This document shows positions 1 to 64,000 of a DNA stretch of 64,000 nt, piece by piece (the first letter of the stretch is position 1; every line of letters starts with the position of its first letter). The notes below the pieces were generated by a model. It was not told the DNA's origin. It saw nothing but the letters and a program-made list of their open reading frames with translations, and ran no database searches. Source of the stretch: Symbiodinium sp. CCMP2592 (taxonomy: Eukaryota; Sar; Dinophyceae; Suessiales; Symbiodiniaceae); the NCBI GenBank assembly GCA_905221615.1, contig CAJNDT010000611.1:62001-126000 (forward strand), in the 5' to 3' direction. Both the position numbers and the translations under genes were made by a program.

Positions 1-319
1 GAGGGTTTACCTAGAGTAACCTATTTAGGTACCATACAAAAAAAGATAAATGTACCAATTATATATCCCGTTTTTAGAGGTACATTGGATACTCTGGGTA
101 AGCTTCGGGGTTTAGGGGGTTATTTTCATAGGAGGCCAAAAGGGGTTTGGTAGGGATTAGGGCTCCCATAATAGAGGTTCATATTAAGGAATCCCTACCC
201 CAAGAATCTTAACCCCCCCTTTTGGCCTCCCATGATTTATGTCTTCGGAGGGCTTGGCCTTTAGGCTGCCTCTGTGTCATTCGGGTCCGAGTTTACAATG
301 TAAGCAGTCTGGGAGTGAA

Positions 320-430
320 CCCAGACCTTCCAAAATCCCTGAATTAAGGAATACACCTTAAATCACATCAGGGATCCTACCATGATTTAAAGTATATTCC
401 TTAATTAAAGGCTTTTTTGGAAGGTCTGGG
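320..430. repeat. palindromic MITE-like element, family F1
   Basis: The terminal inverted repeats are CCCAGACCTTCCAAAA at the left and its complement at the right, with an interior rich in CCTTAATTAAGG. The same family recurs at 18896-18994, 21346-21454 and 56978-57090, and a relative with different ends lies at 19954-20058. No coding capacity is present, so it would be non-autonomous. Confidence 0.85.
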
Positions 431-949
431 AAAAATCTCAAAGCTTCTGAGCATGGCAGTAGTGCTGTGCACATATACACATGAAGTATGTAAGTCACAC
501 TCCCAATGTAAGTAAACCCTTAACCCTATACACATGTGTAAGAATGAAAATGTGCAAGTGGCACTCTCAGTCCCAATCTAAGTTTAAACCCTATAGGAAA
601 GTACATGTGAAAACAGAGACAGGCAAACCCTTGGGGCAAGTACACCGTGCATGAGGGCAGGTTCCGTTCGGATCATAGTGCCCAGCATGACGGAAATGGA
701 ACACTCCACGTCTGGCACGGTCTATGGCGTAAAGTTGAAGGGTTCAGGGTTTAGGGGTTCAGGGGTTTAGTTTTTAGGGGTTTGGGAGTAGGGGCTCCCG
801 TGCGTAAGCTTTTGGTTTTCGGGAGGGGGTTGCGGCTTAGGAGTTTATGGTTTACCCAAGTTTCACCTGGGGAGGCGGCAAAGGTTGCTCGGCTCACATG
901 GACTCGATGCGATCAGGTGGCCTCGAGCTGTCTGCGTCTATTGTGCTTT

Positions 950-1090
950 ATTGCGGCTTCCAGAACCCTAAGGCTCCATGTGCCCATATAGTATATACTT
1001 AGGCCTGAAAGTGCCTATATAGGGACCCCTTTAAGGCCTAAGTACCTACTGTATGGGTACATGGAGCCTTAGGGATTGCGGCTTCCAGAA
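950..1090. repeat. F3 palindromic element with perfect 16-bp target-site duplication
   Basis: The element at 966-1074 starts CCCTAAGGCTCCATGT and ends with the inverted copy. It is flanked by identical 16-mers, ATTGCGGCTTCCAGAA at 950-965 and 1075-1090. Other F3 copies lie at 17041-17149, about 17245-17343, 19587-19678, 20110-20214, about 24713-24798 and 59915-60023. The duplication is much longer than the 2-10 bp usual for cut-and-paste DNA transposons. Confidence 0.9.
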
Positions 1091-2152
1091 GGGCGCGTCA
1101 AAGCCATTCTATAAGGGGTTCATTATTTGGTGGGTCCTGGGCCTGCTGAATAAGGGCTTAATAAGGCCTGAATAACAGCTTTGGAAGGCTGTAGAGGCTT
1201 GTAAGGGCTTAATAAGGGTCTCATTGAGCTTTTCCATATAGGAGAAACACCACCAAAATAAGAGATTGAGGGGCTTGATTTCTCAACTTTAAGAATTTGA
1301 CAAAAAGGAAAAATATTGAGATTGAGGGGCTCACTTCCTAAATTTAAGAAATTGAAGGGCTCGATTTCCTATTTTGGGGGGTTCTGGTAGGGCTGCTTAC
1401 AAGCTGGGTCAAAAATGGGATGGATATCGTGGCGTTTCAGAAGTCTTGGGCTGCCACGCCCGAGTGGACAAGCACATGAGCTGGAATGGGGAGTGCTGCG
1501 GGCTCGAATCCTGATGCGCCTTCATTTCTTGTTTTTGTTGTTTATTTGCTGCCGTTGCGAATTAAGTAATTTGGGTTAAGAAATCCAGGGTACCCTCAAA
1601 TACCGAAACGTTTTTTCCCTAAAGCAAGGTGTGCTTCAAAAAGAAGAAATCGAGCCCCCTCACAAAAATTTAACTGTTTCTTAACCGGCGCTGTCGCTGT
1701 ACCACCACAACAACCCACAGACCAAGTAAGTAGGCATTAACACCCCTAACTGTTCGTGTACTAAGCTCAGGCTGTCTTCCTGTGCGGTTGGCTGCATGTG
1801 CCTGGTTGCCCAAGATAGGGAGTGTGGGCAGGATCATCCAATAGGCGCCGGATTTCGCAAGTTAACCCCGTGTACCTTGATGTAAGGGCCTTAACATTAC
1901 AAAAGGGCTTTGGGCTCCTTTTTAGTATAATCACAATAAGAAGCCCTGAGAAATAATAATGGTAACTATTCAAGCTTCTATATTAACACCAAACTGTAAG
2001 TGTGGATTCCTAAAGCAGCCTGAACTAAGAAAAACTACACCCTGAACCCTACACCCTCAACCCGACGCCATCGCTTCTGATGCCGGGCAGCACATCCTTC
2101 AGGGCATCCTCTGGCTGACTCGAAGGCCTCTTGCCAGCCGATATACCGATGA

Positions 2153-2257
2153 TACGGTTGATCATATACATCCTGCATTACCTTAAGGACCCTAAGCTAT
2201 GGGAATTATGGGATATTCCTTATTATGGGTCATGCAGGATCTATATCATCAACCGTA
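2153..2257. repeat. palindromic element, family F4
   Basis: The inverted ends read TACGGTTGATSATATAnATCC-type sequence followed by TGCATTACC. Related copies lie at 13395-13506 and 55349-55454, with a diverged copy around 63081-63163. The interior carries short AT-rich TATATTCCTTA motifs. It has no coding potential. Confidence 0.8.
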
Positions 2258-2488
2258 TAGCTAAGGGTTTAAGGTTACCAGTATTGCCTTGACATGCACA
2301 CACATGTTACGCAGGTGTGCATGTATCCATGTGTATACTTCTATGGACACAACTATGTAGGTACGTGCACCTGGTACGTACGCGTGTATGTATGCAGGTA
2401 GGTAGGTTGGTAGGTAGGTATGGGTATGGGTAGGTAAGCTTTTAAACATGTATGCATGCACGCGTGTTCTTTAATTTTGTTGGGTGTT

Positions 2489-2751
2489 TGGTGGTGGTGG
2501 TGGTGGTGGTGGTGGTGGTGGTGGTGGTGGTGGTGGTGGTGGTGGTGGTGGTGGTGGTGGTGGTGGTGGTGGTGGTCGTGGTGGTCGTGGTGGTCGTGGT
2601 GGTCGTGGTGGTCGTGGTGGTCGTGGTGGTCGTGGTGGTCGTGGTGGTCGTGGTGGTCGTGGTGGTGGTGGTGGTGGTGGTGATGGTGGTGATGGTGGTG
2701 ATGGTGGTGATGGTGGTGATGGTGGTGATGGTGGTGATGGTGGTGGTGGAG
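2489..2751. repeat. GGT/CGT/GAT trinucleotide microsatellite
   Basis: About 260 bp of GGT triplets, with a middle block of alternating GGT-CGT and a terminal block of GAT-GGT. All three plus-strand frames are open across it only because the unit is a triplet, so the long Val, Trp or Gly ORFs are artefacts. A complementary CAC/ACC tract lies 190 bp downstream. Confidence 0.95.
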
Positions 2752-2941
2752 TGTTGGTTGTGGGGTGTCTGTTGCTGCTACAGCTGCTGCTACTTTACCT
2801 GCATGCTATTTGCGAAATCTAAGTCTGCTTTCTGCAATAAACTGAAATTCAAAATATGTCTTTCCTGCAGTCGTTGTCCTTTGAGCTAGGGTGGTTTCAG
2901 GTACGTAGCTATGAAAATGTCTACATACAAGCACACAAGCA

Positions 2942-3064
2942 ACACCACCACCACCACCACCACCACCACCACCACCACCACCACCACCACCACCACCACC
3001 ACCACCACCACCACCACCACCACCACCACCACCACCACCACCACCACCACCACCACCACCACCA
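2942..3064. repeat. CAC/ACC trinucleotide microsatellite
   Basis: About 120 bp of uninterrupted ACC/CAC triplets. It is the reverse complement of the GGT tract upstream, so the two can pair as a long imperfect hairpin. The poly-His or poly-Thr ORFs seen here are artefacts of the repeat. Confidence 0.95.
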
Positions 3065-3435
3065 CAGCAACAACACCAACACTAGCAAGAGCAGCCCCTG
3101 CGACTACATAGAACGCATCAGAACACAATCGCACTACTAGGAACTGTAACGACAACCAAGCAACAAGTCAAGCTCATTGGTTTACAGTATCAAGGCACAA
3201 ACATCAATCGCAACCACCTGATCGCAATTAAACATTTTCGTCCTCGTCGTCAACATCACTTTAGTCATTGCCCTCATCGTCACAGTCATCATCATCATCA
3301 TCATCATCAGCTTCATTACCGCCACGCTTATCATGTTCGCAGCTTTCAACATTGTAGTAGGAACCATTGAGTTACGACTCCCCCAAAAGCCCTAAAACTG
3401 ATCCCGTCGGCCAAAAACCCCAAACCCTGATAAGC

Positions 3436-3494
3436 CGTCCAAGGCGCTCTTCGTTCCTTGGGGAATCCACAGTCTCTTCGCCACTGAAGATGGC
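3436..3494 (-). CDS. possible aquaporin exon 10 (acidic C-terminal tail)
   Basis: The exon follows a good acceptor (GTGCAG at 3495) in the phase left by exon 9 and encodes an acidic tail beginning [22 protein letters not shown] donor at 3435 is possible. There is no family signature here, so the assignment rests on phase, order and composition only. The plus strand is also open across this patch. Confidence 0.45.
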
Positions 3495-6400
3495 CTGCAC
3501 CCAGGAGGAATTCCACAAGTTGCAGGCAGTGTGGTTTAAGGCTTACTTAAAGGGTCCTGGGACTTAGTAGCTAAGGTTATGAATAAGGTAACTATACTTA
3601 CAATTACTTATAACCCCAATTCCGGTCCCTATGACCTTACTTACTAAGTCCCCTGACCCTCCAAGTAGGGGCTTAGGGTTTAGGGTGTGCCGCCTTATGG
3701 AGTCGCAAGGTGCTCATTCAAAACTCAGTGGTGGCTCCCCAAAGTTTGGTCAACAAGTAATGTAGGGGCCTTAATGACCAGAATAGGGTTTTGGGGCCCA
3801 TTCTACTGTAATTATAATCAGGAACCCACCCCGACACCATAGTATAGGTAATTAATAAGGCCCCTATAATACCCTGAACGACACGCCTTGTCTGGCTGCA
3901 GCGGGCGCTGCATCAACGCTGCGAGCAGGCCGCCCACGAGAGGGCCTAAAAACCTCTGAAGCTCAGGCTTGCTGCAGTTTACGATTTAGGGTTTAGGGTT
4001 TAGGGTTTCGGGATAGAGTTGTCAAAGGTGTGGGGCCTTGGGTGTCAACTTTATGGCTCAGAATTTGCAGAGGCGAGTTGACGGCGGATTTGTTGATGTG
4101 CTCAATGTTAGGATTAGGTTGTCATCATACCGAGATGCCGAGAGGTCGTCAAAGGTAATATAATCCTAGGGGTCAAAGCAGCCCAAAAGCCTTGCATACT
4201 ATGGTGTTTGGGCCCAAACGCCTGAATATATGAGTCCATAGATCCCTCGGGTAAGGAGCCTGAAATTAAACGGAATGCTTGTCCTCAAACAGCCAAGACT
4301 TGTTTCGTGTGCAAAGGTACCTTCACAGTGATATGGGTCACTGGCAGCTGCAGTGCAGGGGAATGTGCGGAAGGATTCGGACGTTGTAACAGTGGTGTCC
4401 AGGCTTAGGGGCTGAGTACCTTAGTCCAAAGAAGGTTAACCTGTTCAAGTATGGTAGGGTTATAGAAACCGCAAAGGTCAAAGGTTACCCGCTCAGCTAC
4501 TAGCAATATAGGGCCCTTAATAATTGGAATTATGCCATCATTATTGTAGGGGGACCCAACAAAGTATAGGTAACTCTTTAGGCACCTATCTTATATCCTT
4601 ATGACAGCCCTTATAGCAACCCTTATAGACCCCTTTAAAAGGAACCCTCTTCTAAGTCAGCTACTACGTAGGGTCACCTGCCAGGCAACATCATCCACAA
4701 GGCTTCCAGACCGCCTTCTTGGTAGTTGGAGCATCCTCCGAGGAGGTTTATGGTCTAGGGGTTTAGGGTTTGGGGTTTAGGGTTTAGGGTTTGGGCTTCA
4801 GGGTTTAGGGATTTACGCTTTAGTGTAGGATTTAGGGTTTACCCTAAGGGTCCAACAGACCCAACAGGTAGGGTTCCTTTAAAGGGTTCCATAAGGGGTT
4901 CAGAGGATTTTATAAAGGTCTAAGAGACCCAATAATTAGGGTACTAGGTTTTAGGATAGTAATTATGTAGGTTGGGATTTTGGAGAGTACATGTTTATTG
5001 GGTACTAGGACCATTGGGGATAGCCGGCCCTGGAAGTTGCTGATCTCCGAGACAATGCCGCTGATGTGGATGGAAAAGGAATATGGTGATGACGATAAGT
5101 ACCAATTGCTGTTGTTGGTGGTGGTGGCGGCGACGACAGTGGTGATAGTGGTGGTGACGACGGCAGCTGTTCTTTTTTATAGTTGAATATGGACGACTGA
5201 GGCAAGTACCTGTTCGTCGTTGCTGCCATATCTGTCAATACCCATACCATTTTCTTTTTCTGCTCCTGTGAACCCCTGACTTACTTATGAAAACTTGTGT
5301 CATCCCAGATCTCCTCGCAAGGCGCTGACCACCGCCGGACCGAAGGAACGATTCGGATTCAGGGAGCAGCCATCCACCTGTTTGTGCGTGTTAGGGTTTA
5401 GGGTTTAGGGGTTGGGGCTTTAGGGTTTGGGGTTTAGGTTTAGGGGTTTTGTTTTAAAATGCAGGTTTAGGGGTTTAGGGTTTAGGGGTTTGGGGTTGAG
5501 GGTTACATACACACCTACCTACCTACACATATATATATGTATATAATTATATATAGTTATATATATATATGTATGTAATACACGTAGAGGTGCGAGGGCT
5601 AATCATGGCTCTAATCATAGAGAAGAGCATGCAAAGGGTTTCGGCTACAAGGGGTCGCCTGAATAATCGAATGAATGTATACTTGAAGGCTCATGGGACT
5701 TAGTAGTTAGGGTTAAAAGTAAGTTATAATTAGGATAACCCAACTCAGGGGACTGATAACCCCTATTATAACCTACGTACTAAGTCCCATGATCCTCTAA
5801 GTAGAGAGACGGCCACGCTAACAACCATGGACATGGAAGTAGCCATAAAGCCTAAACCCTAAGCCCTAAACCCTGAACCCTAAACTCACAAGGGTGGGCC
5901 GGTGCTTGCATCGTACGGGCCGATGTATGAACGAAGTATCCCTACAGAAGCCATGTAAACTCCTAGAGCTGTAGACCTAACCCTAACCCTACCCCCTCCC
6001 CGTAACACTGAGTAGGGCCCCAAAAAAGCACATAATTAAGCAAAATTTAGGATAGGGATCTCCCCATATAAAAACCCTTATACTGAAGCCCATTCAGGTA
6101 GAGATATCCCCTATAAAAATGCTTATGCTGATGTCCTTCTTGCGTCGCTAAACTGAAACCCTTGAACTTGCTGAAACCCCAAACCCTCGATACCCTGAAC
6201 AACTCGGCTCCTAAACCAAATCTTGGATGACTTCCTCTAGGGTTGCTGATATAAATCCTGCATTACCAGGGTTCAGGGTTGCAAGGGTTTAGGGCTTAGG
6301 GGCCTTAGGGTCAATAGGATTTAGAGTTTAAGGTTTACTAGGGTTTAGGGCTCCTTACTATAGTTCGTATAGAAATCCAAAAAGGAAAATCCCCAAAAGG

Positions 6401-8296
6401 AACTACTGTGGAGCCTATGGGTAGAGCCCCAAACCCAAAAGCCTGATCCCTGAACCTTCAAACCTGATCCCTAAAGCAGAGCCACGGTTTAGGGTTTAGG
6501 GTTACCCGGATCGGTTACTTAGCTGCCTTCTGAACCCCCCCTAAAAGTTGAACTTTCAGCCCTAATTATTATAGTTCACATAGAAACCCAAAAACTTAAA
6601 AACACTCTAAGAGCAAACCAGAAGAATGCCAAGAAATGCAGGAATTTGAGAGCCCAGGGGCTGGGAGCAAGATAAGCACATTCACGAAGACGGCCCCACC
6701 AATCCTCAGGTGATCAGAATGCTTGCTTCATCGTCCTGACTATTACTATTTGCTTAAGAAACCCCCAAAAATAAAAAAAATAATAATCCCTATATTACCC
6801 CCATAAGGAATATATTTTTTATTTTTTCGGGGTTCTTAAGCAAATAGTAGCTATTGTGAGGCTCAGGTTCAGGGGTGCAATCATCCACGGCTGTAGAGCC
6901 TTGGGATTTCCTGATTCGGGATGTAGGATTTTGTCAACTGTCGACCTTGGGGTCAGTGCAAACAGTAGCAGGGGAGGCACTGGCTTAGGCAGCCGAAACC
7001 CCAAAACGCCCAAACTACAATCCCTAAGCCCTTTCTCCCAAAACCCAGCCAGATTAGGCAACATAAGGCTTTAACAATCAGTGAGTCAGAATACGGTTTT
7101 GGGGGCACATTCTACCATAACTATCATACTGAACCCCCAAAATAGTATAGATAGTTATTAAGGCCCGATTTACTGATTCGGACGGAGCCGGAAGCCATGA
7201 GCTTGTCGCTACCCAAGGGTCGCCAAGCAAACGTTCTTTCCGCAGCTAGCAGCTGGCGTTACAGCGCACTCCCAAACCTCAGCATTCGCGGTAGAGATAC
7301 GAAATCTCGATTTTGTACAAAACGACGACAACAACACCACCAACAACAAGTACTCCTACTACTACTACTACTACTACCACCACTACCACGTGATATACCT
7401 ATTACTCAGGCTGCTCCTGCTCCTGCACCTGCTCCTGCTGCTGCTACATCATCGGCGCAGTGGACGAAGACCACTCACGCCCATCATTCTCCTGCTAGGT
7501 AATCAAGAGCAATGCAACCAATATCGGCCAGCTACGAGTAAAAGCGATGTGACGTGAATGTGCTGCTGCTGTGTCGTGCCATTAGTTTCCACCGGGTAAC
7601 AGCGAGCTTTACATGTGTTACGTCTCCGACTAGGGTATCGGCAAAGAAACTAGATCAACTTCTTAAGCACGACGCCTAAGACTTCCCCAACTACCTACAG
7701 TAGCGGTGCCCATTTGCAGATGCATCCAAAGCTTGCCGTCATGTAAAAGGCTGCTTGCTTGTTTCATGGCAGAACACTTACTCAAACCAACCGTAAACTA
7801 GCATCACTGTCATGAGTCTCTAAGGAAGACCCTCCATGAAACCAAAAGCAGCAAATTGAGCACAGCCTGTCTCTGTCTAGTTGCTTCTGCTCTTAAACTT
7901 TAAACCCTACGTTGCTTCTGCTCTTAAACTGTGAACCCCAACCATGTTATGCATGATCCCTGAAGCAGCTGTCTGCCCAGTCGCGGTGAAACACAGCATG
8001 AAGGTACCGAATATTTCCTCGGACTGGCTGTCAAAGCTTCGTCAAAGAAGGTACGGCTTCATGAGGCTGTGTGTCATGGCTCATCTCCCTTTGTGGTTCT
8101 GTGCTACAAAGGGCTGAGCCGAATGGTTGCTTGTTCGGCTTGGCAACACAAGATGATGTCAAACAAGCTGATCTGAGGTCGCTCCGAATTCAATTTAGCA
8201 GGTAATCAAGTGTGCGTGGGTGTGTGTGGCCATGTATGCATACGTGTATCCATGCACATAAAATTGCACATATGCATTTAGCTCTGTCTGTATATG

Positions 8297-8338
<42 letters not shown>

Positions 8339-8406
8339 TATATGCAAAAGTATATGAGTATGAATATGTATATGTATATGTCTGTATATATATATATATA
8401 TAAATA

Positions 8407-8452
<46 letters not shown>

Positions 8453-9725
8453 TGCATATATATACTATATACATACATACATACATACATACATACATCT
8501 ATATATATATATATATATTATATATGCTCTCATGCACATGCAATGTGCATGCATGCAGAGCTTCGCATGACCAGCGATATGTATGTGCATTTGTGTCGAA
8601 GTTTATACAACCAAACATGTTTACATACATATAAGTATGTATACATATAAATAAATATATACATATATATGTGTGTATACATATATATATATATATGTAT
8701 GTACACACCCAGATATGCACGGATAGAGAGCCAGAGAGCTGCGTGTCTGCGTATAAATGTACCCAGCGGATCGACGACACTGCCTGCATGGGCAAATTCA
8801 TCTACTCGCCTACGAAGGATCGGCAACTAGAGGCTTCGGTTTCTGGTATCTAGACCCTCTGCGAAGACGAAGCTGGGCGTGTCACCAATTCTTTACTTTA
8901 GATTACGATGCACAAGGGCCAGACTAGGGTTTAGGGGTTTAGGCTTAGGGTCCTGGGTTTAGGCGTTTAGGGCTTAAGGTTGCAAGTTTAATAATCATCT
9001 GGGGCCGAATCGTTTCTGCTGGAGCGTCTACATATATATATATATATGTTATAAGCACAACTCCTTAGCTGGCCGCACCTAATGCGATACCGGGCTGCGC
9101 CAAACAGCACCCGCCACTCTTCATATCCTGCAAGGCAGCGCAGACCTTCAAAACCTCTTTGGGAGCCCGAACTCAGACAACAGCACGCCCAAGCTTGAGC
9201 GCTACATGGCAAACCCCGAAGACGACACAGTCCAGCCCAGTACTGCGTACGATTGACGAAGAGAGAACTGGACAAGATCCTTTCTCATATTAAACACTTG
9301 GAAGGGCAGGGGAATTAGTAAGTAGGTTATAAGTAGGGCTATAATTGGGGTAACTCCGTTTAGGGTACTTATAACTCTACTTATAACCTACTTACTAAGT
9401 CCCCTGCCCTTCCAAGCACCGCAAGACACTAATATTGTGCAAGTGGAGATAGCTGCACATCATCACTCTTGCCTGATCTGCTGCAGAACCGACCTTGTCA
9501 TCAACCTCAACTTCAACAACGACGACAGGAGCAGCAACAACGGTGCGGTAATTATACCATTGCCGCCCCTACTACCACTACTAAACTATCTTCGCTCATT
9601 TTCCTACTACTGCTCCTGCTAATTCTACTGCTTTTGCGTGTACATCGTTTTCTACTCCTGCTGATTCTATATACACCACCACCACCACCACAGCCACCAC
9701 CACCACGACGATTACTACTACTATA

Positions 9726-9761
<36 letters not shown>

Positions 9762-11073
9762 AACTACTACTACTACTACTACTACTCCTAGCGCGACCTG
9801 TACAACTTTCACCACCACTACTACTACATACTGCAGCGACTGCACGGCTATAGCTGGCTGCCGCTACTGCTACTGCTACTAGTGCCACCTCACACCTGGC
9901 ACGATTTAGGGTGTACTTCAAGGGTCAGGGTTTAGGGTTTAGGGTTGAGGGTGAATGGTTTAAGGTTTAGGGTTTTAGGTTTAGGGTTTAGGGTTCAGAG
10001 TTTAGGCTGCTCACACGGCTCCTGGCGCAGGCATGTTGGACGCCAGTGAGCCAGTCTTGTCTTCCTGCGGAATGCTTGCATGGGCGGTACATGGTGTCGA
10101 AGACAATCTGCAAGCTTCCTGAGGTTTGTGATGGTCTTATGCATACTCATGCTTAGAAGGAGACTACTTACTCATGGCACTGGCAGCAGCAGCATGAATA
10201 GCAACACAAATGCCAGTCATCAGTGGCAACGGCCACACCACGAGGAAGACTCCGGAGCAACAGCAACATCAACTGACTGCCCCGACACACAACCCTGAGC
10301 CCGAAATCCCGACTACGAAACCTCAAGCCGAAACACTGACACCGGGGTACACTCCCAGTTACTGGCATCTGTCGGGGACCTGCAGGCCTCCAAAATTGAA
10401 AGCTCTGTTACATGGGATCTGTATTGGAGTTCCTTCTTTTCTGGAGCTCCCCTGTCCTCACAAGGATAGATGCCACAAAGGATGATGGCGCCAAGCACGC
10501 TGCCTCGAGTTGGAGCTCGGCTGGAAGAGGGCTTCATGCTGGTCTAGGCGGGGTCCCTATCTGCGTGTTTGCAGTGATGCATGTGCTGAAATCTTGAGGT
10601 GTCTTTCTAAACGGGTGAGGGCCGGGGCGAATTGACCAAGAGAGAGGGCAGCGGTTAGGAAGACGAAACCGCTCAGCCGACCGTCCACTGTCCGAGCCGA
10701 ACAACTGCAGAATATGAGAGCTGAGCAAAAAAGACCACTTTAAGAACCCATCCCGTTTGCATCGAAAGAGCCGAGCATTTGTGCCACGAAGTTTCCCAGT
10801 CCTGTCGGCACGGTCAGCTATTGTAGAGCTTGTGTTTAGTCTTTGAGCGGAAAGGCTTCCAGTATATGATGCAAGGGAAAAGCTGATATTTGCTGGAACT
10901 GCACGACAGGACAGTGAAGATTCTTGCTCGCCGAGAATCTGCAGGTAGAATCTTGAAGCAGTTTCATCGAAACCAAACCCAGGTGCTCGATGGGGGAAAA
11001 AGCTGCAAACAGTGGAAGCAGGAATTGCAATCGTCGTCGCCGTCCAAGCCATCGTCGCAGCCGCCGTAGCAGT

Positions 11074-11131
<58 letters not shown>

Positions 11132-14100
11132 GTAGCAGTAGCAGTGCGAGTGGCAAAGGCAGTGGCAATACAGTAGCAGTGGCGGCAGCAGCAGCAGCCC
11201 CCCCGGCAGCAGCAGTAGCAGTAGTGGCAGTAGCAGGAGCAGTAGCAGCAGAAAGTAGCAGAGCAGCAGTACCAGGAGCAGCACTGGCAGGACGGTGCAG
11301 GGTCCTTGATACCATGGCACTGCGCCACCAAGCACGAGCCTTTGCTGGCAGGCCAACCAGGGAAGGGAACTCTTTTTGCAGATTCGTATCGGTACACCTG
11401 ACCCTAAAACCTAGTTTAGGGGCCGGCATACTTGGAATATGGTTTTGGGGGTTCCTTGCTATAACTATAGACCAGGGTAGAATATGCCTCAAAACCCTAG
11501 TCTAATCACAAGGCCCCTACAGTAACCCCCATAAAGTTGGAAACCGGATTAAGGCCAAATAGTGCTGGGATTCCCTATACACTACTCTTAAGGATTGAGG
11601 CTATACATGGACCACACAGACAGCTGCTGTAAGAACCCTGGGGATGGCGAAACGGGTCTTCGAAGACTCCCATCAGGGTTAGGGTTTAGGGGTTTAGGGG
11701 TTAAGGGTTTAGAGGTTTAGGGGTTTAGGGTTTAGGGGTGTGCGGTCTAGGGTTTGGGGTTTAGAGTTTAGGGTTTAGGGGTTTAGGGCGTTTAGGGTTT
11801 AGGGCTGTGTGGTCTAGGGTTTGGGGTTTAGAGTTTAGGGTTTAGAGGTTTAGTGCGTTTAGGGTTTAGGGGTGTGCGGTCTAGGGTTTGGGGTTTAGAG
11901 TTTAGGGTTTAGGGGCTTAGGGCGCTTAGGGTTTAGGGGTGTGCGGTCTAGGGTGTGGGGTTTAGGGTTTAGGGTTTAGGGGTTTAGGGCGTTTAGGGTT
12001 TAGGGGTGTGCGGTCTAGGGTTTGGGGTTTAGAGTTTAGGGTTTAGGGGTTTGGGGCGTTTAGGGTCTAGCGGTGTGCGGTCTAGGGTTTGGGGTTTAGG
12101 GTTTAGGGGCTTAGGGGGGTCTGGCGGGCTTGGGGGCGAAGGGTACCTGGACTACACTTGACACATTGCCCGAGCCGAGGAACGAACACAAGACGTTGCA
12201 GCATACTTAAGAACACAAACGACAATGGTGACACTGTAAATCAATAGACTATGCTATACTGTGCCATACCATTTGCCATACTGTCACAGACATGCATCCT
12301 TAGGCATTAGCCAATGTCATCCATACTTCAAAAAAATTTCTTTGCGATGCTCCGACTCGAAACATTTCGGCTACCTCGGAACTGCAGATGCCAGCTCCTG
12401 AAGGACGAGATGAACCCTGAAAGGGGTTACGCGGTATGGGCTTAGGGCTCAAATACCATATAGGAATTCATCATATAGTGGTACAGGTGCGTAGGATCCC
12501 TGCTTATTTAGTCCTTCGGTTGAAGGGTGACCACGCTGGCGAAAGCCATCTCAAGATTTTTGTAGCAAATCCCAATCCCTCAACTTTGAATCAGTCCGAA
12601 GAAAAGACCTGACTGCCTTCCCTTTGACCAGAAAGCTCAGAGGTGTTTCATGAATCTAAACCCTGAACCCTGATGATTATATACATACCAGCCCTGCCTC
12701 TTGTTTTATGTGTTAATTGGGGCCAGAATCAGAGCTTTCCCCACAATCTGCAAGTCTTGTTGCACTTTTCTGGGGACCTTAAAAGCTTTTTATGCAGCAT
12801 TTAGTAGAACTTTAGAACTCTGATAAACCCGCCTTGGCAGCCTAATGCAAACGGTAGATACTTAAAGGCCTCAGTATATACTATCTGGGACTATGGATCC
12901 TTAGGGTGTATATATACTCTATGCCTACAAAGGAACCTGTCTAAGGCCAAAGCACATGTACAATGCAGGTAATCATGTCGACCCTACTCTCTCTGCATTT
13001 AAAGCAACCCTTGAAATGGAATCCTTAGGGTTACAAGGACCCTAGGTGTGCGCCCTGGGATCACTGATTCGAGCCCCGGCCGCGAGAAAGTCACCGCGCA
13101 GTTCAGCTGCCCACCGCTGTGATGGCCGATGGCATAGGCGATGGCCTCACTCCGATATCCCTGGATCCAGGTCTTGTTCATAATCTTGCCCTTGCCCTAA
13201 GAGTAACCTGGGAATTAAAAGGGTGCCCTTTTTGGTTTAAAGGGGTTTATAAGGGAACCTAAACCTTAAACAAGGGAATAAGGGCCTACTCTGGGTCCTA
13301 GTGCCTAGAACCCAATTACCTTACACCCAGTGAACCACGAACCCCTGAGCCGCCAAACATGCTCCGCCTGCTTTCTAGCCTACGTACTACATACTACTGT
13401 TGATGGACAAAATCCTGCATTACCCATTATAAGGTATATACTATATACCATAATTCCCATAGTTTAGAGTCCTTAGGGTCATGCAGGATTTTGTCCATCA
13501 ACAGTATGTTCCCTGATTCCCACAGGCGACCATGCGCAACCCGAAACCCTAAACACCTAAAACAAATTAGGAAACGGAAAACGGATTCTCTCTAAAAAGG
13601 GTGGCAGGAAGCAACATACCAATCGAGAATGTATTCGTATGCTTGGAGGCAGAAAATTGAATCTACCTTTGGGGCTTTCTGAGACCCCGAAGCCAAGGCA
13701 CCATCACGCCACCTCCAAACGCAAGAGCTACGAGAAGTCGGGTTTGGCCATCGCTGGGGCCGTAAGCGCACGCCACACCTTGCAAGCAATTGAGTGCTTC
13801 ATCAAAGCTATTCTAGGTTCTTGCTAAAGAACTTCATTTAAGCTACCATGGAGCAGAAACCATATAATTAGTTAAACCTGTTAAATGCAATTCCTTAACT
13901 AGCAAGAACCCCAGTATCTTCAGGGTGGTATAAGGTGCTGAAGGGGTAAGGGGCTTCGACGTTCCAGGATACTACCTATATAGTTTTCATTGTAGTTCCT
14001 TTTTTTGGTTGACCAAAATCTCTATTGTAGGATCCTAACCATAAGACTGGTTAACCAAACAAAGGAACTACAATGGAGACTGAAGGTCGGAACCTGAGCT

Positions 14101-14589
14101 TGTCTGGCCTTTAGTTCAAAAGTCAGGCCCGGTTCCCTCTGTAGTCGGGGTTCGGGTGACTCAATGCCGAGCGACGACGAAAAGCCATCTCCCGCAAGCT
14201 GATGGACCCCAACCCTTAAAACCTGAAACCTTGTAACTAACCTAGAACCCTAGGGATCAAATCAGCTTAAAGCCTTATAGCCCCCAAAAAAGTAAAAAAC
14301 AAGTCCTTAGATCCCTAGCAAAAACCGTATGCCTCTTAGCTTCACCCTCGAAGTCGGGCAAGCCATGCCAGCAAAAGACTCCCGCAAACATCTGGGCATA
14401 AACGTTGATCAGTGACCTCCGAGGCTTAAGGTCAACTCCTGACTTAGCTGAGGCACCACAGCCGATGAGGATCAGAAGCATCGTGCCGACCAACTCTGCG
14501 AAAATCGCCTGGCTGCAGGCTGCGTAAGCGTTCGAAGGCAAAGTCAAAGCCTTGAGCCCCGAACCTGCGGCTGATTTACAAAACTCCAC
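3436..14589 (-). CDS. aquaporin (major intrinsic protein) gene, multi-exon
   Basis: I reconstructed this membrane channel on the minus strand from small exons scattered over 11 kb. In order they give TM1 ([15 protein letters not shown]), TM2 ([12 protein letters not shown]), pore loop B ([11 protein letters not shown]), TM3 ([14 protein letters not shown]), TM4 ([11 protein letters not shown]), TM5 ([14 protein letters not shown]), pore loop E ([14 protein letters not shown]) and TM6 ([14 protein letters not shown]). The order is collinear with the MIP fold and the phases match at most junctions. The first pore box reads NCA rather than NPA and the second NPN-R, with the selectivity-filter arginine retained. 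A piece between loop B and TM3 was not found. The introns are full of palindromic elements and telomere-like repeats. Water or small-solute transport is inferred from the family; substrate and location cannot be told. The precise gene ends are uncertain. Confidence 0.9.
3545..3667. repeat. palindromic element, family F2
   Basis: Inverted ends contain GGGACTTAGTARSTAAG and its complement. Other F2 copies lie at 5681-5803, 9296-9417, 14915-15043, 17920-18032, about 24444-24624, 50532-50653, 57318-57440 and 60602-60723. This is the commonest palindrome family in the window. It lies inside the intron between aquaporin exons 9 and 10. Confidence 0.85.
3763..3885. repeat. palindromic element, family F7
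   Basis: Ends contain TAGGGGCCTTAAT and its complement around a TTTTGGGG-CCC core. Related copies occur near 4507-4620, 7080-7170, 11410-11530, 17430-17600, 19309-19500 and 49217-49296. It directly abuts the donor of aquaporin exon 9. Confidence 0.75.
3887..3953 (-). CDS. aquaporin exon 9 (TM6)
   Basis: The exon encodes [18 protein letters not shown] plus a polar tail, matching TM6. The acceptor is AGAG at 3954, and the first base completes a codon. The donor is GC (GCGTGT) at 3886, only about 14 bp from the end of a palindromic F7 element that fills part of the next intron. Confidence 0.85.
5306..5377 (-). CDS. aquaporin exon 8 (second pore box)
   Basis: The exon encodes [20 protein letters not shown], the loop E signature. 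The NPN motif is followed by the selectivity-filter Arg and SFGP. The acceptor ACAG lies at 5378. The reading meets a stop at 5300-5302, so the donor must lie just before; the end given is approximate. Confidence 0.9.
5681..5803. repeat. palindromic element F2
   Basis: Clear inverted pair: ACTTGAAGGCTCATGGGACT at the left and the complementary AAGTCCCATGATCCTCTAAGT at the right. It lies in the aquaporin intron between exons 8 and 9... 7, upstream of the NPN exon on the minus strand. Confidence 0.85.
6012..6145. repeat. palindromic element, family F9
   Basis: The left end GTAGGGCCCCAAAAAAGCAC matches the left end of the intron-forming copy at 19102. The right end is more diverged. It lies in an aquaporin intron. 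Confidence 0.6.
6662..6704 (-). CDS. aquaporin exon 7 (TM5)
   Basis: The exon encodes [14 protein letters not shown], matching TM5 just before the second pore box. The acceptor GAG lies at 6705. The donor is GC (GCCCCT) at 6661, and joining in phase 0 to exon 8 gives [11 protein letters not shown] as expected for the family. Confidence 0.85.
7222..7268 (-). CDS. aquaporin exon 6 (TM4-TM5 linker)
   Basis: The exon encodes [15 protein letters not shown], the polar linker between TM4 and TM5. The acceptor is GAG at 7269. The phase with the next exon only works with a GA donor (GACCCT) at 7221, a class of non-canonical splice site reported in dinoflagellates. Confidence 0.7.
7985..8017 (-). CDS. 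aquaporin exon 5 (TM4)
   Basis: A 33-bp exon encodes [11 protein letters not shown], which fits the conserved E-x3-TF-x-L pattern of TM4. It is flanked by a GAG acceptor at 8018 and a GC donor (GCGACT) at 7984, both in phase 0. Confidence 0.75.
8290..8520. repeat. TA-rich microsatellite block
   Basis: Several (TA)n runs are mixed with (TACA)n, and a similar shorter run lies at 8655-8705. The Tyr/Ile-rich ORFs on both strands are artefacts of the repeat. Confidence 0.95.
9296..9417. repeat. palindromic element F2
   Basis: Near-perfect inverted repeat: TTGGAAGGGCAGGGG at the left and the complementary CCCCTGCCCTTCCAA at the right, with GTTATAAGTAGG arms inside. Confidence 0.85.
9660..9800. 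repeat. CTA/ACC trinucleotide microsatellite
   Basis: ACC triplets are followed by a long CTA/ACT run. The poly-Thr and poly-Leu ORFs here are repeat artefacts. Confidence 0.9.
10451..10503 (-). CDS. aquaporin exon 4 (TM3)
   Basis: This exon encodes [18 protein letters not shown], the C-terminal part of TM3 as seen in protist aquaporins. The acceptor GAG at 10504 leaves phase 1. The donor is unclear, and a GA donor near 10450 is possible. An upstream exon for the start of TM3 is missing; a short candidate around 12548-12565 (MAFAS) was not convincing. Confidence 0.75.
11062..11283. repeat. AGC trinucleotide microsatellite
   Basis: A pure AGC core (about 11068-11130) is followed by imperfect AGC/AGT triplets. 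It opens every frame on both strands, which explains the long Ser, Ala and Leu ORFs; I do not accept these as genes. Confidence 0.9.
11675..12125. repeat. telomere-derived tandem satellite, unit about 68 bp
   Basis: About six head-to-tail units each contain several TTTAGGG variants plus the marker GGTGTGCGGTCTAGGG, seen near 11737, 11805, 11872, 11938, 12005 and 12072. The unit length and marker show local amplification of a degenerate telomeric segment rather than simple telomere addition. Confidence 0.85.
13095..13145 (-). CDS. aquaporin exon 3 (end of TM2, first pore box)
   Basis: This 51-bp exon encodes [17 protein letters not shown]. The GHxSGGQLN stretch is the loop B signature of aquaporins, with NCA in place of NPA. 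It is bounded by GAG at 13146 (acceptor) and GTGACT at 13094 (donor). The reading could run on into VTF, which also fits the family, so the 3' border is less certain than the 5' border. Confidence 0.85.
13200..13305. repeat. dispersed element F8, copy 1
   Basis: It shares most of its bases with 59160-59268, including the 20-mer GGGTGCCCTTTTTGGTTTAA. The two copies are 46 kb apart and on the same strand. The interior is itself partly palindromic (GGGTGCCC, TAAAGGGGTTTA). Confidence 0.85.
13395..13506. repeat. palindromic element F4
   Basis: The inverted ends, TACTGTTGATGGACAAAATC and its complement, are almost perfect. It sits in the aquaporin intron between exons 2 and 3. Confidence 0.85.
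13702..13778 (-). CDS. aquaporin exon 2 (loop A and TM2)
   Basis: The 77-bp exon lies between an AAG acceptor at 13779 and a GTGCCT donor at 13701. It enters in phase 1, matching exon 1, and leaves in phase 0, matching exon 3. It encodes a polar loop followed by [12 protein letters not shown], the N-terminal half of TM2. Confidence 0.85.
13974..14097. repeat. palindromic element, family F5
   Basis: Arms carry TTGTAGTTCCTTTTTTTGGT and its complement. Further copies lie at 54012-54125, 56375-56490 and 62272-62377. The T-run next to an inverted A-run would form a long hairpin in RNA. It lies in aquaporin intron 1. Confidence 0.85.
14457..14589 (-). CDS. aquaporin exon 1 (TM1)
   Basis: This exon encodes [19 protein letters not shown], the typical first helix of MIP channels. 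An ATG exists at 14589, but an acceptor at 14513 (CTGCAG) may mean the coding exon starts at 14512 and the N-terminus lies further upstream. One candidate is a 9-codon exon near 14837-14860 ending at a GTGAAG donor. The donor of exon 1 is GTGCCT at 14456, leaving phase 1. Confidence 0.85.
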
Positions 14590-17500
14590 TATCCCTAGAC
14601 ACTAAACACCGAAAGCCTAAACCTCAAAAAACCTGTAACCCTAAGACCCTAAACCCTCAACCCTAAAACCCTAAACTTTGAAGCCCTGCAACCCTAAACC
14701 CCAAAGCCCTCCACCTTTAAACCCCCTAAGCCCTCAACCCAGGGCAACCCTAAACCCCTAACCCCGGAACCCCTAAACCCCTAAACCCTATAAACCTAAG
14801 GCAGGCCTTCAGGTCCAGAATCCTCATCGACTTCACCTGAGCAGCGGCGGCGAAATAGACCGGGCTACCCGAAGCCCCGGGACCCGACCCAAAGGTTGGA
14901 AACCCAATAGCCCACTTACAGGATCATGGGACTTAGTAACTAGGTTGCAAATAAGGTAACTATACTTATAAGTACTTATAACCCCAATTGGCCCAATTAG
15001 GGTAATTATAACCTTGCTTACTAAGTCCCCTGACCCTCCAAGCATACCCAAAAGTTGGAAACCCAATAGCCCCAATCCTGAAGAGTATTGTATACCTTAA
15101 CCCTAAAATAACCCACCTTTTTAGGGACTTATATAAAGACATCATACTAGTACTAGGGCTCCAGCACTATTCCAACTTTCTGGGGTTCACTAGAGGCTCA
15201 TACCCTACCTCTTTTTCAGGGTACCTAGTTATTTAGGTAGGATCTGTTCTAGAAAAATAGATGCCCCCAAAAAGGGGTAGAGTACCTATTTTTCAGGGTA
15301 CCTAGTTATTTAGATAGGATCTGTTATATAGAAAAGTAAGTACCCTGAAAAGGGGGTAGACTATGAGCTTCTAGGTAAACCCTAAAGATCCCCTAAAGCC
15401 TGAGCCCTAGTAAGCCCCTAAAACCCTAAACCCTAAACCCCCAAACTCTAAACTCTAAACCCTAGACCCTAAACTCAAAACTACACCTGCGAAGATCGTA
15501 AATCCCTAAACCCTACACCCCTAAACCCCTAAACCCTAAAGCCTATAAAACCCCCAACCTGAAACCGAACTGGGGAAAACCAGCCTAAACTGCGAAGAGC
15601 GACAATCCTAAACCCCCTAAAACCCTACAACTTAAGGAAATACGATCCGAATACATCCCCAAACCCCAAACCCTTGTGAAACCCTAAGAGTTAGTAACAC
15701 GTAAACTCGAAACCCTAAACACCAATTCAAACCCTCAACGCAACACCCCTAAACCCTAAACCCCCAGACCCTAATTAGACCCTAAACCCGAAACCCTGAA
15801 CCCCTTAACCCTAAACCTCTCATCCAAGTCCTACTTAGGCCCACGCCTCCTCCTCAGAGAAGCCAGTAATGCTTCGCTCGATGCCCCAAACGATGCGTAG
15901 CCTTAACAGCGTGGCTCTTGTGGGGCTTGTTAAGAGTTTAGATTTGAGGGTTGCCAGTTTTAGAGTTTGGGTTTTAGGGTTTTAGGCTTCAGGATTGAAA
16001 ATTCAGGAGGTTGAGTTTCCGAGAGCTCTGCTGGAGGGTGAGTGCAGGGTTTGCAAGGGTTTCATTGGGGATGATAGGTTGGCTAAGGTTTATAATGGTT
16101 GAGGGTTCGGGCTTTCGGGCGTATGTAAACCTAAGATGCAAACACCCCTATCTTAAAGGGCTTCAACGTTCGGATCCAATCAAAATCCCGAGTACGGACG
16201 GGGCGCTTTTTATCATTAAGGCATTAATTAGGGTTTCAGGGATTGAAACTGCATTTAGAGCTGAAGGTTAGGGGGTTTCCTAAACCCTAAACCCCTAATC
16301 CTGAAACCCCACCCCTAGCCTAAAGCATTCCAACCCCACACGCAATGGAAGCGCTTAGGAACTGGAACTGAACTCGCAAGCTTCAGGCCCCAGGCAGGGG
16401 AGTGGGGTGAGCAGGGCGATGACCACGGGGTTTACGAATCCTGCATTTCCGGCGAAAGTGGGTCCACGTAGAGGCTAAATACTAAAGTTGTGGCTAAAGG
16501 ATCCACACAACTAGATCCCAAAGAAGATGCTTCAACTAAGCACATTAGGAGCCTGTGGGAATTTCAGCCAGGCAACATGCCTGCCAATCTCGTCCTGCGG
16601 CAAGAAAGATGGAAGGCAAGGTTGACTTAAGACACGCCGCTAATTTACAGATCAAGATATATGGAATCAGATTAAATAAATACGAAAAATTCGGAATTAG
16701 ATGACGCAATAAAGAGCAATATAAACATATATATATATATATGTATATACACATATATGCACACAAACATATAAGCCAACTATAACATAATCGTACTGCT
16801 TATCCTACCTCGACCCTGAGCTGGAGCAGGCTCGGAGCCTGTTACCGCATTTACTTGGAGTAGGCAATTCCTAAGCAAGCCTGCCGAATCCGCAAGGGTC
16901 CAAGTACCTAATAATCAAAAACTCACCAACATCCTAGCCTCTAATAACTACTATCCTTAAACCGAGCATGTAATTCTTGGGTTCTTTGGACCCCTGCCGA
17001 ATCCCCGTCAGAAGGCGGAATCATGCTGCTGGGCTTCTTCCCTAAGGGTCCATGTACCCAAATCGTATATATTTCGGCCTTAAAGTAATCCCTACAAGGG
17101 TACATTTGGGGCCAAAGTATATACTATTTGGGTACATGAACCCTTAGGGTTCCCACTCTTGTAACAGTAATCCTTCCGACTCTCGGATGCAAGTGGTCCA
17201 ACAAGTGTCCGGCTTCAACAACACAAGCTGTAACACTCCCTACAGCTCCATGTACCCATATAGTATATACTTAGGCCTTATTATAGTACCTATGCAAGGA
17301 GCACTTTAAGGCTTAAGCATCTACTGCGAAGGTACATGTGCAAACCCCCCTAAGCCCTAAACGCTGATTTAGGGCTTCGGCTGCGATGAAACTTCTGGGC
17401 TGCGGGTTCCGAACTCTATACCCCCAAAACCCTATTCTAATGATTAAGGCCTTATACTGAACCCTTCTAGCAGCCAGCCCTTATAGTAACCTCTTTAAAG

Positions 17501-19024
17501 GATGCCCCCAGACCCTATTCTAGTTATTAAGGCTTCTGTACTAAACCCTTATAGTAGCCCTTGTAGTCATTTTCATAGATCCCTTTAAAGGAACCCTACG
17601 GGTTTCACCCAAGTCCTGGCGCCGCGGCCCCAAGTGAAGGAAGTTGTTGGACGTGTACTTGTGCCGTGGTGGCTGCGGAAGGTGGAACCCCTACCCCCCA
17701 AACCGGCGAAACCCAACCCCTAAACCCTAAACCCTAAAGCCGAAAGCTCAAACCCTCAACCCTGACTGACGACATGACAATAAGACTACGTATGGCAGCA
17801 GCACTTGCAACAACAAGCTGTAGCCGGAGGCCCTGAACCTCAAACCCCAAGCCCTAAACCATAACCTTCTCAGTGAGTGGCCACTTCCGCACCCCTCTTC
17901 CGAAGCTTCTAGCAGCCCTACTTGGAGGATCATGGGACGTAGTAAGTAAGGGTATAAGTACCTTAATTGGGGTTAGAAGTATAGTTACCCTAATTATAAC
18001 CCTAGTTACTATGTCCCATGATCTCATAAGTAGAAATTAATGAACCGTACAGTAACCCGGATGCCTTTAAAGCTTCCAAAATCCCTTAATTTTCGAATAT
18101 ACTTGAAATTATAGTAGGATCCTTCATATGACTTAAGGTATTTCGAGGATCCTCTGATCCAAGGGTCAAAGGAGGGACCCTTTATAAGGACCCCTAGGTA
18201 TATACCCTTTATATAGCTATTATATACCCATTATATAGCCCATTATAGGGTAGGGGTCCTTATTAAGGGTCCCTCCTTTTCCCCCTTGATCTGATGGCCG
18301 CTTTTATACGGGTTTCATGGTGTTGGGGGCTGTGGATTTTCGGTTTTGGCGGTTGAGAATCTCACAGATTAGGGATTAAGCTTGGTTTATGGGCTCAGCG
18401 TTTAGGAATTTAGGATTCGCTATTGCCTGGAACCTCAGTTGAATTGTTGGTGTTTAAATAACTTGCTATTACTTCCTTGTGCAAAAGACCGGCGTCTTCC
18501 AAGATCTGATGCATTGAAACTTCAGCAGACTTGCACCTTCATCGCAATGGGGTCGTTCTCACGGAGTGCTCTGATGAGTCCTCGTATATATTGCGGACTT
18601 GGGGCATGCCTACCGAGGAAGCTTGACATTGCGTTTAGCACGTGCAATGGATTGACCCCCCACAAAGACCGCAAACGGTTTAGGGCTTAGGGCTTAATAA
18701 AAACAGGACAACTGCTGCAACGATTGGCTAAACTCGGCTAAACAACTAAAACTTGCGACCCGGTTGTCAACAGCAAGTCGCCAACTCGCCCAACGCTGTA
18801 AGAAGCCCTGCGCTCTGTGCATGGAAAACCTACTCGTAAGAACGACCGAACTCTAAGGCCCAACAGCGGAATCCCAACACCGGAACCCAGACCTTCCAAA
18901 ACCCCTTAATTAAGGGATATACCTTAAGTTATGGTAGGATCCCTAATATGATTTAAGGTATATTCCTTAATTAAGGGATTTTGGAAGGTCTGGGAATAAG
19001 ACAGCATGATGCCGGAAGACGAAG
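14590..19024. other. telomere-like and palindrome-rich region with unassigned exon-like patches
   Basis: CCCTAAA tracts (14634-14800, 15390-15830) switch orientation near 16 kb. F2 copies lie at 14915-15043 and 17920-18032, F3 at 17041-17149 and 17245-17343, F1 at 18896-18994, and a separate long palindrome spans about 18170-18290. GC-rich patches at 15840-15920, 16405-16460, 16990-17040, 17610-17690 and 18745-18797 have open frames with nearby splice consensus, but I cannot assign strand or gene with confidence. Confidence 0.6.
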
Positions 19025-19101
19025 GAAGAAGAAGTCCTGCGAAAAGAGAGGTTGGTCCGCCACGGTGACTTCATCCACCTTCTGGAGAACCTCCAGCACA
19101 G
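19025..19101 (+). CDS. unidentified protein, exon a
   Basis: The 77-bp exon reads EEEVLRKERLVRHGDFIHLL and onward (ENLQH). It has an AAG acceptor at 19024 and a GTAGGG donor at 19102. The charged, helix-like composition and lack of low complexity argue for real coding sequence. It ends in phase 2, which matches exon b. I do not recognise the family. Confidence 0.6.
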
Positions 19102-19249
19102 GTAGGGCCGCAAAAAAGCACATAAGGAAAAATCAGGATAGGGACATCCCATATAAACCCCCTTATAATGAAGCCAAGCCCAATAAGGTAGGGATATACC
19201 TATAAAATGCTTATGCTCATGTGCTTTTTGGATCCCTGAACAGAGGCAG
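19102..19249 (+). repeat. intron built on an F9 palindromic element
   Basis: The intron begins with the GT of the element's own terminus (GTAGGGCCGCAAAAAAGCAC). It closes shortly after the inverted right end (GTGCTTTTTGGATCCCTG), using an AG at 19248-19249. Element and intron are therefore nearly coextensive (148 bp). Confidence 0.6.
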
Positions 19250-19285
19250 TCAGTGGCTCTTCGTCTCTTCTGATTCGCGGCATTG
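19250..19285 (+). CDS. unidentified protein, exon b
   Basis: This 36-bp exon encodes QWLFVSSDSRH. It enters in phase 2 and leaves in phase 2, joining exons a and c in frame. The donor would be GC (GCTAGG) at 19286; an alternative GC donor lies at 19291. Confidence 0.5.
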
Positions 19286-19505
19286 GCTAGGCAGAATTAC
19301 AAGCGTAATGTAGGGGCCTAAATATTTACCAACACTACTTTGGGGGCTCTTATTATGAATATAGCATAATGAGCCCCAAAACCCTATTCTAATTATGAAG
19401 GCTCTATACTATGGTACCCTTATAGTATCCCTTATAGTAACCCTTATAGACACCCTCTTCGGAACCCCAGTCAAATTATTAAGGCCCCTGTATATTATGC
19501 TTCAG
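19286..19505 (+). repeat. intron filled by an F7 palindromic element
   Basis: The intron has 19-23 bp before the element and only TTCAG after it. The F7 element spans about 19305-19500, with ends GTAATGTAGGGGCC and GGCCCCTGTATATTATGC. Confidence 0.55.
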
Positions 19506-19590
19506 GGTTGACTATGAGGAGTTTCGGATCGGGAGTCTGGCAATCTGGAGGCTGACCATCACGGAATGCTCGGATCTCAAAACCCCAAGG
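19506..19590 (+). CDS. unidentified protein, exon c
   Basis: The exon encodes VDYEEFRIGSLAIWRLTITE followed by CSDLKTPR. The acceptor is TTCAG at 19505. The donor GTCCAT at 19591 lies inside the left end of an F3 element. If that F3 element (to 19678, ending TTAG) is the intron, the next codon is TGA and the ORF ends. Confidence 0.55.
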
Positions 19591-19678
19591 GTCCATGTAC
19601 ACAAATGATATATACTTCGGCGATATGTAGATACTTTGGGGCCGAAGTATATACTACTTGGGGCACATGGACCCTTAG
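19587..19678 (+). repeat. F3 palindromic element carrying its own GT and AG ends
   Basis: The left arm AGGGTCCATGTAC supplies a GT and the right arm ACATGGACCCTTAG ends in AG. Removing 19591-19678 takes out the element almost exactly. Confidence 0.65.
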
Positions 19679-20912
19679 TGATAAGATGCTGCTCTGAGCC
19701 CCGAGCCCAAGCTCAAACGGTTTAGGTTTCAGGGTCTAAGGTTCACCTAGAGTAACCTAGGTATCTCCAAACAGGAAAATGACGGAACATGTGCCATGTG
19801 TTTAGGGCCATATCCTCTTTCCTAGGTACACTGATTTCTCTAGATAGTGTTGCACAAGGACTACGGGATATCCTCTTTTCTAGGTACACCGGTTGCTCTA
19901 GGTAGGGTTGCACTAGGACTAAAGGGGTCTTGCGCTTCAGACAAAACATACTACCCAGAGACTCCAATATCCCTTAATTGAGGAATCTACCTTAAATCAT
20001 ATTAGGGATCCTACTATAATTTAAGGTATATTCCTTATGGGGTATTGGAGTCTCTGGGTAGCGCATGAAGGTTCGGATCGGGAGCCTTACCTTCCCAGAT
20101 ACCAATCCCAAAGGCTCCATGTACCTTCATAGTAGCTACTTAGGCCTGAAAGGGGTCCCTATGTAGGTACTTTCAGGCCTAAGTATATACTATATGGGTA
20201 CATGGAGCCTTAGGGAATACCCCTGAATTAAGGATTATATTAAAGCTGCCCCCACCCTGTAATAGTGACTATAAGGATTATATTTGGGCCCAATTATATA
20301 TATATATATATATATATATTATCCCACTATTACAGAATGGGGGCCCCTTCTAAGGATTATACCTTAAACCATAATACTAAGGGATATTGGGATCTCTGCG
20401 TTACCCAACAAAACCCTACCATACTAGGACCCCCCAAATGGCCCTTTAATGGAGCCCTTATGGTCCTGAATAGTGGGTCTTTGAAGCAAAATTGAGGGTA
20501 GTTTGGGGGTCTAGGTAGATGGGCTTAAAAGGAGGAACTCAGCAAATCTGATTACGCAACCTTGAAAAGGTAGGTTATATAAAGTTTAGGTAAGCCTTTC
20601 GCGATACCAGCCTGCGCTTCTTAGCTCGGCCGAGTCGCGGTGTAGGGTTTCAGGGTCTACGGCTTGGGGTTTGGGGTTCGCCCAAGTGCTTCAGTTATTC
20701 GACTGGGCGTTGGGGTTGTACTATGTATGAACTTGTGGAGGTCTTACATCAGTAGCGCCCGGCTCAGAGCACTCGAATGATACGACAAGCAACGCTTCAA
20801 GAACCTGTAGGTTCCAGTTGAAAAACGGATGAAACAATCGACGAAATGAGGAACCTCTCCAAAGTCAGAGAGCGCAACAGCCCAAAACTCAGGAATAGAC
20901 CTTGTATTTCAC
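19679..20912. other. repeat-rich interval
   Basis: This interval contains a palindromic F1 relative (19954-20058), an F3 copy (20110-20214) and an F10 element (20246-20352) nested in an F1-like element. It also contains a TA microsatellite (20289-20320) and a short exon-like patch near 20600-20632. No gene is resolved. Confidence 0.6.
20246..20352. repeat. nested palindromic element F10
   Basis: Inverted ends CTGCCCCCACCCTGTAATAG and the complementary CTATTACAGAATGGGGGC. The flanks on both sides begin AAGGATTATA and belong to a split F1-like element, so this copy inserted into an older element. A half copy lies near 60800-60820. Confidence 0.7.
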
Positions 20913-21006
20913 AGGGTTTCTGACTATGGGATCGTAGGACGGTGATAAGCCCTCATGGACCCTTGCTGCATCCTTTGTTCTCTGTTCGTGCATAATCTCC
21001 CCAAAG
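20913..21006 (-). CDS. unidentified protein exon
   Basis: The minus strand reads SFGEIMHEQRTKDAARVHEG followed by LSPSYDPIVRNP, then a GTGAAA donor at 20912. The acceptor CAAAG precedes it. The sequence is non-repetitive with balanced composition, so coding is likely, but I do not recognise it and found no neighbours in phase. Confidence 0.5.
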
Positions 21007-21329
21007 CTTTGAATCCCCCAAAAACCGAAAGCCAAAGGGTCCAAGTATCCAAGAACCATACACTCTCCCAAATTCCCAAATCCTATAAACCTACGTAACT
21101 GCTATCCTAAAGCCGAGTACCTCATTATTGGGTCTTTTGGACCCTTGGGTGAAAGCCTAAATCGACCCTAAACCCCTGTCCTGTCCTTCGTCAACTAAAG
21201 CCTAAACCCCTAAACCCTAAACCCCTAAACCCTAAACCCCTAAACCCCTAAACCCTAAACCCCTGTCCTTGGTCAACTGGTCACAGCCACGGAGGAGCTT
21301 CTCACCCTGCAGGCGCTTGAGGGCCTGTG

Positions 21330-21470
21330 CACGAAGACAGAAGTTCCCAGACCTTCCAAAATCCCTTAATTAAGGAATATACCTTAAATCATATTAGGGA
21401 TCCTACTATAATTTAAGGTGTATTGCTTAATTAAGGGGTTTTGGAAGGTCTGGGCACGAAGACAGAAGTT
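21330..21470. repeat. F1 palindromic element with perfect 16-bp target-site duplication
   Basis: The element at 21346-21454 is flanked by identical 16-mers, CACGAAGACAGAAGTT at 21330-21345 and 21455-21470. The left flank (about 21288-21345) is an open, Leu/Glu-rich stretch that looks like an exon on the plus strand, so this insertion may have interrupted or extended coding sequence. Confidence 0.9.
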
Positions 21471-24400
21471 ACAACTGTTTCTTTTGGGGGGAGGGTTAGG
21501 GTTTCAGGGTTTCAGAGCTCAAGGTTTAGGGTGTGGAGGTTTAGGGTTTAGGAGTTTGGGGTTTTAGGTTTAGGGATAAAGGATACACACACCTATAAGA
21601 AGACCAAAGGCCTTACGAGAGGAGCAACCCTGACAAAGTGGGTTTAGGTATGGTTTGGGGCTTTCCGGTCAAGGGTGTAGGGGCTGGGTTTAGGGTGTTG
21701 GGGCTTAGTGGTTAACTAAGGGTTTATTGTCCTAAACCCTAAACCCTAAACCCTAAACCCTATTCCTTCATATATCCTGCTCAGGCTTTTGGTTTGGCCG
21801 CCTCAAGCGGCGTGGGTGGGACAAAAAGACGAAAAGCCCGTTAAGGTTTAGGGTTTAGGGTTTAGGTGCCAATTGCCATACTACGTTGCACTCCAAACCG
21901 CAGCCACAAGATACGGTCGCTTATGCGATGTTGCACAACAAACCCTGAACCCTAATCCCCAATAAACTTCAAACCCCAAAACCCCGAAACCCTTAAACCC
22001 CAAAAGCCCAAACCCCAAAACCCGATAAGTCGGAAGACCCAGTCGAGCCTCCTCAACCCTAAATCCTAAACCCCTAACACCGAGTCTATGCATTCAACCC
22101 TAAACCCGAAACCCCCCAACGCCTAAGTCGGAAGACCCAGTCGAGCCTCCTCCTGCGACAAGGGACCCAATAGTCGATCCTGACCTCTCCGTACGAGCTG
22201 AGACACGAAGGCCTCATCTTGGCTGTTAGGGTTCAGGGCTCAGGGTTTAGGGTTTCGGGCTTAGGGTTTAGGGGTTTAGTGGTTTAGGGCTCAGGGTCTG
22301 CGGGTTAGGGTTTATAGGGTTTCGATTCTTGGCTTTAGGGTTTAGGGCTTAGGTAGGGTTTTAGTTGGGCTTAGGGCTTACCTTAGCCTTAGCCTTTAGC
22401 CCCACATAGCAAACTCGGGCTTTAGTGGGGTTTAGGGTTTACCTTACCTTCGCCCCAAATAATAAACTACCTTTTAGACTTGGAGGACATTGCTGCTATC
22501 AACCTTGCACCTTTCGCTTTTCGCTGTTCACTGACGGGTGCCGTCGATGACTAGAAATATCAGGTTGTTAACCATGCCTTTCATCTTATTCTAGTATGAA
22601 CCGCGAATGATTACGAGAGACGGCCATGAAGCTTATGAAAACTGCTAGGAGCTTGTTGTGATCGCAGTGATGTAAAGAGTGGCAGTAACTGATATGAAAA
22701 CATCAACCATTGGGGTCAAGTCCTTTATGACGACCCTGCTGCATCTGCTATGTTCATCGCGGCGACGGTCCAAGCCATGCAAACCACTTCTGCTGATCTC
22801 ATACTCCCTGGTGTTCAACCGACATTGCTGGCACAACGAAGGCACTCGGACGGGGATATTTATGACGCGGACCATAACCTCGGATTGAAAGAATAACGGC
22901 GGGTAATTACCACAAGTGAGCAGACGAGTCCATAAATGCCTGCGAAAACGAGGCTGATGGGGATTGCTCTAGAGCTAAGCCCGTAACCTCAAACCCTGAA
23001 TTCTCAAACCTTGAATTGGCCAGTAACACCTTAAGCCAATGCCTCAAACCCGAAAACCGAAACCCTGAAGCTTGAGACCTAAAGCCCATAGACCCTCGAT
23101 TGTGTAGAGCGTACAAAGCCCGAAGTAGTAAAAGGACGTGTATCGGGCCCGTAGAGGAACCCTGAAGCCCAAACCCCTCAACCCTGAAACCCGAATCCCA
23201 AACCCATAATAAAACTTCAACCACCTTAAACCCCTAAAACCTAAACCCCAGAATCCCAAACCCCAAAACCTCAAAATCCCAAGAGCCCTAAACACAACAA
23301 AAACAAACAAATCTACCAGAAACCTGTTGAAAACTTGAATTCCCACTAAAAAATCAATACCAGGAACCATGTACACACCCTCCACGGCCCTAAGCACCTC
23401 AGCCGCCTCCCTCTCGTCAATGGCTGGCAGGCTGACCTTTGCTAAGGTTTTGGGCTTTAGGGGCTTCGGGTCTAGGGCTTTAGGAGGGTTTAGGGGTTTA
23501 GGGGTTAGGGGTTTAGGGTTTAGGGTTTAGGGGTTTGGGGTTCAGGACTTTAGAGTTTAGGCTTCAGGTCTTTAGAGCTTTAGGACTTTGGGGCTTTAGG
23601 GGTTTGGGGCTGTAGGCTTTGGAGGTTTATGAGTTTAGGCTTTTGGGGATAGGGTTTAGAGTCGCAGAGTTGCGGAAACATGCTGGTTTAGAAACCCTTT
23701 CGTGCTTGTTAGGGTTATCAGCAACTGATACTTAAACGGATCATAGGTGTTCGTAACGAATACGATAACCACCATTACGACTACTTATAGCGCAAAGTTA
23801 CATATTACCATACTTACCAAGTCCCATGATCCTCCAAGAAGGATACAACAATGACAACTTGGAATGCCACCTTGAGGATGGATGCAGGTTGTCACGCACA
23901 CTATGCTGTCTGCTTTCATGCGAGACCGTTCCAGCACTACTGATTCCGGTTCGGTTACGTAGTTCGACCAGTTTAACCACCTACAGCATGCTTCAGTACC
24001 ATGCGTGCATCTGCTGTGTTGTAGAACTCACAGTTCCGCCGCGCGCCTGGTTCGAATTCAGGTTTAGTGTGTAGGGGTTCTGGGGTTTAGGGTTTAAGGC
24101 CTGCGGCACAGCCAATTTCGGTGGGTTTGGGTGGGCCTCGGCACAAGAGCTTTTTACACCGATGCCTGTTCTGTTCACTTGGAGATTCCTTCAGAGCGCT
24201 CCGATGAAGTGGCCCCTTCGTGGGGTCACATCCTGTGCTTCCTCCCACCTGGAACAGCATGGACTGTGCAAAGGAGCTGAGGTGCCACAGGGAAAGAAGA
24301 GGTTGGTCCACAGCAAGCTAAACATCAGGTAGTTTGCACTCGTGGTATTGGCAGTCGTCGGCATGCAGCTCCGTGTGCGCTGTGACACTAGGCGGGGAAA

Positions 24401-25220
24401 CTGTCAAATTCGACCGTGCTATTTGCCGGACTGGGTGACCGCCACTTGGAGGGTCGAGGGACATAGTATAGTTACGTTACAGACTTTAGCGGCAATTAGG
24501 ATCCCCTTTATACGGTAATTATACAGCTACGTACTGCCTACTTATACTAAGTCGTGACAGCTTCTCTATATACTACATCCTGCTCGCAACATACAACTAA
24601 CCTAAGTCGTGCGACCCTCCAAGCACGAGTTTGAGGGAATGAAGACTGATGCATGCGCAGCGCAGACGACTCAGAAGTGGACACGCCGCCCATCTACAGT
24701 GCCAAGCCCTTCGGCTCCATGTACCCGTATAGTATATACTTAGGCCTTACAGTACGTATATAGGCACCCTTTAAGGCTTAAGTATCTACTATCCTTAACC
24801 CTTTGCGCCGAACCAGAACCACAGGGTTTAGATCAACAAGGCTTATATGAAAGGAACCCAAAATCTCATTTTTGTATGTGGTTGGCTTTATTTGTGTTTA
24901 AAAGTGTTTTTTTGTATTTAAAAGTATTGTTTTGTATTTAAAAGTTTTTTAAATAGGTTTTTTTGTGTTTTACAGTTGTTAAAATTCTTTTATTTTATTT
25001 TTGGTGTAAAAAATACATGTTTGTGAATTTTGTTTCTGAGTGAGTCAATTGGCTTCCTGTTGTTCTACCTGGTTTCCTGCTGCTGTATGTCTACAAAATT
25101 GTTGTTTATTTGTTGTTGAAGTTAATAATTTTTAAAATTTAATCTTTTTAAATAGTTTTGGGTTGTGATTGAACAAAGAAGGGAGGCCGTAGTGACATGT
25201 TGACTTGCCTTGAGATCTTG
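21471..25220. other. telomere-like region ending in a T-rich tract
   Basis: TTTAGGG and CCCTAAA stretches alternate (21720-21760, 22230-22440, 23450-23650). An F2 copy (24444-24624) and an F3 copy (24713-24798) follow. From about 24838 to 25190 the DNA is very T-rich (repeated TTTAAAAGT) and marks the change to the gene island. Unassigned ORFs of 60-117 codons at 22640-23400 mix both strands and I do not accept them. Confidence 0.6.
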
Positions 25221-25221
25221 C

Positions 25222-25757
25222 CCTTACCCACACGGATCGACTGCCCTTCTCGGTTCGTGGGCACCGTTGGCCGGGTGTCAGGTTATGAGGCGATTGTATC
25301 TAGACCGCCTTGGGGCCAACGTGCCAGGGCAGTGGCATATGACACCCGGACAAATGGGCTAAAGTGCCGGGTGGGGCGGTTGAGGGGTTGTTCGCAGCCG
25401 TGCTTACAGCCTTGAAGGGGAGGCCATCCATGCTTGTCGTTACGTTTTGTTAGGGAGCCTTGCGACTTGGATCGACAGAGGCAGAGTGCCACCTTACCCA
25501 CACGGATCGACTGCCCATCTCGGTTCGTGGACACCGTTGGCCGGGTGTCAGGTGTTGTCGATGGTACCTGGACCGCCTTGGGGCCAACGTGCCAGGGCAG
25601 TGGCATATGACACCCGGGCACATGGGCTAAAGTGCCGGGTGGGGTGGTCCAGTGGTTGTGGCTTTTTTATTTTTCTCCCAACCAGGAGGGGAGGCCATCC
25701 ATGCTTGTCACGTTAGTTAGGGAGCCTTGCGACTTGGATCGACAGAGGCAGAGTGCC
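25222..25757 (+). repeat. two tandem copies of a ~268-bp unit containing a structured motif
   Basis: Units 25222-25490 and 25491-25757 are near-identical, each ending in GGCAGAGTGCC. Each contains the inverted pairs CACCGTTGGCC/GGCCAACGT and CCGGGTGTCA/TGACACCCGG in interleaved order. Each also contains a hairpin CACCCGG-(17 nt)-CCGGGTG at 25343-25373 and 25611-25641. Related hairpins lie at 44568-44598 and, cut off by the gap, near 45065. Confidence 0.8.
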
Positions 25758-26199
25758 AGTCGAGCCTCTCGAGGTTGCCTTACTTAAGTCCCTGCCCCAT
25801 CGGGGTTGCTCCCCACACCGTTGGCCAGGTCTAAGTGTTCGGTTTGAATCCAAGCCTAGTGAACGCCTTCTCTTCCATTTCCTTCTCTCCCATCGGTCTT
25901 CATCGGCTTCCAGCCCATCGAGAAGTGGATGCCAACTGCTGGGATCTCAGCATCAGCTTGCTTCAGCTACTTCCATTATTATGGTACAGTCCTGGCACCG
26001 AGGCTCATGACGAGGATCCTGAGGACATGCTGCCATCGCAGAGGACAAGCTGCCTTGCATAGTCAGTGAGCGTGTCATGTATCGCAACTTGCCGCTGCAG
26101 CAGTTGTGCTCGCTGTTGCCCTGCGTAATCTACTATAGTCGTGTTACAGCTGCTCTGTCTCAAGTCTAAGTCGTAGTAGGCCCCCCTGCAAGCCGGCAG

Positions 26200-26538
26200 A
26201 TGTCGTCCACGTCGTGGAGTGACAGTGAGTCTGTGGGCTCGGACTGGGTTCTGGTTGACGATGAGGGTGCAAGCACTGCGGGCTCGGTCGCGGACAGTTT
26301 TGACGACGATGATTCTGTGATTCCGTTCGACACGATGCTAGAGGAGTGCTTTACGACATTCTGGATGTTTCTGAATTCTCAAGAGCGTGGGCAAGTCTTG
26401 CAAGTAGCCTGGTCTGTCAATGAGCAGATCATGTTCACACTCTTTCCGAGACTTCGGCGGGATTTTCGGCAAGGCAGAGTGCCAGGAATTTTATATTACA
26501 ATGTGTCAGACGAATTTCTGGCGTTACTGCTTCAATGA
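26200..26538 (+). CDS. acidic unknown protein, copy 1
   Basis: The ORF of 112 codons begins MSSTSWSDSESVGSDWVLVD in a reasonable start context. It has a Ser/Asp-rich N-terminus (residues 1-45) and a globular segment (residues 48-95, EECFTTFWMFLNSQERGQVL). A GGCAGAGTGCC copy at 26473 reads GRVP in frame. Downstream, in another frame (26545-26682), lies a cysteine-rich stretch ending LEDFEFDDLASRARLSDLRP that resembles the start of a RING finger. An unseen intron may join them. I do not recognise the family. Confidence 0.55.
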   Translation: MSSTSWSDSESVGSDWVLVDDEGASTAGSVADSFDDDDSVIPFDTMLEECFTTFWMFLNSQERGQVLQVAWSVNEQIMFTLFPRLRRDFRQGRVPGILYYNVSDEFLALLLQ

Positions 26539-27065
26539 TTTGTCGTGTTTGTACAGCCTCCGAGACCGTATTACGGATGTTGGGGAAGGCAGAGTGCCGG
26601 GTTTGCGTGTGTTTAGAGGATTTTGAATTCGACGATCTCGCCAGCAGAGCTAGACTGTCCGATTTGAGACCTCAGCGGTAGTGTGCGCAAGTTGGATTCA
26701 AAACGGTTACCCAGCATGACATGCTGACTACACAGTGCCGGGTGGCAGTGATGTCCTCAGGACCCTGCTGTCTCCGAGGCTGGCTGCCTGCCTGCCTGCC
26801 TGCATAGTCTGTCAGTGAGTTGCCTTGCACCATACATGATCGACATCTGTCTGCCGGCCAGGGAATCAAGTGATTCATTCATACTGATGTAACAGTAGTA
26901 ACACAATGTTACATATCATTGATTAATGTACTGTATAGTGATGCATTAGTCACTGTTAATGTTTTAATCTTTGGACAATTGAAGTGTGCTCGATGAAAGC
27001 AGTGATCCCGACGACCTGCTCTGTCTCTAGTCTAAGTCGTAGTAGGCCTCCGTGCAAGCCGGCAG

Positions 27066-27410
27066 ATGTCGTCGACGTCGTGGAGTGACAGTGAGTCTCT
27101 GGGCTCGGTCTCGGACTTATTGGCTGTTGGCGAGTTTGCAAGCACTGCGGCGTTTGGGGGTTCGTTTGTGGGCTCGGTCGCGGACAGTTTTGACGACGAT
27201 GATTATGTGATTTATTTCGACGAGCTGCTAGAGGAGTCCTTTTCGACATTGTGGATGTTTCTGAATTCTGAAGAGCGTGGGCAAGTCTTGCAAGTAGACT
27301 GGCATATCAATGACATGATCCTGTGCGTACTCGTTCCGAGATTTGTGCGGCAAGGCAGAGGCCAGGAATTTTACATTACAATGTGTCAGACGAATTTGTG
27401 TCGTCACTGA
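27066..27410 (+). CDS. acidic unknown protein, copy 2
   Basis: This is a paralogue of the preceding ORF by tandem duplication (114 codons). It starts MSSTSWSDSESLGSVSDLLA, has an insertion in the acidic part and keeps the segment LWMFLNSEERGQVLQV. The repeat copy at 27354 has lost one base (GGCAGAGGCC), which moves the frame relative to copy 1 after Arg-Gln-Gly-Arg. The RING-like stretch (27418-27561) is conserved; one of its cysteines is encoded by a GGCAGAGTGCC copy at 27468. Confidence 0.5.
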   Translation: MSSTSWSDSESLGSVSDLLAVGEFASTAAFGGSFVGSVADSFDDDDYVIYFDELLEESFSTLWMFLNSEERGQVLQVDWHINDMILCVLVPRFVRQGRGQEFYITMCQTNLCRH

Positions 27411-27865
27411 ATCAATGATTTGTCGTGTTTGTACAGCCTCCGAGACCGTATTACGGATGTTGGGGAAGGCAGAGTGCCGGGTTTGCGTGTGCTTAGAGGA
27501 TTTTGAATTCGACGATCTCGACAGCAGAGCTAGACTGTCCGATTTGAGACCTCAGCGGTAGTGTGCGCAACTTGGATTCAAAACGGTTACCCAGCATGAC
27601 ATGCTGACTACACAGTGCCGGGTGGCAGTGACGTCCTCAGGACCCTGCTGTCTCCGAGGCTGGCTGCCTGCCTGCCTGCCTGCATAGTCTGTCAGTGAGT
27701 TGCCTTGCACCATACATGATCGACATCTGCCGGCCAGGGAATCAAGTGATTCATTCATACTGATGTAACAGTAGTAACACAATGTTACATATCATTGGTT
27801 AATGTACTGTATAGTTATGCATTAGTCACTGTTAATGTTTTAATCGTTGGACAATTGGGTGCTCG

Positions 27866-29164
27866 ATGAAAGCAGTGATGCCGACGACCGTTTCAAGGTG
27901 CTCAGGGAGTTCCGAGGCAGAGTGCCAGACTTCTGCTGCTGACCATCAGAATCAGGCCAATCACATTGACCTTGGCAGTGATTACTGGAACGAAGCCGTG
28001 CAACAACTTCGGTGGAATTGTTTACACTGTGGCAGATCAGCTGCCGACTATACCACCGGGCTCCGAAAGATCCAAAGGGCTGCACAATTGGATCAACGAA
28101 TCAAATTGGCAGTCGAGGCCATCTCAGATTTCGGAGATATGGATATGAAGTTGTACAAAGCATGGACCGGCCAGACAGATGTGCTGCCTGGGTCGATCCC
28201 GCCACCTCGGCCATGCCAGCATGATGTCGAGACGTGGCCCATGGATGATGTTTTGATTTACGACCATCCCCAGTGGCAACTGTTTGTTGGCAGTATTGGT
28301 TGCCCGATACGATATGACCAGCTCCGGGTCAAGCCTGACATTGTCATCTCTATGAATGCAGATGACAGACCTCGGAATTTTGAGCCATGGGACTGGTATC
28401 AGTATTTGGCGAATTGTGGACCGTTTGGCACTGCACATCTTCGGTATGGTGGCTGGGATCAAACACATGCCAATGACTTTGATGCTGAACAAAGAAGTCA
28501 TGAGTTCAAGACCATTTGGCGCCGCCTCATTTCAGATTTCAGAAAGATCATGATGTGCTGGCAGCGCTCAGCAGAGGAGTTCAGCCAGAGTCAAAGGCAG
28601 AGTGCCATCAAGGGCAAAATGATGGGCAAGGCCAATGGCGGCAGGGGCAAGGGCAAGACAATCAGCAAGGGCTACAGCGGCCCCTGTCAGGTTTCCAATC
28701 ACATGCAAAGACAGAAGGCATCGACGAAGGGCTCATTTGGCTATGGCTGCTCCTATGACAAGGGCTTCAGCAAGGGAAGTGACATGGGCAGCCTGTTCGG
28801 AAGAGCCGCTGATGGAAGGCAGAGTGCCGCTGGAAGGCAGAGTGCCTTGAAGGTGGCCGATGAGACATTCCCTGGTGAGCTCGGTAATGCTCTTGCTTTG
28901 TTGGAGGCGATGAAGCTTCAGGGAGGTGGTCGGAAGCGTGGAGGCAAGAAGAGGCCAATTCGTGTGCTTGTCCATTGCTACGGTGGCATTAACAGGACCT
29001 GTGCTGCTTATTGTGTCCTAGTCATGGCCTTTGCCTCGATGACCATGGAACAAGCCATTGTCAGGTGGATCAACCACCGAGCCTACTATGCTCCATTCCG
29101 GGATCGTGAGTACATGATTGAAGCACTGCTGGAAATGCAGGATGAGCTGCACACGTACAGTTGA
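27866..29164 (+). CDS. dual-specificity phosphatase-like protein
   Basis: This single ORF of 432 residues has the phosphatase loop HCYGGINRT (catalytic Cys371, Arg377), which matches HC-x5-R-T of the DSP/PTP superfamily and recalls RNA triphosphatase-type loops. The segment around residues 139-160 (LFVGSIGCPIRYDQLRVKPD) resembles the N-terminal strand of DSP domains. Between them, residues 245-345 are a Gly/Lys/Gln-rich insertion containing three in-frame GGCAGAGTGCC copies read as RQSA. No intron is needed. The start at ATG 27866 is the first in frame, but it lies before another repeat copy (27916) and a later start is possible. Dephosphorylation of protein or RNA is inferred; the substrate is unknown. 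Confidence 0.7.
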   Translation: MKAVMPTTVSRCSGSSEAECQTSAADHQNQANHIDLGSDYWNEAVQQLRWNCLHCGRSAADYTTGLRKIQRAAQLDQRIKLAVEAISDFGDMDMKLYKAWTGQTDVLPGSIPPPRPCQHDVETWPMDDVLIYDHPQWQLFVGSIGCPIRYDQLRVKPDIVISMNADDRPRNFEPWDWYQYLANCGPFGTAHLRYGGWDQTHANDFDAEQRSHEFKTIWRRLISDFRKIMMCWQRSAEEFSQSQRQSAIKGKMMGKANGGRGKGKTISKGYSGPCQVSNHMQRQKASTKGSFGYGCSYDKGFSKGSDMGSLFGRAADGRQSAAGRQSALKVADETFPGELGNALALLEAMKLQGGGRKRGGKKRPIRVLVHCYGGINRTCAAYCVLVMAFASMTMEQAIVRWINHRAYYAPFRDREYMIEALLEMQDELHTYS

Positions 29165-29681
29165 TCATCGACACTGAACCCGAAGTCCATGGTCAAACAG
29201 TTCTGCTCCAATGAATGATTCTGAGCCGTCGAAATTTGTGTCCCGACACTGGCCCAGCCAGAGAGTCCTGGACCCGACACTGGACTGCTGGCTGGAAGTG
29301 AAACACAGTCCTTACCTTGAAAAGGCTAATAGTTACATTCCCACTTTCAGCTGGCAGTCACAGCTTAATTCGTGCTTTAAACCTGGCTGCCGGTGTTACT
29401 GACTGAGCTTAAAAAGAAAGTGAGATCATGCCCGTCTCGGTTGTGGAAACTGTCAGTTCCTTTGTCGGTTGTGCCGACATGGTGATCAGGGCCGCTGGGG
29501 CGATTGGATGAGTGAATCCAGCCGGCGACTCAGTGGGTGCAAATGTGACTTTAACAGTCAGTCTCCGGTGATTGTAATGAGTGCTCATTTTTGCCTACTT
29601 GTGCTGTTGCAGCTGTCTGGGTTCCGGTGTAAGGCAGAGTGCCCTTGTCCCATTTGTGCAGTGGGCAAGTCATTATCCGCC

Positions 29682-29966
29682 ATGGAAAACACGGGCGCAG
29701 TTCGCCAGCGCACTCGGCTGCAAGAGTTTTCAAGTTGGCAGATGGCCAACTTGAGCAACGCCGGTCAATCCCAAAGAACAAGTCAGGTCGGGAAGGGAGG
29801 AAGTAAGGGAGGAGGAAAGCCAGGGCCAGGGCAGAGTGCCAGTGCGAGCAAGGGCGATCTTGGCAAGGGCAAGGGAAAGAAGGGCAAAATCCCGATGCAA
29901 GACCCCAACCAGATCCTTTACACATACTTCATGTGCGTGGAGGACGTTTGGCAGGCAGTGGGCAGT
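29682..29966 (+). CDS. small spliced protein, exon 1
   Basis: From ATG 29682 (MENTGAVRQRTRLQEFSSWQ) the ORF passes a Gly/Lys-rich stretch with an in-frame repeat copy at 29830 and ends MCVEDVWQAVGS at a GTATGT donor at 29967. The open frame extends upstream through a Cys-rich stretch (29633 repeat copy, CPCPICAVGK), so there may be an earlier exon after the acceptor at about 29612. I do not recognise the family. Confidence 0.6.
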
Positions 29967-30038
29967 GTATGTGATGATAATCATAGCATGTGTTGATTGT
30001 GAGTGTTTCTTACTGCTTGACTGGATGTCTCCCTGCAG

Positions 30039-30272
30039 GTTCGATATGAATTCTTCAAAGCGAACGGCATCGCCGCTTGGGCGCAACCCGGTGCCACGCA
30101 GGATAACACTCACAAAAGTTATCCGCACTGGTCCTTGCGCCCCACGGCCCAGACGGCCCTTCAACGCTACCAATGGTGGCCAAAGTGCATTAGATGGCCA
30201 CTCAGATTCAAGCAATGCTTCGACGCTACATTTATTTATTATCTTATACCTACGGATCTTAATACTGACTAG
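30039..30272 (+). CDS. small spliced protein, exon 2
   Basis: The exon follows a 72-bp GT-AG intron (29967-30038, CTGCAG acceptor) in phase 0. It encodes VRYEFFKANGIAAWAQPGAT, then a Trp/Arg-rich stretch to a TAG at 30270-30272. Together with exon 1 the product would be 172 residues. The clean intron and phase make this a convincing gene model, though the function is unknown. Confidence 0.7.
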   Translation, partial: VRYEFFKANGIAAWAQPGATQDNTHKSYPHWSLRPTAQTALQRYQWWPKCIRWPLRFKQCFDATFIYYLIPTDLNTD

Positions 30273-30406
30273 AATCAAGTAGCAACTTCAACATGATCTC
30301 AGTTCAGGATCGATCAACATGCACCGCCAGCTTACCTGAAGCTGGAACTCACCGGTGCAGGCATGCAAGTGATGACGGAGAGAAGATGGCTCTATTCCTG
30401 TAATGA

Positions 30407-30639
30407 GGGCTGGGCGCGGGGGTGGAGAATTTGACGCTGTGGGACGGGGAAGTCACCGACGGTGACCAAATCTTGTGGACCACGACCATGGTGAGATTCG
30501 CTTACGACGAAGATGATCCGGAGGCCTGGAATGAAGAGCGTGTGAAGATGAGGAGGATTACAACGAGTTCGAATCTATGATTGAGCAAGTTCAAATGACA
30601 CCTGTAGACAGCGAATTCGTTCAAGTCGAAAGGCCGTGA
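30407..30639 (+). pseudogene. acidic ORF with a frame change
   Basis: Frame 1 reads VENLTLWDGEVTDGDQILWT and continues through DEDDPEAWNEERV. At about 30540 the coding signal moves to another frame (EDEEDYNEFESMIEQVQMTP through VERP and a TGA at 30637). No splice site fits the switch. Either one base is wrong in the assembly or the gene is broken. Three repeat copies follow within 50 bp. Confidence 0.45.
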
Positions 30640-31787
30640 GAAAAAAGGGCAGAGTGCCTTAAAAGGCAGAGTGCCAAAGGCAGAGTGCCCACCATTGGAC
30701 CATTCAGTGAGTGGGTTGGCCCAAATTCCAATATCAATTTAATTTTCAGGCCAGGACAGTGACGAAGGCAGAGTGCCAGGAAGGCAGAGTGCCAGGTGGG
30801 TCAGGCTTCGTCGACTGACTCTTCTCAAGTTTTTCAGTGCCGATGTCTGCTCATGTGGACTTCTGCCTGCCTTTCGCACAGCAACAGGTTATTTGTTTGT
30901 GGTGCAGGCCAACCAACAAGTCATGATCAAAGTTGTGAGTGTTTTGGAGAAGGCCTCGTCGCTGTCAGAGTAGTGCCTCCAGAAGAGTGCATTGCTTGCT
31001 GCAGAAGCAAAACTGTGAGTGCTGAGACTTCTGAAGACCGAGCACTTCTGAGTTCTGTTGGATGTGTTGGGTTTGCGACTGTGCTGAGAGAGTCTGAGTA
31101 TGAATGAAAGTGACCATGCAAGGTTTGGCCGTCAGCTGGCGTCTCCAGACCCCAGGATTGCTGGTCATCGGTGCTGTTCTTAGCTTCCGATCATGCTGCT
31201 TCTGCGTTGCCAAATTCAACTTAGCATTCTCGGGCTTCTGAAGTGTCATGTCATGATTGTTTTGCCTATGGCTTATGATGGTTGCTCAGGTTTCAAATGT
31301 TGCTGCAGTGGTCCTTGAATCATGGCATATGGCAGATTTGAATATCAACACAGCCCTTGAATTAGGTTTCATTCGTGTGCTAAGCTCCCGATCATGCTGA
31401 GTCTGTCTGGCCCCTCAATTAAGTTAAACTCCGTGTAGCTGCTGCTTCAATAAAAGTGTCATGTCATGATTATTCTGTCGATGGAGTTGCTCAAAGTGAA
31501 GTGAGTCGTGGTCCTTGAATGATGGCATATGCATGATATTTAATGTCAATGTGAGCATAATATCAAAATATAGTTGATATAATTTAAATTGTGTCAAATA
31601 CTAGTAACTATAATCTAACAACACATTGACGTCAGAGGTAGTATATCATTTCGACATTATAAGGCAGAGTGCCGCCTCGCCATTCTTTGCAGAGTGCCTT
31701 GAGCTGGACTGAGAAGGCTGAGTGCCTGCATCTGGCTGGACAAGGCAGAGTGCCGCAATCTGGCTGGACAAGGCAGAGTGCCGCAGG
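30640..31787 (+). other. intergenic stretch with clustered repeat copies
   Basis: Eight exact GGCAGAGTGCC copies (30648 to 31772) and two variants lie here. A 100-codon open frame at 30796-31107 lacks an ATG start and looks non-coding. From 31250 to 31620 there are two diverged copies of a GTCATGTCATGATT...GTCCTTGAATnATGGCATATG segment (31245-31340 and 31458-31530). Confidence 0.6.
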
Positions 31788-31860
31788 ATGACAGCGCCTG
31801 TGCATACGAGTCCGCTTGGTCAGACGTTTTGGGCCAATGTGCGAGCCGGCAACATCACCT
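31788..31860 (+). CDS. large Pro/Gln-rich protein, exon 1
   Basis: The exon starts MTAPVHTSPLGQTFWANVRA at ATG 31788, three bases after a repeat copy. It ends at a consensus GTGAGT donor at 31861 in phase 1. Confidence 0.6.
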
Positions 31861-31898
31861 GTGAGTTTTACGAACAACAGCTGGATGGATCCTTGCAG

Positions 31899-33660
31899 AT
31901 GGGTGGAATTATCCCTGGCCGATCAAAAAACCTCTAGAATACTATGTCACAGCCTTCGGTGAGGTCCGCCTGCAATTCCGCGTGAGAGGCGGGAAAGGAT
32001 TCAAACAGTGCAAGTGTGAATGGAAATACATCGGTCATGGAATGAATCGGGACTCAATGATTGCGAGGATCCCACAGCCGTGGGTCATCGACATTCTGAA
32101 GCTTCTGCGCGAGCTCAGGATTCCTCGGTCTGAAAGGCAGAGTGCCGAAGTCCTCAACGCCTCGGAAGTCGCAGCAGAGGCCCTGAGACTGGTGGATTCT
32201 ATTCCTGAAGATGCTCTGGACTTCAATAATCGGACAGATCAGGTGCACCTCTGTGTCAAGCTGCACAGGCCACTCGCAAAGGATGAAAAAGAGTGTGGAA
32301 ACCAATTTGACTGGCGTTTTCTGCAATCTCGAATGTTCACAACCCACTGGCAATCGTTTCCTGTCCCGCTCGCTGTCGACTTGAAAACCTTGGTCACCCA
32401 TGCCTCGGGCGTAGTGGCACCGCGGATGAGAAAATCGGTGATCGTCACAGAAGCCAAAGGCAACGGGACGACTGTGGGAGCCTTCCTCAACCAGAGGTTT
32501 TCCGACCCAAGCAAGTTCCCAGAGAAAGAGACCATGCTGATCCTCTTCAAGCTGTTCAAGTTTGTATTGAAGCTACAAATGCATACCCTTAGGCTGGAAG
32601 GGTGTCTTCTGGGGGACCTCCATGAGAATAACATTACTGTCATGGGAGGCAGAGTGCCGGACCACAAAGGCAGAGTGCCAGTGGGGGCGGAGAATTTGAC
32701 GTTTGCCTTGGTGGACTGCTCCGGTTGCCTACCAGTTATGGCTGTTCCCGAAAAAAGGATGAAGGGTCACCTCAACTGCTTTCTGAGCTTGTGGGCCATT
32801 CCCTCAAACCACAGCGCCACCGTCTCCGAGTACGCGTCAGAGGTCTGGAAGAAGATGCTTGCCGCTGGCGAAAAATTCAAATCTGACTATGGACCGAATA
32901 AGTGGAGAACTGGTGAAATGGTGACCGATCTGTACAAGTTGTGCAAGAATCTGGAAGCAAAGTTCCAGCAGGGTCTGGACTTGATGCAACAATGCCAGCA
33001 GATGAGGGTCGAGGCAACAAGGGCAGTAATGAGCAGAATGCAGCCGCAGGCACTTGCGCCGCCGAATCCTCCGCCAACACCTCAGTGTTGGGATTCGACA
33101 CCTCCCTGGGATCCCCCTGGATCTGCGACTGCAAAAGCCAAAGGGATGAAAGTAGGAGTGCCAGTAGAAGGCAGAGTGCCAGGCAAAGGCAAAGCAATAC
33201 ATCATCCTGATGGGACTCCTCCCAGGGGGGCCCGCCCGCCTTTGCATAAACCGCCTCAGCAAAAGGCGAGGCCTCCTTCTCCGTGGCAGGTGCCAGTAAG
33301 ACCGCTGCGAAATGCTGGGCCTCTGCCTGATCACCCTTGGCAGCAGGAGTGGGAACCACTTCCTCCTGGCAGGGTGCAACCAGATCATCCTCCTCCTGGC
33401 AGGGGGCCGGTGCAACCAGATCATCCTCCTCCTGGCAGGGGCCGGTGCAACCAGCTCATCCTCCTCCTGGCCACCAGCAGCAGCAACATCGCTGGGGCAG
33501 AACGGCCAGAATGCCCGTCATCCAGGACGAATACGATGCCTGGGATGACGATGAGCCGAATCCCGAGCCGAATTCCCGGCCAAGAGTGCCAGAGCCGATG
33601 GGTCCCCCGCCGGCAAAGCAAGGCAGAGTGACAGTTTATGTCGGCAAGTGCTCCTGCTGA
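31899..33660 (+). CDS. large Pro/Gln-rich protein, exon 2
   Basis: After a 38-bp intron (31861-31898) the frame continues GWNYPWPIKKPLEYYVTAFG and runs for about 500 codons. The N-terminal two thirds look globular (for example RSERQSAEVLNASEVAAEAL; FLNQRFSDPSKFPEKETMLI; LRLEGCLLGDLHENNITVMG). The LGDLHENNI stretch resembles the catalytic loop region of kinase-like folds (HxDxxxxN-type), but this is weak. The C-terminal third is Pro-rich, with a 36-bp unit repeated three times at 33360-33470. There, one copy has one G fewer and the coding signal shifts frame; without correction the ORF stops at 33629-33631 on a TGA formed by a mutated repeat copy, and in the shifted frame it ends at 33660. Confidence 0.6.
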
Positions 33661-34063
33661 AATGACGGAACAGCAAAGGATGGACGAGCAGGATTTCGCC
33701 AAGGAACTTGCCGAGTATGCTGACGATATGGCAAGAGGCTCCAATTTCGTTCCGCAGGGCCGACGCGCTGAGCCGGCCTGGGTGGCAAAGGCCCAGGGCT
33801 TGAAAAGCAAGGGCGACTCCGTCCCGATCGGGAAAGCAGCTTTCTTCGCCCAAAAGGGCAAGCCTGCCGGAAAGGGCCACAAAGGCAGAGTGCCAGTGGA
33901 GGACAATATCCCTACTCACCTTGTTGGAAAGGGCCGTCCAGCCCTAGTGCCACTGGAGGACAATATCCCTCACCTTGTTGGAAAAGGCCGTCCCAATATC
34001 CCTACTCACCTTGTTGGAAAGGGCCGTCCAGGCGAAGCTCATCCTGCTTTTTGCGGCATATGA
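33638..34063 (+). CDS. Lys/Gly-rich ORF with internal repeats
   Basis: The ORF begins MSASAPAEMTEQQRMDEQDF at ATG 33638, just downstream of the preceding stop. Residues 85-135 are three copies of a DNIPTHLVGKGRP unit (33897-34030), and a repeat copy at 33884 reads GRVP. It may be a separate gene or a continuation of the upstream ORF through an unrecognised splice or frame error. Confidence 0.5.
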   Translation: MSASAPAEMTEQQRMDEQDFAKELAEYADDMARGSNFVPQGRRAEPAWVAKAQGLKSKGDSVPIGKAAFFAQKGKPAGKGHKGRVPVEDNIPTHLVGKGRPALVPLEDNIPHLVGKGRPNIPTHLVGKGRPGEAHPAFCGI

Positions 34064-34851
34064 AGACGGAGAAGGGAGGAATATGGTTGGACCCCAAGGA
34101 GGAGGTGGAAGCCGAGGAGGAGGACACTTTGGTTGATGTTGTGGTGGAAGAGGAGGAGCCTGTGCAAGATCCGTCTGACGATGAAATGGAATTTGTCGAG
34201 GTTATGGTGCAGGATGAGCAACCGCCGCTTGAGATGGAGGCGGAGCCCGAGGAGGATGAGCATGCGTTCGCCACGGGTGCCTCGATTCACCCGGATCGCT
34301 TGGACGAGGATGAGGGTGACAGCCAAGCAACAATGGTACTAGGGGACCATCTCCGAGAGGAGCAAGATGAGCCGATGCCTTCTGTACCGGAGACCCGGGT
34401 GACTGAGAGCGAGCACGATGCCGTCGTCGCCAAGGTCATGAACGAGCTGGAGGCTATGACTGTGGACCCGAGCCCGAAGGCTGCCGCAAACCCCAAGAGT
34501 GCGACTGCGCCAGTGCCTGGAGAGGTGAAGCCTTTCTTGGAAGCGGAGGAGGACCTCGGAATTACGGACCCCCAAGGCAGAGTGCCAAGGGGTCAAAACA
34601 AGATCAAGGTTCCAGCCGAGCTTTTGCAGCCAGAGACTGAGGAGGAGACAACTCTCAGAGCGTTGCGGGGAATGCTGCCATGCAGTCACAGGGAGGTGAC
34701 GACTTCGAAGGTGGGCCGCCTCGCCAATCGGGCACGTATGTCGAGACCGGTGCCACAAGATCAGCCGTTCAACCCCCACCACAACGATCGGAAGTTCAAC
34801 AGCAAGACTGCGACTGTCATCACCCAGCTGCTCATGCATGGCTGTCCATGA
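34060..34851 (+). CDS. acidic ORF
   Basis: The ORF starts MKTEKGGIWLDPKEEVEAEE at ATG 34060 and is strongly acidic for about 110 residues, then mixed. A repeat copy at 34576 reads GRVP. Near 34676 the coding signal appears to move to another frame (MQSQGGDDFEGGPPRQSGTY), so the listed C-terminus may be wrong. It overlaps the next ORF by 14 bp. Confidence 0.5.
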   Translation: MKTEKGGIWLDPKEEVEAEEEDTLVDVVVEEEEPVQDPSDDEMEFVEVMVQDEQPPLEMEAEPEEDEHAFATGASIHPDRLDEDEGDSQATMVLGDHLREEQDEPMPSVPETRVTESEHDAVVAKVMNELEAMTVDPSPKAAANPKSATAPVPGEVKPFLEAEEDLGITDPQGRVPRGQNKIKVPAELLQPETEEETTLRALRGMLPCSHREVTTSKVGRLANRARMSRPVPQDQPFNPHHNDRKFNSKTATVITQLLMHGCP

Positions 34852-35467
34852 GATCACAGTCCGAGAATGCGAGAAGAATTCCTTGCCAATGGAGAAGAAG
34901 GAAATGGCGTGGAATGACTTTCGGTCGAAGGGCTCGAAAACTGTGGTTGTCTGGGATCTGTTGTGTGACAAGGGCATGAAGGAGATTCCAGACAACTCTG
35001 AGCCTGGGGACTGGCACCTGTGGCTTCAGAGGGAAACTGGGGTGGCGGTCATTGAGCAGATTCTCCAGTGCATGTTCAATGTCACTCCGCCAGTTCATGG
35101 CCGTGATCGAGTCAAGGGAAAACAGCTGACATACTGGCACTGGTGGGAGGCCTCCAAGAGACTCCTTGAGGTTTATACGACGGAAGATGTCATCTCAAAG
35201 GAAAAATTCAGGCCCAAAGACCTGCAGAGCTGGCTTGTGCCTTTGTCGTGCAAGATTTGGGATGCTTACAATTACACCATGCTTGTGTATTGTCAGAAGA
35301 AGCTGGAACAGAAGGCAAGGGGGGAAAACCTAGACGCGGTGAGCCAGATGGGTGATGATGTCCCGCCATCGGAAGATGAAGAAGAGGATAACTATGTGGA
35401 TGTTTACCAGACCACTGGGGACTTCGTTCCTGATTGGGGAGTAGCTGCAGATGGCTTTCAGGATTGA
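34838..35467 (+). CDS. unknown globular protein
   Basis: The 209-residue ORF starts MAVHEITVRECEKNSLPMEK and looks globular up to residue 165 (VVVWDLLCDKGMKEIPDNSE; QLTYWHWWEASKRLLEVYTT), followed by an acidic tail (PPSEDEEEDNYVDVY). It contains no GGCAGAGTGCC copy, unlike nearly every neighbour. It probably belongs with the two preceding ORFs in one gene whose junctions I cannot place. Not recognised. Confidence 0.55.
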   Translation: MAVHEITVRECEKNSLPMEKKEMAWNDFRSKGSKTVVVWDLLCDKGMKEIPDNSEPGDWHLWLQRETGVAVIEQILQCMFNVTPPVHGRDRVKGKQLTYWHWWEASKRLLEVYTTEDVISKEKFRPKDLQSWLVPLSCKIWDAYNYTMLVYCQKKLEQKARGENLDAVSQMGDDVPPSEDEEEDNYVDVYQTTGDFVPDWGVAADGFQD

Positions 35468-36177
35468 TTAGTGTCAATGATTGAGCTGAGCGAGTAGGTT
35501 TATTAATTGTGTTGCCAAAACAAAGCCATCTAGTGGACCTCCTCTTCTGCATCCCATTCGTCCTTGGGCACTGGGGACTTTCACAAGGCAGAGTGCCAGA
35601 GAGTTCTCGGTGTGACTAAGGCAGAGTGCCACCAAACAGTGTGGCCTGTTCAGATTCTTTTTTTTGTCGCTGTCACTAGGCAGAGTGCCGGAAAGGCAGA
35701 GTGCCAATGTGAAATCGCATTTCTTGGGGCGTTTGAATGTTGTCACTTTTGCAGTCCGTCTGATCTGGCACATTTCAGCTTGCCGTTTTGGAACACAAAG
35801 ACGATGCCTATGCATACAGTCATGTCGGCAGTAACTCGATGGATTAATTACTGTGCCTGTGAATTGATTGGTTCAACCTTGGTTTCCTGTGACAGCCCCA
35901 TAAAACCTCTCAGGTGCTGGTGTCCAAGGTGGTTGGCTACTATGGCAAGGCTGGAATGCATGATGCAAGTGATTGTGAGTTGTGGAAGCTGAAACGCTTG
36001 CTATCTGGCCGTTGATGGGACCATGCCACGTAGTGTGGACGGACTCTAGTGACTAGTGAGTGGATGCGCAAGAATTTCTTGACCTGGCCGCAATCAACAT
36101 ATGTGTGTTCAAGATCGAGTCCCTTAGTGCTGCAGTGGTGCTTCCAGGCAGAGTTCCAGAGACAGTCGCCGAGAGCA
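35468..36177 (+). other. intergenic or intronic stretch
   Basis: Four repeat copies cluster at 35587-35705, one variant (GGCAGAGTTCC) lies at 36147, and short open frames without sustained coding signal occur. Possible untranslated or intron sequence of the genes on either side. Confidence 0.5.
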
Positions 36178-36612
36178 ATGGGAAAGTCGAGGAAGAGCGC
36201 TCGTGTGAGTGATCAGATGATGTTCCCAATGCCGGGGGCAATGAACCCAGCAATGGGAATGAACAACCCACTGGCCATGATGAACCCTTTCATGTTGCAA
36301 CAGCAGCGACAGATGCAGCAGCAGCAACAGATGCAGCAAATGCAGCAGATGCAGCAAATGCAGCAACAGCAGCAGATGGCTGCTGTGGGTGAATCAAGGC
36401 AGAGTGCCAACGCCTCCTCCTCGTCGGAATCAGAAGACCAAGAAGTGAGGAGGATTCGTAAGGAAACCAAGAAGAACAGAGCAAGGCAAGCAGCAACGAT
36501 CGGGATTGATCGGCTGGCAACGTCCACTACCGATGCAGATGCAAGCCCGAGAAGCGCCACGACATTGCGTTCGATCCCTCTGGCTGCTTGTCAATCAACA
36601 GAGTATCCCTAA
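36178..36612 (+). CDS. Met/Gln-rich ORF, possible 5' part of the RING gene
   Basis: From ATG 36178 (MGKSRKSARVSDQMMFPMPG) the ORF has Met/Asn/Pro repeats, a 30-residue Gln/Met tract (36301-36377), an in-frame repeat copy (36398, RQSA) and a basic stretch (IRKETKKNRARQ). Past about 36485 the coding signal moves to another frame (PEKRHDIAFDPSGCLSINRV) that ends at a possible donor at 36615. A short unrecognised intron is likely. Confidence 0.45.
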   Translation: MGKSRKSARVSDQMMFPMPGAMNPAMGMNNPLAMMNPFMLQQQRQMQQQQQMQQMQQMQQMQQQQQMAAVGESRQSANASSSSESEDQEVRRIRKETKKNRARQAATIGIDRLATSTTDADASPRSATTLRSIPLAACQSTEYP

Positions 36613-36672
36613 GGTCAGCAATGATCCCTGAACCCTCCCCCCACAAAGCCTAGATAAGCCTTACTGACTGAG

Positions 36673-37872
36673 GTGAAGGTGAAAGCTCTGCTCGAGCGGG
36701 TTCATAGTGCATGGGATGCCGCGGTCACGGCTGACCTGCCACAACAAACAGCGCTGCAACTGCTCTTCATATTGACCAATCTGAAGCCGACCACAAAGGT
36801 CAGTGAACTCAGGGTCGATAGCAAATACAGCTTGCTTGGTCAGCGATGTGCGAATGCCCGTACGCGTCAATCCCTCTGCGATAGCAGCAGTTGGAACCGC
36901 ATAGCCAAACCGGTTCTGGGAATGGGGGTGAATATGTCTGAGCATTCTGTTGACAGGGTTGCCTGGGAGTGTGGATGGCAGTCCACATGGATGACCGAGG
37001 ATGTCACGACCTATGCCAGGCGTAGAGCGAGAGCAAGGCAGTCCACTGAGACGCAGGGACGTCTCAGTTTCAATCCGAGTCCGGCTCCAGCTGCCCCGCC
37101 AACGGTTCCGCCGTCGGAAGGCAGAGTGCCAGACGTGGTCCGTTCTGGTCCTTTGCCAACGACTGCTCCTAGTTCCAATCCAAGCCAGGCTGTGGGTCGC
37201 AGCCCGGCTGGGGAACAAGGCAGAGTGCCGATTCAACAGCCGCCTGCTTCCCCTCATGCCGTTCCGGGTTCCAATGCAAGCCAGACAACCGAAGGCAGCC
37301 AGGCTGCAGGAAGTGAACAAGACAGAGTGCCGAGGGTTGTGGAAGGCAGAGTGCCAGTTGATGGGAATGCTCCTGCCATGGATCACGATGGTCTAGCGCC
37401 GGCAGAGGCAGAGATCAGGCCCGATCAGGAGATCGTCATGCCTCCTGCAGAAGTGACCACTGCACCTCAAACAGTTGAGTTGCCAGAGCCAGACACCTCC
37501 ACGAACAGTGCCTCGACAGCCGGTGCTGACGTGAATGCCGTTGTGCCCTTTGCGACACCCAAGTCGAAAGCCAAAGCAAAAGCCAAGGGCAAGTCGAAAG
37601 CCAAGGCCAAGTCCAAGGCCAGGGCGACGGCACCAAACACAGAGGCGCAGGACGAGGTCGCAGTCGAGGTCGATGATGAGTTCATGGCCGAGGCCGGGGC
37701 CGAGGTCGAGGCCGGGGCCGAGGTCGAGGCCGAGGTCGAGCGCGAGGCCGACGACAGTGTCTTCTTTGAGGAGGAGGAGGAGGAGGATGCTCCGAATGAG
37801 TCGAGCAGACCTGCGAACCGGTGGAACCAGGACCTCTGTGTCATTTGCCATTCGGAGATGCACCCGGGCCAG
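36673..37872 (+). CDS. RING-H2 protein, N-terminal and first half of RING
   Basis: The exon opens after an AG near 36672 with VKVKALLERVHSAWDAAVTA, then a long Pro/Ala-rich linker with four in-frame or near-frame repeat copies. A Lys/Ala block follows (AKAKAKGKSKAKAKSKARAT), then EAGAEVE repeats, and last the first zinc ligands CVICHSEMHPGQ. There is no ATG at the 5' end, so an upstream exon must supply the start. The RING makes it a likely E3 ubiquitin ligase; membrane segments are absent. Confidence 0.7.
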
Positions 37873-38005
37873 GCAGGCTGGTTTCGTTTGCATTTGGTTA
37901 ATGAACCATTGATAGTGGTGCCTGTCCTGTTTGTACATTCCACTAATCCTCAGAACAGTACCTCTCACATGACGTGTCTTTTTCTGTTGCTCCCCTGGAA
38001 TGCAG
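37873..38005 (+). other. GC-AG intron splitting the RING finger
   Basis: The 133-bp intron begins GCAGGC and ends AATGCAG. The exon ends on both sides read CAG/GCA, so the exact border is ambiguous within a short direct repeat. Joining in phase 0 restores a complete RING-H2, whereas no GT donor does. Confidence 0.8.
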
Positions 38006-38299
38006 GCATTGGAAGCGCTATCGTGTGGCCACCTCTTTCACAGCGAATGTATCAATCGATACTGTGAGTCGACCGGGCGGAACAAGGCCACCGCTTGCCC
38101 TCTCAAGTGTGCGAGCTCAGCATCTATGGCAAGGTTCTTTTTGGGTCCGAGGGGGTCCACGGGAAGCAATGCCCCTGTTCCTGTCGAAGATGATGCTAAT
38201 GATGTGGACGCAATCGTTCAGGAAATACAAGCTCAACTCGTTGACGACCGCACTCGTGAAGAGGAAGCTACTGAGGTCAACGACCCCGTGGTGGACTGA
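38006..38299 (+). CDS. RING-H2 protein, second half of RING and C-terminus
   Basis: The exon reads ALEALSCGHLFHSECINRYC through ACPLKC, supplying C-x-H-x2-H-x2-C and C-P-x-K-C of the C3H2C3 RING, then an acidic tail (EEDANDVDAIVQEIQ-like) to a TGA at 38297. Spacing fits the family. Confidence 0.85.
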   Translation, partial: ALEALSCGHLFHSECINRYCESTGRNKATACPLKCASSASMARFFLGPRGSTGSNAPVPVEDDANDVDAIVQEIQAQLVDDRTREEEATEVNDPVVD

Positions 38300-38795
38300 T
38301 TGCGTCGACAAGGTGGCTCGGTAACAAGGCAGAGTGCCACAATAACTGGCTCATGTGTATGTGTTGTCGGTGATGTGGCCTCGAGTCTTATTAATTTTGG
38401 AGGTGTGGCAATGCCATTGTCACAGACATGTTTCTGAAGGCGGAGTGCAATGGGTTGTAACATGTGTTCCATGATCATTATGTATTGACATGATTGTGTT
38501 GCCTTGTGTTGCATTATGCCATCAGGAATGTATGTCTCTTTGTAATCCCAGGCGGTCTGTCGATTTCACAAGGATACTGCAGATGCCTGTGGACAAATCC
38601 GCGCCAAAGACAGGATCCAACCTGTCCTAGAACACCAGTTGGGAGGGACCCAACAAAGGACCACGGAAGTCTGCAATGGGGTGCATCCGTGTTTAAAAAA
38701 ACATATGGCCTTTGAAGGGACACCATCCCCATACCGCCCCACAGGCCCTGCAAAATCTTAGAAGACATTTGTGACACTTGTGGCATGCCCCGGAA
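38300..38795 (+). other. 3' flank of RING gene
   Basis: It contains one repeat copy (38328), one loose variant (38439, GGCGGAGTGCA) and no supported ORF. The sequence leads into the minisatellite. Confidence 0.6.
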
Positions 38796-39300
38796 AACTC
38801 TTATTGAATCTTATTGAATCTTATTGAATCTTATTGAATCTTATTGAATCTTATTGAATCTTATTGAATCTTATTGGTCCATCATTTTTAAAAGGGACAC
38901 GACTCCAGATCGCCCCAAAAAATCTTATTGAATCTTATTGAATCTTAGAAGACATTTGTACAATTGTGGCCTACCCCGAAAAAATCTTATTGAATCTTAT
39001 TGAATCTTATTGAATCTTATTGAATATTATTGAATCTTATTGAATCTTATTGAATCTTATTGAATCTTATCGGTTTTACAAGGGACACAGCCTCCAGCTC
39101 GCCCAAAAAATCTTATTGAATCTTAGAAGACATTTGCAGGATTGTGGACTACCCGAAAAAATCTTATTGAATCTTAGTGTTCGGGCCATCACGTTTTGAA
39201 GGCACACCGACCCTGTACCAGACAATTGCACACATGTAGCATCCACTCCCAAAAGTCTTGTTGGAGCTTATTGAATCTTGGGAGCTAGTTATACAATATC
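38796..39300. repeat. 10-bp minisatellite in a higher-order repeat
   Basis: The unit TCTTATTGAA is repeated in blocks at 38796-38876, 38924-38950, 38985-39070, 39108-39125 and 39158-39172. The blocks alternate with spacer copies containing AAGGGACAC, TCGCCC, AGAAGACATTTG and GTGGCCTACCC, giving a higher-order period that shortens from about 190 to 100 bp. Confidence 0.9.
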
Positions 39301-39795
39301 GAATCCCATTGAATCGGCACAGTCCAGCTAACCCAACCAAATCCCTACGAGTAGTAACACATCTTATGATTAAGCATAAACTAGGTGGCACTCTGCCTTG
39401 AAGTACCTTTAAACCATGGACCTCCTTAAAACCTAAAAACCTGAAGCTCTTTTAAACCCTAAACCGTTACTGTGTGTGGTAAGTTTACACATAGACCTAG
39501 GTATATGTATAACATACATACATACATATAGATATATGTATGGATTATATGCATACACTTATTATTGGGCATACTGCTTTCGAACATTAAACTACATCCT
39601 CTATTAATAGCACTCTGTCTTCAAATATGTGTTAATCTAATGATCATGTGCATAAATGCTTGTGTCGTCCAGTGGAACCTATTGCATGTGGTATTGAAAC
39701 GGACATGACAAGCAACTTCTAGTACCTGTTCGTACTATCCAACACATATAGTTGCTTGCAGCTTGTTGGATCAAAGATATTTAAAGTTAAGCACC
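39301..39795. other. intergenic spacer with the only minus-strand repeat copy
   Basis: GGCACTCTGCC at 39387-39397 is the single exact minus-strand copy of the island repeat; a looser minus-type copy lies at 39609. Short CCCTAAA-like words (39450-39466) and a TACA/TATA stretch are also present. Confidence 0.7.
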
Positions 39796-40677
39796 ATGGC
39801 ACCGAAACCGCAGGCCAAACCGGCAGCAGCGGGGAGGATCGGCCGGGTGAGGACTCCGAAGCGACGGCCTCGTAGAGTGCCGCCAACCGGTGTGAATGGC
39901 ATTGGTGAAGAAGGCGGTGGGGCGGAAGGCAGAGTGCCAGGGCCACCCAGGGGTCCGCCGCCGCCAACACCTGTGAATCAGCCACCTTTCCCAAGACCTC
40001 CCGCCCCTGCGCGACATGAGTTTGAGATTGCCCAAGCTGTGGCAGAAGCGGTGGACATTATGGAGACCCCGATCATGATCAACTTCGAGCCGGATGTGGT
40101 TACTGTTAGGGAGGGCCGCATTGTTCTGGTCACCCTTGAGAACTTGACCCCTGAAGAGATGCAACGTCGGCAGTTGGGACGGCGAATTTGTGCCATGTGT
40201 TTCAATGCTCCAGACAACCCCCCGCCACCAATAGTGCCGCCAAGGCCGATGCCTGAAAATGGCTATCCTGGCCCTAACAATAATGCCAACAGTGGAGCTA
40301 CTGAAGGCAGAGTGCCAGAAGGCAGAGTGCCGGAAGGCAGAGTGCCAGATGAGTTCGAAAGTGGAGTTCGTGGTCAAATGTTTTTTCGTTTGGAATCTCG
40401 CCCGGATGCCTGGTTGACTGTGCCAGCTCGTGCCGAAGGTGAGATTCACGCCTCAGACTCAGATGTGATTGAGGAAGGTGTTCGAGATGTTCGTCTTGGT
40501 GAGCTTGGAGGGCGGGGTCGTTTGGGTATTGATTATGGGCACATCTCAGAAGAAGACCCGGGCTGGAGTCAGCGCGGCTCAGCGGATGATGGAGCCCCCT
40601 CAGATGTGATGGAGGAAGGTGAGGAGTCCGACTCTGATGCTTCTTCCACTAATGCTGTTTGTCAGATGGAAGACTGA
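39796..40677 (+). CDS. Pro-rich acidic-tailed protein
   Basis: The ORF of 293 residues starts MAPKPQAKPAAAGRIGRVRT with a good context (CACCATGGC). Order: a basic N-terminus; a Pro-rich region with one repeat copy (39928, GRVP); a globular core (residues 75-140, HEFEIAQAVAEAVDIMETPI); a short CAMC motif; three tandem repeat copies (40306, 40321, 40336, read EGRVP three times); and a Ser/Asp/Glu-rich tail. It needs no intron. Not recognised; it may be a gag-like or nucleic-acid-binding protein given its company, but this is a guess. Confidence 0.6.
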   Translation: MAPKPQAKPAAAGRIGRVRTPKRRPRRVPPTGVNGIGEEGGGAEGRVPGPPRGPPPPTPVNQPPFPRPPAPARHEFEIAQAVAEAVDIMETPIMINFEPDVVTVREGRIVLVTLENLTPEEMQRRQLGRRICAMCFNAPDNPPPPIVPPRPMPENGYPGPNNNANSGATEGRVPEGRVPEGRVPDEFESGVRGQMFFRLESRPDAWLTVPARAEGEIHASDSDVIEEGVRDVRLGELGGRGRLGIDYGHISEEDPGWSQRGSADDGAPSDVMEEGEESDSDASSTNAVCQMED

Positions 40678-41064
40678 TTATTTTAGCTCACCAGCAAAGA
40701 CTGCATAGAAGGCAGAGTGCCAGTGCAGAATCTGCCTGACAAGTGGCTGCCACCTCGGTGGTCTCGCAATCGTCGAGTGATATGGATGGACTGCTGTGTG
40801 CGGTACCAGAAAACCGAGAATCGAGTGAGGGTCTGGCAGTGCTGTATTTGATTGCTTGAGCATGAAGTCATGGTCTGCAACAACTATGCCACATGTGAAT
40901 TTCAACGAGTGATTGCATCATGTCTGTCTCATCCTTGTGTTGTGATGGATCAATCGACTCACAAGTGTGTCCACTGCTGAATGTGCTGGTTCACAATTAC
41001 GTTGTTAATTCGAACACCCTTGAGGTTAAGGTGTTACACTTTCTTGCGGATAGGACAGAGTGCC
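40678..41064 (+). other. spacer before the methyltransferase-like ORF
   Basis: A repeat copy (40711) and a variant (41054, GACAGAGTGCC) that directly precedes the next start codon lie here. No coding ORF is supported, though an open frame runs back from the next gene to 40981. Confidence 0.6.
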
Positions 41065-42138
41065 ATGGACAATGCAATGTCGAGTGCCATGTCTGCAGCA
41101 GCAGATGACCCGACTGAAACAAGAAGAAGACTGTTAGCAGACATTCGGCGGCAGTTTGATGCAAACATCGCACTGGAGAAGAGATTCTTGGCCATTTCGA
41201 GAGGACAGGATGTTCTGCGCCTTTGCGAAGTTGACCCGTCGCTTCTGGCGTTCCATAATGAAGGTCCTTATGAAGTTCTGCCTGAGTGCAACTATGATGT
41301 GATTCTTGAAGCCAGTGGGTTTTCCTGGATGATATCAATCTGGCAACAAATGTTATCAGAAACTTTTCCCATCATGACTTCGTGGCCATGGAAGAAACAG
41401 ATGAGATTCCTCATCAACTTTTGTCATTGCAAGCGGAACATAAGGCAGAGTGCCAGGTTCCACTTCCTGGAGATCTTTGCAGGGCAGGGCAACCTCAGTC
41501 GGGAGATGCTCCGTGCTGGCTGGCAGGGGCTAGCCTTGGACATCAGGTACGGCACAGATCATGATATTCTTTCTGTGAGAGGACTTCGCCTGGCTGTCAA
41601 TGCTGTGTGTCAAACACACAAACACGGCCTGGTGTGGTTTGGGACTCCATGCTCTTCCTTCGTCCAACTCTGTAAATACAGTACTGGAAGGTCCATTGCC
41701 AATGACTGGATGGGAGAACCTGAGCGATCGCTGGCATGCCAAGAAGGCAATCGTTTCATGTATGTGACTCTGCTGTTGACTTTGCTCGCGGCTTTGAATG
41801 ACAACCGGTTTGTGATCGAGCAGCCTTGCTCCAGCATGCTGTTCGACATTCCACTCGTCGATCGTGTCATGGGAATGATCCAGGCTATGAAGGTCCAAAC
41901 CTATGGTGGTGCCTTCGGCCAGCCCATCCTGAAACCGCTTCAACTGTGGAGCAACTGTCAGCACATCAATGGTATGCGGCGCAGCTATCCTTCCGATGTC
42001 AGAGGAAGTGCTGGTTGCGTTGATCGAGATGGTGAGAAGTTCACCGGTCGTCCTGAAGATCTTCAGGTGTCAGAGGAGTACACCCCGGAGTTCGGCAAGG
42101 CTGTGGCCTTTCATATGATGAGGGATGTCCCAACATGA
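41065..42138 (+). CDS. cytosine-C5-methyltransferase-like protein
   Basis: The 357-residue ORF runs from ATG 41065 (GTGCCATGG context). Motif I is LEIFAGQGNLSREML (Phe138 onward; SAM binding). The PC motif is WFGTPCSSFV (Cys196, in the place of the catalytic PCQ cysteine). A motif VI-like stretch is RFVIEQPCSS (252-254, EQP where ENV is usual). The order I-IV-VI fits the C5-MTase fold, but the diverged motif VI leaves activity open. Diverged enzymes of this type, often linked to retrotransposons, are known in dinoflagellates. An in-frame repeat copy (41444, RQSA) lies just before motif I. No target-recognition domain was recognised. Confidence 0.7.
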   Translation: MDNAMSSAMSAAADDPTETRRRLLADIRRQFDANIALEKRFLAISRGQDVLRLCEVDPSLLAFHNEGPYEVLPECNYDVILEASGFSWMISIWQQMLSETFPIMTSWPWKKQMRFLINFCHCKRNIRQSARFHFLEIFAGQGNLSREMLRAGWQGLALDIRYGTDHDILSVRGLRLAVNAVCQTHKHGLVWFGTPCSSFVQLCKYSTGRSIANDWMGEPERSLACQEGNRFMYVTLLLTLLAALNDNRFVIEQPCSSMLFDIPLVDRVMGMIQAMKVQTYGGAFGQPILKPLQLWSNCQHINGMRRSYPSDVRGSAGCVDRDGEKFTGRPEDLQVSEEYTPEFGKAVAFHMMRDVPT

Positions 42139-42718
42139 ATGGTAGCTGAAGGCAGAGTGCCAATAAGGCAGAGTGCCATAATTCTCTAGAGTTAAATGAG
42201 CTTGCTTCATCTTTCGACATTCTGTCTTGTTGGTATTCTGCTTTCCAATGTTGGGACTGGGTTGAGCCCTGGACCCCGTCCGTTCCCGCCACGAGGTGCC
42301 GAGGAAAATCCTCGCCGCCTCGTGGAAGGATCTGAGTGATCCGAGCTGGTGCAGCTGTGCAATGAAAATGTAGAGAGCTTCAGTCACTCCGTGATCAGAT
42401 GTGTTTGTCGGTATTGTCTCAGTTCGTATGCTGCTGTCGTGCAGGTGGCCATGACCTGGCTGGTGTCTCGACCTCCAGTTGCAGGCATCGGTGGCCTGTG
42501 TTAATCATTCCATGTGGTTGTCAGTTCAGTGCCATCTGCGATAGTTTCCTGTCTCAAGTTCGAGTGACATGATGTGGATGCTGACATGTCATCGTGAGTC
42601 TTTGGGTTGATTTCTTAAGAATTCAATGTGTTGTGAACTGGGGCTTGTTACACAAGTGCAGGTGTGTGTCAGTATTTAGTAAGATTCAAGTACAGTGTTG
42701 CTTTGGAGGATTTCGGTG
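42139..42718 (+). other. spacer between methyltransferase-like and last island ORF
   Basis: Two repeat copies lie just after the stop (42151, 42167). The rest is unique, T/G-rich sequence without a supported ORF, perhaps 3' and 5' untranslated sequence. Confidence 0.6.
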
Positions 42719-43748
42719 ATGCTTCTGAAACTGTGGGTCATGCTATTGCTCCGTGATGGGCAATTGCTTAACTTGGAAAATGATGCAAAACTGCCAGCGA
42801 GAGCAGCTTGGCTCTCACATGGCGAACTGTGGTGGCGTCTGGACTTGTTTTTCGATGAGAGCAACAGGAACGGCTCAGAACGTCGACAGTACCACAAATG
42901 GTACAACTTCTTCAGTGATCTTCTCAGGAAGACCCCCTTGGCTGCGAACTGGTGGTCACATGTGCAAAGTCAAAAAGGCAGAGTGCCAAACCCTGATGCT
43001 GTACAGGAGGATGTGGCATCTTCCACAGCCTTGGCCCGATTCATGTTGCAAGCATCCTTCGACACAAGGACAGACGCCCACAGGGAATGGTACAAGAGAA
43101 AACTGAATGATGCTATGGTACGTGTGTGTGAAACTATCAGTGATGATCCTCTGGTCATGCAGTTGGATGAAGGCAGAGTGTCATGGTTTCTTCAATCAGC
43201 TGGGTTGGTGTCAGGCTTTGCCGCTTGGATGATGAAGTCGCTGGCAGGCAACACTTCCCGATCTTTGCGTCAGCTTTGGGAATCTATGTTCAATGCAAGG
43301 ACGCTGTCTTCATCTCTCCGAGATGAATCTGAAGGCAGAGTGCCACGAGATTGGGAGGAGGTTGAAACTAGCATCTACGACATCATCGCCTTTGCAACCA
43401 TGGCAAAAAAAACACAGAGCGCTTCAACCGTCGGGGCAGGCTCATGGATTTGCCAAGACAGTCTTGAATGCCTTCATGCACATACATGAGTGTCTGTCCG
43501 AGACATTGTCAGCCGGCCTCCAGGTGTATGTCATTGGGCACTACTTGAGTGTACATGATGCTGGTGTGCCTGTGACGTCTCGCAGGGCACTTCTGGGCAA
43601 GCGTGTTCCCTTGAAAAAGACTGTGGACATCAAAAGCATCTGGAAGTTGCTAGAGGGCGCTGCAAAAAGTGGGACCTCTTTGCGACAAGCCCTCATTCTC
43701 AAGAACCAGGACGAACGCAGCGACCTGCCTGGTTCCTTGGTGATTTGA
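42719..43748 (+). CDS. unknown protein, frame broken at an A-run
   Basis: The ORF starts MLLKLWVMLLLRDGQLLNLE and continues as a globular, Trp-rich sequence with in-frame repeat copies (42977, 43334) and a variant (43172). At an eight-A run (43405-43412) the coding signal moves to the frame that reads HGFAKTVLNAFMHIHECLSE and on to the TGA at 43746-43748. A run of seven A would keep one frame throughout (about 343 residues). Assembly or sequencing error is the simplest explanation. Not recognised. Confidence 0.55.
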
Positions 43749-43868
43749 TATGGAGTAGAATGTTGTTTTGTTAACCAGTTGTTTAAGATTAGTGAATTCT
43801 TTGTCACACATTCATTTGATGCCACGTACCCGCGCCACAGTCGAACTAAATTCGACTACCGCTCTTGC

Positions 43869-44015
43869 CATGGCCGACCCGACGTTCGGCTCTTGCGCCA
43901 AGCTGTTGGCCAAGTCCACCAGAAGGTAATGTCGGGGGCAGAAGTATCCGCTGCGAACTCTGGGATGGCACCACGACGACCACGACGTCCTGCTTCTTTG
44001 CGAGCAGAGGGCGAC
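43869..44015 (+). pseudogene. short ORF with an in-frame stop
   Basis: The frame reads MADPTFGSCAKLLAKSTRR, then TAA, then continues KYPLRTLGWHHDDHDVLLLC EQRAT in the same frame to another stop. The protein-like sequence on both sides of the stop suggests a broken gene or a readthrough; a 16-bp intron is not credible. Confidence 0.35.
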
Positions 44016-44229
44016 ATAAGCATAGCGCGGGCAAATGCTTGCAGCTGCTAGTGGTCGTTGAGAGCCTCATATCCCCATGGCAGAGCGGGGTGACCCCATA
44101 TCTCGGCCGAATGTGGGTGGCCTAAGTCTCCGGTCCGCATGACTGTCAGAGCACGTTCGTCTTTGCAAAGACGCCGGGGAGGCCGTTACAGAAAGGGATG
44201 CTTAAGTCAGGTTGTGCATTTAATATTTA

Positions 44230-44890
44230 TGAAAGGCAGAGTGCCAGTAAAACTTCTAAGGGTTCAGGGTTTAGTGGTTTGCTGCGCTGGCTGTTGATCA
44301 GAAAATCCTTGTCGATTCGCTTGCCGGCATGTGGAGGCATGTGTGTGGCCGCTACCCAGGACTCGCTGTGTCTCGCACAGGGCTCTGAGGGAAGAACGTA
44401 GTGCAGGGCAACTTATAGTCGCACACCATTAGCCGGGGTCACTTCCCTGAGGGTTCGCTAGTGCAGGGCAGCTTGTAGTTCACCCCGTTAGCCGGGTGTG
44501 GCGGGCCGCTGTTTGGGATTTTCGGGCTCTTGAGGCCAACGGGGATCTGCTGACCAGATCCCTATGACAGCAGGACACATGGGCTAACGTGCCTGCTGGG
44601 AGCCCCCCATTTATGTCTCTGCACGCTCTGGCTAGCCAGTAGTCAGTGCGAGATGATGACCCACTCGGGGGCAGCAGGGGAGGCTCTTGAACTGTTGATC
44701 GACCGAGTGCGCAACATGGAAGGCCGAATCGAGTGAGTAGTCATTAAGTGTCAGGTTGTGATCAAATTTATGAAAGGCAGAGTGCCAAAGGCAGAGTGCC
44801 AGTAAAACTTCTAAGGGTTTTTTAGTAGGGTTTAGTGGTTTGCTGTGCTTGCTTTTGATCATAAACGTCCTTGTCGATTCGCTTTCCCGA
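44230..44890 (+). repeat. direct repeat pair beside the scaffold gap
   Basis: 44230-44335 and 44771-44890 share a repeat copy followed by AGTAAAACTTCTAAGGGTT, TAGTGGTTTGCTG and CCTTGTCGATTCGCTT. Between them, AGTGCAGGGCARCTTRTAGT occurs twice (44400 and 44460), together with the hairpin at 44568-44598. Confidence 0.8.
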
Positions 44891-45079
44891 CCTAAACCTG
44901 AGCAGCGGGCTGGCCGAGGGGGCCCTAGAGACCTGCCAGGTTCCATCTTGTTGGCCGTGTTGGGGGCAGCGATCCATCCGGAGCTGAAAGCTTGGACACT
45001 GACGCCTGCGTGGCCTCGTGGCGGCCACCCTTGGGGCCAACTCCCCTACAGCCCGAGGGGTATGACAGCAGGGCGATGC

Positions 45080-45179
45080 NNNNNNNNNNNNNNNNNNNNN
45101 NNNNNNNNNNNNNNNNNNNNNNNNNNNNNNNNNNNNNNNNNNNNNNNNNNNNNNNNNNNNNNNNNNNNNNNNNNNNNNN
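45080..45179. other. assembly gap (100 N)
   Basis: Exactly 100 Ns, the conventional size for a gap of unknown length. The sequence before it (TATGACAGCAGGGCGATG) is the start of another copy of the island-end hairpin, so the gap fell in a repeat. Any ORF crossing it is meaningless. Confidence 0.99.
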
Positions 45180-46385
45180 GCGCTGGCCCAAGAGGGTTGA
45201 TATACTGGGTATATTGCAGAAGAGCGCAAGCGTAGAAGGATGACACTGGTCTACGGGGCCAACTCAATTCAGCCTGCAAGGCACGGGTGGCTTATCCCTG
45301 CTGCTGTCTGAAGAGGGGCGTCGACGTCAGAACAACTGAGACCAATTTCGGGTTTGGGCTTTGGGCCAACCCTAAACCCCTACTGCTACACCGACGTCCT
45401 TTCATGGCCTTGCCTTCGCGCTCGCAACTGGGACCACGACGCCTACACCCGCCAAAGCCTTCGATCAGGGAATCGTGCATGATTAAGATTGAGAGTGGCC
45501 TCAATGCAAGATCTAAGAGGTCTTGTTTTACGGCCTCCTGGGTCCAAAGAGCATGATATGTAAGACATTGGTCTATCTTGACACTTGACCCTTAGGGTGA
45601 GGTTTAGGATTGCAGAGATTCCGGGTTTGGGTTTAGTTCAGAGGTGCCGAGGCATGTCGTGAAGTTCGAAGCGGTAGGAAGCGTTTGCAAGAGTCAGCCG
45701 AGGAGCAATGCTAAAAGCTCTGGAGTTTAGGGCTTAGGGTTGTTTAGGGTATATTGTTTAAGGTTTAGAGATTGCGGCTGAGGGTTTATAAGGTTTAAGG
45801 TATGACCAACATTGCTTTATGTTCGATACCGCAGAATACAGGACTTCGCCGCCCTGCCCTACATTCCGCGACATTGGTAAGATCGAATGAAAGACTGCAG
45901 CCTCCTTTACAGGGATCCGAATGCCATCCTCACTTATTAAGAAACCTTGGGTCCTTCTTAGGGATCATTATGGATCCTAATATATTGGGGTTATAGGGCC
46001 AGGGTTTCTTAATCAGGTTCCTTCATTAGGGTCCCTTGTGCGCTGTAAAGGATATGGAGGTTTAAGGGTCGAGATCCTCCAGGGGCTATAGAGGTGGTCC
46101 CTGAAACCCTGCAGCCCCGTTTCCGGAACTCTTAACCACGGGGTCCTGGACTGAACCGATAACTTTGGAGCCTGCAGCCCTGTCTTGTCTCTGATGGGGT
46201 TGACAAGGGTTTGCGTGAAATTAAACCCCAAAGAACACTACTTGGCTGATTTCTGAGCCCCTCCTAAAAGATAGGCTTTTAGCCTCCTTATTATAGTTCA
46301 TATAGAAACCCACAAAGTTAAAGTCCTAAGAGCCAACCAGAAGAATGCCAAGACCACAAGAACCTTTACAGAACCCTGAGTTCAC
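45180..46385. other. sequence after the gap, no gene resolved
   Basis: A short GC-rich patch is followed by degenerate telomere-like words, a palindrome around 45950-46020 with AAGAAACCTTGGGT ends, and a copy of the element also seen at 6534-6620 (ATTATAGTTCATATAGAAACC at about 46290). Confidence 0.5.
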
Positions 46386-46460
46386 CTTGCGGAAGTTCCT
46401 TGCGTTGTAATCTCTGCGCTCTTGCAACTGCTGCTGCTCTGCGAAGGACTGCAGCGTCTC
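46386..46460 (-). CDS. unidentified minus-strand gene, exon
   Basis: The 75-bp exon reads ETLQSFAEQQQLQERRDYNA RNFRK. It lies between a GAAG acceptor at 46461 and a GTGAAC donor at 46385, in phase 0 at both ends. The Gln/Glu/Arg-rich sequence suggests a coiled coil. A palindromic element (about 46479-46595) begins 19 bp upstream of the acceptor. Confidence 0.6.
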
Positions 46461-47515
46461 CTTCGGAGCAAGTGTTCCCAAAGGGTCCTAAATGCCTATA
46501 TGGTATAAACTAGGGTTTCTAGTTTAGGGATTACTATTATGATTTGGGGAAGTATCCCCCATAACAGTACCTAGGACTCTTTGGGATTTACGGGGACTCT
46601 TTGGGGTTTAGGGTATGCGGTTTAACCCTGGGTCTCTGGTTACCTAAATAGGAGGTTATGGTGTGACCTATACTACCTGGGTAGCTGGAGGCCTACTCCG
46701 GATGAGGGTTTAAGGCTTATAGGGTTCAACGCCTACAAGGTTTAGGGTTTGGGGTCATGCACCTGTGGGCTTCCAAAGTACCAAATTGCTGCGGACGTCG
46801 GTTTAGTATAGTTCTGTGGGCTACCATGTGGGAGGAGGATATGGTCACTAGGTAGTTGGATCCTTGGGGTATGAGGCTATCTACGTTTGTTTAACGATAT
46901 CGGCATACCGGCAATGCTTTTGCTACCTCCCGTCTCATAGCAACTCTAAAAGCAGCCGACGAAACAAGCTAGCTTTCCTGAAGGCAACGTGACATTCATT
47001 GTGTCTCCTTTGTCTCAGGAGAGATGCATCCTACTGAAGAACTCCAATGTGGGAACTCGACAGGTGAATAGTTGGGATCTTGTACACCGAACGAATGCTG
47101 CCTCTGTGAGAGACTTTCAGAAGTTAAGGGACCCTGATCCCAAACCCCCAGAACCCTAAACCCTAAACCCTAAACCATACGAGCAGGACCGATACCATGA
47201 CACGGGCCCCTACAAAGGAGCCCCTCGTTCCAAACATGCGCGAGATGAAGGCCTACACAGCGCCAAGCAAGTCCTCAGAAAAGAAACTGCTCAACCCCGT
47301 AGAAAAACTCCAGCGTTGAAAAGCACCAGAAGACGTGAACATCTATTTCGACACATAAACCAACGAACAAGAATAAACAAACATATATATATATATATGT
47401 ATGTATATATATGTTATATATATATATATGTATATGTATATGTATGATTCTGAATATCTTAATTTTGAAGGCGGCTTAATTATTCAGTTAGGTAATCATG
47501 AAAGAGAGATAGAGA

Positions 47516-47552
<37 letters not shown>

Positions 47553-49346
47553 AGAGAAAGAGAGGGACCTAAAGCAAGACCAAGCCACCAGGTGCTGACT
47601 GCTCAGCGGGTTTCCAGATCGGTAACGCCTCGACAGAAAGGCCCGCGTACTAAATACTAACCATGAAGAAAGAGCCTTATTTACAGAACCCTCAACTTAG
47701 GTTTAGGGGTTGAGGGGGGCCCTGTAAAACCCTCAACTCTTGAAAAAAAAACTGCTGTGCCCATCCAGATGGCAGGCCCACCCTGCGGCTTCTTACAGGA
47801 ATTCTCGGATGAGAATCCGGAACCCTCAGCCGTAAATCCCGGCTGTACCCCGGAGCACTCCAAGTATCTTTGGGGTGAAAGCGCTTGGGGCTTATGGGGT
47901 TTACAGCAGAAGCCCAAAAGTTGGAAACCCAATAGCCTCAGTACTTAAGAGTAATGTATAGGGAATCCCAGCACTATTTGGCCTTAATCCGGTTTCCAAC
48001 TTTATGGGGTTTACTGTAGGATGGTTTAGGGCTGATTGGGTTTATAGGGTTCCCAGAGGGTCCAAGTACTCCCGATAATAGGACTTCAGGGCCTTTGCGG
48101 GTAGCAAAAACCATAAATAAGGACTACTTGGACCCATAAGGGTTGATCGTTTAGGGCTTACGTGGGCTAAGGTTTAGGAAATATATGACTTAGGGCCTCT
48201 ATATAGGGTTTAGGGATTACATAGGGTTTGGAACCCGAAAGCCTAATCCCTGAACCCAAACCCTAAACCCTAAACCCTAACCCTGAACCCAAACCCTAAA
48301 CCCAACCCTAAACCCTAAACCCTCAACCCAAACCCTAAACCCAAACCCTGAAGGCCAGCGATCCCCGCCTGGATCTCAGAGACCAAGCCGAGCCTGAGTT
48401 GAACAATTCATCTACAGGGAACTCCAGAAAGTTGGAATCCTACAAGGTAATCCCAAAAGGGAACTACTATGGAGCCTATGGGTAAGGCTTGGGATTTATG
48501 GCTTAAGTTTGGGGGTCTATAAGGAAATCCAGAAAGTTGGAATATGGTTTCAGGGTAGGATACCTTATAATTAATTTACCATAGAAAGGTTATGATAATC
48601 ATATTCCATCTTTCTGGCTTTTAGTCTAAAGTCTGGGGTGCGTGCTAGGGTTCAGGGGTTTAGAGTTTGTAGGGGTTTCGAGTCTAGGGGTTTAGAGTTT
48701 AGGGCGGTGTAGAGTTTAGGGGTTTAGGGTTTAGGGGTGCCGCCATCAAGTGTTGGTCGATCCCAACGACAAACTGCCAGACTGTAATCAAGAAAGCTAC
48801 GGGCTTTCCAACAGAAATTACAACTGTCATGACTCCAAGAGAACCCCGTTTAAACCCATCAGGGCTGCAACTCAAATGTTTGATGCACTGGAATGCCAAA
48901 CGCTGGCGAGGCACTGGCAACAGTTTCCGACGGGCTCGGTGGATGATCTGACGAAGAGCGCCAAAGCCGTTCAGCACTCCCGTGATGGATGCCAGCTGCC
49001 TTTGCCGTTTGCACTTTAAACTTGGGATTCCCTATCTAACCTTCACCCTTGTATTGTATTAAGCCCCCCCCCCCCCCCCCCGCCACGAAAACTGCCAACA
49101 ACACGAAGACCCCCTACCAGGTAGCCCCGCCAAATTCCCCAAACATCCTGCAGACTTTCGTGCATAAACTAAAGCCCGAAACGATAAACCCAGAACCCTT
49201 ACGGAAACCCTGAATACTATAGGGGCCTTAATAATTAGAATAGGGTTTTGGGAGTTCCTTATTATGATTATAGCATAATGGGCCACAAAACCCATCATGC
49301 AGAAGTCCGGACGAAATACATACGTATACATGTATGTATCTATGTG

Positions 49347-49379
<33 letters not shown>

Positions 49380-49456
49380 TCTTTCTTTCGGATGGCTTGT
49401 GTTCGGTGAACGCGCCACATGCACACAAATTCGGTGAGACGGAAATAAACTGGGAC
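46461..49456. other. repeat-rich interval with exon-like patches
   Basis: It contains a palindrome at 46479-46595, a (GA)n microsatellite (47506-47565), CCCTAAA runs (48250-48350) and F6 elements with CCAGAAAGTTGGAAT ends (48420-48620). A poly-C run sits at 49064-49081 and an F7 copy at 49217-49296. Patches at 47026-47071, 47180-47317, 47760-47880, 48365-48410 and 48750-49015 are open on one or both strands near splice consensus, but strand and gene are unclear. Confidence 0.5.
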
Positions 49457-50302
49457 TCAGGAACCCGGAGAGCGGAGGCCCGAGGCGGTCTGTACAAAGC
49501 CCGCCCGCAGGAGCCAAGCGCCAGCAGGTTCAAGAGCCGCCAGTGCCACAGCAGAGGCACGGAGACGCACAGGGTGCGCCGCAGAGGTCTGAGCGAAGGT
49601 CCCCAAAATATCGCAACTGGTCTCAAGCCAGCGCATGAACTCCGACGCAGCGGCCAGAGGCAAGCTGCAAGTGAAGGGATACGCGTATCCCTGGAGCGGG
49701 GGATCGTCGATGCTGAAGGCGGCAACCTCCCCAGTCAGGACGAAAGGGAGCTGACACGCCGGCCTCCAGTCAAGCGCCTCGAAGACATCCACGCTTCCAC
49801 CGTTGGCGCGAGAAACTCGAAAGTCATCGCAACACAACTGTGGATCGAGCATGAGTTTCACGTCCTCTGCTACCTCTGCCACACCGGGGGCTGCACCTGG
49901 CGTGGACGCCCAAAGGTCGACCGTGGCTCGAAGAACGGAGAGGGGCTCGATGAAGTCCTTGATGACACCCCAAGCCGTGTCGCAGTCAGCGCAATCGAGC
50001 GCCTGCAAAGTCTCCAGCAGTCCTTTATGATAAGTAGCAGGGTCAATCACAGCATGACCCCCAGACATCACTCCTGGGACTCGAAGAGGGAGGGCCAGGG
50101 CATGCATAGCCGGAAGGGACGCAGAGTCTGGCCGAAAGGAGCCCCATGCTTTCCGGCAGGGGGCGCTGCTGAGGAGGTGCCGGCGGAGCCGGGCCGGCTT
50201 TGCAAAGCACTTGCCGCATCCCAGGCACAGCCTGTCGTGGGTGCCGGCCATCTGGGAGGTGACGAGTCGGTAGCCATGCTTCTTAAAGAAAGAAAAGTAT
50301 TA
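49457..50302 (-). CDS. zinc-finger ORF, likely retroelement-derived
   Basis: The open frame runs from about 50302 to a stop near 49457, with an ATG at 50251. Near its start it has a zinc-knuckle or finger-like pattern, CLGCGKCFAKPARLRRHLLS followed by SAPC (C-x2-C ... H ... C). The rest is Ala/Leu-rich and globular (LDWRPACQLPFVLTGEVAAF). It is far more GC-rich than its surroundings. Similar fingers occur in LINE-type proteins of dinoflagellates, so a transposon fragment is likely; no reverse transcriptase is visible. The plus strand is also open (49334-50410) but reads less naturally. Confidence 0.5.
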
Positions 50303-50531
50303 CCGGACCAGGGCTTCGAGGCTTTCAAGAATAGATCGGAAATTCCACTGGCAAAGCCCCAAATTTCTTCAGGTCCCTATACCGGAAAGCCCTGCACAAA
50401 CCTTACATGACCCTTCAAGGACCCCTAAACCTAGAACCCTAAACCTTAAATCCAAAAACCCTGTAAACCCTATACCCTAAGCCCCTATATCTTAACCCCC
50501 TAAGCCCCCATAAACCCTACGCAGTTCTACA

Positions 50532-50653
50532 ACTTAAAGGATCATGGGACTTAGCAATTGGGCTTATAAGTAAGGTAACTACAGCTATGATTTCTTATAA
50601 CTCTAATTAAGGTACTTATAACCCTACTTACTAAGTCCCATGATCCTCCGAGT
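50532..50653. repeat. palindromic element F2
   Basis: GGATCATGGGACTTAGCAAT at the left pairs with AAGTCCCATGATCC at the right. It is followed directly by a CCCTAAA/CCCTAGA array (50700-50850). Confidence 0.85.
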
Positions 50654-50856
50654 CCTTCATCTGCTCTTTAGGGTTTCATGTAGGAACCTGATTAAGAAAA
50701 AACCCTAAACCCTAGACCCTAAACCCTAAACCCTAGACCCTAAACCGTAAAGCCTAAACCCTAAACCCTAGACCCTGAACCCTAAACCCTAGACCCTAAA
50801 CCCTAAACCCTAAAGCCTAAACCCTAGACCCTAAACCCTGAACCCTAAATCCTGAC

Positions 50857-50950
50857 CTGCCTCATGGATCTGGTGCTTCGCATTCTCCCCGTACGCGCGA
50901 CGCTCGCACTGGGGAGATTCAAAGAGACGCCTCGACGTGGAAGCCACTTC
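50857..50950 (-). CDS. unidentified minus-strand gene, exon
   Basis: The exon encodes EVASTSRRLFESPQCERRAY GENAKHQIHEA. It lies between a TGAG acceptor at 50951 and a GTCAGG donor at 50856, and ends in phase 1. The composition is typical of coding sequence and quite unlike the telomere-like repeats on both sides. Confidence 0.6.
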
Positions 50951-52705
50951 CTCAGGGTTTCTGAAGGGCTGAAGGCTAGTAGGGTCTACAAGGTTAGGGT
51001 ATGTGAGGTAAGTTTAAGGCTTATAGGGTTTAGGGTGAATGTGGAAGCCACTTCCTCAGATTCAGGGCTCGGCTTAGGGTAGTTCAGGGCGTTTGTGTTT
51101 TCACTGTTGTTCAAACGGCTCATGTCACTCTTTCCTCGCTTGGTCTTGAGGTCTACGGCTCAACAGGTCTTGAATAAGACTTACGATTGCTTCAGTTGCT
51201 TGACTGTCACCAGGCTACAGAAAGACTTAGTGCCCAATGGGGTAAGGGCCCCAAAATGTCGCTTCCGCCTCTCTAGAGGTGCAGCCGAGCTTCCTGTGCG
51301 CTCTTATTGTCGTCGACAGGATCATCGCCTCGGCTGGCCCCGATAATCTTCGGAGCATTTTTAAAACCTAAACCCCAAATGGGCATCCTCCACCTAGCTA
51401 CCCTAAACTGTGAAACCCTAAACCCCAAGCCCCAAACCTTGAACTCTCAAACCTCCAAACTTCTCAGAAACCCCTTAACGCAACCATTGTACCCGTACAG
51501 ATCGTGTAGTACCCTTACAGTACCCTTCTAGAAACCCTTAAAGGGACCCTTATTATAGCACCCTTACAGTACCCTTCTAGAAACCCTGAAAGGGACCCTT
51601 ATAGTACCTTTACAGTACCCTCCTAGAACCCTTAAAGGGACCTAGGTACCCATGTCGTCAAGCAAAAGCGGAGAGCTGTCAGAAGCAGCAGGCTTACGGC
51701 TGGCTCCTCTCGGCGATTCTGGCAGCGGTGCCTGAAGGGTTGCGTAGGGTTTCGATGCTTCCGTAGGGTTTTGTATGATTTCTATAAGGGTTATACGGCT
51801 GTACATGCTACGACTGCTGCTACTGCTCCCAAACCACATATCCCCACTGCGGAAATAAACTCAAGCGGCAACACCTCAGAGCCAGCAGACCTTGAGACGG
51901 CCGAAAACTTCAAACCCTCCATCCCCACTTAACCCCGACACGACATCGGTAATCACAAATCTGAACGCTGATGCATCGCGACCTTGGCAGCCTTTGCGCC
52001 AAGATGGGGCGACAGGGTGCTTCCTGATTCGTGGAGCGACTGGCCTGGCATTTGTCGTTGGTGCTCGAGGGTGAAGACAAACAGTTGAGGATTTTGGGTG
52101 AAACATTGTAACGTTTCGGGTCTGAGCCAAGGGTTCTTCCAAGCTTTCGGATGCCTGTATTTGCGACTTTCGGACTCACTGATATCGTGTAAGTTTCATG
52201 TTGGGCATGGTTCTTTAAACTCAGACTAGGCAAACAAGGCATACCTCTGTCCCCAAGAATGCGACGTGCTCGCATCAAGCAAAACCCTTGACAATAGATG
52301 AATCGGGATGAACGACAAAACCCTAAACCCTAAACCCCTAAACCCTAAACCCTAACTTGAACATACATGGCAGGCTTGTTTCAGGCCCGTGCACCTTAAG
52401 TTAAAACACAACCTAAACCCTGATCCCCCTCCCTCAAGAACGACATGGGAGACCCCATCGTTGCTAAGCAGCCACCATTTGAGGTTGGGAGTCCGGCCTC
52501 TGGTGTAAAAAGGGCCTTTGCCTAGAGGCTCCAGAAAAAGGTTCCATTATGGAACTAAGATGTTCTTTCGGGGCCTAATTCCATAATGGTACTAGACATG
52601 GAGCCTCTGGGTTAAGAATCTAATAGGCTTGGGGGGGCCGGCATATAGCATATTTATAGCGAGGAACCCCGACGAAGAATCTAGGCATCGATTCAGCCCT
52701 TCAGT

Positions 52706-52851
52706 TGGGTCTTCGAGTGTTAGAGGTTGGATACTGCCCCCATACACTAACAGTCTATAATAAGGCTACTATTATACTATTAAAGGCCTAATATATCAAT
52801 GTTATGGATATTGTCCAACTGTCACTGAGAGTGGGCAGTATCCAAGTTAGA
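52706..52851. repeat. palindromic element with 8-bp flanking duplication
   Basis: The element TTGGATACTGCCC...GGGCAGTATCCAA (52714-52843) is flanked by GTTAGAGG on both sides. This duplication is shorter than the 16 bp of the F1 and F3 copies, so at least two insertion mechanisms may be present. Confidence 0.75.
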
Positions 52852-52974
52852 GGTTCTGCCGGGATGTTGGGTTGAGGGACACCCCGTCACGCTTTGTAAA
52901 AGAAAAAAAACAAACGCCAACGCCTGCACCGGGGTTACCCCAACACGTGAACATAGCCCTAAACCCTAAAATCT

Positions 52975-53590
52975 CACAACCTGAAGAATGAATCCCTAAA
53001 CCCCTAAACCCCTAATTAAACCCCTAAACCCAAAACCTTCAAACCCAAACCCCTAAAGCCCAAAACCCCTAAACCCCTAAACGATAAACCCCAAAACCTT
53101 CAAACCCAAACCCCTAAAACCCAAAACCCCTAAACGATAAACCCCAAAACCTTCAAACCCGAACCCCTAAAACCAAAAACCCCTAAACCCCTAAACGATA
53201 AACCCCAAAACCTTCAAACCCAAACCCCTAAAACCCAAAACCCCTAAACCCTAAACGATAAAACCCAAAACCTTCAAACCCAAAACCCAAAACCCCTAAA
53301 CCCAGACCCCCTAAACCCCCTAAACGATAAAACTCAAAACCCCTAAACCTCAAACCCTAAACCCCAAACCCCTAAACCCCTAAACCCTAAACCCCAAACC
53401 CCCTAAACGATAAAACCCAAAACCTTCAAACCCAAACCCCTAAACCCCTAAACCCAGACCTCCTAAACCCAAACACCCTAAACCCAAAAACCCTAAAACC
53501 AAAAAAACCCTAAAACCCAAAAACCCTAAAACCCAAAAACCCTAAAACCCTAAAACCCAAAAACCCAAAAACCCCAAAAAACCCTAAAAT
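52975..53590. repeat. telomere-derived satellite, unit about 60 bp
   Basis: Units share AAACCTTCAAACCCAAACCC and CCTAAACGATAAACC, repeated about six times between 53030 and 53420. The array then degenerates into CCCAAAAA words. It is independent of the 68-bp array at 11.7-12.1 kb. Confidence 0.85.
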
Positions 53591-55111
53591 CCAAAGCCTG
53601 CGGCTGCGCGCTCTCGGGGCAACCCTCGCCTCGAAGCCTCGTGAGGCTCGGGGGCCGAGTATTTTTGAGGCTTAGGGTTTTAGGGTCTAGGGGTTTAGGG
53701 TTTAGGGGCTTAGGGGGTTTAGGGTTTAGGGTTTAGGGTTTAGGGTTTTAGGGTTTAGGGCTCTAGGGCTCCTTATTATGGTTTCTATATATAGTACCCT
53801 TAAAAGGTAGCTTAGGGTTTTAGGGTTTACTTGTAGCCGAGAAGACCTACCTTTGTCGGGTTCCTTATTATGGTTGGTTTAGGGGTTTAGGGTTCAGGGG
53901 TTTAGGGTTTTAGGGTTTAGGGGTTACCTATTCTGTCATGGCTGCCTTCAAGGGCTCTATGTTGTTGAAAAAGTTCTAAATTGAGGGTCCTATCGTGGGT
54001 ACTCTGGGTTCTACCTATAGTCTCCATGGTAGTTCCTTTTTTTGGTTTACCAAAATCTCTATTATAGGGTCCTAACCATAAAACTGGTTAACCACAAAAA
54101 CGACCTACAATGGAGACCATAGGTAAGGCTGTATGTTCAGGTTTAGGGTTTAGGGCCTTAAGGTTTGCATAGGATCTTAGGGTAAGGGTTTTAAGGCTTA
54201 GGGGTTTAGGATTTCAGGCTTATAGGGATTAGGATTTTAGAGTTCAACTGTTTAATTAGCGTTTTAGAGTTTACGGCTTTAGGCTGGAGGCATTAGATAT
54301 TTCAGGGTCCCCAGAATCAACCCTGTCTTGCATGCCGAAACCCGCTAGACCCCCAAACCCCACAACCCCAAAGCCCGATACCTAAAATCGTCAAAACTAA
54401 ACCCTCAAACCCCTAAACCCCTGAACCCCTAAACCCCAAACCCGAAACCCCCAACCCCCTGAACCCCAAACCCCCAACCCCAAAACCCCGAAACCCTAAA
54501 CCCTAACCCCTAAACCCCTGAACCCTTGAACCCTAACCCCCAAACCCCTAACCCCTAACCTCTAAACCCCTGAACCCCTAAACCCTAACCCCCAAACCCT
54601 AAACCCCTAACCCCTAAACCCCTGAACCCCTAAACCCTAAACCCTAACCCCCAAACCCTAAACCCCTGACCCCTAAACCCCTGAACCCCTAAACCCTAAC
54701 CCCCAAACCCTAAACCCCTAACCCCCTGAACCCTAAACCCCTAACCCCTAAACCCTAAACCCCTAAACCCTAAACCCTAAACACAGACCCCTAAACCCTA
54801 GACCCTAAACCCCTGAACCCCAAACCCTAGACCCTAAACCCAAACCCCCAAACCCTAGACCCTAAACCCCTGAACCCTAAACCCCTAAACCCCTAAACCC
54901 AGACCCCGAAACCCTCAGTTTCAAAGGACGTATGCCTCTAGGTCAAAGAACTACAATTCCGACAAGATCTCAAACCTTGAGCAGGGCCCCTGAAGCTCTC
55001 TAAACCCCGAAACGGTTTAGGGCTCTAGAGTTTAGGGCTTAGGGTTTGGGTTTAGGGTAAGCCCTAAACCCTGAATTCCTAAAACCCTTAAGGTTTAGGA
55101 CACAGAGCTGC

Positions 55112-55180
55112 CTTCTCCGCTGCATGGCTGTAGGCGGCGATGCGCATTCCCAGTTCTTCGGAGATGAGGCTGGAACGAAC
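55112..55180 (-). CDS. unidentified minus-strand gene, exon
   Basis: This 69-bp exon encodes VRSSLISEELGMRIAAYSHA AEK in phase 0. It lies after a GTGCAG acceptor and before a GC donor (GCAGCT) at 55111. The sequence looks amphipathic-helical. Confidence 0.6.
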
Positions 55181-56882
55181 CTGCACACGAAGCTTTTGAG
55201 CTTTTTGTAAGTTAATTGCTCGGCTTGTGTCTTGGGGGGGCTTCATGACGTTTTGGGGTGCAGGGTTAGGGCTTAGGCTCTTTCTGGAACTCTAGTACGG
55301 CTGTAGACGGGTTGTTTCCCACGATGTATCGATATCTTCTGTGGGGTTACTACGGTTGATGATATAAATCCTGCATTACCCATAATAAGGAATATATGGG
55401 AATTCTAGTATATTCCTTATTATGGGTCATGCAGGATTTATATCATCAACAGTAGTTTGAGACATCCACTGTTTTGGTGATGCGGAAACTCTGGACCCTC
55501 GTCCAGAATAACCTAGACTCGATAGTCTCAACACACACACACACACAGTGGTCCTAGCCTCGGATCGAGCAAAATCAGGATTCTCAAAGGGTTCTGTAAG
55601 AAACAATCGGAATGCCACCCGTAGCCTCCAGCCCTATTAAAAAGGTGTGGCAAGTTCCAGAAAGAATGCCTGCTTCCATCGAACGTCATCGACGGGACTG
55701 TTGACTTGAACCTCACCACCATACCCTAAGCCCTCAACGCTTAACCCAAAGCTCCAAAACCATCGCCCCACCCGTTACTCAGTGGGTAGACTTTGAACAC
55801 CCGGCCTGATGGATGAGAGAGTCCATCCCCAAAAGTCCCTGTTTGCTTCCTAGCAGATGCCTTGAGGGACAAAGCCTGCTGGCAACGGCCGCGCGATGGG
55901 GATGGGAAGCTGCATGATTATTGTGACAGCAGTATTGTAGAGAGGGTTTAGGATTGAGGGTCTAGGGCCTCTAGGGACTCTAGGGTTTCGGATGATCCAT
56001 TTGTGTACAGGAGTGTTTACTTTTGTGGCTAATCACTACCGACCTACATTCCTCAAAATCAGTGCCGCTAACACTATTTCCTTTGCTTTCTGACTTTGCA
56101 ACTGCCAACGTCATAAAACCAAAAGCCCAAAATCTAAAACCGCAATGATGCCGCTGTTCTTGCTGCTCCTATATACGGAGGTCTGATATACCAAGTACTG
56201 TCTACTTCGAAGCCAGTGCGACATCCTGTTCTCGTGGGTCAATGCCCAGACCCCTTTGGGAGGATCCGACATGAAGACGCCTTAAGTGGAGTCGCATGAA
56301 GTACCCACGTTGTGGCCATTACAGTACGATTGCTTGAGTGGGACGTTTTCAGTAGCAGATATTGGAGTCTCTGGCCATAGTCTCCATTGTAGTTCCTTTT
56401 TTTGGGTTAACCAATTTTATGGTTAGGATTCTAAAATAGAGATTTTGGTCAATTAACCCAAAAAAGGAACTACAATGGAGACTATAGGTATGGCCAGCAA
56501 TATCCAGGCTAGGAGACAGCGATGCTACTGCTGCCATACCTTCCGAATTGCGCGATGACTCCTGGCACCATAATGCTGCTTGTGTGTACGTAGGGTTAGG
56601 GCGTAGGCGTAGACATGAGTTTTAGTGATTATGCTGCAATGCTGCCCTGACTAGAGGTATTTACAGAAATTTACAGGTTCACGCTGAGTGTAGAAAACTA
56701 TGATCAACGCAGGCCTGGAAACGGGCCCTTAGTTTGGATCCCCCTCTCTCCTATAAGCGTGTTTGATCTAGTGTTACGGACTTCTGTCTCAGCACTCCAC
56801 AAGCGGACTTGCACTCTACCTTTGAAACTCTGATAACAAAAAAATCGAAAGCACTTCTACAACCCCATACAAACCCTCTCAC
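55181..56882. other. repeat-rich interval
   Basis: An F4 palindrome (55349-55454), a short CA microsatellite (55530-55547) and an F5 palindrome (56375-56490) are present. Open patches near 55840-55915 occur but no exon has convincing borders. Confidence 0.5.
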
Positions 56883-56971
56883 CCAGTGACGAAGGCATCG
56901 GGGCGAGAGTCCGGGAGCCACACCACATCGTACTGCTCCACGTTCCGGAAAGCTGGAAAGTGAGGTAGCTC
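56883..56971 (-). CDS. unidentified minus-strand gene, exon
   Basis: The exon encodes ELPHFPAFRNVEQYDVVWLP DSRPDAFVT and ends at a GTGAGA donor at 56882 in phase 2. The acceptor TTGAAG is only six bases from the end of the F1 element at 56978-57090, so the intron's 3' end is essentially the element. Not recognised. Confidence 0.65.
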
Positions 56972-56977
56972 CTTCAA

Positions 56978-57090
56978 CCCAGACCTTCCAAAATCCCTTA
57001 ATTAAGGAATAATTATACCTTAAATCTTATTAGGGATCCTAGTATAATTTAAAGTATATTCCTTAATTAAGGGGTTTTGGAAGGTCTGGG
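56978..57090. repeat. F1 palindromic element adjoining a splice acceptor
   Basis: Ends CCCAGACCTTCC and its complement. Its left end is six bases from the inferred acceptor of the minus-strand exon at 56971. Confidence 0.85.
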
Positions 57091-58797
57091 TCCTTTGAGG
57101 CATCCCTTAAAGGGTTCTCTTAAGCGTTCCTTTGAGAGCTACTACCAGGGTTTACCAAGACTGTAAGGGCTTCCAAAAACCTAAACCCTAAACCATAAAG
57201 GCTGATATGATGGTTCCTATAAAGTCATAGAGGCTACTACCCAAAGGCTCCATAGTAGTTCCTTCTTGGGATTCCCTTATAGGATTCTATATATGAAACC
57301 CAAGAAAGAGCTAGGGTACTTGAAGGCTCATGGGACTTAGTAAGTAAGGTTATAAGTAGGTTATAATTAGGATAACCCCACTTAGGGGACTTATAACCCC
57401 AGTTATAACCTCCTTACTAAGTCCCATGATCCTCTAAGTACTGTCGTTTTCATGGGGCTCCTGGCTCCGAAAAGCGAAGATGGGCTTTAGGCCACGAAGG
57501 TCAGGAGCGGCGGTGTTTCTTTGGGGCTGTGCGGCTCTTCTTTAGGGTACCTACTAGTCTATATAGGAGATCCTAACCATAAAACTAGGTACCTTCAGGC
57601 ACCTCCAGGGCTAAGGTTTAGGGCCTCATGGTTCAGCAGGTTTAGGGGTGATGAATCGGATTGTCCTTAGTAAACCCTAAAATAGGTGCCTTGGGCGCTT
57701 GATGCCCCCGGGAAATAGAAATTGAAACTTATGTATCATATACAGCTTAAAGAGCGAGTTTCGGACAAGGGATCCGGAAACCTTACCTGAACCTCCGAAT
57801 GCCCAGGCACTTCGTTAAGGACAGGTTATTCGTGGAGACAACGGCTTGCATCGAAAACTTCACCGTAAACATGTACGTTATTTAGGGCGAGTCAGGCCTC
57901 AACCCAAAAACCCTCAACCCTAAAGCCCTACTAAGCCATCCTAAACTACAAACCCCTAAACCCTAAACCCCAAAACCCTAACCCCGGAGCGCGTGAACTG
58001 AATCACTCCTCACCCGGCTTCTTCGTCAAGGTGACGAGGAGATGAAGGCCTCGCTTAGGCTTTCGGGTTTAGGACTTTGGGCTCAGGGTTCAGTGGTTTA
58101 GGGTTTAGGGTTTCTGCTTTAGGGTTTAGAGTTTAGGGGTTTAGGGTTTCGGGGTATAGGGCTTCGGGGTTTAAATAGGGATACGGGGTTTAACTAGGAA
58201 ATTGGGGTGGTAATTACCAGCATCGGCCATGCATGCTAGAGTAGTCATCATGCTACGAGTAGCTACCAGTAGCTCTGTTACAGCCACCACGACCTAGGTG
58301 AGGTGAAACGCGGTCACCGCCAGGACCAGCGCCAGCGTCATTGCACATCTGACACGAATGCTGGTTGAGCTACACAGCGTACGTATTGGCATGTCAAAAA
58401 AACCCCAAACCAGCAACCTTGGCATAGGCCTGCAGGGGCCACTACATGCCGTTCCTACATATTATGAGCATGGATAACAAGATGCGTTCGTTGTCACGAA
58501 GAAAAGCTACTCCGGAGAGTAACACAAGAGCTGAAACATCTGTAAATCATATTGAGTGCCCGTTGGTGCGAAAGCTCCGACGGCCAGGGTATGCTATCAA
58601 GGCCCAAATACTTTTACGTCGGTTGTGCCGGTCTTTGTTGCCATGAGTTTGCAGCTATATAATGTTTTCTGGAGAACCCTGGAGAACCCTAAGGAACCGC
58701 ATAGGGGACCGTAGTGACAACGAGCTGAACTGATCGCACTCTACACCCTAAACAGTAAACCCAGAGCCCAGAACCCTAAATCCTACATCCTAACCCC
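57091..58797. other. repeat-rich interval
   Basis: It contains an F2 element (57318-57440), telomere-like words (58080-58160) and exon-like patches at 57455-57530 and 58014-58049. The latter lies between a GAG acceptor and a GTGAGG donor on the minus strand, but two frames are open. Confidence 0.5.
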
Positions 58798-58888
58798 CCC
58801 GAGGGGCCGTCTGGTGTTCAGAATGTGAGGCTGGCAAACCGCGGCAATTGCGCCTCTGTGCCTGTTCAGCAGACGTTCCAGAAGCCTC
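58798..58888 (-). CDS. unidentified minus-strand gene, exon
   Basis: After a CTGCAG acceptor the minus strand reads RLLERLLNRHRGAIAAVCQP HILNTRRPL. The donor is not clear. The Leu/Arg-rich helix-like sequence fits the style of the other minus-strand exons in this region. Confidence 0.5.
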
Positions 58889-59159
58889 CTGCAGAAGGAA
58901 CATAAATCGGGAATTGTGGCTAGAGTTCGGGGTTTTGGGCCTCTGTAGTAGCCAGTTTATGGAGAACGTTGGTTTACCGAAGTTGTAATTTGCCCTGTGA
59001 TGGAAAGGAAGCAGAAAAATCGTGTATCACAGGCAGAAATATCATAGACTGTCTGTATCGATTTGAGCCTTGGATGGGGCGACCTGCGCCGGACCGTAAA
59101 CCAGAATTGTAGTAAACCATACCTTAACCCCGATTAGCCCACCTCCTTTTCTAGACCCA

Positions 59160-59268
59160 AGAGTAACCTAGGAATAAAAAGGGTGCCCTTTTTGGTTTAA
59201 AGGGGCTTATAAGGGAACCTGAACCCTTAAAAAGGGAATAAGGGCCTACTCTAGGTCCTAGTTTTAAT
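59160..59268. repeat. dispersed element F8, copy 2
   Basis: It is collinear with 13200-13305 and differs by only a handful of bases. It is bounded on both sides by unrelated sequence. Confidence 0.85.
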
Positions 59269-59850
59269 GACCTATGGAATCACAAGTAGCTAAGCCCCAA
59301 GCACTGGACGCCTCGCGGCTCTATCCCCATTTCGTATTTGGCTCAGACATATGGGTGGTTGTCAAAATCAGGGTCCCTTTGGGGGTCCTTATCATAGTAC
59401 AGCACGTAATATTTAGGGTACCAAAAAAGGGACCATAATTTTGACAACCACGCATATAGTAAACTCGGCCCTCCCCAGAACATACAGGGGATTTCGACCG
59501 GCCGCTCCGATCATCAAGAAGGAACCTGCACCACCTCATGCCAGGCCGCAATGGCAACTACCGCTAATAATCTAATGACTCATATATTAAGGCTTTTGGG
59601 CCCAAAAACCATACTACGCAAGGCTTTTGGGCTATGTTGATCCCCAGGGTACTCTACCGACATGACATGAGGGCGGAGCAGCATGCAACAATAGAAACGC
59701 AGCTCCGGCCGCGAGAAAGCTTCTAGCAGCCCTTTCTGAATCTACGCTAATCCGAAAAGAGGGTACACCCTTTAAGTTGGTACGTAGGGTTGGAAGTTGA
59801 ATAGTTATAATTGGAGCCACCCGCAGTTTCGCGAAAGAAAGCGAGAGGGC

Positions 59851-59894
59851 CTCGGTGCTTCGTGCGTCAGTGCTTCCGCTGCGTCGGTCAGCAC
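59851..59894 (-). CDS. possible exon of the minus-strand gene
   Basis: The patch reads VLTDAAEALTHEAP after an AAAG acceptor at 59895 and ends at a possible GC donor (GCCCTC). It is short, so confidence is limited. Confidence 0.4.
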
Positions 59895-60601
59895 CTTTTT
59901 TGACAGATCTACTACCCTAAGGGTCCATGTACCCACACAGTCTATATATTGGCCTTAAAGTACTCCCTATATAGGTACATTGGGCCCAAAGTATATGCTA
60001 TCTGGGCACATGGACCCTTAGGGCTATAGTCTATAGGGTTTATGTATACCTCTAGACTCTACAGTATACAAATGCGGCCCAAAAGGGCTCCTATTTATGT
60101 GTTTGAAAGGAAAAACGAAAAATACAAATTAGATAGGTACATGGGCGCATAGGGTTAACTTGAAGGCTGGGAGTCAGGGAATTAGGAATGTCTAGGATGC
60201 AGTTTCGGGCTTAGGGCTTAGTTTGGGTTTGGGGTATCTGCCGTCAGAAATCTTGAGACACCTGCACGGATACTACAGTGAGTACAGTGTTCGGGAGGTC
60301 ATATGATATGCATATATTGAAGGCAGTACCAAATCACCAAGCTATCAACCTTATAATGCAGAAAAGCTGGGCGAGCTGGAGACGTCGTGGATGTAGGAGG
60401 CATCACCCGTCTCAACAAGTTAACTGGATGAGCCTGCACAACATTGAGAAATTGGAAATAGGTAGTGCATGTCAGTCATACGGCTACGAGGCTTCCCAGC
60501 GTCTCTCTGAAACCCTGCTGTACCGAACCTGACATGTCCATGCTTAAATGCCAAACCCAAAAGATTTGACGGGCCGGCTCAGCAACTACGCCCTCCAACC
60601 T

Positions 60602-60723
60602 ACTTGGAAGGGCACGGGACTTAGTAAGTAGGTTATACGTAGGGTTATAAGTACCCTAAATGGAGTTACCCCAATTACAACCCTACTTATAATCTACTTA
60701 CTAAGTCCCCTGTCCATCCAAGT
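60602..60723. repeat. palindromic element F2
   Basis: CTTGGAAGGGCACGGGACTT at the left pairs with AAGTCCCCTGTCCATCCAAG at the right. It is closely related to the copy at 9296-9417. Confidence 0.85.
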
Positions 60724-62271
60724 ATACCACACCAGAAGGGCAAGGATTATATAGGATTATAATTAGGGCCCTATTATATTCCTATTATACCACTATTACA
60801 GGGTGGGGGCAGCTTCTAAGTTATAGTCCTCCGAGCCGAAGCCGCAAACAAGTACAGGGAACTCCAGAAAGTTGGAATATGGTTTCATGGTAGGATACCC
60901 TATAATTTACCATAGAAGGGTTAGGATAATAATATTCCAACTTTCTGGGTTTTACCGTAATTCAAAACCACTGGAGCACGGAACCAAAAAGGCCTTCACC
61001 TCGAGACCCTCGGTCATTTCCTTTGTGATACACGGGCCTTAGGCAAGCTGGCCTCAATCATTAGAAAAGGGTTTTTGAGAATATAACCGGTGCAACCATG
61101 AAAAGGACATCTAAGGAATAATGTTTGTAGTTATCCCTGCTCCTGTGATATCTAATCTAAACCTGCTATTTAGGTAACTGGGGCCCTAAGGTATTCCGGC
61201 TTCTGTATTCTGCTTTCTCCTGGGGGCCCGGCAAGAAGCCCCCGCACTCCTGGTGGAAGGCAGTTCAACCAGCTGGCAACAGCCTCAGCGCTCACTGGGC
61301 GATGGCGCTACGGTTTGGGGTTAGGGTTTATTTAGGGCTATGGGACCCTAGCCGGAAAACAGGTTACTAAACAATACACTACACAACTGTTCTATAGGGT
61401 TTCGAGGTGCCTCATGAAATGTTACAGGGTTCTCTATGGGCTCTGGAAGGTTTTTATATAGGCTCTATCAGGGCACATAGGGTGTGCATTGTCCAGATAA
61501 TCCAAGATTGGAGGGTCTGGCACTCCTGCTCAATGGGGGAATGGCCATGCTCAATCAAAGATCACCAACGCAATTTACAGGCCAGGCTAGATACTTACCA
61601 AAATTATGTCTTAGGGTTCCAGATTGTACATATGTTTTGCAGTATCCCAAACTCCTTTTCAAGCTATTGAGGCCTCTACACTATCCTCAGATTCCCAAGC
61701 TCTGAAGCAGCCATGGACTCTGCAACACTACCCTTCAATCACATCTGGCAAGCCATGTTCCCAGTGGTCCAGGCTTAACACCTAGTAGCCAGAAAGCTGG
61801 AACATCATTATCCTCGTGCCCTGAAGGTAAAGTATAAGAGATCCTAGCACTAATCCTCCTAAAACCGTGTTCCAACTTTCTGGCTTCTACCATACAAGGT
61901 CTACCTAAACCCTAAACCCTTCTAGGCTTAACGCCTACAAGGTCTAGGCCCAGGGAAGCGGGGGTTTGGGGATTTGCCGGGTCAACGTCGGCTCTAGAAG
62001 TCGCAAATGGGGTGGCCCACACAAACTCAACATCAGGTTTACCTGTAGCCGCAAAGACCTACCTCGTTGAGGAGCTATATACAGAAAGCACAATAAGGAA
62101 CCCTTAGAAGGTAGGTCTTTTCGGCTACAGGTAGGGTTTAGGAGCAACTTAGCAACCAACTCCGCAACTCCGCAGGCAGCATCCTCAGTCCTAGAACCCT
62201 GAGCAACAAGCCATGAACCCGAAAACCGTGAAGCGGGAAAACTCCGAACACAAAATGAAGCCTAACTATAG

Positions 62272-62377
62272 TTTCCATCGTAGTTCCTTTTTTTGGTGAA
62301 CCAAAATCTCTTTTGGGATCCTAACCATATAAGATTGGGTTACCAAAAAAAGGAACTACAATAGAGACAAAAGGTAG
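62272..62377. repeat. palindromic element F5
   Basis: Arms TCGTAGTTCCTTTTTTTGGT and the complementary ACCAAAAAAAGGAACTACAA. Same family as 13974-14097, 54012-54125 and 56375-56490. Confidence 0.85.
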
Positions 62378-64000
62378 AACCAACAACGCTAAACCCAGAA
62401 ATCCTAAAAACTCAAAACACCTCTGGGAAATCCCGCTAGCTCCGCTTCGCTCGCCTGTGCAAACCAAGGCAGCAACAGAGGAGAAATGCAGACCCTAAGG
62501 GGGTTTAGGGTTTCGGATGTTGTGCGGTTCACTTGTCCATATGGATCCGATAATTGCCAGACCTCTGATGGATACACTCGTGTACTCTGATGGCCCCGAT
62601 GTTGGGATTCGTTTTGTAATCCCCGCTGAGGGAGGGAGGTTTATGAATCAGTAATCGCCAACGATCTTACCCGAAACGGTCCGTTGTCGATATAGATCCG
62701 ATCTGGTCTGTACGTTGCAGTGACCTTAGACCACTTCATCACAGATACATGGCAGAAGCAAGGACAGCCGGCGATTGCTATCGCGTTCCATGCAGTCATC
62801 ACAACATCGTGCTGCTAGCACTAGGACTGCAAGTCATTCAAACGAACTGTGTTCGCCATGCCAACATGATAACTGACATGAGGACCGGGCACACCGAGAT
62901 TGCAAAGCACATGGTCTAAACAAGAATGGCATTTGCGTTGCCTTGTAGCCAAAGTCCTAAACTAGCACGGCATAATGTTTTGTTGTCGCCACTTGAGTAT
63001 CATGTAACCCAAGCACCCAAGTGCCTCAGCGACCGCAAGGCCACCTGGGGATGGACAAACAAGAGCTCAGGGTGTAAGGGATCCTGCACTGCTTGAAGTA
63101 CCGTGAACTATGGAAGTTATGGTATATTCCCCCGGTGGGTAGTGCAGGAATTTGTCCAGCAGTTTTATGTACGAATGAGGGAATGCTGCTTTTCTGAAGA
63201 CTTGCTACACAACCACAAACGCTTGCTCTATCAGTTGCGCTGGCTCATATAAAGCCAGGATTCTACATGGAACCTCGTGCTTGGGGCAGCAGCTTGGGCA
63301 GTACCCTAAGCCTGTTCCTGAGCTCCTACACCCGAAACCCCTGAACAGACATAGTTGGCGTTCCAGCCGGCATAGGAATAATTGTAATCCTTGGCAAAGG
63401 GCATAATGCAGCTAAAACTGGCCCAAGGAAACTGATACTATGACTATGAATGAAGTATCCATGCTATTCATCATGAAGCTCATCCTTCATTGGTAGACTT
63501 CAAAATCACAGGGTTGAGGGCTTCAGACGTCTCTAAACCCTAGACCGTAAACCTAAAACCCCATTTGTAGACCCCTGTTTCAAAAAGCCGGGACCACGAT
63601 GGAAGAGTGCGGAAGAGGGGCGCTCTCCTGGCAGAGGATACCCTCTAGGCAAAATTGCACCTAAAATCCTACACTCTGCACTCCCAAAACCCAAAACCAT
63701 GTGAGCAGGAAGGCAGACATCGTGGTTTTGAAATCCTCGACCCGCAGCCCAACTGACCAGACAGGACCCTACAGCCCAACTAGTGCGATATCACAGCTTA
63801 GGCGATCCTAGATGTAGGATCTTGGGAATCGGTGATTCGTGGTTAGTGCAACTACTATGACTTCGTACACGCATTCGGGGCGAAGCTGATTTGGATGTCC
63901 GGCTTGCCGGACTAAAGGGTACCTAGACCCTATAGTGTGGTGCCCTTTTCGGAGAAGCCTCTTGCGGCTAGGATCCTACAACACTAGTAGCTAAGGCACA

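What the first reader, a model, noticed from the sequence alone, without database searches (positions are those of the whole stretch)
25480..44800. An 11-bp near-palindrome, GGCAGAGTGCC, repeated 48 times in one gene island
I count 48 exact copies in 19.3 kb and none in the other 44.7 kb. By chance an 11-mer would be expected about 0.01 times here. Copies lie in coding sequence, introns and spacers, and are usually preceded by AA. GGCA and TGCC can pair around GAG, so the unit is a minimal hairpin. This resembles small palindromes that invade genes (such as the palindromic elements of Rickettsia) but is shorter and far denser. It could be a mobile micro-element, a protein-binding mark or an RNA processing signal.
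Basis: partly seen in the sequence, partly recalled or inferred. Interest (0 to 1): 0.92.

Follow-up and report, generated by a model that had tools for sequence, protein, structure and literature searches.

The report
Giant transposon studded with tiny palindromes
The 48 copies of an 11-letter palindrome sit inside one copy of a roughly 29,000-letter jumping gene of a probable dinoflagellate, nearly all facing the same way through genes and spacers, and some related jumping genes seem to carry a different version, which suggests a self-recognition tag of the element.

Summary
The count is right: 48 exact copies at 25480-44800, none elsewhere in the window; shuffles give 0.03. Amplification plausibly explains the 20,442 genomic copies, but not the dispersal inside the element: flanks differ, density is equal in long ORFs and outside (2.2 and 2.4/kb), and the motif changes four- to five-fold less than its flanks between two subfamilies. 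Three homologous transposases carry other repeated peptides (QGVLP x5, GVVP x5, LAPAQ x5); in one, two reading frames fit a single palindromic 14-mer. Best reading: a lineage-specific, strand-oriented self-tag kept by selection, comparable to VANC/VANDAL anti-silencing motifs or DNA-uptake-sequence dialects. What reads it (RNA hairpin or DNA site) is not shown. A mobile micro-element is not favoured.

The parts
24792..45079 (+). Copy (right part missing) of a giant TIR DNA transposon; 95-98% identical, in pieces, to a copy in contig C1
   Evidence: cut at an assembly gap 45080-45179
24792..24834 (+). Left terminal inverted repeat (43 bp; 37 or 38 of 43 identical to the right one read in five other copies)
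24880..25170 (.). A/T-rich subterminal stretch with TTTAAAAG-like repeats, no 11-mer
   Evidence: a similar stretch at the right end of the C1 copy
25480..44800 (+). 48 exact GGCAGAGTGCC (47 on +, one on - at 39387-39397)
26150..27889 (+). 880-bp tandem duplication; one unit has a motif damaged by a 1-bp deletion (27354)
27836..29161 (+). ORF 442 aa, weak phosphatase-like end (below Pfam cut-offs); 4 motifs
31865..33628 (+). ORF 588 aa, no Pfam family at E 0.1; 4 motifs read RQSA or GRVP
33772..34848 (+). ORF 359 aa; 2 motifs
36658..38064 (+). ORF 469 aa; 3 motifs read GRVP. An overlapping 108-aa frame at 37973-38296 has a marginal RING finger match (PF00097, 21.3 bits, cut-off 21)
39709..40674 (+). 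ORF 322 aa with EGRVP x4 (three in tandem at 15-bp spacing)
40981..42135 (+). ORF 385 aa, methyltransferase-like by eye (FAGxG and PC motifs, recalled; no Pfam family at E 1); motif 41444 reads RQSA
42683..43745 (+). Probable N-terminal exon region of the transposase (matches the N-terminal part of P0024 by eye); 2 motifs
   Evidence: (comparison by eye)
44216..44830 (+). Local repeat with a motif singlet and a doublet; a 14-bp unit differs in number between copies
45080..45179 (.). Assembly gap (100 N) where the copy stops

Best explanation
The 11-mer is a family-specific self-identification tag of a giant hAT-like DNA transposon. Shown: TIRs, 5-bp target duplications, hundreds of candidate copies, a homologue of its main protein that models with a Hermes-like DDE fold; the 11-mer runs at equal density through long ORFs and the rest, on one strand, mostly with different flanks, and changes less than its flanks. 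Supported by peptides only: three homologous transposases carry other repeated motifs. Inferred: a factor encoded by the element (or a captured host factor) recognises the tag, most simply as a short hairpin in the sense transcripts, otherwise as a directional DNA site, and so tells the element's own nucleic acid from the host's, for instance to escape silencing. Tag and reader change together, which makes dialects. New tags arise by point change and are multiplied by local tandem duplication.
Against: No reader protein, binding or expression is shown. A repeated tetrapeptide beyond shuffling was found in only 7 of the 43 transposase homologues (P0017-P0059), 4 of them with the window's own motif; P0021 is marginal (5 of 200 shuffles), P0035 weaker (12 of 200), the other 34 show none. 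Dialect DNA is inferred from proteins; no DNA of another dialect was seen, and the species of those proteins are unknown. The constraint test rests on one pair of subfamilies; the second, overlapping alignment gives p = 0.03. VANC motifs lie in non-coding DNA, unlike here. Nine minus-strand copies at the right end of C1 need an antisense transcript or another reason. The structure is of homologue P0022 (43-47% identical to the element's own exon); the model of that exon itself was poor (pLDDT 53.6), and Foldseek alone gave no match at E 0.001.
Confidence: 0.52

Rival explanations
1. Neutral by-product: the 11-mer spread inside one ancestral element by slippage, tandem duplication and conversion, and the element then amplified recently. 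Nothing reads it.
For: Tandem-unit changes of 14, 15 and 16 bp between copies; the amplification is very young: of the 52 first-listed transposase hits 48 lie in a 962-aa, 3 in a 957-aa and 1 in a 950-aa open frame.
Against: 42-43 distinct flanks among 47 copies; one orientation; reduced substitution; other repeated motifs in three homologues.
Confidence: 0.16
2. Mobile micro-palindrome: an 11-16 bp unit that inserts into genes and spacers, like a tiny Rickettsia palindromic element.
For: Near-exact copies in all three reading frames and outside ORFs; one site (LKAECP) looks like a 6-aa insertion against other lineages (by eye).
Against: No isolated gain between the window and C1 copies in the two alignments (the re-made site aligns in all 30 copies); one core site, LKAECHH against LATQH, LMTQH or LKRQH, differs without a length change; RQSA at 41444 has the same length in P0015 by eye though P0013 and P0014 are 2 aa longer there; strict strand bias.
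Confidence: 0.12
3. Internal transposase- or accessory-protein binding sites needed for transposition, like the subterminal motifs of En/Spm bound by TNPA (recalled).
For: A right-end satellite holds 9 copies pointing inward in C1, and 3-5 were seen in the right-end pieces of 4 other copies.
Against: Such motifs are normally subterminal (recalled); here they fill ~25 kb including ORFs, and the outermost 690 bp at the left end have none.
Confidence: 0.12
4. Host or element RNA-processing signal (splicing, trans-splicing, polyadenylation, translation) in the sense transcripts.
For: Sense-strand bias and a foldable hairpin.
Against: Same density inside long ORFs and outside; absent from the rest of the window; a host signal should not differ between related elements (inference). 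Position relative to gene ends was not tested.
Confidence: 0.08

Closest known systems
VANDAL transposons and VANC anti-silencing proteins of Arabidopsis (PMC5735166 and PMC10398659, passages)
   Same: A DNA transposon carries many copies of a short motif of its own family; related families carry different motifs; tandem copies contract and expand.
   Different: VANC motifs lie in non-coding regions and work in a plant; here the motif also fills ORFs, is palindromic and strand-oriented, and no VANC-like protein was identified or searched for.
DNA uptake sequence dialects of Neisseriaceae (PMC3630211, abstract and outline)
   Same: A short oligomer in very many copies, with species-specific dialects that govern uptake.
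   Different: Bacterial chromosomes and transformation; here one eukaryotic transposon, no uptake known.
hAT transposons (Hermes)
   Same: DDE catalytic fold in the model of a homologue.
   Different: 28.7-33.7 kb between ends, 43-bp TIR, 5-bp target duplication (hAT: 8 bp, recalled), cargo ORFs, no hAT match in Pfam.
Rickettsia palindromic elements (recalled)
   Same: Palindromic repeats inside reading frames.
   Different: Those are roughly 100-150 bp and inserted (recalled); here 11 bp, one strand, no sign of recent isolated insertion.
Introners of dinoflagellates (PMC11453091, passages)
   Same: Repetitive units within dinoflagellate genes.
   Different: Introners are spliced introns; this 11-mer can be translated in all three frames of open reading frames.

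Membership tests
TIR (cut-and-paste type) DNA transposon | Terminal inverted repeats | tested here: met
   43 bp, 37 or 38 identical in 5 copies read at both ends
TIR (cut-and-paste type) DNA transposon | Target-site duplication | tested here: met
   5 bp in 4 of 5 copies; C2068 does not match (ATGTG/TTTTT); C1 is low-complexity TATAT
TIR (cut-and-paste type) DNA transposon | DDE transposase | tested here: met
hAT superfamily | 8-bp target duplication (recalled) | tested here: not met
   5 bp
hAT superfamily | Sequence match to hAT profiles | tested here: inconclusive
   No hAT family in Pfam at E 0.1 for 15 homologues; fold similar
VANC/VANDAL-type anti-silencing system | Family-specific short motif repeated in the element | tested here: met
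VANC/VANDAL-type anti-silencing system | Different motifs in related elements | tested here: inconclusive
   Other repeated peptides in 3 of 43 homologues at 0 of 200 shuffles; DNA not available
VANC/VANDAL-type anti-silencing system | Motif confined to non-coding regions | tested here: not met
   20 of 47 in long ORFs
VANC/VANDAL-type anti-silencing system | Element-encoded protein binds the motif and removes silencing | not testable with these tools
   needs experiment
Rickettsia-like mobile palindromic element | Filled and empty sites | tested here: inconclusive
   No isolated gain between the window and C1 copies; one insertion-like site against distant proteins

The most novel reading that the evidence does not exclude
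Probability: 0.35. Interest if true: 0.92.

Novelty: new variant of a known kind. Interest (0 to 1): 0.76.

Why it matters
It would be an independent case of a transposon that marks itself with a family-specific short motif, and one that accepts the mark inside its proteins. That makes the question of how selfish DNA is told from host DNA testable in a group whose silencing is poorly known, and the different motifs offer natural controls. It also describes a giant, recently amplified DNA transposon lineage whose transposase has no Pfam match.

Tried and rejected
Uniform genomic motif: rejected; the list of places starts at C1:1147141 and the 100 shown lie within 37 kb; 30 kb fetched beyond the C1 copy have none.

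Protein-level selection on EGRVP alone: rejected as sole cause; the motif is read in three frames (KAEC, RQSA, GRVP) and lies outside long ORFs.

Relation to bacterial or viral DNA: two-copy patterns gave 60 prokaryotic and 2 viral stretches; of these I read 5 prokaryotic and both viral ones around the motif: the 5 are short tandem repeats or near-adjacent copies, 3 with a longer palindrome; all judged unrelated. The MTase-like protein had no match in phages. In viral contigs 56 stretches matched a pattern of the transposase alignment and none was confirmed.

Motif in print: the 11-mer occurs in 10 held papers, by titles and abstract starts none on dinoflagellates or transposons (listing only). 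Searches on dinoflagellate palindromes, introners and giant transposons showed no description of this element in their listings.

No PDB sequence matched either alignment at E 0.1 and 1.

By eye only: PAASR (P0035, P0044), LASTQG/LAATQG (P0046), PCPSAG (P0051) and GHIVD (P0031, P0034) look like further repeated peptides; the shuffle test does not support them.

Not answered: DinoSL count, other-loop pattern counts, a search for a divergent family with P0024 and a right-end census; the machine was busy. With P0023 the listed hits were of the main family (52 of 831 candidates scored).

Full report
Observation. The window holds 48 exact GGCAGAGTGCC, 47 on the + strand, all at 25480-44800; shuffles give 0.03. 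The working unit looks like AAGGCAGAGTGCC(A/G): A at -1 in 46 and at -2 in 43 of 48. Its 9-mers head the list of words dispersed through the island with many different flanks; the next unrelated words come from a tandem repeat. The middle GAG is as fixed as the arms.

What the island is. The own genome is 1.098 Gb in 5383 contigs, with 9890 + 10552 copies of the 11-mer against 118 + 126 of the reversed control. Contig C1 holds a copy of the island, 95-98% identical in pieces, with an internal 14.8-kb tandem duplication and about 8 kb more to the right. DNA searches give 303 first-look candidates for the methyltransferase-like gene and 644 for the left end; of each, 40 were scored and were 99-100% and 100% identical. 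The left end begins TCCTTAACCCTTTGC with 7 distinct flanks among 8 copies (L119 shares its flank with C1). The right end, read in C1 and four other copies, is its inverted repeat (38 of 43 in three copies, 37 in two), with 5-bp duplications TCAGT, TATAG, TTTTA and TATAT; in C2068 the flanks do not match. End to end the copies in C1407, C2068, C324 and C169 measure 28.8, 28.7, 30.8 and 33.7 kb, and C1 43.5 kb with its duplication; only their ends were read, except in C1. The window copy ends at an assembly gap. About 70 motifs per element would need ~290 elements to give 20,442 copies, close to the 303 candidates; that is consistent with, not proof of, all copies lying in this family.

The host. 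TTTAGGG-like repeats are frequent in the rest of the window; one homologue each is named Polarella glacialis and Durusdinium trenchii. A dinoflagellate is inferred; the DinoSL test did not complete.

How the motif sits. Of 47 plus-strand copies 20 lie in the eight plus-strand ORFs of 255 aa or more (2.19/kb) and 27 outside (2.42/kb); pairs up to 40 bp apart are spaced by multiples of three in 4 of 4 cases inside those ORFs and in 1 of 8 outside. So reading frames seem respected while the motif is read in all three frames. Shorter ORFs were counted as outside. The right part of the C1 element adds 15 plus and 9 minus copies, the minus ones in a ~93-bp satellite next to the right end.

Constraint and change. 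Between the window (subfamily A) and C1 (subfamily B), 2 of 473 motif positions differ against 43 of 2003 flanking ones (p = 0.007); the second, overlapping alignment gives 2 of 407 against 33 of 1636 (p = 0.03). Random ungapped 11-mers would give 10.6 (P = 0.008). Only plus-strand sites ungapped in both copies entered: 43 of 52 and 37 of 46 motif columns. Differences in presence are tandem units, a local repeat of about 42 bp, point changes, a 1-bp deletion and one place where the flanks were re-made and the motif is present in both; no isolated new copy was seen. Among 30 young copies the ten local sites are kept in 29-30, which says little as they are about 99% identical.

Dialects. Transposase homologues were searched twice; 43 proteins (P0017-P0059) were tested for repeated tetrapeptides against 200 residue shuffles each. 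No shuffle reached the observed count in 7: P0017, P0018, P0019, P0050 (EGRV/GRVP, the dialect of the window), P0022 (QGVL x5), P0023 (GVVP x5), P0043 (LAPA x5). P0021 (RGVV x3) was reached by 5 of 200 and P0035 by 12 of 200; the other 34 show nothing. In the alignment the repeats of P0021-P0023 lie, by eye, largely in the variable linkers where the window's family has EGRVP; P0043 was not in it. In P0043, LAPAQ and PCASA are compatible with exactly one common 14-mer, CTTGCGCCAGCGCA; 3 of 300 random pentapeptide pairs of that protein share any 12-mer. In 17 proteins picked as close relatives, sense readings of the motif number 39 and antisense readings 0; these proteins are related, so the cases are not independent. 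In P0043 there are LAPA x5, CASA x2 and RQR x1 in sense and one ALAQ in antisense. At one core position P0017-P0020 read LKAECHH where other lineages have LATQH, LMTQH or LKRQH at the same length; the window's family has a decayed form there. This suggests that a motif can arise by substitution; a nearby site (LKAECP) looks like a 6-aa insertion instead.

Mechanism. Palindrome, fixed loop, one strand and indifference to ORF borders fit a hairpin in a long sense transcript best; a directional DNA site is the alternative. The nearest precedent is VANC: element proteins that bind short motifs of their own family, with related families using other motifs (PMC5735166 and PMC10398659, passages). DNA uptake sequence dialects (PMC3630211, abstract) show the same logic in bacteria. 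No reader was found here, so the function is inferred.

Noticed in passing
L009-L013 (C1:1146666-1190173): The C1 copy carries an internal 14.8-kb tandem duplication of the transposon.
   Followed up: partly
L009, C1:1147141-1147894: Satellite of ~93-bp units next to the right end, each with one 11-mer in opposite orientation within TTTAGGG-like sequence; unit number may vary between copies (3-5 motifs in the cut pieces L121, L123, L125, L127).
   Followed up: partly
window 1-24790 and 45180-64000: Many degenerate TTTAGGG (telomere-like) repeats in the DNA outside the island.
   Followed up: no
window 45080-45179: Assembly gap where the transposon copy stops; the right part is missing, possibly a scaffold join.
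   Followed up: partly
window 38754-39125: 186-bp tandem repeat with TCTTATTGAA units in an A/T-richer spacer, close to the only minus-strand motif (39387).
   Followed up: no
P0012: Protein record whose first half looks like a bacterial amidohydrolase and whose second half is the methyltransferase-like protein of the element; perhaps a chimeric assembly.
   Followed up: no
L029, L056, L058 (Oscillospiraceae and Clostridia MAGs): Unrelated tandem repeats in which the same 11-mer is the centre of a longer palindrome GGACGGCAGAGTGCCGTCC.
   Followed up: partly
L111-L113 (C2213, C358, C2556): Near-identical transposase exons with 957 or 950 aa instead of 962; two (L111, L113) lack one 15-bp motif unit, one (L112) has a 36-bp deletion.
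   Followed up: yes
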